A DNA stretch of 64,000 nucleotides. It comes from Phymorhynchus buccinoides. Lineage: Eukaryota; Mollusca; Gastropoda; Neogastropoda; Raphitomidae. Made by a program: the position numbers and the translations under genes. Under the pieces are notes generated by a model. It made no database searches. It was given only the letters and a program-made list of their open reading frames with translations, and was not told where the DNA came from. The stretch covers positions 32,197,483 through 32,261,482 of the forward strand of contig CM065690.1 of NCBI GenBank assembly GCA_017654935.2, in the 5' to 3' direction. This document shows positions 1 to 64,000 of this stretch, one piece after another. Position 1 is the first letter of the stretch; each line of letters opens with the position of its first letter.

Positions 1-532
1 TATTTTTGCCATTTACCTTGCAACCAGTTCGCTACTTCTTGCGGTGCCCAGTTCTCAAACTGAATGTGCTGCGCTTGATAAGAAGCCATCGTCGACTGTG
101 ACTCAGATCTGTCGCACTTGCAGCTTTGCAGAATCTCAATCTAGGAGCCAGAATGGTCAGCTCATTCATTGACCGTGGGCCCTCAAGAGAACAAGAAGAA
201 TCTGACAAGACACCGATACTATCGGCACCGATAGTCGATATACTATCGGCGATACTCAGGCTGACCTTTTCTTTTAGTAGATTCCCCACAATGGCAGCAG
301 TTTCTTTGGGGTTTTCAAAGCACTTTACAAGGCATTGCTAACGTTGGACTAAACCATGCACTGTCTCAACAGTGCATGCGTGACCATATTGGTTGTCTTG
401 CACGCATTATGATAAAATATGATGCTGATGCTAAGCAAAACATCAATATTTTCTGCTCAGCTTCCGGAGTCAGGGGGAAGCAGTCCAGTTTCTTTATCAC
501 ATTTTCGAGCAGGATTTACATCCCTTGGTTTC
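1..532. repeat. Dispersed repeat R1, copy 1 (cut by window start)
   Basis: Nearly identical to 59344-59893 in the same orientation; the match ends at 532, where the second copy runs into a C-rich tract. The copies differ mainly in a short run of ACTATCGG/CGATAGT words near 220-255, which is longer in the second copy. On the minus strand an open frame (289-32 here, 91 codons in the other copy) stays open in both, so the repeat may be a mobile-element coding remnant. The family is not recognised. Confidence 0.85.
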
Positions 533-575
533 CCTAAGTTCCTGAATAAACTTGGTTGATATGTATGTGCATGAC

Positions 576-578
<3 letters not shown>

Positions 579-673
<95 letters not shown>

Positions 674-805
674 GTGCGTGCGTGTGTGTGTGTGTGCGTG
701 CATGTGTGCGCGTGCCCGCGTGTGTGTACTGATGTGTATGAGTGAGTGTGTGTGTAATTTTTGTGTATATGTCGATGTGTATGTGTGTGGCTGTGTGGAC
801 AATTG
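579..805. repeat. (CT)n microsatellite followed by GT/GC-rich tract
   Basis: About 90 bp of almost perfect CT dinucleotides, then a 130-bp alternating purine-pyrimidine stretch rich in GTGTGCGTG. Frames through it encode only SLSL or RERE and are not genes. Confidence 0.95.
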
Positions 806-935
806 ATATTTACAAATATTTGTCATTCGTGCATTGATCTTTTGTTTTTTTCTTCTAATATTTTCTTATTGTTGTTGGCGAGATGTAAACAAGCGTATAT
901 TGTGCTTATTCTTTTCCAACATTAAGAAAGATTCG

Positions 936-941
<6 letters not shown>

Positions 942-1010
<69 letters not shown>
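942..1010. repeat. (CT)n microsatellite
   Basis: Uninterrupted CT dinucleotides, at the left edge of a degenerate tandem repeat. Confidence 0.95.
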
Positions 1011-1012
<2 letters not shown>

Positions 1013-1800
1013 AGGATTGGGTTTCATCTTGTTATGCATAAGTGTTTACTCCAAAATGCGTGCATGTTAAAGATGAGTATGTAGAATAGGATTTGGTTTT
1101 ATTCTGTCATGTGTATGGGCTTACATTTAAGCTTGATGTATTTTTAAGATTAGTATGTAAAATGGGCTTAGGCTTGATTTTATTATGTGTATCGGCTTTA
1201 AATTTAAAATGAGTACATGTTACGAGTATGTAAAATAAGGATTAGTTTTAATTTTGTGATGAGTTAAGTTTTACTTATGTGCGTGTTAAAGATGAGGACT
1301 AGAAAGTAGGTTCAGGCTTGATTTCGTTATGAGCAGTATTTACTTTTTAATATGTGTATTCGCTTGCAAATAATATGACTAGGTTTGCTTTTGTTATGAG
1401 TGTGTGTTTACTTTTTAATATGTTCATGCTAAAAATGAATAATGGAATGTAGGAATAGGTTTCATGTTGCCATGGGTACATGTATTTACATTTTTAATTG
1501 TGCATGCTAAGATGAGTAGGTAAAGTAATACTATGTTTGACTTATTATATGCATGGGTTTCTTCAAATAAGTACATTTTAATGATGAAGTATGATTGAGG
1601 TATTTTTTTTTATGTTTGTGCACTTCTCTATTTTTGAATGTTTAAAGATGAGTGTGAAAAGTAGGATTGGGTTTTATTTTCCCGTGCGTATGCGCTTACT
1701 TCACACATTTTGAATGTTAATAATTAGTATAGTTAATAATAATAGGTTTGATTTTGTTATTGATGTGTTACAATATAGGGATGTTTTTTTGCATGCTTTA
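1011..1800. repeat. Degenerate tandem repeat, period about 75 bp
   Basis: The phrase AGTATGTAAAATAGG-TTTGATTTTGTTATG recurs in decayed form near 1076, 1154, 1227, 1296, 1372, 1437, 1516, 1586, 1651 and 1727, each followed by a TGTGTATGGGCTTACATTT-like stretch. Spacing is 65-79 bp. There is no open frame. It reads as an old satellite-like array of at least ten units. Confidence 0.75.
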
Positions 1801-1860
1801 TATTACTTTGTATGTGTTTATTTTCGTTTTTCATTTTCTACTTTTAAATATGTATTTTGT

Positions 1861-1957
1861 CCAGAGGGCTGGATGTAAAAAAGCATGTTATTGCTTACTC
1901 TATTACCCTCTATAAATAAAAGTCAATCAATCAATCAATCAATCTCTCTCTCTCTCC
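1861..1957 (+). mobile_element. Retroelement 3' tail ending in (TCAA)n
   Basis: A short stretch ending in CTATAAATAAAAGTCAA, then about five TCAA repeats and a few CT units. LINE and SINE 3' ends in invertebrates often look like this; the body is missing, so the family cannot be named. Confidence 0.5.
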
Positions 1958-2697
1958 TTGTGTTCATAATGCCTTTGTGGGCTAATTAGTGTATACAGTA
2001 CTTTGTGTTTATGATGCGTGTTTTCTCAATGCACCATGGTCTCCTCTATAACATAGTATTTTACACAAAATAACAATGTTCTGTGCGAGTTTATACTTCC
2101 ATGTTATTTAGACAGACAAGCGTGTGTTTGCCGAAGTTTGTGTGCATTGTGTATGAACGTCAGGCTTTTGCTTGGTTTATCAAGGCCTCGTGAAACATTA
2201 ATTCGTATAGAATATCTCGTTTTAGTTGATCAAAATGTAGTAAATACCGCATTCTGAGCATATTTCGTATGTATGCATTCTTTTTAGTTATCACCCTTCC
2301 TTTACATATTTTTGAATGACAATTTGCTCAATGCTAACCCTCTAAAAAATAGTGTGCTGTGTATGTTGATTCAAGTTGAGTTACCGCTATAGTTTGTGTT
2401 GAGTCACTAATGCTCTTTCACATTACCTACCTTTACAAAATTGAGTGTCTATGCACTTCTTGTATTTCTTGTATTTCTTGTATTTCTAATCAGATGCTTG
2501 ATTTTGACCGTTTGGTTGATATCATTATTGACCACTCTGTTGATGGTTTATCTGGTAAATTTGTTGATTAATGGTGGTTTGTTGAATTAGTTTGGTGCAT
2601 TTATTAATTATCGGTGGCTGATTGATGTGGGACTGCTTACATGATTATTTATTAATTAATAATGGATGATTAGTTGTTTGATAGTCAACTGATCATA
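1958..2697. other. AT-rich intergenic sequence, nothing recognised
   Basis: No open frame of note. The only local repeat is three copies of CTTGTATTT at 2459-2487. Confidence 0.6.
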
Positions 2698-2699
2698 CT

Positions 2700-2915
2700 A
2701 TTGAGTGTGGCGGTACCATAGCCAATGAAGTTTAACCGAGGCGTGGTTACCGCTACACTTATCTGTATAGTTAAAAAATCGGGACTTTACTGGAGTTGCA
2801 CTGCCTGCGGGCATTGCCTCCAGTATCGTTCCCACCATCTTTGTATCTACAAATGTCCCATATGTGTCTGTTCCAGACCGAGAGGACGTAAAACACCATT
2901 TTTCATTCATTCAGT
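2700..2915 (+). mobile_element. SINE family S1, copy 1
   Basis: About 215 bp shared with 7098-7320 and, for its 3' part, 8002-8158. Shared landmarks are GAGGCGTGGTTACCGCT, CGGGCATTGCCTCCAGTAT and TGTCCCATATGTGTCTG, with the 3' end GAGGACGTAAAACACC plus (ATTC)n. The ATTC tail and variable 5' truncation fit a SINE mobilised by a LINE. I see no clear tRNA A/B boxes. Confidence 0.8.
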
Positions 2916-3149
2916 TGTTTGATAGTTTAATAGTTTGGTATATTTGTAATCGACTTGTTCTGGCTAATTGTTTAACCATCTGTTTCATCGACTCAATATC
3001 ATATTGGATTAGTTGTTGTTTTTCTCTTTAATTTACCTATTTATTTATATCTGTTCATTTATTTACTTACTAATTTGTTTATTTTTGCTTAAATGTTTAA
3101 ATCCACAAGAATTTTTTGTTATTTTCTAGTTTTCGATACAAATGTTATG

Positions 3150-3239
3150 TCTCTATATAACCCCCCCCCCCCCAGCCTCCCTATGATACGGGCAGAAGGC
3201 CTAGTCATTAAAATTGTTTGAATTGAATTTTGAAAATTG

Positions 3240-3316
<77 letters not shown>
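3150..3316 (+). mobile_element. CT-tailed retroelement 3' end (family T), copy 1
   Basis: A C-run, then TGATACGGGCAGAAGGCC, then CATTAAAATTG...TTGAATTTTGAAAATTGAAT running directly into (CT)36. The order GGCC-rich hairpin, CATTAAAA, TTGAAT, (CT)n recurs beside other CT/GA microsatellites here. The stretch 2916-3149 is AT-rich with nothing recognised. Confidence 0.6.
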
Positions 3317-3318
<2 letters not shown>

Positions 3319-4505
3319 CGCACGAAAGACTTCTCCTAAAACTACAGGCATATGGCAGAACTGGGAACATACTAAGGTGGGTAAGACATTTCCTAAAAGG
3401 CAGATCACAAAAGGTGCGGGTTGGGGCAAAACTATCATCTAACATTGACGTTTAAGTGACATTCCCCAGGGTAGTATCCTGGGGCCAATACTTTTTACAA
3501 TTTGTATCAATGATCTCCCGGAAAAAAATACAAAGTGTCTGTAAGATATTCGCAGACGATACCAAACTTTACAACTGTTCTAAACATTCAGACATAATAC
3601 AAAATGACATAGATAAACTTATAGAATGGTCAGAAAAGTGGAATCTCTATTTTAATGCAGGAAAGTGCATAGTGGGCTATAACAATCAAAATGAAACTTA
3701 TGAAATTTCCCACGGTTCAGCTAAATATGTTTTGGAAATCTGTTCAGATGAAAAAGACTTAGGAGTTATATTTGATTCTAAACTCAAATTTGATAAACAC
3801 ATTACAACAGCAGTTAACAAGGCCAATAGAATATTGGGTTTAATTAGAAGAAGTTTTATGGAATTAAATACAGAATTTTTTTGAACCTATATAAAAGTTT
3901 AGTAAGACCTCATCTTGAATATTTTATATCCCCAAGTAAAATCCCAATGCCCCACATGGCCGAAAGGCCAAAGAGGGCGTAAAGCATTTTTTTTACTCAT
4001 CTTGAGTATGGAAATCTAATTTGGAACCCTTTTCTTAAAAGACAATCTACACAAATTGAAAGGGTACAAAGGAGAGCAACCAAATTAATAAAATCAATTT
4101 TTAAAAAATTGCAATACGGGGACAGACTTCATAAGTTAAGATCCATCCTTAAAATGTAGAAGATTAAGGGGAGATTTGATAAATGTATATACAAATTTTA
4201 ATAACCCTGACAAAACTAACAAACATTTGTTTCAATTGTCTAACGATTTGAGAACCCGTAACAGTGATTTAAAAATACTAATTAATCCAATACAGTTGAA
4301 CTAATATGAGGAAAAACTTCTTTTCTAATAGAGTCACTCAGCACTGGAACAATCTCCCTGCACAAACTAAACTTGCTTCCAACATTAACCATTTCAAAAA
4401 CCTCATAGATATAGTGACCCCAAAATTAATGTATTTAAATACAATTATGATTAAGACGACAATGATAGTTCAAAAAGCGCCACGGCTATGCCAATCTGAT
4501 TGATG
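3317..4505 (+). pseudogene. CR1-like LINE reverse transcriptase remnant
   Basis: Frameshifted reading gives ERLLLKLQAYG, GRSQKVRVG, then DIPQGSILGPILFTICINDL and IFADDTKLY (RT motifs with the FADD catalytic core near 3550), then EKDLGVIFDSKLKFDKHI, RPHLEYGNLIWNP and, at 4306-4503, FFSNRVTQHWNNLPA. This order is typical of CR1/L2-type LINE ORF2 C-termini. It is 5'-truncated onto a CT microsatellite and carries stops, frameshifts and an inserted short element at 3923-3995. Confidence 0.85.
3923..3995. mobile_element. 73-bp short element with 14-bp target duplication
   Basis: It interrupts the LINE codons for RPHLEYGN. CTCATCTTGAATAT at 3909-3922 and CTCATCTTGAGTAT at 3996-4009 flank it. The body contains GGCCGAAAGGCC and GAGGGCGTAAAGCA and ends in a T-run. 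The same body occurs inverted at 55748-55828, also with a target duplication. At about 70-80 bp it is very small for a SINE. Confidence 0.85.
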
Positions 4506-4592
4506 AACAAAACCACAATAACAAACAATCAAAAGATAGGGCACATCAAGAGGCCGCGAGGCCTGGCTGCCCTGGAGATCTGACCTGACCTG

Positions 4593-4671
<79 letters not shown>
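4506..4671 (+). mobile_element. LINE 3' UTR and CT tail (family T), copy 2
   Basis: It follows the stop of the RT remnant. AAGAGGCCGCGAGGCCTGG can form a hairpin, then three CTGAC repeats run into (CT)37. The position suggests that the CT tract began as the 3' tail of the LINE. Confidence 0.6.
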
Positions 4672-4674
<3 letters not shown>

Positions 4675-4779
4675 GTCAGTCTGAATGTGTCCTCATCTAC
4701 CTGAGGTGGCTGTGTCTGCCACCTGTCCCAGCACCTTTCAGGCATCCATCAAACAACAATAGGTTTTTTTTTATTTACT

Positions 4780-5345
4780 AAGTGTATAGTGTGGGACTGG
4801 CTCAAGCCTATACGGTTCGCGGCTTATAAACGTCTCTTCATTGACACTGTTTTGTAATTCAATCATCATGTTAAAAAAATAGTTGACTAAAATGTTCATC
4901 TTTGTCAATGAGATTTTTGAAGGTATTTAGTGTTGGTGCTCTTTAATTTAGGTTAGGTGTTAGTAAATTCCAGAGATTAGCAACTCGATTACTAAAACAA
5001 TGTTTACGCTTGTTAGTATTACAACGCTGTATATGTAATTTTCCCTATTGATTTCTAGTGCTGTTATAAATTTACAGTGTAAAAAGAGAATCAATGCTAA
5101 TGTCGTCTATATCAATGGGATAGTTGTTTCTAATAAGTTGTAACAAAATTGTACATCTATATAATATATAAGGTCTCCCCTAACACGTCTGAATGAAGGT
5201 TTAATTTTTTTTTAATCTATCTTGGTAATTAAAATCTTTACAACTTTTAACCATTTTGGTTGCTCTCCTCTGTACCCTTTCAATAGAAGCTGATTGACGT
5301 ATTAGATACGGGGGTAGTCTACCAGATGTGAGGTTGGTGAGAATT
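4780..5345 (-). pseudogene. Second CR1-like LINE, 3' coding remnant
   Basis: On the minus strand the stretch near 5280-5215 resembles the RVQRRATK...L block that follows the RT in CR1-like ORF2, and 5000-4960 resembles its SNR...WN block. Frames are heavily broken. It lies head-to-tail against the plus-strand remnant at 3317-4505. Sequence 5346-5568 shows nothing recognisable. Confidence 0.6.
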
Positions 5346-5739
5346 ATTGTGATGTTTATTTAGCAGTAAAGTGTATTCTTGGTGAATATGCAAGTCCGTG
5401 ATTGAAAGCAAGTGTTCAGAGTTGTTGGGGGTCACAGTGCAGCAGTGTAGTCACGAGTGCGTCTAAAACACTTAATCCGGGATGCAAAATATAAATTAGA
5501 CAAAACTGCCGTGAGTTAGGCCTACTAACGGTAACGTAAGTTAATCCTTTATAACGTTAAAATACATTATGTGAATGCCCAAAATGTACCAATTGGCGGA
5601 AATGTTGCCCAAATGGTACATTTTGGGCAATGCTTGTTCATTTTAAAGAAGAAACTATAAGGTTGAAGGAAAAACCTAATGGATTGGAATGTTATCTGCT
5701 TGACAAAACTACAAACGGGCATACCAGTGGTCAGTTTAA

Positions 5740-5977
5740 CCCTTTTACCGCCAAAGTCGCATTTTAGCACCACAGTGATTTACCACCTATGTCACTAAAA
5801 GGCATCAAATTGGGGTCTGTTATCCAAAGACCCTATTGTCGTAGTTTTGCGATGTAAGGATAGACCTTATTTTATATTTGTCACAGAAGAATTCCCAATA
5901 CTGCAGATGGATTTTGTTCTCTACCCAGGTAAATGTAATGGAAATGTTTAGCTGAAATATGGCTGGGGGTGAAAGGG
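5740..5977 (+). mobile_element. piggyBac-type MITE M1, copy 1
   Basis: 238 bp bounded by TTAA at 5736-5739 and 5978-5981. Ends are CCCTTTTACCGCCAAAG and a CTGGGGGTGAAAGGG end. The opposite arm (near 7780-7800) has the empty site, a single TTAA between the same flanks, which shows TTAA-targeted insertion directly. Related copies lie at 45332-45572 and 52594-52825. TTAA target plus CCCTTT ends is the piggyBac signature. Confidence 0.9.
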
Positions 5978-6019
5978 TTAATGATAAATCCGTGCTTTTA
6001 CTTTTTAACTGTTTTTTTA

Positions 6020-6840
6020 ATGTTATAAGTGCTTCTTTTTGTAACGTAGATGACCACTGGTCAGCAAGAGTGACCAGTGGTCAGTTTGATGCCGCTTTTC
6101 ATATAAGTCACTCATACTGACCACGGGTCACCAGTGGTCACTTTGATATAATTTGCAGATTATATATAATAACTCGTAGTCAGTTTGATGAAAAAACCCG
6201 GCAATTTCATTAATTAACTTATGATGAGTTATAAGTGCTTCTTAGCTTTTAATAACGTCGATGACCACTGGTCAAAAAGAGTGACCAGTGGTCAGTTTGA
6301 AGTAAATATCATAACTTCAGTTTTTGACTCTGTATTGATGTGTTATAAGTGGTTCTGTGCGTTTTATAACGTAAATGACCAGTGGTCAGACAATGACTAG
6401 TGGTCAGCTTGATGGAAAACCTGTGTTTTCGCTATTTAAATCCGTATTGATGCTTTATAACATACTCTGTGCTGTTTATAACGTAAATGACTATTGGTCA
6501 GTAAGAGTGACCAGTGGTGAGTTTTACTATGTAAATTTTATATTTTCACAATTTGTATTGATGTGTTGTAAGTGCTTCTGTGCGTTTTACAACGTAGATT
6601 ACCAGCTGTCAGCAAGAATGCCCAGTGGTCAATTTGATGTAAATTGCATGTTTTCACTATTTGACTGCATATTTGTGTGTCAAGTGCACCTGTTCTTTCA
6701 ACGTAAATGACCAGTTGACCAGTGTTCATTTTGATGTAAATTCCGTATTTTCACAATTTGACTGCATCTGATGTGTTATGGGTGCTTCTCTGCCTCTTAC
6801 AATGCAGCTGACAAGTGGTCAGTTTCATGCACATGCCACA
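6020..6840. repeat. Tandem repeat of about 110 bp with TGACCAGTGGTCA palindromes
   Basis: The module TTATAAGTGCTTCTGTG...TAACGTAGATGACCACTGG is repeated about seven times, each followed by one or more TGACCASTGGTCA palindromes, often in pairs separated by GCAAGAG. More copies of the palindrome lie in the right arm (7480-7740). The regular 13-bp palindromes resemble a binding-site array. Confidence 0.85.
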
Positions 6841-7097
6841 GTCATTATCCCCCCCACACTTTAAAAAAAAAGCGTATTGATGTCATATGAGTACGCCCGT
6901 CTGAAGTACGCCCGTCTGAAGTACGCCCGTCTGAAGAAGAAGATGTAAAAAGCATGGGAGCCTTAGGAAGATTCTAAATCGGAAAATTGTCTTTATAGGA
7001 TTTTTAATAGCGAATTTAATTAGATTTTATTGGTAAGAAAGACGCACAGAACCACTTATAAGTTATAACACATCAATACAGAGTCAAAAACTGAACT

Positions 7098-7320
7098 AAA
7101 ATACTTGTAGTGGTGCCATAGCCGATGAGGTTTAACCGAGGCGTGGTTACCGCTACACCTATCTGTATTAATAAAAAAAAATCGGGACTTTACTGGTTTC
7201 GTACTGCCTCCGGGCATTGCCTCCAGTATTGTTCCCACCATATTTGTATTTACAAATGTCCCATATGTGTCTGATTCAGACCAAGAGGACGTAAAACACC
7301 ATTTTCGTCGACGATATATG
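7098..7320 (+). mobile_element. SINE family S1, copy 2
   Basis: Same body as 2700-2915, ending GACGTAAAACACCATTTTC. It interrupts the right arm of the fold-back element: the left arm is continuous at this point (CTGAAGTTATGATATTT near 6310). Confidence 0.85.
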
Positions 7321-7331
7321 TTCATATTCTG

Positions 7332-7462
7332 ATCGCTTCTCGGCCTTTTGGCTAAGACAGTGATTCAGGAACATAAATTTTTGTTTATACCCTGGTTGGT
7401 TTGTTCAGCCCGTCGTACATGGCGAAAGCCGATACGCGACGTTAAACTGAACTTCCATCCAT
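7332..7462 (+). mobile_element. SINE with a U2 snRNA-derived head
   Basis: Bases 7332-7357 match the 5' end of spliceosomal U2 snRNA (ATCGCTTCTCGG, then CCTTTTGGCTAAGA) without a mismatch. The U2 match then stops and an unrelated body follows (GGAACATAAATTTTTG ... CGAAAGCCGATACGCGACG) ending GTTAAACTGAAC plus CCATCCAT. The tail resembles the GACGTTAAAC end of neighbouring S1 SINEs. SINEs with snRNA-derived heads are known from crocodilians. It is not a U2 gene: the Sm site and 3' stem-loops are absent. Confidence 0.75.
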
Positions 7463-8001
7463 GATATTTACTTCAAACTGACCACTGGTCACTCTTTTAT
7501 ACCAGTGGTCATCGACGTTATTAAAAGCTAAGAAGCACTTATAACTCATCATAAGTTAATTAATGAAATTGCGGGGTTTTCATCAAACTGACCACGAGTT
7601 ATATATATAATCTGCAAATTATATCAAAGTGACCACTGACCACCCGTGGTCAGTATGAGTGACTTATATGAAAAACTGCATCAAACTGACCAGTGGTCAC
7701 TCTTGCTGACCAGTGGTCATCTACGTTATAAAAATAACAAAAGCACTTATAACATAAAAAACAGTTAAAAAGTAAAAGCACGGATTTATCATTAAACTGA
7801 CCACTTTGTAGTTTTGTAGTTTTGTCAAGCAGATAACATTCCAATCCATTAGGTTTTTCCTTCAACCTTATAGTTTCTTCTTTAAAATGAACAAGCATTG
7901 CCCAAAATGTACCAATTTTACATTTTGGGCAACATTTCCGCCCAAATTGTACCAAAATTGCACATTGGTACATTTTGGGCAGTAATGTTGGGCATTCACA
8001 T

Positions 8002-8158
8002 ACATACATCTGTATCGTTAAAAATTCGGGACTTTCCTGGAATTGCACTGCCTCCGGGCATTGCCTCCAGGATCGTTCCCACCATCTTTATATCTATTGA
8101 TGTCCCATATGTGTCTGTTTCAGACAGGAGGACGTTAAACGGATTTTCATTCATTCCG
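8002..8158 (+). mobile_element. SINE family S1, copy 3 (5'-truncated)
   Basis: Contains the 3' part of the S1 body (CGGGCATTGCCTCCAGGAT, TGTCCCATATGTGTCTG) and the end GAGGACGTTAAACGG with TTCATTCATTCC. It begins exactly where the fold-back element ends. Confidence 0.8.
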
Positions 8159-8810
8159 TAAGTTAATCCCTACTTCCTGGTTTCCAAATTTTACCCAACC
8201 CGAACTTCATGCGACTGTCATGGTCTGCTGCTTAATAGAAGAGGATTTTGATTTGTTTGTGTGTCGCTGTACTCAGGTATTAGGTTACGTAGCGGAGGTA
8301 TCTATGTGCCCCCGTCTCTATGTGTCCCCTCGGATTAGGGTTAGGGTAAGGCAGGGCCGGACCTGGGACACATTAGAGGGGGGGGGGAACAAGGGGGGGG
8401 GGGGGGGGGCTGGGGGCTGAAGCTTTTCTTAAAACAAAATAAAGTGCCAAAACTGCCTTAAATTGTACACAACAAAACAGTAAGTATTATTCTCTGTCTT
8501 TCTTTTTCTCTCTTTCTCTTCTTTTTTTGTTGTTGCTGGGAAGATGGGGTGGGGGTGGGGGTGGGGGGGGTGTGTGTGTACGGAACGTAGGTAGGCCTAC
8601 CCACCCACCCCTGGATCCGACCCTGTAAGGGATAGGGTTATGGATTGAGGTATACTGTTTGGCTTTGGATTAAGATTAGGGATAAGGTTGTGTTATGAAT
8701 AGGATGAGGGTTAAGATTATATAATTATGCATTATTATGACAAAACAATGATACGGAGAGATAGAGGACGGGGACACTTGCACATAGACACACCGAGGAC
8801 ACATAGTTAT
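8159..8810. other. G-rich intergenic stretch
   Basis: No gene seen. Long G-runs (8369-8420 and 8543-8570, the latter GGGGTGGGGGTGGGGGTGGG) could form G-quadruplexes. A short GGATTAGGGTTAGGGTAAG lies at 8332-8350 with degenerate relatives near 8628-8700. The words CCCCGTCTCTATGTG also occur, inverted, at 10741-10860. Confidence 0.5.
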
Positions 8811-9301
8811 CTTCTTCTTCTTCTTCTGCGTTCCCAGTGGCCATGTTCAAATCTTCAGTCCTGTCCTGATGGCGAAGTCTGCTGTCTTTTCAAGCGCCTT
8901 TGTTGGTCCCCACTGGGGCAGTCGGTGGATGCCTCGTGCCTCCATACGGGGAGCTGGACGACCCCGCCCCTCCACAAGTCTCTCCCCGGGGGATCTTTAG
9001 TAAAAAATAGTTCCCCCACCTTCTGAAAGTTCTGTGCTTGTAACTTCCTCTAATCTGCCACTCTCTTTGACTCTGCCTTTCCCCTTTACTTTCAATAATC
9101 TACTATCTTTCTGACTTATTGGTCCATTTTCCTGCCTTTAAAAAAAAATCTTCCAAATAATTTTTCTCCTTTGAGCTCCTCCAAAATCGGAATGTGTCGG
9201 CTGTACGCAGCGGGGAGACCAGTGAAAACTGAAAACCGGACACATACGTACCTTACTCATTATGACCATATGGCCTGGGAACGCAGAAGAAGAAGAAGTT
9301 G
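8811..9301 (-). mobile_element. CTT-tipped dispersed element D1, full copy
   Basis: About 490 bp bounded by (CTT)n-CTGCGTTCCCAG on the left and CCTGGGAACGCAG-(AAG)n on the right, so the ends are inverted repeats. The body matches 53322-53768 in the opposite orientation through GCATACAGCCGACACATTC (as reverse complement), TCTACTATCTTTCTGACTT and the CCCGGGGG-rich part. Fragments lie at 51008-51140, 54121-54228, 37553-37600, 43010-43060 and 60017-60056. No coding capacity. Confidence 0.8.
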
Positions 9302-9309
9302 GTCCCCAG

Positions 9310-10740
9310 AGCTTCTCCTGGAGCTCCACTCTAACCGGCCAGGTTTAACACCGAGTGTCTTGGTAAGTAGGGCAATCCTGGAGGATTATGTTCATGCAGG
9401 TGTCTGGATGCCAGTGCCACAAGGGCACTCACTTGTGTGTGACAGGTGTATCCTGTGAAGATGTGACAGGAGTTGGCAATGGCTTGTTCTCAGTCTAAAC
9501 AATATCATCTGGCGCTGACGACGAGGCCTTGTAGATGATCTTTGTCATTTTCAATCCCTAGTCGGCCCCTCCAAGACTCTTGGAACGTGGCGCTGAATGT
9601 TTTTTTGCCTCCTTGTATGACAGTGGATGATCTGGCTGATTCATTTGGCTGCCCCGCTTTGAGAGTTTGTCAGCCTGTTCGTTTCCAGCAATGTCACAGT
9701 GGGACGGTAGCCATTGTAGAACCAAGTGTGTTTTCCTCTTTAGCCTGCCGAGTTCTTCTCTGATGCCCCCAAGAAGTTTCTCATGTTCACCAGTCTTCAA
9801 GCCTTCTAACAGCGATTTGCAGTCTGTAAGGAAGACAGTGTTGGGTGAGCAAACCTCCTGGCTGTTCAGGATTTTGGCCGCTTCAAGCATTGCACAGGCT
9901 TCTGCACGAAAGTTGGTAGACAGCTTGGACAACTTTCCTGTTGCGATGGATTTGGAAAGTCTTCGTTTGTCCGGGTACTTGATGAAAACACCCCCTCCTC
10001 CGTTTCTCATCGCCTTCTCACTCGGAGGAGCCATCGGTGAACACTTGGGTCCAGGTGTCTTCAGGGTATACTCTGTCAATGACCTCCAATGTCAGGGCTT
10101 TTAGTTCCATTTCTGAATGGTTTTCTTTTCTCCCCATCCCATAAATCTCCATCACAATGTGGAAGTCTTCTGTCCTCCAGTATTCGAAGTCTTGAAGTCG
10201 CTCTACAGGCTGGTTTGAAGACGTGATGTCAGGATACCGATGCTTCTGGCTTTTCAGGGCATGATTTGTACTCAGTCTCTTGAGGCGGTTACATGTCATT
10301 TCTTGAAGTTTGAGATGAAAAGGGTGAGAGGGGAGTCTCTTAAATTTCTCAGCTTGTATCAGCAGTTTATCATCTCTTCTTTCCTCAAGAGAATGGAGGC
10401 CTGCAGTTTTCTCAAGAGTTGCGATCAGTGTTGTTTTCATTCTTCCGGTGATCAGTCGGAGGCCAGCATACTGCACTTTGGAAAGTCTGCCTGTGTTGGT
10501 TGTGGCAGCTGTTATCCAGGAGGTGGAAGCATACTCCATGTGGGGTCGGACAGAGCCTGTGTACACCTGTGTCAAGATCGTTTTGTCATCCCCCCATTTG
10601 GTGCCAGCCAGTTTCTTCATGACAGCCATTTTCTTCACTGCCTTGGCTTCCATGTCACTGATGTTTGGACCCCATGTGAGCTTTCTGTCCAATCTGACTT
10701 CCAAGTACGTAGGGGTGTCCACACACAGAGATGAAATTGG
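9310..10740 (-). pseudogene. LINE C: RT C-terminal part plus RNase H, frameshifted
   Basis: Two overlapping minus-strand frames make one ORF2 C-terminus. The first (10740 to about 10025) reads LEVRLDRKLTWGPNI, RPHMEYASTSWITAA and LRLITGRMKTT, the post-RT region. The second gives an RNase H1 fold with FTDGSSE, RAEACAML, LTDCKSLLEGL and WLPSHCDIAGNEQADKL, that is, the D-E-D-D/H catalytic set. A frameshift near 10020-10035 splits the RNase H, and the RT palm is missing (5' truncation at about 10740). An RNase H after the RT points to the I group of LINEs. Confidence 0.9.
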
Positions 10741-11130
10741 TGACCCATAGAGACGGGGACACCTAGATACGGGAGCATTATAGAGACGGGGACCTATAGA
10801 GACGAGGTCACAATGAGGGTGACATAATATAGTCACTGGAACACACAGAGATGGGGGGACATCAATAATATGATTCCGTACACAAGCCTGCAGTACAAAA
10901 ACCATGCACAATCTGTGCCTTGAAGTAGACGTAAACATAATTGTGAAGCATACAGGTAAGTCAACTGTGTTTTTATAAACATACAGTTTATGTTGAATAT
11001 AACTAAATCTTACTAGAACGAGTCTTTTGTTCTGTTATAGCTTAGTACCAGACATTTAAAAAAAAATATTGTTGGCGATTATAAGTGTGTTGGCCTTTCG
11101 TTTTTATTTTGTTTTGCTTGTTTGTTCTTT
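10741..11130. other. Intergenic, short GAGACGGGG-type repeats
   Basis: Words such as TAGAGACGGGGACAC recur four or five times from 10745 to 10860 and occur inverted at 8296-8330. The rest is AT-rich with nothing recognised. Confidence 0.5.
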
Positions 11131-11140
11131 CCCAATATGA

Positions 11141-11182
11141 GTGCATGTGTGCATGTGTGTGTGTGTACGCGCGCGTGCGTGC

Positions 11183-11229
<47 letters not shown>

Positions 11230-11340
11230 CGTGTGCTGGTTGTGTGTGTGTTGTTTATGTGTGTATGTTGTTGTGAATATATGCTGTTATTTCATGCTTG
11301 CGAATTGTGTGATAATGCATACGTGTATTAGGCTTATTGT

Positions 11341-11419
<79 letters not shown>

Positions 11420-11420
11420 C
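11141..11420. repeat. (GT)n tract and (TAG)n tract
   Basis: A GT/GC-rich alternating stretch at 11141-11256 and about 26 TAG trinucleotides at 11341-11420. Confidence 0.95.
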
Positions 11421-11454
11421 ACAGCAGTTGTTGTTGCTGATTGTTATGCGCATT

Positions 11455-11625
11455 TGTACCGGCCAAACGAAGTCTGACCGGTATTGTTTTGTCTGATCAT
11501 GTTATCGGATTTGTGTTTCATGTTTTTATTCCATTTTAATTCTGTGTAAAGCGCCCTGTAGCCTACATAGTAGGATATGGGCGCTATATAAATGTTCCTC
11601 ATTATTATTATCAATCATTATTTCT
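11455..11625 (+). mobile_element. LINE 3' tail with GCGCTATATAAA motif
   Basis: GTAAAGCGCCCTGTAGCC ... ATATGGGCGCTATATAAAT followed by ATTATTATTATC. The paired GCGC words around a short hairpin and the ATT-rich end are the usual 3' terminus of L2/CR1-like LINEs and their SINE partners in invertebrates. The body is absent. Confidence 0.55.
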
Positions 11626-12310
11626 TTAACTGAACACAGATTAAGCCATTGTAAGCAAATTTCAGTCCAGCCCTCCAGAATTGTAGCAGCTGTCTCCTGT
11701 GTATCTGGAAGTCATTGTCGGAAACGACAGACTGGCGTTCTGATTATGCCTAATTGCATGTGGGCCCTAGGTTGTTCTCTTCTTTTGACTTTTTCCTTTG
11801 AAATGAAAACAAGGTCAGCACGCCAATAATTCATGCTCTGATGTCTTCTACTCTAGGTGATACTCCACCACACAAAACCTAAAGTGCATGCTTCTGTTAA
11901 GCAAAAAGGTGGAAAATACGGCTTAAAACCCAACTTTTAGACCCCAACCACTTTCAAGGCTTACCGATCTCCTTGACCTTGACCTTGATCAGTACCCCAT
12001 CATCAGAATCGCCATATGCCAATGCACCTGCATGCCAAGTCTGAAGACTCTTAAGTCCAACTGTGTATAAGATATAGCCCATTAAAGATTTTAGGTTTTC
12101 AAGGTCATACGTCAAGGCAAGGTCACGACAGTAATAATTCATGCAAAAATGCCTTCCTATCTTGGTGATATTTCACCACACAAAATTTGAAGCGATTCTG
12201 TCTAGCGGTTCGGGAGATATCTTCGGACAGACAGAAAAAAAAAGAACAAGAAAAAAAACCACGCGCTCACCGCAAAGTCCGTCTCCTTACGGTGACGGAC
12301 ATTTAATATA
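11626..12310. repeat. Probable dispersed repeat, protein-gene-like but unassigned
   Basis: It contains two diverged internal repeats: ATTCATGCTCTGATGTCTTCTA...GATACTCCACCACACAAAA (11829-11879) and ATTCATGCAAAAATGCCTTCCTA...GATATTTCACCACACAAAA (12137-12187). It ends in CTGTCTAGCGGTTCGGGAG...GGACAGACAGA and ACGGTGACGGACATTTAA. The 62-codon minus frame at 12142-11954 has no recognised domain. Confidence 0.5.
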
Positions 12311-12372
12311 ATTATGAAATGATAATTGGCTCAGTGGTCTTTTGGGGAAGGGAGCTCAAGGGGGGGGGGGGC

Positions 12373-12376
<4 letters not shown>

Positions 12377-12469
<93 letters not shown>

Positions 12470-12530
12470 CAAACTCAAAAATGCTTTAATGTCAGACCTC
12501 CGGCCTATGACATTGAGGGTGCGTATATAC
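12377..12530 (-). mobile_element. CT-tailed 3' end of element A (family T), copy 3
   Basis: On the minus strand GTCATAGGCCGGAGGTCTG, then CATTAAAGC, then TTTGAGTTTGAGAT run into (CT)45. The order is the same as beside the CT tracts at 3150-3316, 21300-21340 and 59163-59240. Confidence 0.65.
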
Positions 12531-12601
12531 ACACATAATATAATAAATGAAAGCAGAACAGAAGTGACTATTCTTTCACTACTACTAACAACAATATTCT
12601 T

Positions 12602-13075
12602 TCACATAATACTATTATCCAAATAAATTATATAATGCATAAGTTTATGTGTCAGCTGACATAAGTTCATCTCTTTCTTAAACGCATAAAATATAAACAT
12701 GGCAACATCTCTAGTTATGGATGGGTTTTCATTGGCAAGAAGACTTTTAAATTCAATGGGATAGTTGTTTCTAAATTGATTATGTTTGAAAATATACTTG
12801 TCTTTTAGCTCTTTATAGGTAATGCAATGAATCAAGAAGTGCAACTCGTTTTCTATTTGAAGGCATAATGGTCACGTTTTGGGGATATTATTGTCGTAGC
12901 GTTTGTTATTTCTCAAATCATTTACGCCCAGTCAAAACTGGGCATAGCAAGCCTTGAACTCCTTAATTGTTAGTTGAGTAAGGAAGTATTCAGGTTGTAG
13001 AAGAAATTTGAACGTACGATAAGGAAACTGTCGCTAAAACTCAATTTACTGTTCCAGTCCTGTTCAAAGTCTTTG
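12602..13075 (-). pseudogene. Element A: ORF2 C-terminal domain
   Basis: Broken frames read DWNSKLSFSDSF..., CYAQFRLGVNDLRNNKRY, CPLCLQIENELHFLIHCI and KELKDKYIFKHNQFRNN. The CPLC...E-x-HFL-x-HC block is the C-terminal zinc-knuckle-like motif of many APE-type LINE ORF2 proteins. Confidence 0.75.
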
Positions 13076-13079
13076 TCTA

Positions 13080-13944
<865 letters not shown>

Positions 13945-15184
13945 CAGCCGTTGCCTGAATAAGCTAATGCAAGCTTTTGTTACAACCCCTCCCGCTAACC
14001 ACACCTCTATAATTCCATATCCGTCTAAGCAATGGTTAATATTTTTAGCCCAGTTTGTGTTGGTTCGATTACTGTCTGTTAGTTTGGTTGCGTTTGAGAC
14101 GTAGGCTTGTTTGTGGATTCTGTTTAAATCCATGTCTTGTAATAAAAACCTGTAACGCAATGCCCTTATTGTACTGTCTATATATAATGTATATATAGCG
14201 GCCTAGCACTCCATAAACCATTGTGTTGGGTGTTTAAACGCTTATATTTAATAACTTATTGCAGCAAATAATTGTACTGATTCGATAACGTTGTACTGAG
14301 TCGTACCCCAAATTTCCGCTGCGTACAGAAGCATAGGTTTTACCTGGGCGTCAAACAATCTAAAAAAATACAGTCGTGTCCATATTACCTAAACTCCACA
14401 TAGTTTTCATTAGTTCTAAAACTCTACACCTAGCTCTTCTGGCATACTCCTCTAATGCAGTTACGTATGACAACCTTGTTGTTAGCGTGACACCTAAGTA
14501 CTAGTAACTATTTACTACTTCAATTTGTGTTCCTTTATAAAACATTTTTTTTTTCTTTTTGCTAAGATGCCCACCCTTTCATAAAAAAAACATTACTTTA
14601 GTTTTGTTCAAATTTACTTTAAGACCTTTTTTTTATAAGAAGCTTTTTGAAGATTATTAATTTGATTTTGTAGCCCAGATGGAGTGTAGGATAACAAGGC
14701 AATGTTGACAGCAAATAACAATAAGAAAATTTCCAGTAGGCCAGGCAAATACTGATAACCATGTTTACCTTTTGTGTTTACCTCCTCAGCTACTTCAGAA
14801 ATAAGCAATGAAAAAATTAAGGGAGACAACAAACAACCTTGCTTAAAACCGCCGGGGCAATCAAAGAAATCCGACATGTCCGATCCCCATTTAACGCATG
14901 ACTGAACAGAGCTGTACATTGTCTGAAGTATTTAAGAATATTTGTTGATGTTTTGACTTTTCTAAGTACATTCCAAAGGCTATCTCTATTTACGGTGTCG
15001 AAGGCTTTCATATAATCGATGAAAGCAACATAGCATTTCCCTTTTCGTTTATCATTCATCCTATTGCTTATCACTGTTATTAAAGAGAAGATGTGGTCGA
15101 TAGTGGATAAGATTTCGGAAAACCAGCTTGTTCTTCGCATATTTTATCTTCTCGTTTGAAGTCCAACTATAGAGACGATTATTA
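13945..15184 (-). pseudogene. Element A: reverse transcriptase palm and thumb
   Basis: Frameshifted pieces read FIDYMKAFDTVNRDSLWNVL, DCPGGFKQGCLLSPLIFSLL (RT block with QG-LSP), LLLFAVNIALLSYT (the FADD core is altered to FAVN) and SGLQNQINNLQKAS. Further down come the SYKYLGVTL-like stretch, SLGNM...MLLYAAEIWG near 14280 and WAKNINHCLDGYGIIEVWLA. The catalytic Asp pair is lost, so it is dead. Confidence 0.85.
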
Positions 15185-15197
15185 AGTATAGAGGTGA

Positions 15198-17688
15198 TTG
15201 AATTGATTTGATTTGATTGATTTAATTTAAAGTCTGTTCACACAATGGTGATATTAGACTGGAGGGGGGGGGGGGGAGGGGGGAGAAAGAGAGAAAAAAA
15301 AAGTGTGTGCGCGTGTGCGCGCGCGCGCGCGCGTGTGTGTATGTGAATATGAGTGCGTGTGCAACAAATCCCTAACAAATTAATAACAACAAATAAATAA
15401 AAAAAAGTGAAAAAGAAAACAAAATTAAAGTTAATTAACTCATGAACTAAAGTAATCTTGCAATTCCAGAGCTGGATATGACTGTAGCAATTTTGATCAT
15501 TTCATGACTGTAAAGTACATAATTTAAAGTTCCAATTTGTGCAACTTGTATCCCAGATAGTTGGTATAACAATGATAATAATGGACATTCTAAAATAATG
15601 TGTTGAACTGATATTGGGAGACCACAATCGCATTCTACATCTTTAGAAAATTTGGTCCTCCACGAGTTCAATCGAATTTTGTAGATAAGGCTAGATAAAC
15701 ATCTGGAACATAATAATATCTTAGATTTTGAAGGAAGCTTTTCATTATATATACTATTTTCTAACATTGGATTTATTTCGTGTTTTTCTAGTTTTATTGA
15801 ACAATCTGACGATTTTCTACTAGCACCTTCTTTCGCTAATTTATCAGCTAGTTCATTCCCAATGATACCACAGTGCGATGGAATCCAGCAAAATTCTACG
15901 TTAATTCCGTTAAATATAATAGAATGTATGAGATATTTTACATAAAAAATTAAATCTCTTCTGGTGTTTGCATTCCAGTTTTGTAGCTATAAAGAACAGA
16001 TTTCGAGTCAACACAAAGTAAAATACTATAAATTGCATTATCCATATCAGCTATCCAGGATAGTGCCATTAGAATTGCATAAAGTTCTGCAGTATATACA
16101 GAAAAGTTTGTTCCTAAACAAAATGATTTTCTGACTTTTAAATCAGGGATCACAAATCCAGCTCCTGTATAGGATTCTAAAACCGAGCCATCTGTGTAAA
16201 TCTTAAGATTATGTGGATATGTATTTTCGAGGTGTTCTTTTGCTTCTACTGATATTAAATTGATGTTATCGTCTTTTTTTCAGAGTAGTATAATCTATAT
16301 CAATTTTTGCAGAATTATGCTCCCAGTGAGGAACAATAGGCATGGTTGGTGTACTTGAAATCAATGAAATATCGATCTCACATTTCCTAAATAAATCATC
16401 TGTATAATTTTTAATGGGCTGAATGTAAGAAAGATTCTGTGCCCTTTTGGGAAAATCCTTTCTTGAATCAAGAAATATTTCATTTGTCACTGAATTAGAT
16501 ACTGAAAGACTTCTAGTCACATACTTGGCAGTGTCTAGTTTACGTTGATCGTCAAGTGACAACAAATTAGCTTCTCTATATGTATTAAACGTATTTGTAT
16601 GTACTGGTACACCCAGTGCTACTTTGATAGCTTTACTGTCTATACTTTGTAACCGTTTTAGTAATGTCTGAGAAGACGAAAAATAAACTTCCTGCTCATA
16701 AGTCAGTTTTGCTCGAACCAGGCTGGTAGCAAGATGTATGAGTGTTTGAGTATCTTGACCCCATGACTGTGCACTAATTATTTTCAATAAAGTTAGCCGT
16801 TGTCTTGCTTTGTTTATAAGGTGCTCGATATGGCAGCGCCAGTTTAATTTAGGAGTGAAATTGACACCTAAGAATTTTACATTATTGGAATATTGAAGAG
16901 TTTTATCTTCTAATACAAGTTCTGGCAAACATTTTGGATTTTTACCATTGTTAAATAACATCAATTGTGTCTTTTCTCCAGAAAGTTCTAGTCCATTTTC
17001 TTTCATATATTTATCTAGTTTATCTATTTCAATTTGATATAGTTTTTGCACATATGTTATCGTTCTCTTATTTGTTTGTTTTTTAATATTTGTATTCATC
17101 CAAATTGCAATATCGTCTGCATATTGCACTAAATGTATATTTTTAGATGGTACTTTAGGAAGATCATGAATAAAAATTGTAAAAAGAACTGGGGCAATAA
17201 TAGAACCTTGAGGGATTCCAATATCAATATCTTGAAATGAAGAATAGCATTTACCAACTCTAGTACACATTGATCTTCCGGATAAGAAACATTTAATAAA
17301 CTGATACGTTACCCCACTTATCCCAATATTTTTCAACTTATAGAGTAAACGAGCATGCCACACACTATCATACGCTTTTCTAATGTCAAAAAAAGTGGCT
17401 AGTGTACTTTTTCTACGAGCAAATTGTTTTTTAACATGACTCGTAAGTTTAACAAGGTGATCGGTCGTACTTCTACCTTTTCTAAACCCTGCTTGATTGT
17501 GGGGGATGATATGATTCTTTTCACAATATGTAGAATGCGTTTTTCAACTATTTTTTCTAATATCTTGCCAACTTGAGAAGTTAGTGCTATTGGTCGATAA
17601 CTGTCAATTGCAGACCTAGGTTTACCTTGTTTTGGAATCGGTATTACAACTGTCCTCTTCCAGAAAGTAGGGAGATAGCATAGAGTAT
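15198..17688 (-). mobile_element. LINE element B nested in element A, 13-bp target duplication
   Basis: AGTATAGAGGTGA occurs at 15185-15197 and again at 17689-17701, on the two sides of the element, inside the RT reading frame of element A. The 3' end (15198-15235, minus strand) is a tail of TCAAT/CAAAT-type repeats; the 5' end is truncated within the RT domain, just before the KRTVVIPIPKQGKPRS block. A G-run, a GC-alternating tract and an A-rich stretch at 15258-15420 form its 3' UTR. Confidence 0.9.
15447..17660 (-). pseudogene. Element B ORF2: RT, RNase H and C-terminal Cys/His motif
   Basis: From 17660: RTVVIPIPKQGKPRSAIDSY and RPIALTSQVGKILEK (RT fingers), then a 365-codon open stretch (17363-16266) with GIPQGSIIAPVLFTIFIHDL and YADD at residues 81-84 of that stretch. 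RNase H follows (16250-15790): YTDGS, YTAELYAILMAL, CVDSKS and WIPSHCGIIGNELADKL. The end holds ECDCGLPISVQHIILECP (15650-15600). Stops and frameshifts separate the blocks. Domain order fits the I group of LINEs. It is younger than element A, since its RT still has YADD and a long open frame. Confidence 0.92.
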
Positions 17689-17701
17689 AGTATAGAGGTG
17701 A

Positions 17702-18060
17702 GTACAGCTTAATAGAGAAATCCCACGGTAGTTTTCTGGGTTATTTACATCACCTTTCTTTAGCAAGGGGACAATAACTGAGCGTGTCCAGTCTATGGGG
17801 TAATAACCGTTATCATAATTATATTTTGTTAAACAATAATTTAACTAAAAAGGGAGTAATCTGGTTTATTGACGCTTTCAAAAAATCGTTAGAAACTTCA
17901 TCTAGGCCTGAAGATTTACCTGATTTTAATTTTCTAATGGCTTTTCTAACCTCTTCTTCTGGTATGTGTTCGTCTAGCTCTGGTATGTGAACGGGGTCGT
18001 CATCGTTTATGGGCGTGTCTACATTGTTGATATTACGTTGACCAGTGTCAGTGTTAACAA
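17702..18060 (-). pseudogene. Element A: RT N-terminal block
   Basis: Minus-strand reading gives HIPELDEHIPEEEVRKAIRK, LKSGKSSGLDEVSNDFLKA and WTRSVIVPLLKKGDVNNPEN-YRGISLL. These are RT fingers motifs that should lie directly upstream of the palm block at 15184, which confirms that 15198-17688 is an insertion. Confidence 0.85.
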
Positions 18061-18800
18061 GGGCATCGCTGAGCGGCAGATATGTCCTTTGCCGGCTACG
18101 CCCTGTACCTGCCCCGCCCTGTACCTCCCTTCCCCCTCACATCTTAGGCCCCCGTTCTCCATGTGTTCTTTGGGTGATACACCTACACACCCTTGACTGG
18201 GTGGAAATCCTTTTCCGGGATGCACACCCTTAATTGGAGGGGTGTACACCCTTAACACTGAGACATGTCTGCCGCTCGGCAACATTTAAGCCCCACGTGG
18301 CACATTTTGTGCTACGATGTCTTTTACTTTTAGTATTAGACCCCCTCCTTTACCAGGATGCACACCCTTAATTAGTGGGGTGTAGGGGAAGACGGGGTAA
18401 AAAGCGCATGGGCGGGTAAGAAGCCCACCCCAATTATCTCATGAAATGAAGCAAATTTCAGTCTCATTTTGCCCATGAGACGAGCGTTAATGTCTAGCAT
18501 TCGTCTCATGGGCAAATTTGACTGACATTTTCTTTATTTCATGAGATAATTGGGGTGGGCTTCTTACCCGCCCATGCGCTTTTTACCTCGTCTTCCCCTA
18601 CACCTTTAATCAATAGGGTGTACACCCTTACCTCGGAGCCATGTCTGCCGCTTGGCGACATTAAAATCCCATGTGGCATAATTTGTACTACTCTTATTTT
18701 TACAGCCGCACACAAAATTTGGAGTGATTCTATGCAGTGTTTCACGAGATATAGGAGGGTGAAGGAAAACGGAAACATGTCGGCAAAGCTAGGACAATAA
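18061..18800. mobile_element. Composite insertion in element A with direct duplications
   Basis: It separates the APE linker from the RT fingers of element A. A stretch with ACACCCTTAA, CATGTCTGCCGCT and GGCAACATTTAAGCCCC at about 18225-18325 is repeated as a direct diverged copy at about 18600-18700, and the two copies flank the palindrome at 18379-18605. Its outer limits are uncertain by about 20 bp. Confidence 0.6.
18379..18605. mobile_element. Near-perfect hairpin MITE, about 100-bp arms
   Basis: GGTGTAGGGGAAGACGGGG and its reverse complement near 18605 bound arms containing GCGCATGGGCGGGTAAGAAG and CCAATTATCTCATGAAAT. The loop is about 20 bp around 18488. A diverged half copy lies at 34258-34332. 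A transcript would fold into a long hairpin. Confidence 0.85.
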
Positions 18801-19770
18801 AGAAACATACACGAACGAATTTAGACTGCTTTGCGATCGTAGATCGGCAGATTGGCAAAGGACGATGTTTTCAAAGTGTCTTTGCCAAGAAGTGATTTGA
18901 ATAGGAGATAAGTTTCTGGGACTGTTTCTTGCTTTGCAAACAGTTAACAAAAATGTAGAGCTATCTCTTTTGCTGCTTAATATAGCGTCTTCTATATTAT
19001 TTCTGTAGGCCGACCTGTTTGTTGTTTCGTCTAATAGTTTGCTATACTTTCCTCTCTTTTCACTGAAGGCTCGTCTGTCGGGTTCTTTCTTTGTACGAGC
19101 GGAGCGGTTCAGTGCACGCTTCGCGTCATAAGTTTAACTCTTTCAAAAGGCTCTTGTTTGTTTTGTTGTGTTGTTAGGCAATGAACATTCAATTCAATAG
19201 GCATGTGTTGTGACTCTATTGGTTTTTCTACCTTCAACTTTTCTGTAAACACAACAAAATCAGATGAGCACAAGAAATAATCAATTAAACTATTTCCATT
19301 GTCACTAAGATACGTAAAGCTACCATCAAAACCCTTATCTAATAAACCATTCAGTGGTGTCATTTGAAACGTAGTACGTAAATCAATACGTTTTTTTCCC
19401 AAACAATTTAAAATTGCATCTTCTGAGTGTCTTACTTGATCACAACTGTTGTCACGTGTAGCATTTTCATCACCAAAGTCCACAGAATGGGAAACATGTG
19501 CCCATTCAAGGGCGTAAGGTCTCACGCGTGAAAGCCAATGAACAATAAAAAAAAAACCTGGCATGTCATAAATTGTAAATGAGGATGGAGAGAATGAAAA
19601 ATGGGGATGAGGGGCTACTCTTAGTTTAAAGCTCCCCCACCACGACAAGGTAGAAGCCCGCGGGGGAGACATTCCAATTAACAAAAGAAAGTAAATTACC
19701 TTGATTGTTGGAGACATTCCAAGTAACAAAAGAAAGTAAATTACCTTGATTGTTAGTAACATAACTTGTT
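18801..19770 (-). pseudogene. Element A: APE-type endonuclease, internally deleted
   Basis: LLSFVTWNVS (19763-19730) is the start motif of LINE APE domains and is present twice by a 46-bp tandem duplication (19640-19760). After a gap come FGDENATRDN (GDFNAR-like), FDGSFTYLSDNGNSLIDYFL and SQHMPIELNV (the SDH-containing end, altered to SQH). Most of the central APE is missing. The linker continues to 18801. The SDH histidine context is degraded and the domain would not be active. Confidence 0.75.
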
Positions 19771-20079
19771 TGCGTAGCGTCTTTTTTGTTTCTCTTATTT
19801 GTTGGGTTTATATTTTGTCCTTCAGTGTTACTGTCATTGTTAGCAGTTACATAATCCGTGTTTGGATTAGACGATTCATTGTTAGTGTTTTGTGCTTGTT
19901 CATGTGTACATGTTGTTTGATTAGAACTTTCTTTTCCAAGTGGGCTAAGGTTAGTAGGCCCATGTGTGTGTAAGCTAATAGCTAGGTTTTAGTCTGCATC
20001 CTAAGTATGTGTGTGTCTTGCGAGGAGAACGGGTAGCCTTGGAAGTGCCTACACCCCAAGATTCGCGTAGACTGACCTG

Positions 20080-20870
20080 CCGCTCGCTGGCTGCAACTAG
20101 CCTAGTTTTGGGTCTCGCACCTGTCCCTTCTTAATTTCTGCTTCTTGTCGCCTTGCACGTGAGGACCATGGTGAACCGGTTTTGCTGCTGCACTCCTGAC
20201 GTCACCATGCTTGGCGGCTCAGGCTGTCCCCAGAGGAAGGGGTGGAGGAGGAGAGGGTAATGTAGGTGGTGGTTCACAGAAGTGGAAGGGGTAGGAGAGA
20301 GGACGGTGGAGAAAGAGGTGGAGAAGGTAGTGGCGGGAGTAGTGGAAACGGTAATGGGGGGAGTAGTGGTAGGGGGAGTAAAAAGACCAGTGACGGAAGA
20401 CGTGGACAAGGTAGTGAAGGGATAGACAATAAAAGGGGGTGGGACACTGCTGCTCTGACGTCACCGCCCATTTCAGAGGCGGTTGAAATAGGCGGTGGTT
20501 GGCTGGCCCACACTGGAATGTGTGCCAGTGTTTGACGTGGCTGCTTGGGATTCCCTTGTTGACAGTTGCAGTGGCCGTCTCTCAGCACACTGGTAGCGGC
20601 GATTGAGGGGTCCCTGACTCTGCTCCCTGATCCTCAGCTGTCCCCGCACGTAGTATCCGACCACGCCATCCTGCTTCAGCTCCCGGGGCTGCTGGGACTG
20701 ACGTCTGGTCAGATCTTGAGTCACTCGCATTCCGCTGTCTTTCATTTTGTCCCTGGCCTCCCTGTCCCTCATAGGACGCATCATGTCGCCCCACCTTTGG
20801 AATTTGGCTATAATAGGGCGAGGTTGTGGATTAAAAAAATCATCAATAAGGACAAAATGCATAAGGAAAC
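20080..20870 (-). pseudogene. Element A: ORF1 remnant
   Basis: The minus frame 20910-20473 contains PRPIIAKFQRWGDMMRPMRD and KMKDSGMRVTQDLTRRQSQ. This matches the style of the RRM/C-terminal part of L1-like LINE ORF1 proteins (R-PIIAKF ... I-x-EDL). Downstream is Thr/Ser/Pro-rich and frameshifted. Its place, upstream of the APE on the same strand, fits ORF1 of element A. The stretch 19771-20079 is poorly conserved LINE sequence. Confidence 0.6.
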
Positions 20871-20930
20871 AATAAGCGGTCAAATTAATCAAGTATCTTT
20901 GGTCATTCACAGAACATTCACATCACATAG

Positions 20931-20963
20931 GAGAGAGAGAGAGAGATAGAGAGGGGGAGAGGG

Positions 20964-21026
<63 letters not shown>

Positions 21027-21166
21027 TGTGTGAGAGAGAGAGTGAAAAAGAGAGAGAGACTTAAATGTTTTAATGATTTAAGCCAAAAGCCCCTACCATG
21101 ACATGGCAAACAAATAACCAACTGAACAATCAAATGAATAAATAAATAAGTAAATGCTACTTAAAT

Positions 21167-21237
<71 letters not shown>

Positions 21238-21340
21238 ATAGAGAGAGAGAGAGATGGACAGAGAGAGGGAGACACACAGAGAGAGACAGAGAGATATTCA
21301 AACTGAAACATAATTTATATAGGCCTTGGCCTATTACACA
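20931..21340. repeat. Two GA microsatellites with family T 3' ends
   Basis: (GA)n at 20931-21060 and at 21168-21300. Each is followed, as read on the minus strand from its far side, by family T words: ATGGTAGGGGCTTTTGG...ATTAAAACATTTAAG at 21060-21105 and ATAGGCCAAGGCCTATATAA...TTTGAATAT at 21295-21340. Confidence 0.8.
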
Positions 21341-21752
21341 CAAGAAGTAAAAAGTCCAAAAGGTTGATCAACGATTTGCGTTTCATTACTTTGAACAATG
21401 TGTTGGATAATCTATTAATACACGGAGAATGAAATGGAGTCTATCAAAGTCTATGCCAGAATCATGATAAAACAGAAGATGCATTCACAAGTTAAAAAAA
21501 TAAACGCATCCCTCTGATCCATGATTCGCACAACCTTGATGATGTCCTAAGCTGGAACTGTGGCTGCAGTATAAAATTTCTGATAATTTGTGCCCAACAA
21601 TCTGAGCTACAGACTCAACATTGACCCACTTTCTGACTCAGTTCTGTCTGTCTCTGCTTCTCATTAACATGTGCATTATCTAATACTATGCTCTGTTGTT
21701 GTTTGATCATTGTCCATGCTCCACATTGTCTAATCTGCTGCAGGTGTCCACC
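21341..21752 (+). promoter_or_regulatory. Upstream region of the Toll-like receptor gene, possible TATA box
   Basis: TATAAAAT at 21570-21577 is the only TATA-like word close to the gene; a start site about 30 bp downstream would fall near 21600. CTAATCTGCTGCAG at 21730-21743 looks like a splice acceptor, so an untranslated first exon may end upstream and the coding exon begin at 21744. Unspliced, three upstream ATGs (21668, 21686, 21696) would precede the chosen start. Confidence 0.3.
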
Positions 21753-23833
21753 ATGCTGTCGCTCATCCTTCCAGTCCTCACCTTGTGCTGTGTCAGCTGT
21801 GTCCTGATCAGGGCCTGCTCTGTCCTGCCTCAGTCTGACGGGGTGCACGTGCACTGCTCGGGCGATTCTCCGACCTCATTGCCTGACCTTTCCCCTGGTG
21901 ATGCAGTATGGCTGGACTGGAGCCACAGCCAGCTAACTCACCTCCCAGACCTTCCTCCGCTGTTTCTTTCCCACGTGCAGCACATGGACGTCAGTCACAA
22001 TGTCATCACACATCTCAACCAGACCAGTCTACGAGGGGCGGAGGCCATGCAGAGTTTGGGCATGGGGTACAACCTGCTGAGAACTGTCAGAGAAGAATCC
22101 TTCGGTAACCTGTCAGTTTTGACCTCCCTGGATCTCCACCACAACCACCTCACGTGGCTGGTGGATGACGCCTTCCATGGGCTCCCTTCACTGTTGACCC
22201 TGAACCTGCAGAGCAACAACTTGACCTCACTCTCTACTGGAGCATTCCGTGGTCTGGGACATCTGACCTCCCTGGACCTGAGTGAGAACCGTTTGGAGAC
22301 CTTAGAAAACCACACCTTTGTGAAGCTGACCAGCCTCAGGTACCTCAACGTCGGCCACAACCTCCTGGCCAGGCTGGAGCCTCTGGCTTTTGTTGGGCTG
22401 AACCAGCTGACTGAAATCAGCCTGGACTACAACCAGTTACAGTTCGAACACGTGTCCTTGCCTCGGGGAGTGTTCGCTCCATTAGGGTCTGTAGAGACAT
22501 TTTCACTCGTTTACAATATAGCTGGCAGTATAGACAGCATTGGTTATCCAGACGGTGTGTTCAACGATCTTGTGTCTGTTGAAACATTTTCCATTGATTC
22601 CTTTTTTAATTTGTACTTTGGTGAAGACTTTGCCAAGATGACGGCCATTAAAACCCTAAAATTACACTACTGTCAGGCTCACAAACTCAGGAACGAAACA
22701 TTCACTGGTTTTAAGAACTCTTCGTTGGAGACACTTCTGGTTCAGTCTTGCCCATTGGTATATATAGACATCTGTGCTTTTTGTGATATGCCCAATCTGA
22801 TAACCCTAAATCTCAGAAACAATTATTATCTGAAGCTCAGTTTTGCTCTTTTGGCTATGTACGGTCTACAAGGGCAAAGCATGGAAGAAATCAATCTTGA
22901 GCGTATGGGCGGAATTCACCAAGAATATTGTACTATTGACCAGAAAAATACGATATATCTTAAGAACATTTGCGTCCGTCGCTTCAGTCTGGCCATGTCT
23001 AATTTACAGAGATTGACAACATCAGCAGTGGCTTCAACAGCGGACACATTGTTTGCTCGATGTATTGAACACTTTGATATTTCTGAAAACCACATCACAG
23101 GCGACGCAATGGCTCTGTTCAACATACTCTCTCTGTACAAAAATCTGACAACTTTTCTGCTGCAGGAACAACACGTGTACTCTCTGAAGACGTCTGCATG
23201 CATCTTGAGTGAAGCTTTACAATGTGGAAATCGTGGAACTGCCAAATCGCATACTGGATTCTTGCCAACTATCTCTATACCACCCAAACTCAAGTACATG
23301 AATTTGTCATCGTCCTTTACCCACTTCAACCCTCCGCCATCTGTTACATATTTCTTATCTGCAGACAATCTTCAGGTTCTGGACCTGTCTTACGGTACTT
23401 TTTCCCATTGTATGACCACAGTGGTCGGTCTGGACTCTCTGGATACCTTAGACCTCAGTGGCAACTACTGCGATAAAATCAGCGACAACCTGTTCGACAA
23501 TCTGACTTCATTGAAACATCTGTACCTGTCAAACTCACACTTGACTGTGGCCGACATACGGACACGAGCACATCGTCTGTTGAAGGGGCTGACCAGACTG
23601 GAAACTCTGGACCTCTCACGGAACTGGCTTCTGGAAATAGAACGGGCCAGCCTGCCGAGCCAGGAAAAGCTGGAGAACCTTCTCCTGTCCTACAACAGTT
23701 TTCAATCTGTGCCTGTGAACATCGACCTTCACCCCAACCTGACTATTCTTGATCTTTCCTACAATGCCATCACGTCTTTCACTCCATCAGAACGGTCGTC
23801 ATTGGATACGCTGGCAACGCGTCATCCAGTCAG
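21753..23833 (+). CDS. Toll-like receptor, exon with signal peptide and LRR ectodomain
   Basis: This is the extracellular part of a Toll-like receptor, a membrane protein of innate immunity. The start at 21753 has a good context (GTCCACCATGC) and gives a signal peptide (residues 1-23, MLSLILPVLTLCCVSCVL...). The in-frame ATG at 21696 would add 19 residues lacking signal character. Residues from about 45 to 690 hold some 18-20 leucine-rich repeats, e.g. LTSLDLHHNHLTWLVDDAFH, LLTLNLQSNNLTSLSTGAF, LTILDLSYNAITSF. There is no internal LRRCT/LRRNT cysteine pair, so it is of the single-cysteine-cluster (vertebrate-like) kind. The exon ends GTCAG|gtaact in phase 2 and joins 24439 to make VRLSLQGNPLSC. 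The receptor's ligand cannot be told. Confidence 0.93.
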
Positions 23834-23922
23834 GTAACTGTGCTTTCTTTATTGTCCAAATTTGCTTAGGCGCACACATACACACACGCACACACACTAC
23901 ACACTACACACACAACACACAC

Positions 23923-24017
<95 letters not shown>

Positions 24018-24438
24018 CTCGTCCCCAATAAGCCAACACAACGTAGAAACACCAATACTAACAACAATAGAGGAGCGAAGTGCATTCGACCTGTTAGGCG
24101 TGTGACCTCGAATCCCTGAAATGGATTGTTTCCAAATGTTTTGCAGCTTGTTATTACACATGCATACTAGAAGATCTTATTGGCTGAAATCTTATCTTTG
24201 CATATCTCAAAGAGAGTTGTTAAGATAATGACATTAAAATGTGTTCAGAATACCACCATTTCTTGATTTAATTTAAAAAAGCAACAGAAAACCAGGGAAT
24301 GGATGAAAAGTTTCTTCTTCTTCTTCCTCTTTTTGTTTTATATATTAAAAATGACTGTTTTCCGACTAAGCATGAGTTCGTGCTGTTCCTCTTTTAGACA
24401 GACGTACATCCCAATTCTCTCCCTTGATGATCTTTCAG
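23834..24438 (+). other. Receptor intron 1 with (AC)n microsatellite
   Basis: GT at 23834 and TTTCAG at 24433-24438. About 45 AC units lie at 23925-24014. The rest is unremarkable AT-rich sequence. Confidence 0.85.
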
Positions 24439-24679
24439 ACTGTCCCTCCAAGGAAACCCGCTGTCCTGCACATGCGCCAACCTGGACTTCCTGCGGTGGT
24501 TGTGGGACACACCAGTGACGCTGGACGGGGAGGGCACAAGCACCCGTAGGTACACGTGCACCTCAGACACCGGGCGACTGACAGACACGGAACGCATGAT
24601 GGCCGAGTGGCAGTTTCTGTGGCGACGGTGTATTGGGCAAAAGGTGTTTGGCTGGACACTGGGGGCCTTTCTTCTGCAG
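24439..24679 (+). CDS. Toll-like receptor, LRR C-terminal cap exon
   Basis: It completes the Arg codon of the previous exon and reads LSLQGNPLSCTCANLDFLRW-LW, then CTSDTGRL, MAEWQFLWRRCIGQ and VFGWTLGAFLLQ. The four cysteines (C-x-C ... C ... C) form the LRRCT cap that seals the LRR solenoid just outside the membrane. The last residues begin the transmembrane helix. It ends CTGCAG|gtaaag in phase 0, matching the ATT CTG GCT start of the 98-bp repeat units. In-frame joining on the 5' side is exact. Confidence 0.92.
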
Positions 24680-24972
24680 GTAAAGATTCGTTAAGAATTG
24701 TCTGTTATAAATGTTTATGAGATCGAAGAAGAAGAGAAGAGAGAAAAAGAGAGAGACAGAGACAGTGAGACTGACTTACAGACAAACAGAATGAATGAAG
24801 CTTTACTGAATCCACACATCTTCTACCAGACTAAGTGAGGAAAAGATGAACCACTTACTGGGGGTAGTCGATCGTTGGAAAAAAAAAAACCCTCCCTGAA
24901 GCTGATTCTTTTAGGGCAATTGTCAGGAAAGAGATGGGTTGACCTTGACCTACTTGTGTATGTGCTTGACAC
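24680..24972 (+). other. Start of receptor intron 2
   Basis: Short GA-rich stretch and an A-run at 24880-24890. No coding sequence. Confidence 0.6.
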
Positions 24973-25568
24973 ATTCTGGCTCTGCTGACCACCTACATGG
25001 TGTTTGTGGACAGTGGTCAGGAAAGAGATGGGTTGACCCGTGTCCAACTGTCTGTGGTGTGTGCCGACAGATTCTGGCTCTGCTGACCACCTACATGGTG
25101 TTTGTGGACAGTGGTCAGGAAACAGATGGGTTGACCCTTGTCCAACTGTCTGTGGTGTGTGCCGACAGATTCTGGCTCTGCTGACCACCTACATGGTGTT
25201 TGTGGACAGTGGTCAGGAAACAGATGGGTTGACCCTTGTCCAACTGTCTGTGGTGTGTGCCGACAGATTCTGGCTCTGCTGACCACCTACATGGTGTTTG
25301 TGGACAGTGGTCAGGAAACAGATGGGTTGACCCTTGTCCAATTGTCTGTGGTGTGTGCCGACAGATTCTGGATCTGCTGACCACCTACATGGTGTTTGTG
25401 TACTGTGGTCAGGAAACAGATGGGTTGACCCTTGTTCTACTGTCTGTGTTGTGTGCTGACATATTCTGGCTCTGCTGACCACCTACATGGTGTTTGTGGA
25501 CTGTGGTCAGGAAACAGATGGGTTGACCCGCCTGTTGTGTACTGTCTGTGTTGTGTGCCGACAGACAA
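24973..25568 (+). repeat. 98-bp tandem array built on the receptor membrane exon
   Basis: Six units start at 24973, 25071, 25169, 25267, 25365 and 25463 with exact 98-bp spacing. Each opens with ATTCTGGCTCTGCTGACC, coding ILALLTTYMVFV, the second half of the transmembrane helix, in the phase left by the cap exon. Four units (25071, 25169, 25267, 25365) are preceded by GTGTGCCGACAG, a usable acceptor; at 24973 and 25463 the AG is lost. Since 98 is not a multiple of three, reading from one unit into the next shifts frame and stops soon (CADRFWLC then stop). Confidence 0.95.
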
Positions 25569-25846
25569 CATCTGGCTCTACTGACCACATTCATGGTGTC
25601 AGCGGAGCTGGACCCACATCAAGTATGTGTGGAACTTGATGCGGCGCCTGACGCATGCCATGCAGGAACGACTTCCGCAGAGACGTGTTCCTGGGTTATG
25701 CTGACGCTGACGCCTTCCTGGCCTGTGTGCACCTGCCCCGCTGTCTGCAGGGCCACGGCATCCGCTTCCTGCTGAGGGACCAGGAGGAGCTGCCGGGCTC
25801 CGTGAGGGCCGACAACATCGTGGACTTCATCGAGGACAGCTGGAAG
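25569..25846 (+). CDS. Toll-like receptor, membrane/juxtamembrane and first TIR exon
   Basis: It starts with a diverged seventh copy of the 98-bp unit (LALLTTFMV), continues as THIKYVWNLMRRLTHAMQ (basic juxtamembrane stretch) and then NDFRRDVFLGYADADAFLAC and HGIRFLLRDQEELPGSVRAD-NIVDFIEDSWK. DVFLGYAD is TIR box 1; RD-x-x-x-LPGS is the BB loop/box 2. The three parts lie in three different frames: +1 between MV and the THIKY part, and +1 between AMQ and NDF (removing one G at GCAGGAAC would restore it). Either two indels broke the gene, the assembly has errors, or an acceptor at CCATGCAG (25655-25672 region) is used with an exon I cannot place. It ends TGGAAG|gtcagt (phase 0), fitting the final exon. 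Confidence 0.8.
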
Positions 25847-28078
25847 GTCAGTGAGAATGAGAGCTAACAGTATAGGACAACATCGTGGACTTAATTGAGG
25901 ACAGCTGGAAGGTCAGTGAGAATGAGAGCTAACAGTATAGGACAACATCGTGGACTTCATTGAGGACAGCTGGAAGGTCAGTGAGAATGAGAGCTAACAG
26001 TATAGGACAACATCGTGGACTTCATCGAGGACAGCTGGAAGGTCAGTGAGAATGAGAGCTAACAGTATAGGACAACATCGTGGACTTCATTGAGGACAGC
26101 TGGAGTGAGGAGAGCTCAGTGAGAATGAGGAGCTAACAGTATAGGACAACATCGTGGACTTCATCGAGGACAGCTGGAAGGTCAGTGAGAATGAGAGCTA
26201 ACAGTATAGGACAACATCGTGGACTGGACTTCATGAGAATGAGAGCTGAGGACAGCTGGAAGGTCAGTGAGAATGAGAGCTAACAAGTATAGGACAACAT
26301 CGTGGACTTCATTGAGGACAGCTGGAAGTCAGTGAGGACTAACAGTATAGGACAACATCGTGGACTTCATCGAGGACAGCTGGAAGGTCAGTGAGAATGA
26401 GAGCTAACAGTATAGGACAACATCGTGGACTTCATCGAGGACAGCTGGAAGGTCAGTGAGAATGAGAGCTAACAGTATAGGACAACATCGTGGACTTCAT
26501 TGAGGACAGCTGGAAGGTCAGTGAGAATGAGAGCTAACAGTATAGGACAACATCGTGGACTTCATCGAGGACAGCTGGAAGGTCAGTGAGAATGAGAGCT
26601 AACAGTATAGGACAACATCGTGGACTTCATTGAGGACAGCTGGAAGGTCAGTGAGAATGAGAGCTAAGCTAACAGTATAGGACAACATCGTGGACTTCAT
26701 CGAGGACAGCTGGAAGGTCAGTGACTAACAGTATAGGACAACATCGTGGACTTCATTGAGGACAGCTGGAAGGTCAGTGAGAATGAGAGCTAACAGTATA
26801 GGACAACATCGTGGACTTCATTGAGGACAGCTGGAAGGTCAGTGAGAATGAGAGCTAACAGTATAGGACAACATCGTGGACTTCATTGAGGACAGCTGGA
26901 AGGTCAGTGAGAATGAGAGCTAACAGTATAGGACAACATCGTGGACTTCATTGAGGACAGCTGGAAGGTCAGTGAGAATGAGAGCTAACAGTATAGGACA
27001 ACATCGTGGACTTCATTGAGGACAGCTGGAAGGTCAGTGAGAATGAGAGCTAACAGTATAGGACAACATCGTGGACTTCATTGAGGACAGCTGGAAGGTC
27101 AGTGAGAATGAGAGCTAACAGTATAGGACAACATCGTGGACTTCATTGAGGACAGCTGGAAGGTCAGTGAGAATGAGAGCTAACAGTATAGGACAACATT
27201 CGTGGACTTCATCGAGGACAGCTGGTCAGTGAGAATGAGAGCTAACAGTATAGGACAACATCGTGGACTTCATTGAGGACAGCTGGAAGGTCAGTGAGAA
27301 TGAGTAGCTACTTCATCGAGGACAGCTGGTCATAGGACAACATCGTGGACTTCATTGAGGACAGCTGGAAGGTCAGTGAGAATGAGAGCTAACAGTATAG
27401 GACAACATCGTGGTCTTCATTGAGGACAGCTGGAAGGTCAGTGAGAATGAGAGCTAACAGTATAGGACAACATCGTGGACTTCATTGAGGACAGCTGGAA
27501 GGTCAGTGAGAATGAGAGCTAACAGTATAGGACAACATTGTGGACTTCATTGAGGACAGCTGGAAGGTCAGTGAGAATGAGAGCTAACAGTATAGGACAA
27601 CATCGTGGACTTCATTGAGGACAGCTGGAAGGTCAGTGAGAATGAGAGCTAACAGTATAGGACAACATCGTGGACTTCATTGAGGACAGCTGGTCAGTGA
27701 GAATGAGAGCTAACAGTATAGGACAACATCGTGGACTTCATCGAGGACAGCTGGAAGTGTCAGTGAGAGCTGAGAGCTAGGACAGTACTTCAGGGACAGT
27801 GGTGAGACTTCATTGAGGACAGCTGGAAGGTCAGTGAGAATGAGAGCTAACAGTATAGGACAACATCGTGGACTTCATTGAGGACAGCTGGAAGGTCAGT
27901 GAGAATGAGAGCTAACAGTATAGGACAACATCGTGGACTTCATTGAGGACAGCTGGAAGGTCAGTGAGAATGAGAGCTAACAGTATAGGACAACATCGTG
28001 GACTTCATCGAGGACAGCTGGAAGGTCAGTGAGAATGAGAGCTAACAGTATAGGACAACATTGTGGACTTCATCGACG
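25812..28078 (+). repeat. 65-bp tandem array from the TIR exon end plus splice donor
   Basis: The unit is the last 36 nt of the TIR exon (coding DNIVDFIEDSWK) plus 29 nt of intron: GTCAGTGAGAATGAG, AGCTAACAGTATAG. About 34 units follow the real exon end, mostly identical except ATCGAG/ATTGAG and some shortened units (26090-26340, 27200-27340, 27770-27800). Every full unit has AG before GACAAC and GT after TGGAAG, plus a branch-site-like GCTAAC. Confidence 0.97.
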
Positions 28079-30403
28079 GTATATATGATCCTTGGTCTTC
28101 TGCTAGGTGCTGTTACTGGTGAACATTATAAATGACCCTTGGTCTTCTTGCTAGGTGCTGTTACTGTGAACGTTATATAATGACCCTTGGACTTCCTGCT
28201 AAATGCTGTTAATGGTGAATGTTCCATGTGGTCCTTGGTCTTCTTGCTAGGTGATGGCAGATTGTGAGATTCACCGTCCTATTAGTTCTTGAAGACTTGG
28301 TCTTCCTGTAGATGAATATGAAGATGATATGATGATGATGAGACAGAAGTCGAGACGTGGCAGCCGTCGTGGATGATTCCATAAACGTTGCGGACCCTTG
28401 AACGTACGGGTTCGCTGTCTGGTTAGGCCTACTGGATCATTCGGATGGAGTTCGAGTCGAGGTGTTGTTTCTGTCCTTGATGCTGGAGGTGGAGTACGTC
28501 GAGTCAGCATCATGTCGTGGCAGGAGACGGTGAAGCATTGTGAGACAGCCCAAGGTTGTCGTTGGTCTCCTGTGGTCTCCTTGTGTTGATGTTGACGACA
28601 TTTGACCCTCACCAACACCAAATGTCGTCTTCAGGACCACTGAGCGACCTGCTACATACCGGGGTGCTAGTGTCGTCACACACGGGCAGAAGACATACAG
28701 TCAAGTCAAACAGTCTTTGCAGGCGGATGATTCCCTCCCATTAGATGGAACTGCAAATCCATCCACTGGGCACCGGCGGTCTTGTTGACTCAAAGGCCAA
28801 CACTGTAGAGATCCTCCAAGTCACTGTACGTCATCCTGTCCACAGGCTAGTTCATCAGCACCCATGGTGAGGGAGGTAGACTGTGTCGCCCTTTCTCCTA
28901 CTGTCTGCCAACCAATAGGACTTCGTGTACTGCCTCACACCCAGTACCCGGAATGATGAAAACGAAGACGAATGCTAGGTGCTGTTACTGGTGAACGTTA
29001 TATCTTACCCTTGGTCTTCCTTCTAGGTGCTGTTACTGGTGAACGTTATATCTTACCCTTAGTCTTCCTTCTAGGTGCTGTTACTGGTGAACGTTATATC
29101 TTACCCTTGGTCTTCCTTCTAGGTGCTGTTACTGGTGAACGTTATATCTTACCCTTGGTCTTCCTTCTAGGTGCTGTTACTGGTGAACGTTATATCTTAC
29201 CCTTGGTCTTCCTTCTAGGTGCTGTTACTGGTGAACGTTATATCTTACCCTTGGTCTTCCTTCTAGGTGCTGTTACTGGTGAACGTTATATCTTACCCTT
29301 GGTCTTCCTTCTAGGTGCTGTTACTGGTGAACGTTGTATATGACCCTTGGTCTTCTTGCTAGGTGCTGTTACTGGTGAACGTTATATATGACCCTTGGTC
29401 TTCTTGCTAGGTGCTGTTACTGGTGAACGTTATATATGACCCTTGGTCTTCTTGCTAGGTGCTGTTACTGGTGAACGTTGTATATGACCCTTGGTCTTCT
29501 TGCTAGGTGCTGTTACTGGTGAACGTTGTATATGACCCTTGGTCTTCTTGCTAGGTGCTGTTACTGGTGAACGTTATATATGACCCTTGGTCTTCTTGCT
29601 AGGTGCTGTTACTGGTGAACGTTGTATATGACCCTTGGTCTTCTTGCTAGGTGCTGTTACTGGTGAACGTTATATATGACCCTTGGTCTTCTTGCTAGGT
29701 GCTGTTACTGGTGAACGTTGTATATGACCCTTGGTCTTCTTGCTAGGTGCTGTTACTGGTGAACGTTATATATGACCCTTGGTCTTCTTGCTAGGTGCTG
29801 TTACTGGTGAACGTTATATCTTACCCTTGGTCTTCCTTCTAGGTGCTGTTACTGGTGAACGTTATATCTTACCCTTGGTCTTCCTTCTAGGTGCTGTTAC
29901 TGGTGAACGTTGGATATGACCCTTGGTCTTCCTTCTAGGTGCTGTTACTGGTGAACGTTATATCTTACCCTTGGTCTTCCTTCTAGGTGCTGTTACTGGT
30001 GAACGTTATATCATGACCCTTGGTCTTCCTTCTAGGTGCTGTTACTGATGAACGTTATATATGACCCTTGGTCTTCCTTCTAGGTGCTGTTACTGGTGAA
30101 CGTTGTGTATGACCCTTGGTCTTCTTGCTAGGTGCTGTTACTGGTGAACATTATATATGACCTTTGGTCTTCTTGCTAGGTGCTGTTACAGGTGAACGTA
30201 ATATATGACCCTTGGTCTTCTTGCTAGGTGCTGTTACCAGTGAACGTTGTATATGACCCTTGGTCTTCTTGCTGGTGAACGTTGTATATGACCCTTGGTT
30301 TTCCTGCCAGGTGTTGTTATTGGTGAACGTTATATATGACCCTTGGTCTTCTTGCTAGGTGCTGTTACTGGTGAACGTTATATATGACACTTGGTCTTGT
30401 CAG
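28079..30403 (+). repeat. 48-bp tandem array from the acceptor and start of the last TIR exon
   Basis: The unit is GTGCTGTTACTGGTGAACG-TTATATATGACC-CTTGGTCTTCTTGCTAG. The first 16 nt are a diverged copy of the last exon's start (GTGCTGTTGCTGGTGACG) and the end CTTCTTGCTAG copies its acceptor. About 30 units run from 28970 to 30403 and three more lie at 28095-28255. The array directly abuts the 65-bp array, so nearly all of this intron is exon-derived repeat. Variants are TATATC, TTGTATATG and CCTTCTAG. Confidence 0.97.
28262..28969. other. 700-bp non-repetitive insert inside the 48-bp array
   Basis: It is flanked on both sides by array units. No domain is recognised in any frame. ATTTGACCCTCACCAACACC-AAATGTCGTC is partly self-complementary. 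It is either an inserted mobile element without visible termini or a remnant of the original intron. Confidence 0.5.
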
Positions 30404-30667
30404 GTGCTGTTGCTGGTGACGCCGGCTTTCGCAGCCGACGACTGGTCCTGCGGCTTCACGGTGCACCAGGCTCAGTGCAGCATCACGGATCGGCTTCCTC
30501 ACCGCGTGCTGGTGGTGTTCATGGAGCAGCCCCACCTCCTGCCCCCCATGGCCTCCCTGGAGAGACTGCTGAGGCGCTACTCCGAGCGACGCGTGTTTCA
30601 CGTGCCCAGGGACGCCCCTGTCAACCACCCCGTGTGGGACCAGCTGGCTAGGGCTATTTTGGAGTGA
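30404..30667 (+). CDS. Toll-like receptor, final TIR exon
   Basis: The acceptor TTGTCAG at 30397-30403 is in phase 0 after TGGAAG. 87 residues follow: VLLLVTPAFAADDWSCGFTV (TIR strand betaC and helix, like LLVVSPAF), HRVLVVFMEQP and box 3-like PVWDQLARAILE before TGA at 30665-30667. Together with 25673-25846 it gives a TIR of near-normal length, so signalling residues are present apart from the upstream frame problem. TIR domains recruit MyD88-type adaptors; which adaptor is used here is unknown. The final 36 nt, stop included, are the seed of the array that follows. Confidence 0.92.
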   Translation: MLLLVTPAFAADDWSCGFTVHQAQCSITDRLPHRVLVVFMEQPHLLPPMASLERLLRRYSERRVFHVPRDAPVNHPVWDQLARAILE

Positions 30668-32935
30668 CTGTGGGACCAGCTGGCTAGGGCTATTGTGGAG
30701 TGACTGTGGGACCAGCTGGCTAGGGCTATTGTGGAGTGACTGTGGGACCAGCTGGCTAGGGCTATTGTGGAGTGACTGTGGGACCAGCTGGCTAGGGCTA
30801 TTGTGGAGTGACTGTGGGACCAGCTGGCTAGGGCTATTGTGGAGTGACTGTGGGACCAGCTGGCTAGGGCTATTGTGGAGTGAATGTGGGACCAGCTGGC
30901 TAGGGCTATTGTGGAGTGACTGTGGGACCAGCTGGCTAGGGCTATTGTGGAGTGACTGTGGGACCAGCAGCTGTGCTATGGGGGCTATTGTGGAGTGACT
31001 GTGGGACCAGCTGGCTAGGGCTATTGTGGAGTGACTGTGGGACCAGCTGGCTAGGGCTATTGTGGAGTGACTGTGGGACCAGCTGGCTAGGGCTATTGTG
31101 GAGTGACTGTGGGACCAGCTGGCTAGGGCTATTGTGGAGTGACTGTGGGACCAGCTGGCTAGGGCTATTGTGGAGTGACTGTGGGACCAGCTGGCTAGGG
31201 CTATTGTGGAGTGACTGTGGGACCAGCTGGCTAGGGCTATTGTGGAGTGACTGTGGGACCAGCTGGCTAGGGCTATTGTGGAGTGACTGTGGGACCAGCT
31301 GGCTAGGGCTATTGTGGAGTGACTGTGGGACCAGCTGGCTAGGGCTATTGTGGAGTGACTGTGGGACCAGCTGGCTAGGGCTATTGTGGAGTGACTGTGG
31401 GACCAGCTGGCTAGGGCTATTGTGGAGTGACTGTGGGACCAGCTGGCTAGGGCTATTGTGGAGTGACTGTGGGACCAGCTGGCTAGGGCTATTGTGGAGT
31501 GACTGTGGGACCAGCTGGCTAGTATTGTGGAGTGACTGTGGGACCAGCTGGCTAGGGCTATTGTGGAGTGACTGTGGGACCAGCTGGCTAGGGCTATTGT
31601 GGAGTGACTGTGGGACCAGCTGGCTAGGGCTATTGTGGAGTGACTGTGGGACCAGCTGGCTAGGGCTATTGTGGAGTGACTGTGGGACCAGCTGGCTAGG
31701 GCTATTGTGGAGTGACTGTGGGACCAGCTGGCTAGGGCTATTGTGGAGTGACTGTGGGACCAGCTGGCTAGGGCTATTGTGGAGTGACTGTGGGACCAGC
31801 TGGCTAGGGCTATTGTGGAGTGACTGTGGGACCAGCTGGCTAGGGCTATTGTGGAGTGACTGTGGGACCAGCTGGCTAGGGCTATTGTGGAGTGACTGTG
31901 GGACCAGCTGGCTAGGGCTATTGTGGAGTGACTGTGGGACCAGCTGGCTAGGGCTATTGTGGAGTGACTGTGGGACCAGCTGGCTAGGGCTATTGTGGAG
32001 TGACTGTGGGACCAGCTGGCTAGGGCTATTGTGGAGTGACTGTGGGACCAGCTGGCTAGGGCTATTGTGGAGTGATTGTGGGACCAGCTGGCTAGGGCTA
32101 TTGTGGAGTGACTGTGGGACCAGCTGGCTACCAGGGCTAGGGCTATTGTGGAGTGACTGTGGGACCAGCTGGCTAGGGCTATTGTGGAGTGAGTGACTGT
32201 GGGACCAGCTGGCTAGGGCTATTGTGGAGTGACTGTGGGACCAGCTGGCTAGGGCTATTGTGGAGTGACTGTGGGACCAGCTGGCTAGGGCTATTGTGGA
32301 GTGACTATTGTTGTGGAGTGACTGTGGGACCAGCTGGCTAGGGCTATTGTGGAGTGACTGTGGGACCAGCTGGCTAGGGCTATTGTGGAGTGACTGTGGG
32401 ACCAGCTGGCTAGGGCTATTGTGGAGTGACTGTGGGACCAGCTGGCTAGGGCTATTGTGGAGTGACTGTGGGATTGGCTAGGGCTATTGTGGAGTGACTG
32501 TGGGACCAGCTGGCTGGCTAGGGCTATTGTGGAGGAGTGACTGTGGGACCAGCTGGCTAGGGCTATTGTGGAGTGACTGTGGGACCAGCTGGCTAGGGCT
32601 ATTGTGGAGTGACTGTGGGACCAGCTGGCTAGGGCTATTGTGGACTGTGGGACCAGCTGGCTAGGGCTATTGTGGAGTGACTGTGGGACCAGCTGGCTAG
32701 GGCTATTGTGGCCAGCTGATAGGGCTTGTGGAGTGACTGTGGGACCAGCTACCTAGGGCTATTGTGGAGTGACTGTGGGACCAGCTGGCTAGGGCTATTG
32801 TGGAGTGACTGTGGGACCAACTGGCTACGCATAGGGCTATTGTGGAGTGACTGTGGGACCAGCTGGCTAGGCCTATATAGGGCTATTGTGGACTGTGGGA
32901 CCAACTGGCTAAGTATGTGCTGACTGTGGGACCAG
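30632..32935 (+). repeat. 36-bp tandem array from the last codons and stop
   Basis: Unit GACTGTGGGACCAGCTGGCT-AGGGCTATTGTGGAGT, a copy of the terminal WDQLARAILE-stop codons (GTGTGGGACCAGCTGGCTAG in the gene). About 60 units, very uniform, with irregular ones after 32280. As 36 is a multiple of three, every unit repeats the TGA in gene frame, while another frame is open for 414 codons (LWSDCGTSWLGL repeats) without being a gene. It would form the start of the 3' UTR. Confidence 0.97.
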
Positions 32936-33190
<255 letters not shown>

Positions 33191-34257
33191 GCACGCACGG
33201 GCACGCGCTGTACATCTTTCTTTGTTTTCATTGTTCATAGTTCATTTTATGTGACTGTTGCAGCTGTGCTAGGGTGCTATTGTGGAGTGAGTTGTGGGAC
33301 CAGCTGCTGTTGCTTGTGTGCAACTACTGGGTGCAAACCTCCACCAGGGTGGACTTGGCTACTTGCTGTATTTTGGAAGGCGCGTTTATCGTGATAAGAA
33401 AACAATACCAAAGAAAACTTCCTGTAGGCCTGTTAGCACGATGACTTCGATAATTGTGATTAACACAAAATTTTAATGATCATGTTTTTACATTGTCTGC
33501 ATATTTTGATTAAAATATGTTAATACATTTAACAACATATTTTGTATATAGCAACAACAAAAAAGACTTTCCGTTGATAGACGTTTTGTGATCTATTTAG
33601 GTTTTTTTTAGTAATTGTTTCACTTTATATCTTTTCTATTCATCCTCATCTTCATTTCTCTTTTATATTCTGAATGGGATGTTTCAACTCCTCTTTGTAG
33701 AGATATGTTTTATTATATTTTAGTGTCTATGTTTTACGCATACCCAATTTTTTTTATTTTTGTGTGTGCTTCTAATGTATGTTTCATTATGGGTTTGAAT
33801 TTTATCTATCTATTTCCTGTAATTGTGTAAATCAGCCTGTGTATAGTTCTTGTGCTTGGCAGCCGCCATATATGGAAATTCATACGAAATAAGTTGACAC
33901 GGTATAAGCTTTCAGCTTTGTTGCCTTTATTTTTGCTTAGTTTATTTGTATAATGTTCGTTGTTGGTAAACAAAAATCATTTAAACCACAGAAAGCCAAC
34001 ATAGATTTAAACGATAGAAAAATGAATGAAGCCTCTGACTGCGTGTGCACAATCTACAAGAACTCTTTAAGGCTTAACGGAGCAACCATTGATTGGTGCG
34101 TTAACCCTCCATGCTATATAATCGAAACATTGTATTGCTTTCTGGGTGATGTTGCTAACAGACTGAGAGACAGACAAATTAACAGGCAGGGAAATCATCT
34201 CGCGGGGTTAGAGAGAACAAACAGTGATTTGTCCTGCCACACACACATATAGGTTAA
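33191..34257. other. AT-rich sequence, no gene recognised
   Basis: The 99-codon plus frame at 33953-34252 (KQKSFKPQKANIDLNDRKMN...) has fairly balanced composition but no domain I know and no visible partner exons. No polyadenylation signal is clearly tied to the receptor gene here. Confidence 0.5.
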
Positions 34258-34332
34258 GACGGGGTAAAATGCCCATGGGCGGGTAAGAAGCCCATGCCAA
34301 TTATCTCATCAAATGAAGCAAATGTCAGTCAT
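34258..34332 (+). mobile_element. Half copy of the hairpin MITE of 18379-18605
   Basis: AAGACGGGGTAAAATGCCC, ATGGGCGGGTAAGAAGCCC and CCAATTATCTCATCAAAT match the left arm of the hairpin element. The second arm is missing. Confidence 0.8.
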
Positions 34333-35286
34333 ATTTGCAAAATAGATCGATCCTTGTCTATACGGCCAGCTTTCACGGGGGTGCATCGCATGGGCATGGG
34401 TGGATATATGGCTTGCCCCCCATATATGGAAGCTGACGATAATTTGAATGTAAAAGATCGAACAAAGGCTTCTCGTGGGAGAAAAAGCTAAAGCCCATAG
34501 CATAGGACTACATTTCTCCCACTTGTTCTTTTCTTTCTTTCCTTTTTTTTTATTATAATGTTTCTGTGGGGGATGGGACCCATGTAATCCGTTTTTGATG
34601 TAGTACCCAAGTCCAAAAACATGGAATAATATAACACTATTGAGGCCTATGCAACAAAGAAAAGCAAGGGAAAGGAAACAGTTACCTAGCCATCTAAATG
34701 TCATAATATCACTTTGTAGCAAGTCTTTGTTTTGTGATGATTGGGTTTAAGAATAGGCAAATAAAAAAGATTTTAAAAAAAGAGCACAAACTTGCTAACA
34801 GTACTCGTACGAGGGCCTCTCATTATATTTTGCAATGTGAAGATTGTTATAATGTCACAAAAATGTAAATAGTGTCATGTGGTAGACCGTTATCACAATA
34901 GTTGTGTTGCACATTTTCATTATTTTCCGCCTTGTCATAGCCGTTGAGCAAAGCAAAATGTCCACCAAGGTGAACGTTGATCCCAAGCTGTGAACATCTC
35001 TTTAATGCCGATATGTTCTATCTATAAACGTGTACCTTTATGCTCAAGAACAGACAACCAAACAAAGATATCAGATGCTTATAAATTGTTTTTGAGACCT
35101 TGCACTGTCAGATATAAAAGTTTACAACGGGCTCAAGAATTTTCAGTTAAGCAGAAGAACGTTAGAAGAAAGTGACCGTTACAATCATCAAGTGACTGTT
35201 GTGAAAAACCTCTTGTAGGAAATGATCTCTGGATAAGTGCTGATGAGATGGAAAACATAATGAGCATTTTATCTGGAAGCCTTGAT
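34333..35286. other. Unassigned sequence up to the scaffold gap
   Basis: Short open stretches such as VVKNLLVGNDLWISADEMEN near 35195-35255 look protein-like but are short and lead into the gap. A (CCATATATGG) palindrome is present at 34420-34430 and a related one at 33866-33876. Confidence 0.45.
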
Positions 35287-35786
35287 NNNNNNNNNNNNNN
35301 NNNNNNNNNNNNNNNNNNNNNNNNNNNNNNNNNNNNNNNNNNNNNNNNNNNNNNNNNNNNNNNNNNNNNNNNNNNNNNNNNNNNNNNNNNNNNNNNNNNN
35401 NNNNNNNNNNNNNNNNNNNNNNNNNNNNNNNNNNNNNNNNNNNNNNNNNNNNNNNNNNNNNNNNNNNNNNNNNNNNNNNNNNNNNNNNNNNNNNNNNNNN
35501 NNNNNNNNNNNNNNNNNNNNNNNNNNNNNNNNNNNNNNNNNNNNNNNNNNNNNNNNNNNNNNNNNNNNNNNNNNNNNNNNNNNNNNNNNNNNNNNNNNNN
35601 NNNNNNNNNNNNNNNNNNNNNNNNNNNNNNNNNNNNNNNNNNNNNNNNNNNNNNNNNNNNNNNNNNNNNNNNNNNNNNNNNNNNNNNNNNNNNNNNNNNN
35701 NNNNNNNNNNNNNNNNNNNNNNNNNNNNNNNNNNNNNNNNNNNNNNNNNNNNNNNNNNNNNNNNNNNNNNNNNNNNNNNNNNNNNN
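35287..35786. other. Scaffold gap of exactly 500 N
   Basis: A round 500-base run of N is a conventional scaffolding gap, so order and distance across it are inferred by the assembler, not sequenced. Open frames drawn through it are meaningless. Confidence 0.99.
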
Positions 35787-36649
35787 ATTTCAGCTCCAAT
35801 TTTTGTTGTGTTTTTTTTTGTTTGTTTTTTTCGCCCGACACTTCACGAGCCTCTCTTGTTTTTCCCGTCACTATCTTTTTTTTCTTATTTTCTGTTTTTG
35901 TTTTTCTTTTTTAAAAGGTGATCTTTTGTGTATCTGTTGAAAAAAAACAAAAACCCCTAAACCACAAACAAGCGCTCACCCTCTCCTCATCACCACACTG
36001 AAACTTTGTCCCAATAACACACCTATTCCCGTACCCGAAAAAAAGGCAAGAAGTTTGTTTTCTATGAGTATATTCAGTTGAGAATGTTTAGTGTGGCGCG
36101 TCTGCGCAAAACAAAGTTTAACCTTTGCAAACTTATGGCAATGTAGGGTGACGAAAATAGCAGCCAAATCAAATTGATGTATGGTTACTGTGCCACAGTT
36201 TAAGTGAAAGACTCGGGGGGGAAACACAGAGGAGAGAGAGACAGGGCGAGAGGGAGAGAGAGAGTAGAGATGAGGAGACGAGAGAGACAGACTGGAGAGC
36301 TTGGATGTGTGAAGGTCATCAGTGTTGTGCATCGGGCTACTGCACAAGTAGGCCAAATCATTGCAGGACCATGTCTTTTTTTTGTCAACTTGGATTCCTG
36401 AACAGGGAATATGAGAAACAGACAGACAGAGAAATAGATGGACCAGAGAGAGACTAAGAGAGAGAGAGATGGCCGAACAGACAAAACAGACAGACAGATG
36501 GACGACCATGGATGCTTGAAGACCACTGTAGGCATGGGTCACTGCCTAAACGTGGGGCACTGTAGCACTGAAGGATCTTTGATTTTGTATGTTTCCATGA
36601 ACAGAGAGATATAACGTGATGTGTGTGTGTGGCGTGTGTGGTTGCGTGT

Positions 36650-36660
<11 letters not shown>
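35787..36660. other. Intergenic, T-rich then GA-interspersed
   Basis: No gene recognised. Long T-runs occur at 35810-35920, and GA-rich and CAGACAGA words at 36220-36500. Confidence 0.5.
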
Positions 36661-36684
<24 letters not shown>

Positions 36685-36804
36685 TAGGAAGAGAGAGCGA
36701 GAGAGAGAGAGATATAGAGAGAGTGGGGGAGAGAGAGAGAGGGAGAGAGGAGAAGAGAGAGAGAGAGAGGAGAAGAAAGAGAGAGAGAGAGAGACAGAGA
36801 CATG

Positions 36805-36839
<35 letters not shown>

Positions 36840-37200
36840 CAGAGACGAGAGAGCGAGAGAGACAGAGAGAGCGAGAGAGACAGAGACAGACAGATTAAAT
36901 CAAAGAAACATCAAAGAAATCTATACACACTTAACTGCATACAGGCAAACTCAACAGCAACAATACACAGACAAAAAGAAAGAGACAAGTCGCACAAAGA
37001 GTATGAAAGACAGAGTGTGTTTGAACTGGAAGGTGCTGTTGAAAGGAAGATAAAAAGACATGCACTTAAAAAGGATTCACACATTCACACACACATGCAC
37101 GTGCATGCACACACCGACATATACGCATGCACACATGCTCACAGACACATGCATGAATGCATGCAAGCACACACACTAAAAGTAAAACACACACAGTAAA
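36661..37200. repeat. GA-rich microsatellite cluster and CA-rich tract
   Basis: Impure (GA)n from 36668 to 36895 with CAGAGA interruptions, then unique sequence, then CA/CATGCA words at 37078-37195. More CA units lie at 37330-37370 and 37440-37470. Confidence 0.85.
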
Positions 37201-37497
37201 AAATACAATAAAATAGTAATAAGTAAATAAAGACCACATATAGGATAGGCACAGAAATAGAATTCCTTATTGATATTCACACTTAAAACGCATAAACACA
37301 TATATAAAAATGTTAATTTGCAACACATTATCACACACACGCTCACACACACACACACAACACACACACACCATTATTGCCAATCAAAACACTAACACAT
37401 AAACACACATACTAATTTGCAACAAATTCCCCCCCTCTCTCTCTCTCTCACACACACACAGGACACACACGTACACAGTGTATCACAAACGCAAAAC

Positions 37498-38097
37498 ACA
37501 ACAAGTGCAACGCTGAGCCCGCTGCAAAGTCCCCCCCCCCCCCCCCCCCTCGCAGCATCTCCGAGCTACTCCGAAATCGGAATGTGTCGGTTGTACACAT
37601 ACATAAAAAACGCATCAAAACAGCACGTAACTAACTACATAAAAACGCATCAAAACAGCACCGTAACTGAATAGTTTTTTATGTATAGCCTTTGGGTTCG
37701 GACCCGTGATTTGAGCGCGCGCGATCATGCGCACACGAGCGCACAGAAAAATTCATGACAACTGTGTTATAGACCATTCATCAAGAAATTGTGAAAAAAA
37801 CTGCATTGAACTACATGCAAAACTCTCGCGAGATATTAGCGATTATGTGTTTCGGGGATTGAACCCCGTAACTGGCGCGACCTTGACCTTAATGTAAAAA
37901 CTAAATACATCAGTGAATAGCTTGCATCTTGGCAAACTAGTATACCAAACTTGATTATGATACACTGAATAATTTTTGAGAAAAACGGACGAATAGCCGG
38001 ACAGACGGAGGCACGCCGGACGGACACCGGATGGACACCGGATGGACGGACGGACCAGACAAAAACAATAGCTCCCCGAACCTTCGGCTCGGGGACT
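37498..38097. repeat. Dispersed repeat R2, copy 1
   Basis: About 600 bp shared in order and orientation with 42960-43497: GTGCAACGC-GAGC, CCGAGCTACTCCGAAATCGG, a doubled ACATAAAAACGCATCAAAAC, GGGTTCGGACCCGTGA, GCGATCATGCGCACACGA, TTAGCGATTATGTGTTTCGG, ACCCCGTAACTGGCGCGACC, GAGAAAAACGGACGAATAGCC and CCTTCGGCTC-GGGACTAA. Part of element D1 is embedded at its left. No coding. Confidence 0.9.
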
Positions 38098-38640
38098 AAA
38101 AACTCTATCACCACAACCATCCCCCCAAACTAACCAACCTTACTCTAATTCCAACCAACATGCAGCAGCATGTTGTACCCCAAAACAGGCTTACAACTCG
38201 TACTAGGCGTGAGAAACCTGCGCAAGCACCAAGCACCGCATAAGATAAACCACACTAGCATAACAAATTTCCCATTGATATTGTTAGCGCAGAGCAATGA
38301 CAACATCAGGAAGGTGACTGACTCAGATTCAAAGAAGTAGGCCACAGCGGTAGTGGCTCCCGCAAACACAGATAATCATAAGGAAAAGGAAAGCTTGGAT
38401 ACAGGAAGATAGGCAGCAATTATACAGTAAAGTAGTGTGTTTATATATAGCAGTGATAGCATAGACAAGGAAGTGATATATAACTGCTATATGACAGCTT
38501 GGTTGTTTGTAGTGATACTGTTAGAGGTAGCGGGTAAACCTACAGATACAATGGTGCGCACATAAACATGTATTCATGACACTGGTATGATTGATGGACT
38601 TATTACTTTTTACAAACGGATGTGCACACATCAAAGTATA
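38098..38640. other. Unassigned AT-rich sequence
   Basis: A 74-codon minus frame (38369-38145) is open but not recognised; no flanking splice pattern supports it. Confidence 0.4.
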
Positions 38641-38710
38641 CACATACACACACAACACACACACACCCACACCACATACACACACCACACACATACACAC
38701 ATACAGAGAA

Positions 38711-38791
<81 letters not shown>

Positions 38792-39040
38792 GAGAGACAG
38801 AGAGACAGAGAGAAGAGACAGAGAGCGAGAGCGAGAGAGACAGACAGACAGAAACAGACAGAGAGAGAGAGAGAAACGAATAAACAAAAAAAAACATAGC
38901 ACAGAAAAGAAAAGAAAAAATCAACAGAGAAAAATAAAAGCCAATAATTAGAGTGAGAGGCCAAGAGAGACAGAGTAGTAGAGAGAGAAACATAAAGAGA
39001 GGGAAACACACAGGGAACATCACCAATGTGAAAAGAAACT
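38641..39040. repeat. (CA)n and (GA)n microsatellites
   Basis: CA-rich at 38641-38705, GA-rich at 38710-38875 with C interruptions, A-rich to 38940, sparse GA to 39010. Confidence 0.9.
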
Positions 39041-39227
39041 CTACAGAGAGCCGGACAAACAGACAGGCGGACACCAAAAATATAATATCAACAACAAAAT
39101 CGCTGGCAAGTATTAAATCCCAAACGGCTAACCCAAAACAACCTTCAAGACATGAAACCCACACCAACAATCTAAATAACAGCGCATCAAAGCACCATAC
39201 AGAAGAAAAAATCAGTCTTTTTACCTT

Positions 39228-39880
39228 CATAGTCTGTGTAATTTATGTAGGCCTGTATCAAATCGGAGATCACACACAGACACACATTTGACTGAACCCC
39301 CAAAAAAGTGTTGATTGCGGCCACACACAGCAAAAAAAACTTGTAAACACAAAAATCTCAGTATCTGTTTACCTTCATAGTCTGTGTAATTTATGTAGGC
39401 CTGTATCAAATCGGAGATCACACACAGACACACACTCGACTCAGACCGCAGCAAAGTCAAAAGTGTGTAACAAAATAAAGTGTTGATTGTGGTCATGCAC
39501 AGCAAAAAAAGTTAACACACAAAAATCCCAGTGTCTCTATACCTTCATAGCCTTTGTAACTTATGTAGGCCTGTATCAAATCGGAGATCACACACAGACA
39601 CACACTCGACTGACCGCAGAAAAGTCAAAAGTGTGTAACAAAATAAAGTATTGATTGTGGTCATGCACAGCAAAAAAGTTGTAAACACAAAACTCCCAGT
39701 GCCTCTTTTTCTTCATACAATCGTAGTCTTCATAATTCATGTACGGTAGGCCCAAACTGGAGATCACACACAAACACACACACTTGACTGACTGCAGCAA
39801 AGTCAAGAGTGTGTAACAAAATAATCAAAGCGTGGATTGTGGCCTCGCACAGCAAATAAGAGGTTGTAAACACAAATGAC
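39228..39880 (-). repeat. Four-copy tandem repeat of 150-180 bp with splice-donor-like edge
   Basis: The word AGGCCTGTATCAAATCGGAG sits at 39250, 39398 and 39568, with a diverged fourth copy near 39750. On the minus strand each unit reads ATCTCCGATTTGATACAGG, then TATGAAG|GTAAAA, GTAAAC or GTATAG in three units. CGGTCAG or AGTCAG precedes it. This looks like an exon with a donor, amplified as in the other arrays, and it lies where later CNK exons could be, but the peptide (DLIQAYINYTDYEG) is not one I can place. Confidence 0.6.
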
Positions 39881-40069
39881 AGGTATACAGTAAGTTCCTC
39901 ACAGAGAGCGCTAGTAAAAGGTAGAATCTAACCTAGTTCAGTAGCGTTGTCAGACAGACACTACACGGTCTTTACTGAGGATTACACAACATGTGAAGCG
40001 AGACTAACACAAAATGTGGTATAGGCCTAACTACCAGCAGCCTAATGAAGGGAGTGATTTACTCACACA

Positions 40070-40360
40070 AACAGAGTCACACGGACACAGAGTCACACAC
40101 ACAAAGTTACACACACACACAAACACACAAAAACCCACAGTCACATACACACACACACAAACACATACATGCCCAGAACATTCACACACACATATACACA
40201 CACACATATATATATATGGGGGGGTGATGGGTGACCATAACATCCCCACACCACACACACACACACACACACCACACACATGCCCCATAACATCCACATA
40301 CACACACTCTCTCAAACTCTCTCTCTCTCTCTCCTCTCACACACACACACACACACATCA
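40070..40360. repeat. CA-rich microsatellite cluster
   Basis: ACACAC/CACA units with a TATATATATA stretch and a G-run at 40206-40226, then CT and CA units to 40360. Confidence 0.9.
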
Positions 40361-40639
40361 ACAAGCTGAATCCCTTGTGTTGACTCAGAGGCCAAATAAA
40401 AAAAGAAGAGAAAAAAGAAAAAAGAAAAGACAGCTTTGCTTTGTGTCGCTGGGACTTCCTTGCTGAGGCTTATGTCAGTGACCCTGACTCACTGAGTGCC
40501 ATGTCTCTGGTGTGTGTAGTGTTTAGGTTAGGGTAGGTTAGGTACATAATAGTCACAGCGGCGTCTCTGTGAAATTGGTTGCTCCCACCTGGAAGTGTGT
40601 CGCAGCCAGAGGCGGCGCCACCCAAATGTGTTTTTTAAA

Positions 40640-40778
40640 ATTGTTTTTTTGCATGCGATTTTTGTGTGACTGATGAGGAAGGAAGGGAGTGCGAGGGGGA
40701 TAAATTTGGACCAACATGACAACTTTTTTGTTCGGTTGCCACTGGGTTTAACGTGCTGCTAAGTTGCATGAGCACATG

Positions 40779-40809
<31 letters not shown>

Positions 40810-40885
40810 CTAGTGCAAAGTGAGAGGAACAAATCCCCTGTAACCAGGTTCGAATTCGGGTTTACTTGTACACGAATTGTGAACA
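40640..40885 (+). mobile_element. SINE-like repeat with B-box-like word
   Basis: The sequence TTTAACGTGCTGCTAAG, GGGACCTCGGTTTATCGTCT, CATCCGAAAGACCTAG and CAGGTTCGAATTCGGG has the look of an old interspersed repeat; GGTTCGAATTC fits a pol III B box. Only one copy is in the window, so the call rests on appearance. Confidence 0.4.
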
Positions 40886-40918
40886 CGCACTACCACCTGT
40901 GACCACTCCTACACCACT

Positions 40919-41054
40919 TTGTGTGTGTGTGTGTCTGTGCGGTGTGCGTGCGTGCGTGTTGTGCGTGCGTGTGTGTGTGTGCGTGTGTGTGTGCATGTGT
41001 CTGTGTGTGTCTGTGATTATGTGTGTGTGCGTGTGTGTGTGTGTGTGTGGTAGT

Positions 41055-41093
<39 letters not shown>

Positions 41094-41640
41094 TAAGAGA
41101 AGAGTGCGCATAAATAATGCAGCCATGATGATGATGTGTGAATGTAACATAGGTTGCGTGTGTGTCTGTCTGTGTTGTGTGTGTGTGTTTGTATGTGAGA
41201 ATGAGAGAGCGGAGAGAGAGAGAGAGAGAGAGATTGAGGAGAGAGAGAGGGAGAGAGAGAGAGAGAGAGACACGAGACAGAGAGTGAGAGAGTGGTGTGT
41301 ATAAATAATGGCAGGCATGTGATGTTTATGTAACATACATGAGTGAGTGAGTGTGTGGTGTGTGTGTGTGTGTGTCGTGTGTGCTAGTGTGTGGTGCGTG
41401 TGCTGTGTGTCTTGCGTGTTGCGCGTTGTGTGCGCACGTGTGTGTGTGCAGTGTGCCGTGCGTGCGGTGTGTGCGTGAGTGCGTGCACATGCAGGTATGG
41501 TGGGTTGGTGTATGTGTGTATGTGTGTGTGCGTGCATGTGTGTGTGTGTGTGTGCATGCGTGCGTGTGTGTGTGGGTGTGCGTGTGTGTCTGTGCGTGTG
41601 TGTGGATGTGTGTGTCACAGTGCAGGTACCGTGGGTTTTG
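40919..41640. repeat. GT-rich and GA-rich microsatellite cluster
   Basis: Alternating GT/GC tracts at 40919-41085 and 41340-41620. A GA tract (41210-41285) sits between two copies of a TAAATAATG-ATGTAACAT segment (41111-41150 and 41301-41340), which suggests a local duplication of about 190 bp. Confidence 0.9.
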
Positions 41641-42149
41641 TGGCATGTATGTATACTTTATTCATGTAAAGACATACATGCCTGAATGAATGTGTAAATG
41701 GAGGAAGGGTTGGAGGATGGGTGAAAAGGTAGGGTGCGTGTGTACTAATGTCTATGTCTATGTGTGTACATCACTCTATCAGTGTATATCCGTGAGTCTG
41801 TGTGTGTAAGTGAGAGTGTGTCTATGTGTAAATTTGTGAAAGATATATGGAAATTGTGTATTAGCATGCATCTGCACACATGAATGTGCAAATAGATGTG
41901 TGTTTATGTGTTTGCATGCAAGTGTGTGCATGCATGTATGCGAGTGCCAGTCAATTTGGGTGTCTGTAGGTTTTTGCTGTGTTGCAGGCATGCATATATA
42001 TATATATATATAACATGTGTGTGATGGTGGGTTGTTTGTGTGTTTCACAAGTGAATGTTGTGCAGATGTTGTGTGGTGGAACTGTAAGAGAAGAAATACT
42101 AAAAAGCCAAATTTCAGTTTTATTTCTCTATTGTTTTATCTTAAAGGCA
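41641..42149. other. GT-interspersed sequence, no gene
   Basis: TGTGTGTAAGTGAGAG-like words, with a (TA)n stretch at 41996-42013. Nothing recognised. Confidence 0.5.
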
Positions 42150-42340
42150 TGGCCGGACTATAAAAGAGGGGAGGCGCTGAGCGCGCGTCGCATTTGAATC
42201 ACAGCTGGCGGAGAGAGACGGTTCGCCCTTCTTTGTTTGCCCTGTTGTGCGAGCCACCGTGAGGCAGAGCTTTTCTGGTGAGAAAGACCCGATCCCTGGG
42301 ATCGGTTGGGATCGGTTGTTTTCCCTTTAAGAAGGCATGG
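42150..42340 (+). promoter_or_regulatory. Core-promoter-like segment with TATA box
   Basis: ACTATAAAAGAGGGGAGGCG at 42158-42177 is a strong TATA match in an otherwise AT-rich area, followed by a GC-rich stretch and TTTTCTG|GTGAGAAAG (42270-42285), a donor-like word. No coding frame follows, so it may serve a noncoding transcript or be the edge of an unrecognised retroelement. The repeated GATCGGTTGGGATCGGTTG follows. Confidence 0.3.
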
Positions 42341-42959
42341 AACACATGAGAATACAGTTATACATACTCTCTCACTGGGTGGCATTTTAGGGTTACAGGA
42401 TCCGATTACTGGTGATTTGATATGAACAGTGGAATTGATAGTCCTATGGGCCAATGGAAAACGTAATTGCATATCAACCAAACAGCATTGGGAAGGATAG
42501 TTGATGATTTGAAAAACCACACACAACACGCTCGCGCGCACGCCCCCACGCACGGCACACTCACACACACACCCCACACACTACAACACACAACATATAA
42601 ATGAGAAACACAATCAATGACATAAACATTTTACAAATTGAAGATTCTTCAAACCAATCATACAAACACTAAGAGATGAATACTTCTCCCCAAAGCAAAC
42701 ACAAATAGTGGATTATTAAAAAAATTTAAATTAAGTGAGCAACAATCTCTATAATTGCACTACAGTGCACACAATAAGCAACAAAAAACACACCAAAACA
42801 CAGACACTCTCTTTTGGTAATGCACATACTCTCCCCAGGCCCAAACATAATAACAATACTACCATCACCATCACAAGAACATCAACAAAATACACACTCT
42901 CCTCCCCAGCAGCCAACAACAAGCAGCAACAACAGAAAAACAACAGCTAAAACAACAAC

Positions 42960-43497
42960 AACAACAACAAGTGCAACGCCGAGCGGGCTGCAAAGTCACC
43001 CCTCAGCAGCATCGCCGAGCTACTCCAAAATCGGAATATGTCGGCTGTACACATACATAAAAACGCATCAAAACAGCACGTAACTACATAAAAACGCATG
43101 AAAAACGAAGCAACGAAACCGAATAGTTTTATATATATATATAGCCTTAGGGTTCGGACCCGTGAATTGAGCAGTGCGCGATCATGCGCACACGAAAAAT
43201 TCATGACAACTGTGTTATAGACCATTCATCTAGAAATGTTGTGAAAAAAACTGCATTGAAATTAAGTGCAAAACTTCGCGAGATTATTAGCGATTATGTG
43301 TTTCGGGGTTGAACCCCGTAACTGGCGCGACCTTGACCTTAATGTAAAACTAAATAAATCAGTGGATAGCTTGCATTTTGGCAAACTAGTATACCAAATT
43401 TGATGATGATAGAGTGAATAGTTTTTGAGAAAAACGGACGAATAGCCGGCCGGCCGGACGGACAGAGGCACGCCGGATCCTTCGGCTCAGGGACTAA
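42960..43497. repeat. Dispersed repeat R2, copy 2
   Basis: It matches 37498-38097, with a shorter C-run and a shorter GGACGGACAC-type tail. It begins after a CAA/ACA-rich run at 42840-42970. Confidence 0.9.
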
Positions 43498-43499
43498 CA

Positions 43500-44626
43500 A
43501 CATGCACACTCACTTGGTAATGCAACAGATACAACCACCAAAAAACCCCAAGCAACAACTACAACAACTCATCACAACGATCAACAACAACAACAAACAC
43601 CATCCTCTCCTCACTATCACAACGACAAAATGCAAGCTCACTTAGTGATCAATCATAACACTCAACAACCGACACAAGCACAAATAAGGAACCATACTTT
43701 ATGAACTATAAGGCGACACTTTTTTCCCCAGACTGAGACCCCTGCACCTTACAATATGACGTAATAATATAGTGAGAAAATATAGTAACATAATCTGAAT
43801 TTTGTGTAAAACTTGGGGGAGGGCGTCTTCTTATACGATGCACTTTGTAGTCCGTAAAATATGATTAACAAAATTAAATACAGCTACATTAACAAACATA
43901 AGAAACAAACACAATGCACACTTGTTCTGGCAAAACCACAAGCAACAACAACAATAACAAACAACATAAACACTCATGTGATCAGCTGACATAACCACAA
44001 ACAACAATAACTACAACATCAAACAACAGCAAACACAGACACTCACATAGATCAACTGACACACCACAAACAACAACAGCTACAACAACAAAACGCCCAC
44101 TCACTTGGTGATGTACACACTCTCAACAACAATATCAAACAACAACAACAAAACGCCTACTCACTTGGTGATGTACACACTCTCAACAATATCAAACAAT
44201 CTGCGACTTGAACAAGCCGGGGTGTAGCTGCGAATTGGGATTCGGAATGAGCGGCGTGGGAGCAACGCCACTGTACAACCCAGAAGATGGGACAGCAAAA
44301 AAAACACCAAACAATATCAAACAACAACAAAGACACTCACATAGTCAGCTGACACACCCAACAAACAACAACAAAATGCCCACTCACTTAGTAATGTACA
44401 CACTCTCAACAATAATATCAAACAACAGCTACAACAACAAAACGCCCACTCACTAGGTGATGTACACACTCTCAACAACAATACCAAACAACAACACACA
44501 CTCACATAGTCAGCTGATACAACCACAAAACAACAACAACAACAACAACATCTACAACAACAAAAGGCCCACTCACTTGGTGACGTATACACTCTCAACA
44601 AAAATCAAACAACACAGACACTCACA
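43500..44626 (-). repeat. Array of the CNK exon 47026-47303 donor edge
   Basis: The genuine exon end reads on the minus strand GAGTGTGTATGTCACCAA|GTGAGTGAGCG. The same words (plus strand CACTCACTTGGTGATGTACA, CACTCTC) recur near 44100, 44160, 44383 (TTAGTAATG), 44449 (CTAGGTGATG) and 44572, with a decayed one at 43508. ACATAGTCAGCTGACAC and CAA-rich filler lie between. The array resumes at 46970 after the inserted DNA element and runs into the real exon. Confidence 0.85.
43690..43866. mobile_element. Short DNA element with ACTATAAGGCG-type ends
   Basis: Ends ATGAACTATAAGGCGACAC and GTAGTCCGTAAAATATG are inverted and related to the ends of 44629-46967 and 54065-54944. The interior (GACTGAGACCCCTGCACC, AATATAGTGAGAAAATATAG) matches parts of 54840-54910 inverted. 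Confidence 0.65.
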
Positions 44627-44628
44627 TA

Positions 44629-46967
44629 CCGTAAAATGCGGACTATAAGCCGCTACTTTTCCCCCTCAACTTTGGCCCATGCGGCTTATAGACTGATGCG
44701 GCTTATCTGTGGATTTTTTTCCATTCTGCATTTGAGCAATTCTCAAAAGGTCGTTGCTAACAACCCTTGCCCCGTTATCTTGTCAATTCTCTATTAAATA
44801 CTTATTATTTGGAAATTGTTGCAGCAATCCTGGATGTTTTGAGAGATACATAAGATAAAAATGTTGATGTGAAGAACCACATATAGAAATAATCAAGGAA
44901 TATTTACATTTTTTATGTGTGAATTTTCATTTGCAAATAGGACATTTGATGGGTGTATGTTCTTGATGTGTATTAAAAGACTTGTTGAACATAGCTGAAC
45001 TGCTTGTTTGTTTTAACTGTTTAAGGACATAATAAAAAAATGTTTTCTGACACAAAACTGTTATCTGTTTTTCATCTTTGTGTGAAAAAAATCTATCTGA
45101 AAATCTGTTTGTCAGTTGCGACAGCCTTCGTCCTCACAATGATCAATGAAACACAATGCTCTGAATGTATTCTACACAGCTAGTGCAGTACCTCACAGCG
45201 ATCAATGAAACACAATGCTCTGAATGTATTCTACACAGCTAGTGCAGTAAACTCACCTTGAAACGACTAAAGAACACATTCGGTGCATTATTATGCCGAA
45301 AATTAATCAACTGGACAATTCATTTGCTTAACCCTTTCGCCGCCAGCCAATTTTCATCCAAAAAAATACCATTAAACTTAACTGGCTAGAGAAGAACAAA
45401 AAACATCTGCAATATTGTGAATTCCTCTCTGACATGTATGACAATAGACCTATCCTTACCTCCCAAAAGTTAAGAAGTAGGGTCTTTGGATAACAGGCCC
45501 TCATTGGATGTCTTTTAGTGACATAGGTGGTAAACCATTGTGGTGCATCAATGGATTTTGGCGGTGAAAGGGTTAAAAAAAAGCAATTTCCAGCATGCAG
45601 TTCTCGTTTTCGTCCATTTGTCACAATCAATAATTTTGGTGTTTCACACTCGCAACTGAACGTAGCTATTCGACTTTCGGCCATTTCATCAGCAGAAAGT
45701 CTCGCGAGAACATCACGTGACTGCTCTACTTGAAAATGGCGGATTTCAGGCGCGAAGGCATGATTATTACTTTCGTCCTTTCTTCAGACAATGTCGCAAT
45801 CAACAATTTGTGTCACAACAAACCCAAAACACCCCCAGTACAAGTAAAAAAACAATAGATTAGTTGCTGATTGTAGTTCAGTTACACGCAATTGATATAA
45901 AGGTAAAATGGCATGTTGTTTTGTCAGTGGTTTCTTACCACACCTGTAACACTGAATATAAAAGTGTTTACTTGGATGAAAGTTGATTTTGCGTCCTTGT
46001 CACAACCGAAAGCTGACATAAGTATTGCATTCTTCCTACAAGTGATCGGTGTGCCGATAATTCTGGTGATTGAGCATTGTATTGGAGATAAATTCTGTTG
46101 TATTTTCATGGACTCTGGCTGCTTGCATGACGACACCAAGCACTGAATTATGTGGACGAAGTTTTGTCCGTGTCACAAACGACATGAAATTTCAATTTAT
46201 GTGTCCCAAAAATTCTATAAAGAAGGGATTCAGTCTAATTCTTCACTATTCATGTTATTGAAAGCCAAGTGAATCCTATCGGATATCAATCTTTGTCTGC
46301 ATCACAACATTCTTCAGAATATAATTTTTTCTGTCAATTTGCTCTGTTACATGCACCTATTTTGAAAAAAAAAGATAGCTGTGAACATTTTGCTTAATTT
46401 TCACATTAAACATATCTTTTTCTGTGTTGTTTGTGTGAGAATTAATGTTGTTTGGAAATTGTATTCGTCATTGTATGCTGTTTATGACTGAATTTTGTCC
46501 GTTGCTTTTGTATCACAACCAACACACATTAATGTTACAAAAGGAAACAGTCTTTATTGAGATGAGTGTAGATTCTTTACAATGAAACTAGATACCCCTG
46601 AAATAAGAATAATGGCATAAGAATATTTGTCTGTTGAATATTGACTTCACAGGAACATTTTTAACTTCTGGTGTATGTTGCGCGTGACAATGGACGAAAC
46701 AAACAGGTTTAAAAAACAAATTTACGAACCAAATAAATAACCTTTTGATTATTTTTTCAAACAAATTTGCCAGGATCTAATTAAATGTGTCTGAGAACAA
46801 TACTTATGCTCTGATAGAATTTATATATTTATGTTGGTTTGTGCACATACAATTTTCTCTGCGGCTTATAAACTGGTGCGGCTTATATGTGAATAAATAC
46901 CTAATATTTTGTCAATTTAAGGGATGCAGCTTATATACAGGTGCGTCTTATAGTCCAGTTTTTACGG
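44629..46967. mobile_element. 2.34-kb DNA transposon with TA target duplication
   Basis: Terminal inverted repeats start CCGTAAAATGCGGACTATAA and end GTCTTATAGTCCAGTTTTTACGG. TA flanks both sides, and the uninterrupted target CTCACATAGTCAGCTGAC exists nearby at 44338-44355, which proves the insertion point and the 2-bp duplication. Internal GCGGCTTAT repeats occur at both ends. No transposase is recognised in its short frames. The tandem CACAATGCTCTGAATGTATT duplicate lies at 45152-45248. Confidence 0.85.
45332..45572 (-). mobile_element. piggyBac-type MITE M1, copy 2 (nested)
   Basis: It is bounded by TTAA at 45328-45331 and 45573-45576, with ends CCCTTTCGCCGCCAGCC and TTTTGGCGGTGAAAGGG. 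The body matches 5740-5977 inverted (AGTGACATAGGTGGTAAA, GACAATAGACCTATCCTTAC). It is inserted in the 2.34-kb DNA element. Confidence 0.92.
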
Positions 46968-47025
46968 TAGTCAGCTGACACCCCCAACAAACAACAACAG
47001 CTACAACAACAAAACGCTCACTCAC

Positions 47026-47303
47026 TTGGTGACATACACACTCTCCCCCGCAGCAGAAACCACCACAAACTCCTGCAGCAAGGGCCTGCCCTGCTTGTTC
47101 AAGCTGTCCCCTTCCCGGGAGCGGCGCTTCTTCAGAGACTTGGGCAAGGTGACCGCCTGCTGAGCGTGCTTGGCCGCCAGCTTCTTGTGGTTCTGCATGG
47201 CCCCCAAAGGGTTAATGTGCCGCGGGCGTTTTTTCAGAAGCAGGGTCACCTCCTTGGGTTTGTCCTTGAGAATCTTCACCAGCTCTTTCAGCTGCCAGCC
47301 CAG
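47026..47303 (-). CDS. CNK scaffold homologue, exon with PDZ end and basic linker
   Basis: The acceptor CTCCCTTGCAG precedes LGWQLKELVKILKDKPKEVT-LLLKKRP, the last helix and strand of the PDZ domain, which aligns with VGWQLKNLV...LKKRP of vertebrate CNKSR2/3. A lysine/arginine-rich linker follows (PKSLKKRRSREGDSL, EFVVVSAAGESVYVT). It begins in phase 0 and ends ACCAA|gtgagt in phase 2. Later CNK exons (PH domain) are not identified in the window. Its donor edge has been amplified downstream (43500-44626, 46970-47025). Confidence 0.88.
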
Positions 47304-47403
47304 CTGCAAGGGAGAAAAAAAGAACTAGCAACGAATGGTATAAGGAAGAAAGGTGAATGGAGAATCTTTGTTAAGTAAATTCTTCACGTTTGGTTATAAT
47401 GTA

Positions 47404-47973
47404 ACTAAATCAAATACATAAATGCGGTTTTTTTGTGAATAGTATTTTCTCCATTTGTTGTACAAGATATCCTGAACACAAAAAATCTGATTAATTTCAA
47501 TCTTAAGCGTAAAAAAACACAAAACAACACATAGTGATAATAGTAATTAAAAAACCCCATAACCATCAGTATCACCATATTTTTTGGGCTGTTATTTTTT
47601 ACATCTTTATTTGTTGTTGCTGTTGTTTTCTTACAGTCATCATCATCATCAGTAACATCATCATCATCAGTAACATCATCATCATCAGTCATTAACATCA
47701 TCATCATCATCAGTATCAGTAACATCATCATCATCAGTAACATCATCATCAGTAATCATCATCATCATCATTAGTAACATCATCATCATCAGTAACATCA
47801 TCATCATCATCATCAGTAACATCATCATCATCATCATCAGAAATCATCATCATCATCATAGAATCATCATCATCATCATCATAACATCATCATCATCATC
47901 ATCATCATATCATCATCATCATCATCAGTAACATCATCAGTAACATCATCAGTAACATCATCATCATCAGTAA

Positions 47974-48005
<32 letters not shown>

Positions 48006-48240
48006 GTAACATCATCATCATCAGTAACATCATCATCATCATCAACATCATCAGTAACATCATCATCATCATCATCAGTAACATCATCATCATCATCATC
48101 ATCAGTAACATCATCATCATCATCAGTAACATCATCATCATCAGTAACATCATCATCATCATCAGTAACATCATCATCATCATCATCATCAGTAACATCA
48201 TCAGTATCATCATCAGTAACATCATCACATCACTATCATC
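47404..48240. repeat. (ATC)n repeat with AGTAAC interruptions in a CNK intron
   Basis: From 47638 to 48240 ATC trinucleotides are broken at irregular intervals by AGTAAC, giving a compound repeat. The minus frames of poly-Met or poly-Asp are not coding. 47404-47637 is AT-rich and unremarkable. Confidence 0.95.
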
Positions 48241-48262
48241 GTCATCTTACATCTACACATAC

Positions 48263-48331
48263 CACAGTTTGTCCATTGACTTGTAGAACCTCATCCCCTT
48301 TCTCAATCTTGCTGCACATGTCAGCTGGTGA
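48263..48331 (-). CDS. CNK homologue, central PDZ exon
   Basis: 23 codons, SPADMCSKIEKGDEVLQVNG-QTV, between GTGTTTCAG and ACTGTG|gtatgt, phase 0 on both sides. SPAD-x-C-x-KI-x-x-GDEV-x-QVN is diagnostic for the CNK PDZ domain. It joins in frame to LGWQL of the next exon. Confidence 0.93.
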
Positions 48332-48576
48332 CTGAAACACACACAAACACACACACCACACTCATCTTGTACAACCATATTCAGATATGTTAACTCTCTC
48401 ATCACAAAATGAAAAAGATTAAAAGAAAAGGATCACAACCTTCAAGGGAAAAACCAGCAACGTTCAACTACTGAGCATATTATTATATGGCAAAGTTCTC
48501 TATAAGACAAGCAGCACTACTGCCTGGACAAGTTTTGCACAAATCACAAGATGAATCCTGGTACATAGTGGGCACA

Positions 48577-48704
48577 TTAAAGACCCACCACGTCACGTGT
48601 CAAAGTCATGTTTTTTCACGTGTTTTCCCTCTATCTGGTAAGAAATCTTAAGAAATCTTCCTAGCATAAGAGGGAATGTGACACGTGACGTGGGGGGTCT
48701 TTAA
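48577..48704. mobile_element. 128-bp MITE with 25-bp terminal inverted repeats
   Basis: TTAAAGACCCACCACGTCAC-GTGTCA on the left pairs with TGACACGTGACG-TGGGGGGTCTTTAA on the right. It lies in a CNK intron. TTAA at both outer edges may be target or terminus. A nested ACGTGTTTT/CACGTG also occurs near 48617. Confidence 0.8.
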
Positions 48705-49712
48705 CACTTAATTAAGACTCATTTTAAACAACAGAAATTGTGATTGTAAGAACAACCAAAAAAGTCCACACATACTTCTTGAATCTTGATTTAAACAACA
48801 AAATTTATTTGATAAATTTCTTCAAAATTATGGCCTGCAAAATGTATCAAAACTGACCAGCCCCCTCCCCCTCCCCCTCACACACACTCACATTACTGCA
48901 TTTTTATTTATCCATTTAAATCTGATGTTGATAAATCGCTGTGCACAAAACAAAGAGACGAAAGTGGAAAGACGTCAATTCTGACTTACATCTGTATGCT
49001 TTGCGCACAGCGAAATCACAGTGGGCTATTTTTCCACAATGGCATGCAGGCAAGAAGAAAATTGAAAAAGAATGAAAATGAAAGAGAAAACAAAGGCATT
49101 TTTAAAAAAAGGTCTCACCACAGTTGCATAAAATCAATGTGATAAATATACAAACCGAAACCAACAATGAGCTAGATATAACTTCAGCAAAGAGAGGATA
49201 TATATCAGAAGCATGGTGCAACTCCCCAACATGAAAAAACCTGAAAGGCATGGGTCCAGGGGCCGCTCAGGGCCCTGACGGAGTACAGGGGCGGAGCCCT
49301 GTTGGACGATTCAGGGCGGCAACGCAAGAGTGAGAGATAACAAGACAGCCAGACAGCCAGTTACAATGAAGGACATCGACAGAGACAGTTTGAGTCGGAT
49401 ATGCCTTGTGAAATGATCTCATTGCCTTTGAAAAATAATATGGCGTAACCATGCTGTTTTCAAGATTACGCAAGAGACTTCCAGGATAGAGCAACCAAGT
49501 TCAAAACATCCCAAATCGCATGTGGCAATTGTTTTTCTTGTTGATGAATTTTAAAAAACCCAACTGAAGTTCAGTTAATTTCTGGTAAAAAACCCAAACA
49601 AACTGAAATCAGTGTAAAACTGAAAGAGTTGCACCCATGCAAAAGTGGTGAGAGAGGCACACCACTGAAGTCAGAGGCACAAAAACAGAGCAAACCCACA
49701 AAGCTTCCTCAC
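48705..49712. other. CNK intron sequence, nothing recognised
   Basis: Includes a GGGCCGCTCAGGGCCCTGAC stretch with internal symmetry at 49258-49320 and an open minus frame of 75 codons without known domain (49494-49267), probably part of a dispersed repeat. Confidence 0.5.
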
Positions 49713-49772
49713 CAAATCCTTTATGCTGCTGATCCCATGGATTCCGTTGTAAGCAGACTGAATGTTCATCCC
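49713..49772 (-). CDS. CNK homologue, first PDZ exon
   Basis: 20 codons, GMNIQSAYNGIHGISSIKDL, between TTTTGGCAG and GATTTG|gtgagg. GM-x-I-x-S-x-Y-x-G-x-H is the start of the CNK PDZ domain (the carboxylate-binding loop region is LGM). Phase 0 on both sides fits the SPAD exon. The CNK stretch just before it (end of CRIC and linker) is not found between 49773 and 50717. Confidence 0.9.
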
Positions 49773-50029
49773 CTGCCAAAACAAACACCAGAAAAAGGTC
49801 AATCTTGTCTTCGTGTTTTAAATTCAATAAAATCACACAAAGTTTGGAGACGATTTTTGCAATGGTCGTCACAGCTATGAACAACATATTATGACAGAGA
49901 AAGACAGAAAGAAAGAATATGATTATGGTCACCAGAGTTGTTCACAATACAGTATGAACATAATGTGTATGTGTGTAATTATGCGTCTGTTTGTCTGACC
50001 GCCTTTGGGTGTTTGTGTAATTTTTATTT

Positions 50030-50170
50030 CCCATTCTTTATGCTATATGTTAAATATTATTATATGTGGTGTTATATGTGTATATTATATTTTTATATTG
50101 TAAACACCTAGGGCATTAAACTGATTAGGCGTGCTAAATGTTCTAATCATAATAATAATAATAATAATTC
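50030..50170 (+). mobile_element. Retroelement 3' tail with (ATA)n
   Basis: GTAAACACCTAGGGCATTAA, AGGCGTGCTAAATGTTCT and (AATA)n resemble the LINE 3' end at 11455-11625. Only the tail is seen. Confidence 0.5.
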
Positions 50171-50325
50171 AACATTCTACAGAGAGGGACAGAAAGAAAA
50201 TGATTACGCTCATCAGAGACAGAGAGAAACAAAGAAAGAAAATGAACATAGTTATCAAAGCGATACACATAATAACTAAACAGAGAGAGACAGAAAGAGT
50301 CTAAAAATAACAAACACAGGGCCTT

Positions 50326-50764
50326 CATAGTACTCTATCAGCATGCCACACTGCGACAGTCATCATCATCATCATCATCATCATCATCAGCTGGTGTTCT
50401 GGACCAGCCCTTCACAGTACTCTATCAGCGTGCCACACTGCGACAGTCATCATCATCATCATCATTGTCATCGTCATCATCATCAGCTGGTGTTCTGGAC
50501 CAGCCCTTCATAGTACTCTATCAGCATGCCACACTGCGACAGTCATCATCATCATCATCATCAGCTGGTGTTCTGGACCAGCCCTTCATAGTACTCTATC
50601 AGCACGCCACACTGCGACAGTCATCATCATCATCATCAGCAGCTGGTGTTCTGGACCAGCCCTTCACAGTACTCTATCAGCATGCCACACTGCGACAGTC
50701 ATCATCATCATCATCAGCTGGTGTTCTGGACCAGCCCTTCACAGTACTCTATCAGCGTGACACA
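50326..50764 (-). repeat. Six-copy array of a CRIC-domain exon of CNK
   Basis: Each unit reads on the minus strand GACTGTCGCAG, then TGTGGCACGCTGATAGAG-TACTGTGAAGGGCTGG-TCCAGAACACCAG, then a variable (TGA)n run. Units start (minus) near 50764, 50694, 50622, 50556, 50447 and 50380; the last is cut short. The unit codes C-x-TLIEYCEGLVQNTS behind an intact acceptor. Confidence 0.9.
50718..50764 (-). CDS. CNK homologue, end of CRIC domain (one of six near-identical copies)
   Basis: The first copy in gene order reads CVTLIEYCEGLVQNTS after TACTATCGCAG. Joined in phase 0 to the preceding exon (...PEGAIKKS), the spacing from LGLELVTVTQ to this peptide equals that in vertebrate CNKSR2 up to KTLVGVCDHI, so at least one copy is the true exon. 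No good donor follows; candidates are GGGCTG|gtccag or a donor lost in this copy. Which of the six copies is spliced cannot be told. Confidence 0.55.
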
Positions 50765-51007
50765 CTGCGATAGTACGAATAGTGTTGTTTGTTATGTAGG
50801 AGGGAGTAAGTGTAATTTGCATTACCCAACAAAACATTTTTTTGTTGATGTTGAAGTTATATTCGTTGCTTGTTTGTGGTCATGTCTACTGCATTACCAA
50901 GTGAGTGTCAGTGGTGTTGTTGTTGTTGCTTGTGATGTGTACGTACCATAGCGAGTGAGCGTGTTGTTGCTTTGATTGCATAGGTGCTAGGTAGTATTGC
51001 TGTTTGT

Positions 51008-51160
51008 TAAATCAAAGGCAGAGTCAAAGCGAGAGATAGATACGAGGAAGTTGCTAGCATAGAACTTCAAGAGAGTGGAGGAAATATTTGTAGTGAAAGA
51101 CTCCCCCCAAGCCCCCCCCTCCCCCGACCTACCCCCCACCCTCAGTGTCTCCATTGTTCA
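51008..51160 (+). mobile_element. Fragment of element D1
   Basis: CAAAGGCAGAGTCAAAG, GAGGAAGTTGCTAGCATAGA and ACTTCAAGAGAGTGGAGG match 53555-53615, ending in a C-rich part beside the next exon's donor. Confidence 0.75.
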
Positions 51161-51168
51161 ATACTTAC

Positions 51169-51298
51169 TGATTTCTTGATGGCTCCTTCGGGGTCCACAC
51201 ATGCTGATTCTCTCTGCGTCACCGTCACCAGTTCCAAGCCCAGCTTCACCACGGCGTTACGCAGTCGGCAAATGTCGTAGATCCCTTCAAACGGGGCT
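51169..51298 (-). CDS. CNK homologue, CRIC exon 2
   Basis: Acceptor ATGACTGCCAG; the leading A completes AGA (Arg) from the previous exon, giving WLDR-APFEGIYDICRLRNAV and VKLGLELVTVTQRESACVDP-EGAIKKS. It aligns with the second half of the CRIC domain (WLDRSPF ... LCLELTT). It ends AAATCA|gtaagt in phase 0. CRIC is a conserved region of CNK proteins of scaffold function. Confidence 0.92.
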
Positions 51299-52593
51299 CT
51301 GGCAGTCATATAATCGTAAGAATTATACACTCAGCCAAATAGAGTAGCAAATAATGCAAACTTATTACATAGGCAAACACTCCTGTTCTTTACTAACCTG
51401 ACTTACCATAAAAAGAAGACACTTGCATATTTTTCTGTTGTTGGGTTTTCTTTGTTAGTTTTTTAGTTGTTTTTGTTTGTTTTTGTTTGTTTGTTTGTTT
51501 GTTTTTCTTATCAGCAGAGCACAATCTTCAAATGACATACATGTACTCCTATAACATATAATATGGCTGCCTAAAAGGAGAAGAAGAAGATAAATAATAC
51601 AAGATCAATTTTAAGAACTTAAATGACCTGGGTTTGATACACCTCTGCACATTTCCACACCAAAAATTAAATTGCACAACACATCCCTCAACAATCTCCG
51701 CTGCCTAGATTTTCATTGTGGGTTTTTTCTTCTTCTAGCTGTTGTGTACTGTGGCAAGCTTCTTTTTTTTAAATTCAAATGCGATGAGAAAAATACTGAA
51801 CAAAAGTTATTCTGTTTAAACACCACAAGGCAATTCACATTATTAGATGTTAGATAAAACATTGCTTACTCACAGAGACAGACAGACCAACAGATAAACA
51901 ACAAGGACAAAAAAACCCATCTCAGCGGAGCCAACAACAACAACAACAAAAGTGCAGATGTGGTCACTTTCTGTTACGTCAAGCCACCTTCTTTGACTAC
52001 AAGTTGTCTACAAGTATACTTTGTCATTCCGCTAGACTCGTTTGGCTAAAATCTGTCTGTATCATAAGAGTTGCCTAAACATCTGTCTATCATGTAAGTT
52101 TGGAGAAAAGCATGGAAAAAGAGCAGTTGTATCACGAAATATCTGCTAAAATAAACATTCCTTACAGGTATTTCCACTTGTGGTCTGTTTTTTTAAAGTT
52201 CTGCTATATATATGTAAATTCAATAAAAAAGAAAAACAAAGTAGAAGTTCAGTACCAAACATTGATCGCTAAATACACAAAATGAAAAAAAGAAACACAT
52301 TTCCCGATCAACACGTTTTCAAGTAACCAAGAACACGCGACATATTGAAATACACGAAGTAAGGACTTAAAAAAAAATGATGCAACATGTAAGTTATGTA
52401 CAAGTTAAGCTTATTGAGCTACACGTTGTCCTCCATACCAAAGTAGATGCGTAAACTTGCTGGACTACCAATACTTGTAACTACAGACATGAGATCAGAG
52501 GAAAGTAAAATTTCCTGAAAAATTACTGGGAGCCGGTGTAGGCCCCTGGTTGTCCTAGAAAATCCTGATCCTGATCCAAGAAATTAACTTTAA
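51299..52593. other. CNK intron, no feature recognised
   Basis: AT-rich with TTTG repeats at 51475-51500 and short CAA/GAA runs. No coding sequence. Confidence 0.5.
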
Positions 52594-52825
52594 CCCTTTC
52601 ATCGCCACTGTCGCCTCTTGGCACCACAATGATTTAACACCCATGTTACTGAAAGGCATCAAATGAGGGTCTGGTATCCAGTGACCTTATGTTCTTAATT
52701 TTAGGAGGTAATGATAGGCCATATTTTATGCAGAGGAATCCCCAGTATTGCAGACAAAATCTTTTCTCTACCCAGGTAAGATTAATGGTACATTTTGGCT
52801 GAGGAATGGCTAGCGTTGAAGTGGC
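52594..52825 (+). mobile_element. piggyBac-type MITE M1, copy 3 (right end decayed)
   Basis: TTAA at 52590-52593, then CCCTTTCATCGCCACTGTCG and the M1 body (AAAGGCATCAAATGAGGGTC, CTCTACCCAGGTAAGATTAA). The right terminus is degenerate (AGCGTTGAAG) and lacks TTAA, so this is the oldest of the three. Confidence 0.85.
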
Positions 52826-53321
52826 TGTTGGAAGTGGGCTTCATCTGAATGGGATGAATATGCTGGATTGGCTTGTGGATTTGAGTGGCAACTGAGGCAT
52901 GATTGCTTCGTTCATGCTTCCATCAGCCACTCCCAGTCTACACCTCCCCCCCTCCCCATTTCTCAATGGATTTACACTGAACTCAAGAACAGCCCTGCTG
53001 GCATAAACATTTCCTGAAATCATGAAATTTGAAAAATCTCATGTCTGAACTACCAGCTAAACTTAGTTGTGTACCACATAACCAGCCGTCTGCTTTGGCA
53101 GGAGCCCAGATGTGCATGAAACTCAAGATCATCTTGCTAAGTGGTCGTGTCTAGCATGGAAACTTAGTGGAAGTGATGATCAGAAAAGGGTAGTGAGTGA
53201 TCATAGAAACAACATCCTTGCCACGTGTTGATGCCGGGAGAGATAACTTAGCAACAGAGCCTGAGGATTCATGCGCGTGTGGGCTCCCAATCATAAAACG
53301 TGAACTTTATTCTAATAGAAC
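52826..53321. other. CNK intron, nothing recognised
   Basis: No domain, splice-flanked frame or repeat with a second copy in the window. Confidence 0.5.
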
Positions 53322-53768
53322 ATCTTCTTCTTCTTCTTCTGCGTACCCAGGCCATATGGCCATAATGGGTAAGGTAGTGTCCGTTTTTCAGTTTTCAGTG
53401 GTCTCCCCGCTGCATACAGCCGACACATTCCGATTTCGGAGGAGCTCAAAGGAGAAAAATTATTTAGAAGATTTTTTTTTTTAAAGGCAGGAGAATATAG
53501 CCAATAAGTCAGAAAGATAGTAGATGATAGAAAACAAAGGGAAAAGGCAGAGTCAAAGAGAGTGACAGATTAGAGGAAGTTACAAGCATGGAACTTCAAG
53601 AAGGTGGGGGGGGACTATTTTTAAGAAAGACCCTCCCCCCCCGGTATCCCCACGGGGAGAGACTCGTGGAGTGGGTGGGGTCATCCAGCTCCCTGTATGG
53701 AGGCATGAGGCATCTACCCACCCACTGCCCCAGAACAGACCATCAAAGACAGAAAGGATCCTCCAGAC
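53322..53768 (+). mobile_element. CTT-tipped dispersed element D1, second long copy
   Basis: Starts (CTTCTT)n-CTGCGTACCCAGG and runs through GCATACAGCCGACACATTC, AGATAGTAGATGATAGAAA, GGGGAGAGACTCGTGGAG to AGACAGAAAGGATCCTCC. It ends against the CRIC exon donor, so the distal CTT end is missing. It lies in opposite orientation to 8811-9301. Confidence 0.8.
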
Positions 53769-53992
53769 CTGTCCAGCCAGGACACGAGGTTCTTGAGGGT
53801 GGTCAGCAGGTCAGCCACGTAGGACAGCACGGTGATGGACAGGCGGCGCCGGTGGAGCTCCCCGTAGCGCAGGTTGGCGCGGTTCGGGTCATTCTCCCCT
53901 TGCCGCAGCTGGATCTCGGCCACCACGTTGCGCGCCTTGCACCCCAGCTGGAGGGCCATGGACTGTAGGTTTTCCGTGTCCAGCGTGTACCG
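53769..53992 (-). CDS. CNK homologue, CRIC exon 1
   Basis: After GTCTGCCTGACAG: RYTLDTENLQSMALQLGCKA, RNVVAEIQLRQGEND, YGELHRRRLSITVLSYVADL and LTTLKNLVSWLDR. TENL...L...V-DL-x-x-x-K-LVSWLDR is the first half of the CRIC domain. Phase 0 from the SAM exon; it ends GGACAG|gtctgg in phase 2 and joins 51298 exactly. The donor GTCTGG is weak, which is odd for an exon of a conserved gene. Confidence 0.93.
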
Positions 53993-54120
53993 CTGTCAGG
54001 CAGACCCCCAAACACTGTCTGTCACTCTTTGTCACGCCTCTGTGATATGTCTGTTCCAAGCATGTACCGTCTTTTTCGGACAATAAGACGCACCTTTGTA
54101 TACTATAAGGCGTTTTTTTT

Positions 54121-54228
54121 AAAAAGGCAGAAGATTTATAGCCAATAAGTCAGTAAGATAGTAGATGATAGAAAGCAAAGGGAAAAGGCAGAGTCAAAGA
54201 GAGTGACAGATTAGAGGAAGTTACAAAA
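54121..54228 (+). mobile_element. Fragment of element D1
   Basis: AAAAAGGCAGAAGATTTATAG, AGATAGTAGATGATAGAAAG and GAGGAAGTTACAA match the centre of 53322-53768. Confidence 0.85.
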
Positions 54229-54231
54229 ATA

Positions 54232-54815
54232 CAGTCGACCCCCTCATGACCGGCCCTCTGATTTACGACTTCCTCTCTTTTAAGACCGAAATATGAATGA
54301 CGGATCGTTTTTCTTCAAAACTTGCCTCCTCATTTACGACTCCCCCTCTAACGCGTTTTACGACCGTAAATCTTGTTGATTTTACGACCGATGCAACACA
54401 TTCTGACAATTATCAGTCGCAAAAACGTATGATATCTATCCTTCTCGGCCTCAGTTCGAGCCGACACACAGCTGGGGTACCACTGTTGTTAGTCAATGTC
54501 AATCTCGCGAGGGTCCAATCTCGCGAGGGTCCGATCTCGCAACATTTCTCTGCGCTAATTCAAGCCGCGCTACTCCGGATGTTTCATTCAAGAATGGCGG
54601 AGAAAGCACAGTGTAGCGATGTGGGTAAAAAAAGGAAACGTGTGACGCTCACTCTTGAGCAAAGGGTGAAAGTAGTGAGGAGACATATGCTTGTGCTGTG
54701 CGTCATATACGGTGTAGTGAGTGCATTGTTTTGGTCACCCCTGATTTAAGACCCCCCTCTTTTACGACCAATTTTTCAAGATTTTTTGAACGGTCTTAAA
54801 AGAGGGGGTCGACTG
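54232..54815 (+). mobile_element. pogo/Tigger-like element, internally deleted
   Basis: The ends CAGTCGACCCCCTCATGACC and AAGAGGGGGTCGACTG are inverted and TA lies on both sides (54230-54231, 54816-54817): Tc1/mariner superfamily. An ATG at 54594 opens MAEKAQCSDVG then KKRKRVTLTLEQRVKVVRR, the start of a CENP-B-type helix-turn-helix as in pogo transposases; the frame stops at 54749, so the catalytic DDE part is deleted. Confidence 0.85.
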
Positions 54816-55249
54816 TATTACCAAATATTACCCAGAATTCAGATTTTGTCACTATATTTTCTTACTATTTCATCAGTCACATTATAAGGCGCAGGGATCT
54901 GAGTCTTGGAAAAAAGTATCGCCTTATAGTCCGAAAAATATGGTGGGTCTACTGGGGTTTTAATTTAAAAGGCTTTGGTTTCGCGCAAGATCCAAAATCT
55001 ACAAGAAAACAAGACTGCTGGCTTCATACAAGATCTGAAGTCTGTAAGAAAACAGATTGTCTGAAACCATTGAAAAGAAGATAAAACTTGTAATAATACA
55101 TCAGTGAAAATTCGTAATCCTTAAACACAGAAATTTGACAGTCTACATGATCAAAAACAGCTTGTATCACCACCAGCTCTGCTTGTGCAATATATATCAA
55201 CAATATAATCAATGTTGTTATCATCACCATCATCATCATCACCATTCTC

Positions 55250-55498
55250 ACAAGGGATCATAGCAGATCTACAGCGTCCAGTACAGTTCCTGGTGGCCCA
55301 GCTTAGTGATGTCCAGATTTTAATATCATCACCATCATCATTATCATCACCATCATCATCACTACCATCACCATCTCACCAACGATCTTAGGAGGTCGAC
55401 AGCCTCTAGCACCAGCTCCTGGTGACCCAGCTTGGTGATCAATGTCCACACCATCATCATCACCATCATCATCACTACCATCACCATCATCATCTCAC
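55250..55498 (-). repeat. Two extra copies of the CNK SAM exon donor edge
   Basis: On the minus strand 55447-55378 repeats the exon end (AGCTGGGTCACCAGGAGCTG, GACCTCCTAAGATCGTTG|GTGAG) almost exactly, and 55310-55245 is a more decayed copy (AAGCTGGGCCACCAGGAACT ... CTTGTGAG). (ATC)n runs separate them. Both copies retain GTGAG after the exon-like sequence. Confidence 0.93.
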
Positions 55499-55662
55499 CA
55501 ATGATCTTAGGAGGTCGACAGCCTCCAGCACCAGCTCCTGGTGACCCAGCTTGGTGACGCCCATCTTCTCCAGGTCAGCGTGGTTCAGCATCAGCAGCCT
55601 CCTGCCATCCACCTCGTTCATCTGGAACAGCGCCACATACTGGGCCACGGACTCGTCCAGCC
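55499..55662 (-). CDS. CNK scaffold homologue, SAM-domain exon
   Basis: CNK (connector enhancer of KSR) proteins are scaffolds of the Ras-RAF-MAPK cascade at the membrane, with SAM, CRIC, PDZ and PH domains. This is the most 5' exon found. After TGCTGTGTGACAG it reads GLDESVAQYVALFQMNEVDG, RRLLMLNHADLEKMGVTKLG and HQELVLEAVDLLRSL, the SAM domain without its first helix; L-x-x-LGV-x-x-x-GHQE-x-x-LEAV-LL matches vertebrate CNKSR2 closely. It starts by completing a Gly codon (phase 1 entry) and ends TCATTG|gtgaga in phase 0, joining RYTLDTEN at 53992. The exon with the initiator and first SAM helix must lie above 55662 or beyond the window. Confidence 0.94.
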
Positions 55663-55693
55663 CTGTCACACAGCAGTCAAATGTTTTAAAAAG

Positions 55694-55981
55694 CAGTGAA
55701 ACCTCCCTTATATTTAAGACCTTCAAAAATCATCCCAAATAAGGTCTAAGAAATAATGCTTTACGCCCTCTTCGGCCTTTCGGCCATGTGGGGCATTGAG
55801 ATTTTACTTGGGGATGTAAAGAGTGAAAAAATAAGGTCTTATAAGGGAGGTGTCTTAAAAGGGAGGTGTTTTATAATGGAGGTAATTGTAATACTTACAA
55901 AGAAGGCCAATGTCTCAGAGAAGTAGGTCTTATGTGGGAGGGAGTCTTATAATGGGAGGTCTTATAAGGGAGGGTCCACTG
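55694..55981. mobile_element. MITE with AGGTCTTATAAGGGAGG repeats
   Basis: The ends CAGTGAAACCTCCCTTATA and TATAAGGGAGGGTCCACTG are inverted. The subterminal phrase GTCTTATAAGGGAGG recurs four times. CAGTG-x-x-CCTCCCTTAT ends resemble pogo/Tigger-derived MITEs. The CNK SAM exon acceptor lies 32 bp away. Confidence 0.75.
55748..55828. mobile_element. Second copy of the 73-81-bp short element
   Basis: The reverse complement of 3923-3995 (GCTTTACGCCCTCTTCGG, GGGCATTGAGATTTTACTTG). AAATAAGGTCT at 55737-55747 and 55829-55839 is the target duplication. It is nested in the MITE. Confidence 0.88.
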
Positions 55982-57185
55982 TACTCTCCATTTCATTCTG
56001 AATCTGATCGTTGACGCTGAGCTGTCCCTCCGGACAATTATACAGTGTTGTGCGTCGCGGTAGGAAGAAAAATGTAAATAACTAAAAATCAACAGAAACT
56101 AAAAGAACAAAAAATTTGAGGTCTCCCTAGCGTTGCATGACTCGGGTCAGGCCAATCTGGCTACTGTAACGGCCCCCGGAGAAAAACCCTGTGAGGTGAA
56201 CGTGATAACAGCAACATTACCGAACCATGGAAATTGAGAATGTTCTTTCTTCATATTTTGATGTTTAGAATGTTCTGATGAAAGTTTATACAATGTGGAA
56301 ATTTAAAGGTAATACTTTTTCTTTGACTATAATTTCAATACTTTTTGGGGGGTTTTCAAAATGCTTTTATTCAGGTATTGGTTGACCTATTTCCATATTG
56401 CAAGTTATTTTCTGATTTCTAATTCTGGACATTGTTATTAGAATCAAGTTAATGTTTCACGAGGGTGATGAAGTGTCTGGGTTTCTTCATGACTTAGCGT
56501 GAGTGTGGAATGCTTGTCGTACTACAGCGTGCGATTGTGAATGCAGTATATATATTTCAATACTTAGCGACCTCTCCATTCCTCAGCATACACAGACTTT
56601 TGGTTATTTTCAAAATCTTTTGCATCTCATCAGTTTTCCTATCTTACTTAGTCCTGCTCCTGTCCAAGGATAGTCTGCACATTTTCCATCAGTTTTTATT
56701 TGGTGAACCGTTCGACAAATAAAAAACTTTTGTTGTTTTAAGTCATAAATTTCTTCATTGTCAATTGTACACATGCACAATAGGAGGAATATGTGGCTGT
56801 CAAACCAGTCTTTTTATGTCAATCTGTGTGTTTGAGGATGTTGTTGAACTTGTTCTACAGCAAAACTCTGATGTTTGGGCAGTAAATGCAGTCTGTTATA
56901 TATATATATATATTTTTGGAACACGAACATTACTCAAAGTTAACATTAACTGGTTTTGTTTCTGAGGTTCACAAATAAAGACATTGGACACAGAAAAGCT
57001 TTATCAAAGCAAACTATTCTGCATTTCAAATGCACTAACTTTTCAGTCCTTCAGAGTAGGGGTACGGAGCTGGCTATTCACTGAGATTTTTCTTTCATGC
57101 TATATATATATATTTTAAGGTATGTAGATGTACATTATAACTTTAAAACTACTTTAAGGTATGTAGATGTACATTATACTACCAC
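55982..57185. other. AT-rich sequence upstream of the CNK exons
   Basis: No exon for the CNK N-terminus recognised. A doubled AAGGTATGTAGATGTACATTATA lies at 57116-57139 and 57156-57179. Confidence 0.5.
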
Positions 57186-57188
57186 TAA

Positions 57189-57242
<54 letters not shown>

Positions 57243-57345
57243 GCGTGTGTGTGCGCGTGTGCGCATGTGTGCGCACGTGTGTGTGTGTATGACAGGGTGG
57301 GTGTGTGGTGGTGGTGTTGCCAACACTGTTGGGTGTGTGTGTGTG

Positions 57346-57396
<51 letters not shown>

Positions 57397-57738
57397 GTAA
57401 TATGATTAATTTTGGTCAAAATGTCATTGTTGTTGCAGTAAACTACTCCCTGAGGAAGCGGACGCATAGTCCGCGAAAATTCGGAGGAAAATAAAAAGAA
57501 AATTTCCAAAACTTCCGCTCCTTGTTTTAATTGATTATTTTACACTATATATATATATAGTGAATGCCTCAATAGTCAATACTCATTAAGGATGTGTGTG
57601 TGTGTGTGTGTGTGTGTGTATTATATATATATATATATAATATAAAGAAGAAGACTTTCAGACTCGCCACATACTTTTATTGACGAGCGAAGTTTCATCT
57701 ATGTATTCAAAATTTGGTGGATGTGTGTGTGGATGTGG

Positions 57739-57788
<50 letters not shown>

Positions 57789-57795
57789 TCACACC
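57186..57795. repeat. (GT)n microsatellites, three tracts
   Basis: GT units at 57190-57260, 57335-57394, 57594-57620 and 57723-57788, with (TA)n at 57547-57561 and 57622-57643. Confidence 0.95.
57436..57510 (+). other. Hairpin motif CTGAGGAAG...GAAAATTCGG
   Basis: CTGAGGAAGCGGACGCATAG-TCCGCGAAAATTCGG forms a 6-bp stem (GCGGAC/GTCCGC). The frame CTGANGA...stem...GAAA recalls a hammerhead ribozyme core and the repeat-borne motif of some retroelements; the flanking helices needed for a hammerhead are not visible. A related motif lies inverted at 60156-60200 (AAGCGGACAGTTATAGTCTG-AAACGTC on the minus strand). Confidence 0.35.
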
Positions 57796-57999
57796 TCATT
57801 AAAAACTTTAACATAGCCATTTTTGTCAGAAAGTACAAATAATAGTGCAACCAAATTTTGCACAATGATGTAAAATCACATTGTGTCTGCAGTGAGTGCT
57901 TTTATATAAAAGTTACTTGAACAAATTGGATGTAAATAAATTTAAAAATTTTGAATCTGTAACATGAGCTAAGAAAGTCATCAACAGTGAATGCCTCAA

Positions 58000-58085
58000 T
58001 AGTCAATAGCTCATTGCGTAAAGCGTTTGTCTCTTATGGGAATGTTCCGAGTTCGATTCTGGGCATGGGCACATCTTTTTTTTTT
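58000..58085 (+). tRNA. tRNA-like sequence, probably a pseudogene or SINE head
   Basis: TAGCTCATTGCGTAAAGCG (58007-58025) fits an A box/D arm and GAGTTCGATTCTGGG (58049-58063) a B box/T arm with one mismatch in the T stem; (T)10 follows at 58076 as a pol III terminator. The acceptor stem does not pair well and the anticodon arm is irregular. Its 5' flank GTGAATGCCTCAATAGTCAA also occurs at 57561-57580, as expected of a dispersed repeat. Confidence 0.5.
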
Positions 58086-59162
58086 AAATGTATTGTTTGT
58101 TCTTTGGTTGTATCCATTAACGATACATATGCATTTATTCAAAAAGTCACTGGAATAAGTTGCTTGGAAATAAGTATTAATTCCTGAGTACAACAATTTT
58201 CCATTCCTCTAAGTATGTAAGTCTACACAGGTCCTGCTTTTGATGTCCTAAAGACATAATATAATGTTTCTGATGCAAAATAAAAGAAAAAGGAATGATA
58301 TCAAGTTAGAATGTCAAAAAAATGGAGACATGAAAAAATTAGTGAGTGACTCCACATCTAGATCTAGACTGACAAAGTTGTGTATGAGGGAGTCATTGCG
58401 GCATGCGTTCTTGTTTTATTAAAATAAAAGTTCCATTAATAAGAGGAATGTGTGTGCGTGTGTGTATCACTGTATACAGTGTTTTGTGTGTGTGTGTTGA
58501 ATAACCAAACACCTTAGAGAGCACAAATTTTCGATTTTAATTTCTTTTTTAACATCTTTAAAAATGGCAGCAATTATCACACTTATGCACCCACGTTCAC
58601 TCACACTGACACATGTGTGCCTGTTGACATGAACGTAATTTGACACTGAATGATTATATACTATTTCATTGTGCTTTGCTTTGTTTCTTGCAAAGGCACA
58701 TCAATTATGTCACATGTTTAGTGATGAACTACAGAGGATGTTCTATGTTTAAAAACATTGTTACAAAGAATGCATCTTTTGTGATTCAATTCACATGCGC
58801 TCGAGTGCGTGTAATATAATGCTAAAATGAATCTATCCTGTAATTGATGTTGTGTGTTTGAATCTGTTCTATTTGCAGGGGCACTCAAATTACGTGACAT
58901 ATTTAATAATAAATTAATAATAATTTTAAAACAGATGTTTCCTGTCAAAATTGCTAATTTGTTCAATTTTTTTTTATTATAAACAATTATACGTATGAAT
59001 GAGCGTGCATGCGTATGTATTAATGTATATGTGTGAGGGAGTATGCATGTGTGCGTGCGTGCGCATGTGATTGTGTGCGTCTGTGTGCAAGCATGTGTGT
59101 GTGTGAATTACATATGTGTTTGAATTTATTTATGCATTGCAATGCCCTTGAAAAATGTTGCT
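58086..59162. other. AT-rich sequence, nothing recognised
   Basis: AT-rich throughout, with a GT/GC-interspersed part at 58998-59105. No frame with a known domain. Confidence 0.5.
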
Positions 59163-59272
59163 TGTTTTTGTAACCGCCCACCATGACATGGGCCAAAGGC
59201 CTATTCATTAGACCATTCAGTGTTCAGTGTTCTCTCTCTTCCTCTCTCTCTCACTCACTCGATTCCACAATC
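59163..59272 (+). mobile_element. CT-tailed retroelement 3' end (family T), copy 4
   Basis: CCATGACATGGGCCAAAGGCC, TATTCATTAGACC, a doubled TTCAGTG and an impure CT tract to 59258. The word CATGACATGG also occurs at 21098-21106. Confidence 0.6.
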
Positions 59273-59343
59273 CAAAAGCTTAGAAAGCTGGCATTCGCAT
59301 CCACATCAATTTTGTGTTTGCCAGGCAGAAGTACTTTGCGCAC

Positions 59344-59893
59344 TATTTTTGCCATTTACCTTGCAACCAGTTCGCTACTTCTTGCGGTGCCCAGTTCTCA
59401 AACTGAATGTGCTGCGCTTGATAAGAAGCCATCGTCGACTGTGACTCAGATCTGTCGCACTTGCAGCTTTGCAGAATCTCAATCTAGGAGCCAGAATGGT
59501 CAGCTCATTCATTGACCGTGGGCCCTCAAGAGAACAAGAAGAATCTGACAAGACACCGATACTATCCGTAACTATCGGCACCGATACTGGCGATAGTCGA
59601 TACTGATAGTCGATACTCAGGCTGACCTTTTCTTTTAGTAGATTCCCCACAATGGCAGCAGTTTCTTTGGGGTTTTCAAAGCACTTTACAAGGCATTGCT
59701 AACGTTGGACTAAACCATGCACTGTCTCAACAGTGCATGCGTGACCATATTGGTTGTCTTGCACGCATTATGATAAAATATGATGCTGATGCTAAGCAAA
59801 ACATCAATATTTTCTGCTCAGCTTCCGGAGTCAGGGGGAAGCAGTCCAGTTTCTTTATCACATTTTCGAGCAGGATTTACATCCCTTGGTTTT
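59344..59893. repeat. Dispersed repeat R1, copy 2
   Basis: Matches 1-532 base for base over most of its length. It is longer by an expanded ACTATCGG...GATAGTCGATACTG tract at 59562-59615. The shared minus-strand frame (59650-59375, 91 codons) remains open, and a CACATTTTCGAGCAGG end is conserved. The high identity means recent copying or segmental duplication. Confidence 0.9.
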
Positions 59894-59919
59894 TCTCCCC
59901 CCCCCCCTCCCCAACATAC

Positions 59920-59924
59920 ACACA

Positions 59925-59980
<56 letters not shown>

Positions 59981-60056
59981 ATGTCTCTCTCTCCTTCTTT
60001 GTCTCTGTCTCTCTTCGTCTTCTTCTTCTGCGTTCGCAGGCCATATTATTATTATT
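59920..60056. repeat. (CT)n microsatellite and D1 tip fragment
   Basis: CT units at 59924-59976, then (CTT)n-CTGCGTTCGCAGGCCATAT at 60017-60045, the tip of element D1, and ATT repeats. Confidence 0.85.
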
Positions 60057-61320
60057 ATGAAAGTAATTTGTGACCACTACTGGCACTAGGACCTTTGCGC
60101 ACAGGAACAACAAGTCAAGCTTTCGGGTAGGAAAAAGGTCCTTTAATAGAAAGAAAAAAACAATACAGACGTTTCAGACTATAACTGTCCGCTTAGTAAA
60201 ACTAGATCTAATTTTACCGATTTGTAACTGATGATATATCGGTGCATATTACACTGGTGGAAATAAAAACTTAACAGAAGAAACATTTTATCCTTTGTCT
60301 CTTTTCCTGTGTTGTTATTTTGTACCAGTACTAATAAGAAATGTTGACAACGAACTGTTGAAATAACATACCCACTGACGTCGGAAGAAGTTCTTTAGAC
60401 AACACTTACAACAGTGTGTGCAGGAAAACTAAACTCTAAATAGGTCAGTGTTTGGGGCGTTAAAAATAACTGCATGCATGCGTTAGGGAAGGCTTATTGA
60501 AGATCTAGTGATTTGCGCTAACTCTGATTCGCTAAATTCCAAGAGAAAGCTTTAAATAAAGTCTTTTAAATGGAGGTTTGTCCAGGTATTCTCACCAAAC
60601 ACGTGCATTCCATATTCATTCGAAAGATCAATATCTTTTCTGCAAAGTTCAGTTAAAATAAATGCCTAGATCAATAGTGACCAATTTAGAGTTTCTGTCA
60701 AAGAGACCAAGCATGTAGGGTTTTTCGACGTTCTAGCAGAATGACGCAGCACGACGTCATGGCGAGTTGAGTCAAGTAAACAAAGGCAGTCGTTTTACAA
60801 AACGAACTGGATAACTGCCCTTAGAGCATCGACAGTCAAGTTAAACAGCTCTGTGGATAAAGTGGTGTCTGCTTGTTAGCTTAATGCAATATTTTTTGCA
60901 TGGAAGTAAATGTTCATTGGAAAAAACCACTACTTTATTATGCTCAGTCTGGCCAGCTAGCTAAAACCTTTGGTGACGATGTCGTGGCAGGGGTATGCAC
61001 TATGTGCTCAAAATCTACTTGGTTATTTAATGTTGAAGCCCAGAGCACATCTTCTTTGTATTATTTGAATAAGGGAAAGGCTTAAGAGCCGGGATGCTAT
61101 ATTTCTTATTAATGATAACTTTCATGTTATCCAGAAATATCAGTTTCTTGTGGTCACGTGATCAGTGATCAATTTATTGTTTCACAGATGAAGTCAGACC
61201 CAGATCTAGATCTCGTAGCTTGTGATTATTTACGCTTATATATAGTAGATCTAGGTATAATAGATCTATCTGCAATTTTTCTCTTCGCATGGGCATTATA
61301 CTGAACAGGTTTATAACGCG
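60057..61320. other. Unassigned, with a 61-codon open frame
   Basis: The ORF at 60900-61085 (VHWKKPLLYYAQSGQ..., GVCTMCSKSTWLFNVEAQST) ends after a C-x2-C pair; it might be a decayed BED-type zinc finger of a transposase, but the histidines are not seen. ATGACGCAGCACGACGTCAT at 60740-60760 holds a TGACGTCAT CRE-like site. Confidence 0.35.
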
Positions 61321-61571
61321 CGCGCGTGTGTGGATGCGTGTGCGTGCACGCGCATGCGTTTGTGTAAGTGTGTGTGTGTGTGTGTGCATGCTTGCGTGCA
61401 TGTTCATGCGTGTGTATATGTGTTTGCCAGGGCCAGACAGACCGATAGAGACAGAGTATGTGTAGACCTGTGTGTACATGGGAAAGGCCTACACATACTC
61501 TGTCTCATGATGGGTGGTGCCGGTGGCAATGAGAGTGCTGTGCGCGAGCTTGTTAAAGAGACCGGTAGACA

Positions 61572-61609
<38 letters not shown>

Positions 61610-61611
61610 GT

Positions 61612-61690
<79 letters not shown>

Positions 61691-61790
61691 TGTGTGTGCG
61701 TGTGCGTGCGTGCGCGCGCGTATGTGTGTGAGTGCGTGCGTGACTGTGCGTGTGTTTGCATGTGCGTGTTGTTCTTGTCCTTCAGGTCAA
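61316..61790. repeat. GT/GC-rich, (CT)n and (GA)n microsatellite cluster
   Basis: Alternating GC/GT at 61316-61420; CT at 61575-61604; GA at 61627-61688; GT/GC to 61765. TACACATACTCTGTCTC at 61489-61506 is the reverse complement of 61449-61465, a small inverted repeat around ACCTGTGTG. Confidence 0.9.
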
Positions 61791-61886
61791 CGTCCTTCCA
61801 CTAAAAGTGATTCAGACAGTATTATAATTAGTGTTGGGTATGTATGTGTACCGGTATTATACCAGTATTTATTCGACTTACCGATA

Positions 61887-63075
61887 TTTGGCGGAGGAGT
61901 GCGCTATAGAGCTCCACATTTGGCGGCGTAGTGCGCTATAGAGCTCCACATTTGGCGGAGGAGTGCGCTATATAGCTCCACATTTGGCGGAGGAGTGCGC
62001 TATATAGCTCAACATTTAGCGGCAGAGTGCGCTATATAGCTCCACATTTTGCGTCGGAGTGCGCTATATAGCTCCACATTTAGCGGCGGAGTGTGCTATA
62101 GAGCTCCACATTTAGCGGCGGAGTGTGCTATAGAGCTCCACATTTGGCGGAGGAGTGTACTATACGTCTCCACATTTAGCGGCGGAGTGTGCTATAGAGC
62201 TCCACATTTAGCGGAGGAGTGTGCTATAGAGCTCCACATTTAGCAGAGGAGTGCGCTATAGAGCTCCACATTTAGCAGAGGAGTGCGCTATACAGCTCCA
62301 CATTTGGCGGCGGAGTGCGTTATATAGCTCCACATTTTGGCGGAGGAGCTATATAGCTCCACATTTAGCGGCGGAGTGTGCTATAGAGCTCCACATTTGG
62401 CGGAGGAGTGTGCTATACAGCTCCACATTTAGCGGCGGAGTGTGCTATAGAGCTCCACATTTAGCGGAGGAGTGTGCTATAGAGCTCCACATTTAGCGGA
62501 GGAGTGCGCTATAGAGCTCCACATTTAGCGGAGGAGTGCGCTATACAGCTCCACATTTGGCGGAGGAGCTACGTCTCCACCGGAGTGTGCTATAGAGCTC
62601 CACATTTAGCGGAGGAGCTATAGAGCTCCACATTTAGCGGAGGATATAGAGCTCCACATTTGGCGGAGGAGTGCGCTATATAGCTCCACATTTGGCGGAG
62701 GAGTGCGCTATATAGCTCCACATTTGGTGGAGGAGTGCGCTATATAGCTCCACATTTGGTGGAGGAGTGTGCTACACAGCTCCACATTTGGTGGAGGAGT
62801 GCGCTATAGAGCCCCACATTTGGCGGAGGAATGCGCTATAGAGCTCCACATTTGGCGGAGGAGTGCGCTATATAGCTCCACATTTAGCGTCGGAGTGCGC
62901 TATTGAGCTCCATATTTAGCGTCGGAGTGCGCTATAGAGCTCCACATTTAGCGGTGGAGTGTGCTATAGAGCTCCACATTTGGCGGCGGAGTGTGCTATA
63001 GAGCTCCACATTTAGCGTCGGAGTGTGCTATAGAGCTCCACATTTAGCGTCGGTGTGTGCTATAGAGCTCATGAA
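61887..63075. repeat. 32-bp minisatellite, about 36 units
   Basis: Unit GTGCGCTATAGAGCTCCACA-TTTGGCGGAGGA; start-to-start spacing 32 bp (61931, 61963, 61995). Variants are TATATAGC, TTAGCGGCGGAGTGTG and TTAGCGTCGG. Each unit carries the palindrome GAGCTC or a variant. It ends at CATGAAAGTGTGAGCC. No gene is seen beside it, so it may or may not be an exon-edge array. Confidence 0.97.
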
Positions 63076-63208
63076 AGTGTGAGCCTCCCTGCATTCCTTG
63101 GGCAATTGTGAACACTAGTTAATATATCAATTGACTTGTTTCTTTAAACATAACATTTTGAACCAGCCATCAACAAATGATCAAGAAGTTGCCACATTAA
63201 ATCATACA

Positions 63209-63279
<71 letters not shown>

Positions 63280-64000
63280 GGAATCATACTAAATATTCAT
63301 AATTAATCATCAAATGAAAGTGAGTGCCAAGAAGATGGTGATGGTGTTTTGTGTTTTTCTGTCGTGTTTTTGTCGCTGATTTTGCAGCTGATTGTTATTT
63401 TAGGTAAATGCACATACATGTATAGGCTTCTTTGGAACATTCTCAAGCCACCCTCTCTCTCCCACTCTCTATCATTCCCTTTCTGGCTTCCTAACTTCTT
63501 ACTTCTTGTCTACTTTTGTGCTTCTGTTTCTCATGTATAGTAGTCATTTATTTTATGATTCTATGATTGTCTTTGAATGTTTGATGATTTTGAGTTTTCA
63601 ACAGCAACGTTGATGGTTGATGCAGTGTGTGTGTGCATGCGTTTGTGTGTGCACGCGTGCATGTGTGTGTGGTTGCTGACATTATGGAAAACATTGTTTC
63701 TGACATGTTCATACAACGAGATTGGCTAGATTATGATTTAATCATTTGTGCAATTTTGTTGTGGTTCTTGATGTTCATCTTTGTTTTCCATAGATATTCA
63801 GCCTATGTCATCAATTTATGTATATCATTGCTAATTGACAGTAATATCTTTGATGTGTGTGTGTGTGTGTGTGTGTGTATAAGGTGTGTTTATGAGTGCA
63901 TAAGCCTCATTAGTATGCAATGCTCTTTTCACATATTATTAATTGCATTTGTCAGGTTTATTTTGCATTACAGTATTTAAAAAAAATGTTTTTTTAATGA
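63076..64000. other. AT-rich window end with (GT)n
   Basis: GT units at 63209-63276 and 63857-63880. Short open frames (e.g. 63627-63980) look hydrophobic but have no recognised domain. Confidence 0.5.

Follow-up and report, generated by a model that had tools for sequence, protein, structure and literature searches.

Tandem arrays that include exon edges in a Toll-like receptor gene and a CNK gene of the snail Phymorhynchus buccinoides are probably mirage-type minisatellites

Seven tandem arrays in one window of the Phymorhynchus buccinoides genome (the whole stretch of 64,000 bp that was analysed, in which all positions are counted) have a repeat unit that contains the edge of an exon. Probably these arrays are minisatellites of the type known from amphioxus as "mirages", i.e., local duplications that happened to cover exon edges, were tolerated, and were then expanded. 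In favor of this account are the inclusion of the edges and their geometry, blocks of shared variants, the decay of copies at one exon, the later arrival of a mobile element, and in-frame stops encountered on reading into the copies. Further support comes by analogy from amphioxus, where mirages of like anatomy seem to be spliced regularly (PMC3087553). Against it stand an excess of arrays at edges that exceeds pure chance (7 of 9 genic arrays vs. 1.6 expected), two arrays in which identity shows no trend with distance from the exon, the fact that use of the outermost edge is read from genomic sequence, and the disturbed state of the TLR exon 3 frame and of CNK exon 5 beside their arrays.

Genes, exons and edge arrays

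The plus-strand gene encodes a Toll-like receptor (TLR) with leucine-rich repeats (E 4e-71) and has its best match in TLR4 of Babylonia areolata (63% over the query), and the minus-strand gene encodes a connector enhancer of KSR (CNK) with SAM and CRIC domains and is most similar to that of Nucella lapillus (85%). Babylonia and Nucella are both neogastropods, and the matches accordingly place the window in a caenogastropod, probably a neogastropod. Since the Nucella matches to TLR and CNK carry close locus numbers (021694 and 021690), a gene order common to the window and Nucella is suggested. Exons were set by tblastn with proteins of five relatives (2 for CNK, 3 for TLR), after which the splice sites were read off. 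TLR exon 2, the pieces TIR-a and TIR-b, CNK exon 4, and CNK exon 8 are based on tblastn, as short pieces without any Pfam family at a threshold of E 0.001. The only assembly gap in the window consists of 500 N at 35287-35786. A second copy of CNK exon 1 is present at the left end of the window, where one query ran off it.

21753-23833, 24439-24679, about 25561-25846, 30404-30667 (TGA at its end), plus strand: TLR exons (tblastn, splice sites)
59432-59360, 55662-55499, 53992-53769, 51298-51169, minus strand: CNK exons ahead of exon 5, which is not included (tblastn, splice sites)
49772-49713, 48331-48263, 47303-47026, minus strand: CNK exons after exon 5 (tblastn, splice sites)
24922-25599, plus strand: 98-bp array, 6 full copies and a partial one, unit with the acceptor and the beginning of TLR exon 3, which is the transmembrane part (TRF, edge copies)
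25811-28073, plus strand: 65-bp array, 34 copies, donor edge of TLR exon 3 (TRF, copy alignment)
28076-30419, plus strand: 48-bp array, 3+29 copies, acceptor edge of TLR exon 4 (TRF, copy alignment)
28245-28972, no strand assigned: non-repeat insert of about 728 bp within the 48-bp array, between two copies of TGCTAGGTG
30633-32886, plus strand: 36-bp array, 61 copies, stop edge of TLR exon 4 (TRF, copy alignment)
55237-55556, minus strand: 119-bp array, 3 copies, donor edge of CNK exon 2 (TRF, edge copies)
50299-50773, minus strand: 78-bp array, 5 copies and a truncated sixth, acceptor edge of CNK exon 5 (TRF, tblastn)
42794-47045, minus strand: array at the end of CNK exon 8, unit about 123 bp (edge copies)
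44627-46969, no strand assigned: element of 2,343 bp with inverted ends (TACCGTAAAA) and TA on either side, within the first unit of the array at CNK exon 8

A total of 23 exon edges was tested, including the acceptor of CNK exon 5 and the two edges of CNK exon 1 in its right-hand copy. Copies that run across the edge on the same strand, at most 6 kb away, were found at seven of them (four in TLR, three in CNK), and the same search detected no nearby copies at the remaining 16. Six arrays lie on splice-type edges, namely the acceptors of TLR exon 3, TLR exon 4, and CNK exon 5 and the donors of TLR exon 3, CNK exon 2, and CNK exon 8; the seventh covers the stop codon in TLR exon 4. Exons supported by homology thus bear out the first-pass annotation, which had described seven arrays with an exon edge in the unit, four in the TLR gene (plus strand) and three in the CNK gene (minus strand), although the first array begins at 24922 and not at 24973 as given there. 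Copy numbers include the authentic edge and all derive from one assembly. A 170-bp array (39305-39876) containing an exon-like piece was considered as an eighth candidate and is counted as non-edge because 84 CNK homologues gave no tblastn match to it.

Anatomy and history of the arrays

In the 65-bp unit, 36 nt from the end of TLR exon 3 (12 codons) are followed by the initial 29 nt of the intron, donor included. The authentic edge is the first copy of this array, 14 of the 34 copies are identical to the consensus, and the donor string AAGGTCAGT is kept in 29/34 and the motif CTAAC in 32/34. The 48-bp unit comprises the last 32 nt of the same intron with the acceptor and the first 16 nt of TLR exon 4; here the authentic edge is the last copy, and the acceptor string AGGTGCTG is kept in 30 of 32 copies. 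The 65-bp array ends mid-unit and the 48-bp array begins within 3 bp; the intron between TLR exons 3 and 4 (25847-30403, 4,557 bp) is a 5'-edge array abutting a 3'-edge array, with 84% array and the insert of about 728 bp as the remainder, in agreement with the earlier statement that two neighbouring arrays fill almost a whole intron. The largest array by copy number has a 36-bp unit without a splice site, in which the final 35 coding nt of TLR exon 4 (TGA among them) are followed by 1 nt. The authentic edge, in the first copy, departs at 1 site from most of the array, 47 of the 61 copies are identical to the consensus, and the count is close to the "up to 60" copies noted before.

In the CNK gene, the 119-bp unit contains the last 58 nt of exon 2, the donor, and ATG-rich intron. 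Ordered by distance from the exon, its copies have identities of 1.00, 0.96, and 0.79, the third being decayed, and they read ITK or DITK at a place where the exon reads GVTK and Nucella DIHK. The 78-bp unit is formed by the acceptor, the first 48 nt of exon 5, and a GAT tract. These 48 nt, within the array copies, are all that is seen of CNK exon 5, and no convincing match to its remainder was found anywhere in the window. At the end of exon 8, the unit carries 20 exon nt followed by a sequence (AA/GTGAGT) that is a donor and an in-frame TGA stop at once; the CNK proteins of Nucella, Plakobranchus, and Biomphalaria end at the residue of this edge, and that of Bulinus continues. Besides the exon, five clear copies (0.83-0.92) and three weak ones (0.68-0.71) are counted, leaving out five further low-scoring rows. 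If the 2,343-bp element is left out, the joined flanks match another exon 8 unit over 95 columns (86%), and the array is therefore older than the element.

The copy that adjoins the exon is the first one in the donor and stop arrays and the last one in the array at the TLR exon 4 acceptor, so that the edge next to the exon body is the outermost copy, and extra copies occupy the non-coding side. For the 65- and 48-bp arrays, the two that were checked, reading past the exon into a copy leads to an in-frame stop. These features suggest how such arrays might have arisen. A local tandem duplication of about 36-125 bp, produced by replication slippage or template switching, would by chance have covered an exon edge in repeat-rich DNA. 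Splicing would have continued at the outermost edge, and surplus copies would have become harmless intron or 3' flank; such duplications may have been tolerated because the outermost edge remains usable. For TLR exon 3 and CNK exon 5, tolerance is not demonstrated, because both are disturbed beside their arrays. Arrays would subsequently have been expanded and homogenised by slippage and unequal exchange, and isolated copies would have decayed and been invaded by mobile elements.

Shared variants occur in blocks in the 48-bp array, and the 65- and 36-bp arrays have irregular spacings, which is consistent with slippage and unequal exchange. Growth outward from the exon was considered and rejected: identity does not change with distance from the exon in the 65-bp array (rho -0.06, 34 copies) or in the 48-bp array (rho 0.00, for the only 20 copies that passed with the authentic unit as query), and the trend in the 36-bp array is weak (rho -0.37, p 0.003). 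At the boundaries, the majority sequence is shared neither by the authentic copy of the 36-bp array nor by the last copies of the 48-bp array, but the authentic 65-bp copy matches a common variant.

It is extremely unlikely that the arrays are assembly artefacts, even though they come from a single assembly with a 500-N gap, and some observations would fit such an origin. The TLR frame is disturbed from about 25566 to 25655, beside the 98-bp array, in comparison with Babylonia and Nucella, and the Nucella TLR match at 25566-25601 (tblastn) lies in the last, divergent copy of that array. In addition, the rest of CNK exon 5 is missing beside its own array, a chimeric peptide of the array reading frames found no match in the protein database (none at E 0.01, with 7,998 candidates scored), and one amphioxus mirage is reported to have been misassembled in the draft genome (PMC3087553). 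Against an artefact speak the seven unrelated units, the variant blocks and irregular spacings, decayed copies with a likeness to the exon of a different snail, and a mobile element within one array, and together variants, decay, and insertion argue for real DNA with a history. The disturbances at TLR exon 3 and CNK exon 5 reflect either imperfect assembly beside the arrays or damaged copies, and copy numbers may nonetheless be wrong.

Another reading would have the copies in use, as tandem splice sites or mini-exons serving regulation or protein diversity. Splice signals survive in most donor (29/34) and acceptor (30/32) copies, the 65-bp unit can formally be read as 36 nt in frame and then 29 nt of the form GT..CTAAC..AG, and variable sites of the 48-bp unit are fewer in the exon part (2/16) than in the intron part (12/32; 27 copies). 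However, the exon and intron parts of the 65-bp unit are equally variable (0.58 and 0.52 differences at each site over 32 copies), the differences in the 48-bp intron part come mostly from a small number of linked variants, a stop is met on reading into a copy, and animal introns are usually longer than 29 nt. A use of the copies is therefore very unlikely.

Excess of arrays at exon edges

For the statistics, 104 TRF rows were reduced by keeping periods of at least 30, merging overlaps by hand, and dropping simple repeats (e.g., 61690-61768), which gave 12 non-microsatellite arrays in the window, 9 of them genic, with the copies at exon 8 counted together as a single array. When arrays are collapsed to one unit, 7/12 lie at edges vs. 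0.38 expected under a window-wide null (P 1.2e-8). A gene-limited null, with collapsed arrays and placements touching non-coding DNA, gives 7/9 vs. 1.6 expected (P 6e-5), or, gene by gene, 4/4 for TLR (P 0.005) and 3/5 for CNK (P 0.007). With a simpler gene-limited formula P is 2.6e-5, and the crudest null, in which arrays are slid at their present full length, expects 4.1 of 12 (P 0.03). Adding two CNK arrays of period 20-30 changes the gene-limited P from 6e-5 to 1.1e-4, omission of CNK exon 5 gives 1e-3, and omission of the stop-codon array as well gives 4e-3. Collapsed TLR arrays would by chance lie at an edge in 1.1 of 4 cases, and for TLR alone P is 0.05 if ancestral non-coding DNA is set at 500 bp; short introns thus account for part of the excess. 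In these two genes an excess at edges is likely but modest, a grading chosen because the pattern was noticed before the test was made, post hoc, and on a single window picked as striking. The earlier claim that the overlap with edges goes beyond random placement consequently stands for these two genes, less the share that is due to short introns.

The excess might point to a mutational process favouring exon edges, where duplications would start more often than elsewhere, for example through DNA damage coupled to transcription or splicing or through nucleosome phasing on exons. The gene-limited test, also for each gene singly, speaks for such a process, and its post hoc character, the higher P values without doubtful edges, and the TLR result with 500 bp of ancestral non-coding DNA speak against it. 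Moreover, the breakpoints are off the junctions, as at all six edges of splice type the end of the unit falls 16-58 nt within the exon, the stop-codon unit ends 1 nt past TGA where there is no junction, and 16 of 23 edges are untouched. The first-pass proposal of a process aimed at AG/GT junctions is not supported by these positions. Hairpin-prone units were rejected as a cause, since none of the seven units, folded as DNA, is unusually foldable relative to shuffled sequences (z -0.95 to 1.62). An edge-favouring process is therefore considered unlikely. According to the mirage account, the excess would be explained in part by the shortness of the introns before array growth and in part by other causes.

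Mirages and other repeats at exon-intron boundaries

The first-pass annotation knew of no described system of this kind, yet comparable repeats have been published for amphioxus (PMC3087553, PMC3902484) and human (PMC2812944). The term mirage was coined for Adh3 of amphioxus, for tandem repeats across exon-intron boundaries (PMC3087553). Among amphioxus globins, BflGb6 and BflGb9 have mirages at both boundary types, and RT-PCR indicates regular splicing (PMC3087553). AG/GT signals are present in many but not all copies, and interior copies are homogenised (PMC3087553, PMC3902484); repeats of PGBD5 also overlap splice sites, and troponin C is mentioned (PMC3902484). In both snail and amphioxus the unit spans the exon-intron boundary, donors as well as acceptors are involved, and signals are found in many copies. 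In these respects the snail arrays show the anatomical features of mirages, a likeness that concerns the anatomy of the DNA. In contrast to the 6 and 3 repeat units in two haplotypes of BflGb6, snail arrays have up to 61 copies, and the snail, a mollusc and not a cephalochordate, adds a stop-codon array and an intron made from both of its own edges.

De Grassi and Ciccarelli (2009; PMC2812944) describe internal tandem repeats at human exon-intron boundaries, which likewise represent minisatellite expansion at boundaries and can form new introns, but these differ between recent human paralogues, have a mean unit of 30 bp repeated four times, and are backed by transcript evidence. A survey of tandem repeats in Daphnia (PMC3152781), searched for terms on boundaries and splicing, gave nothing relevant. 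Among the matches listed from the open-licence literature, no title or abstract start names such arrays in a mollusc. As far as these searches show, the mollusc host, the up to 61 copies, the stop-codon edge, and the intron built from both edges are new. Exon-edge minisatellites are thereby extended from lancelets to a mollusc, with copy numbers far above the lancelet globin case.

Intron gain by tandem duplication was proposed by Rogers (1989, cited in PMC3087553) and is exemplified by a potato RdRp case (PMC4974935). The resemblance to this model seen in the first-pass annotation is apt, and the amphioxus globin authors draw an intron-gain model from mirages too (PMC3087553). Both involve tandem duplication that includes splice signals; unlike in the model, what the snail arrays make longer is introns already present and, in one case, a 3' end. 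It seems doubtful that in caenogastropods an edge-biased duplication recurs irrespective of gene function and yields tens of splice-site copies and introns composed of their own exon edges. If, nevertheless, an edge-biased process were common to snails and lancelets, it would represent a general route, reached by convergence, to intron lengthening and sometimes to intron origin. Tandem duplication of this kind has been put forward as one source of new introns, and the arrays described here offer an opportunity to trace intron growth by this route through young, homogenised, and decaying stages.

Tandem arrays away from known exon edges

Besides the tandem arrays whose units span exon edges of the Toll-like receptor (TLR, plus strand) and connector enhancer of KSR (CNK, minus strand) genes, other arrays are present:

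61886-63070, 32-bp array, about 37 copies, upstream of CNK
39305-39876, 170-bp array, 3.3 copies, in which a piece resembling an exon (QAYINYTDYEG) precedes a GT

The 32-bp array touches no annotated exon edge and was counted among the non-edge arrays. The exon-like piece of the 170-bp array was unmatched in 84 CNK homologues.

Introns and exons of CNK

One further repeat begins about 17 bp past the donor of CNK exon 7:

47637-48246, GAT/ATG microsatellite, about 600 bp

ATG tracts resembling it occur within the units of both the 119-bp donor array of exon 2 and the 78-bp acceptor array of exon 5 (50299-50773). Past its first 48 nt, exon 5 has no convincing match within the window, and this portion is found in Nucella, a neogastropod relative. 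In a different intron, 50892-50923 matches the exon 8 edge (donor or in-frame TGA stop) weakly and in inverted orientation (81% over 32 nt, E 0.017).

CNK exon 1 and its upstream DNA are present in two copies, 1-531 and 59344-59892, separated by 59.3 kb. Their alignment (549 columns) contains 3 mismatches and 18 gap columns; past a CT tract the similarity ends and no match is seen between them. The copies represent either a recent duplication or a haplotype left unmerged.

TLR exon 3 and a reverse transcriptase

Compared with the proteins of Babylonia and Nucella, TLR exon 3 contains a frame shift at 25566-25655, adjoining its 98-bp acceptor array, whereas the reading frame is open in exons 1, 2, and 4. 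This reflects either a consensus error or damage to the gene. Elsewhere, a reverse-transcriptase reading frame occupies 16266-17543 (RVT_1, E 1e-32), and near it a 45-bp unit occurs twice (19665-19754).
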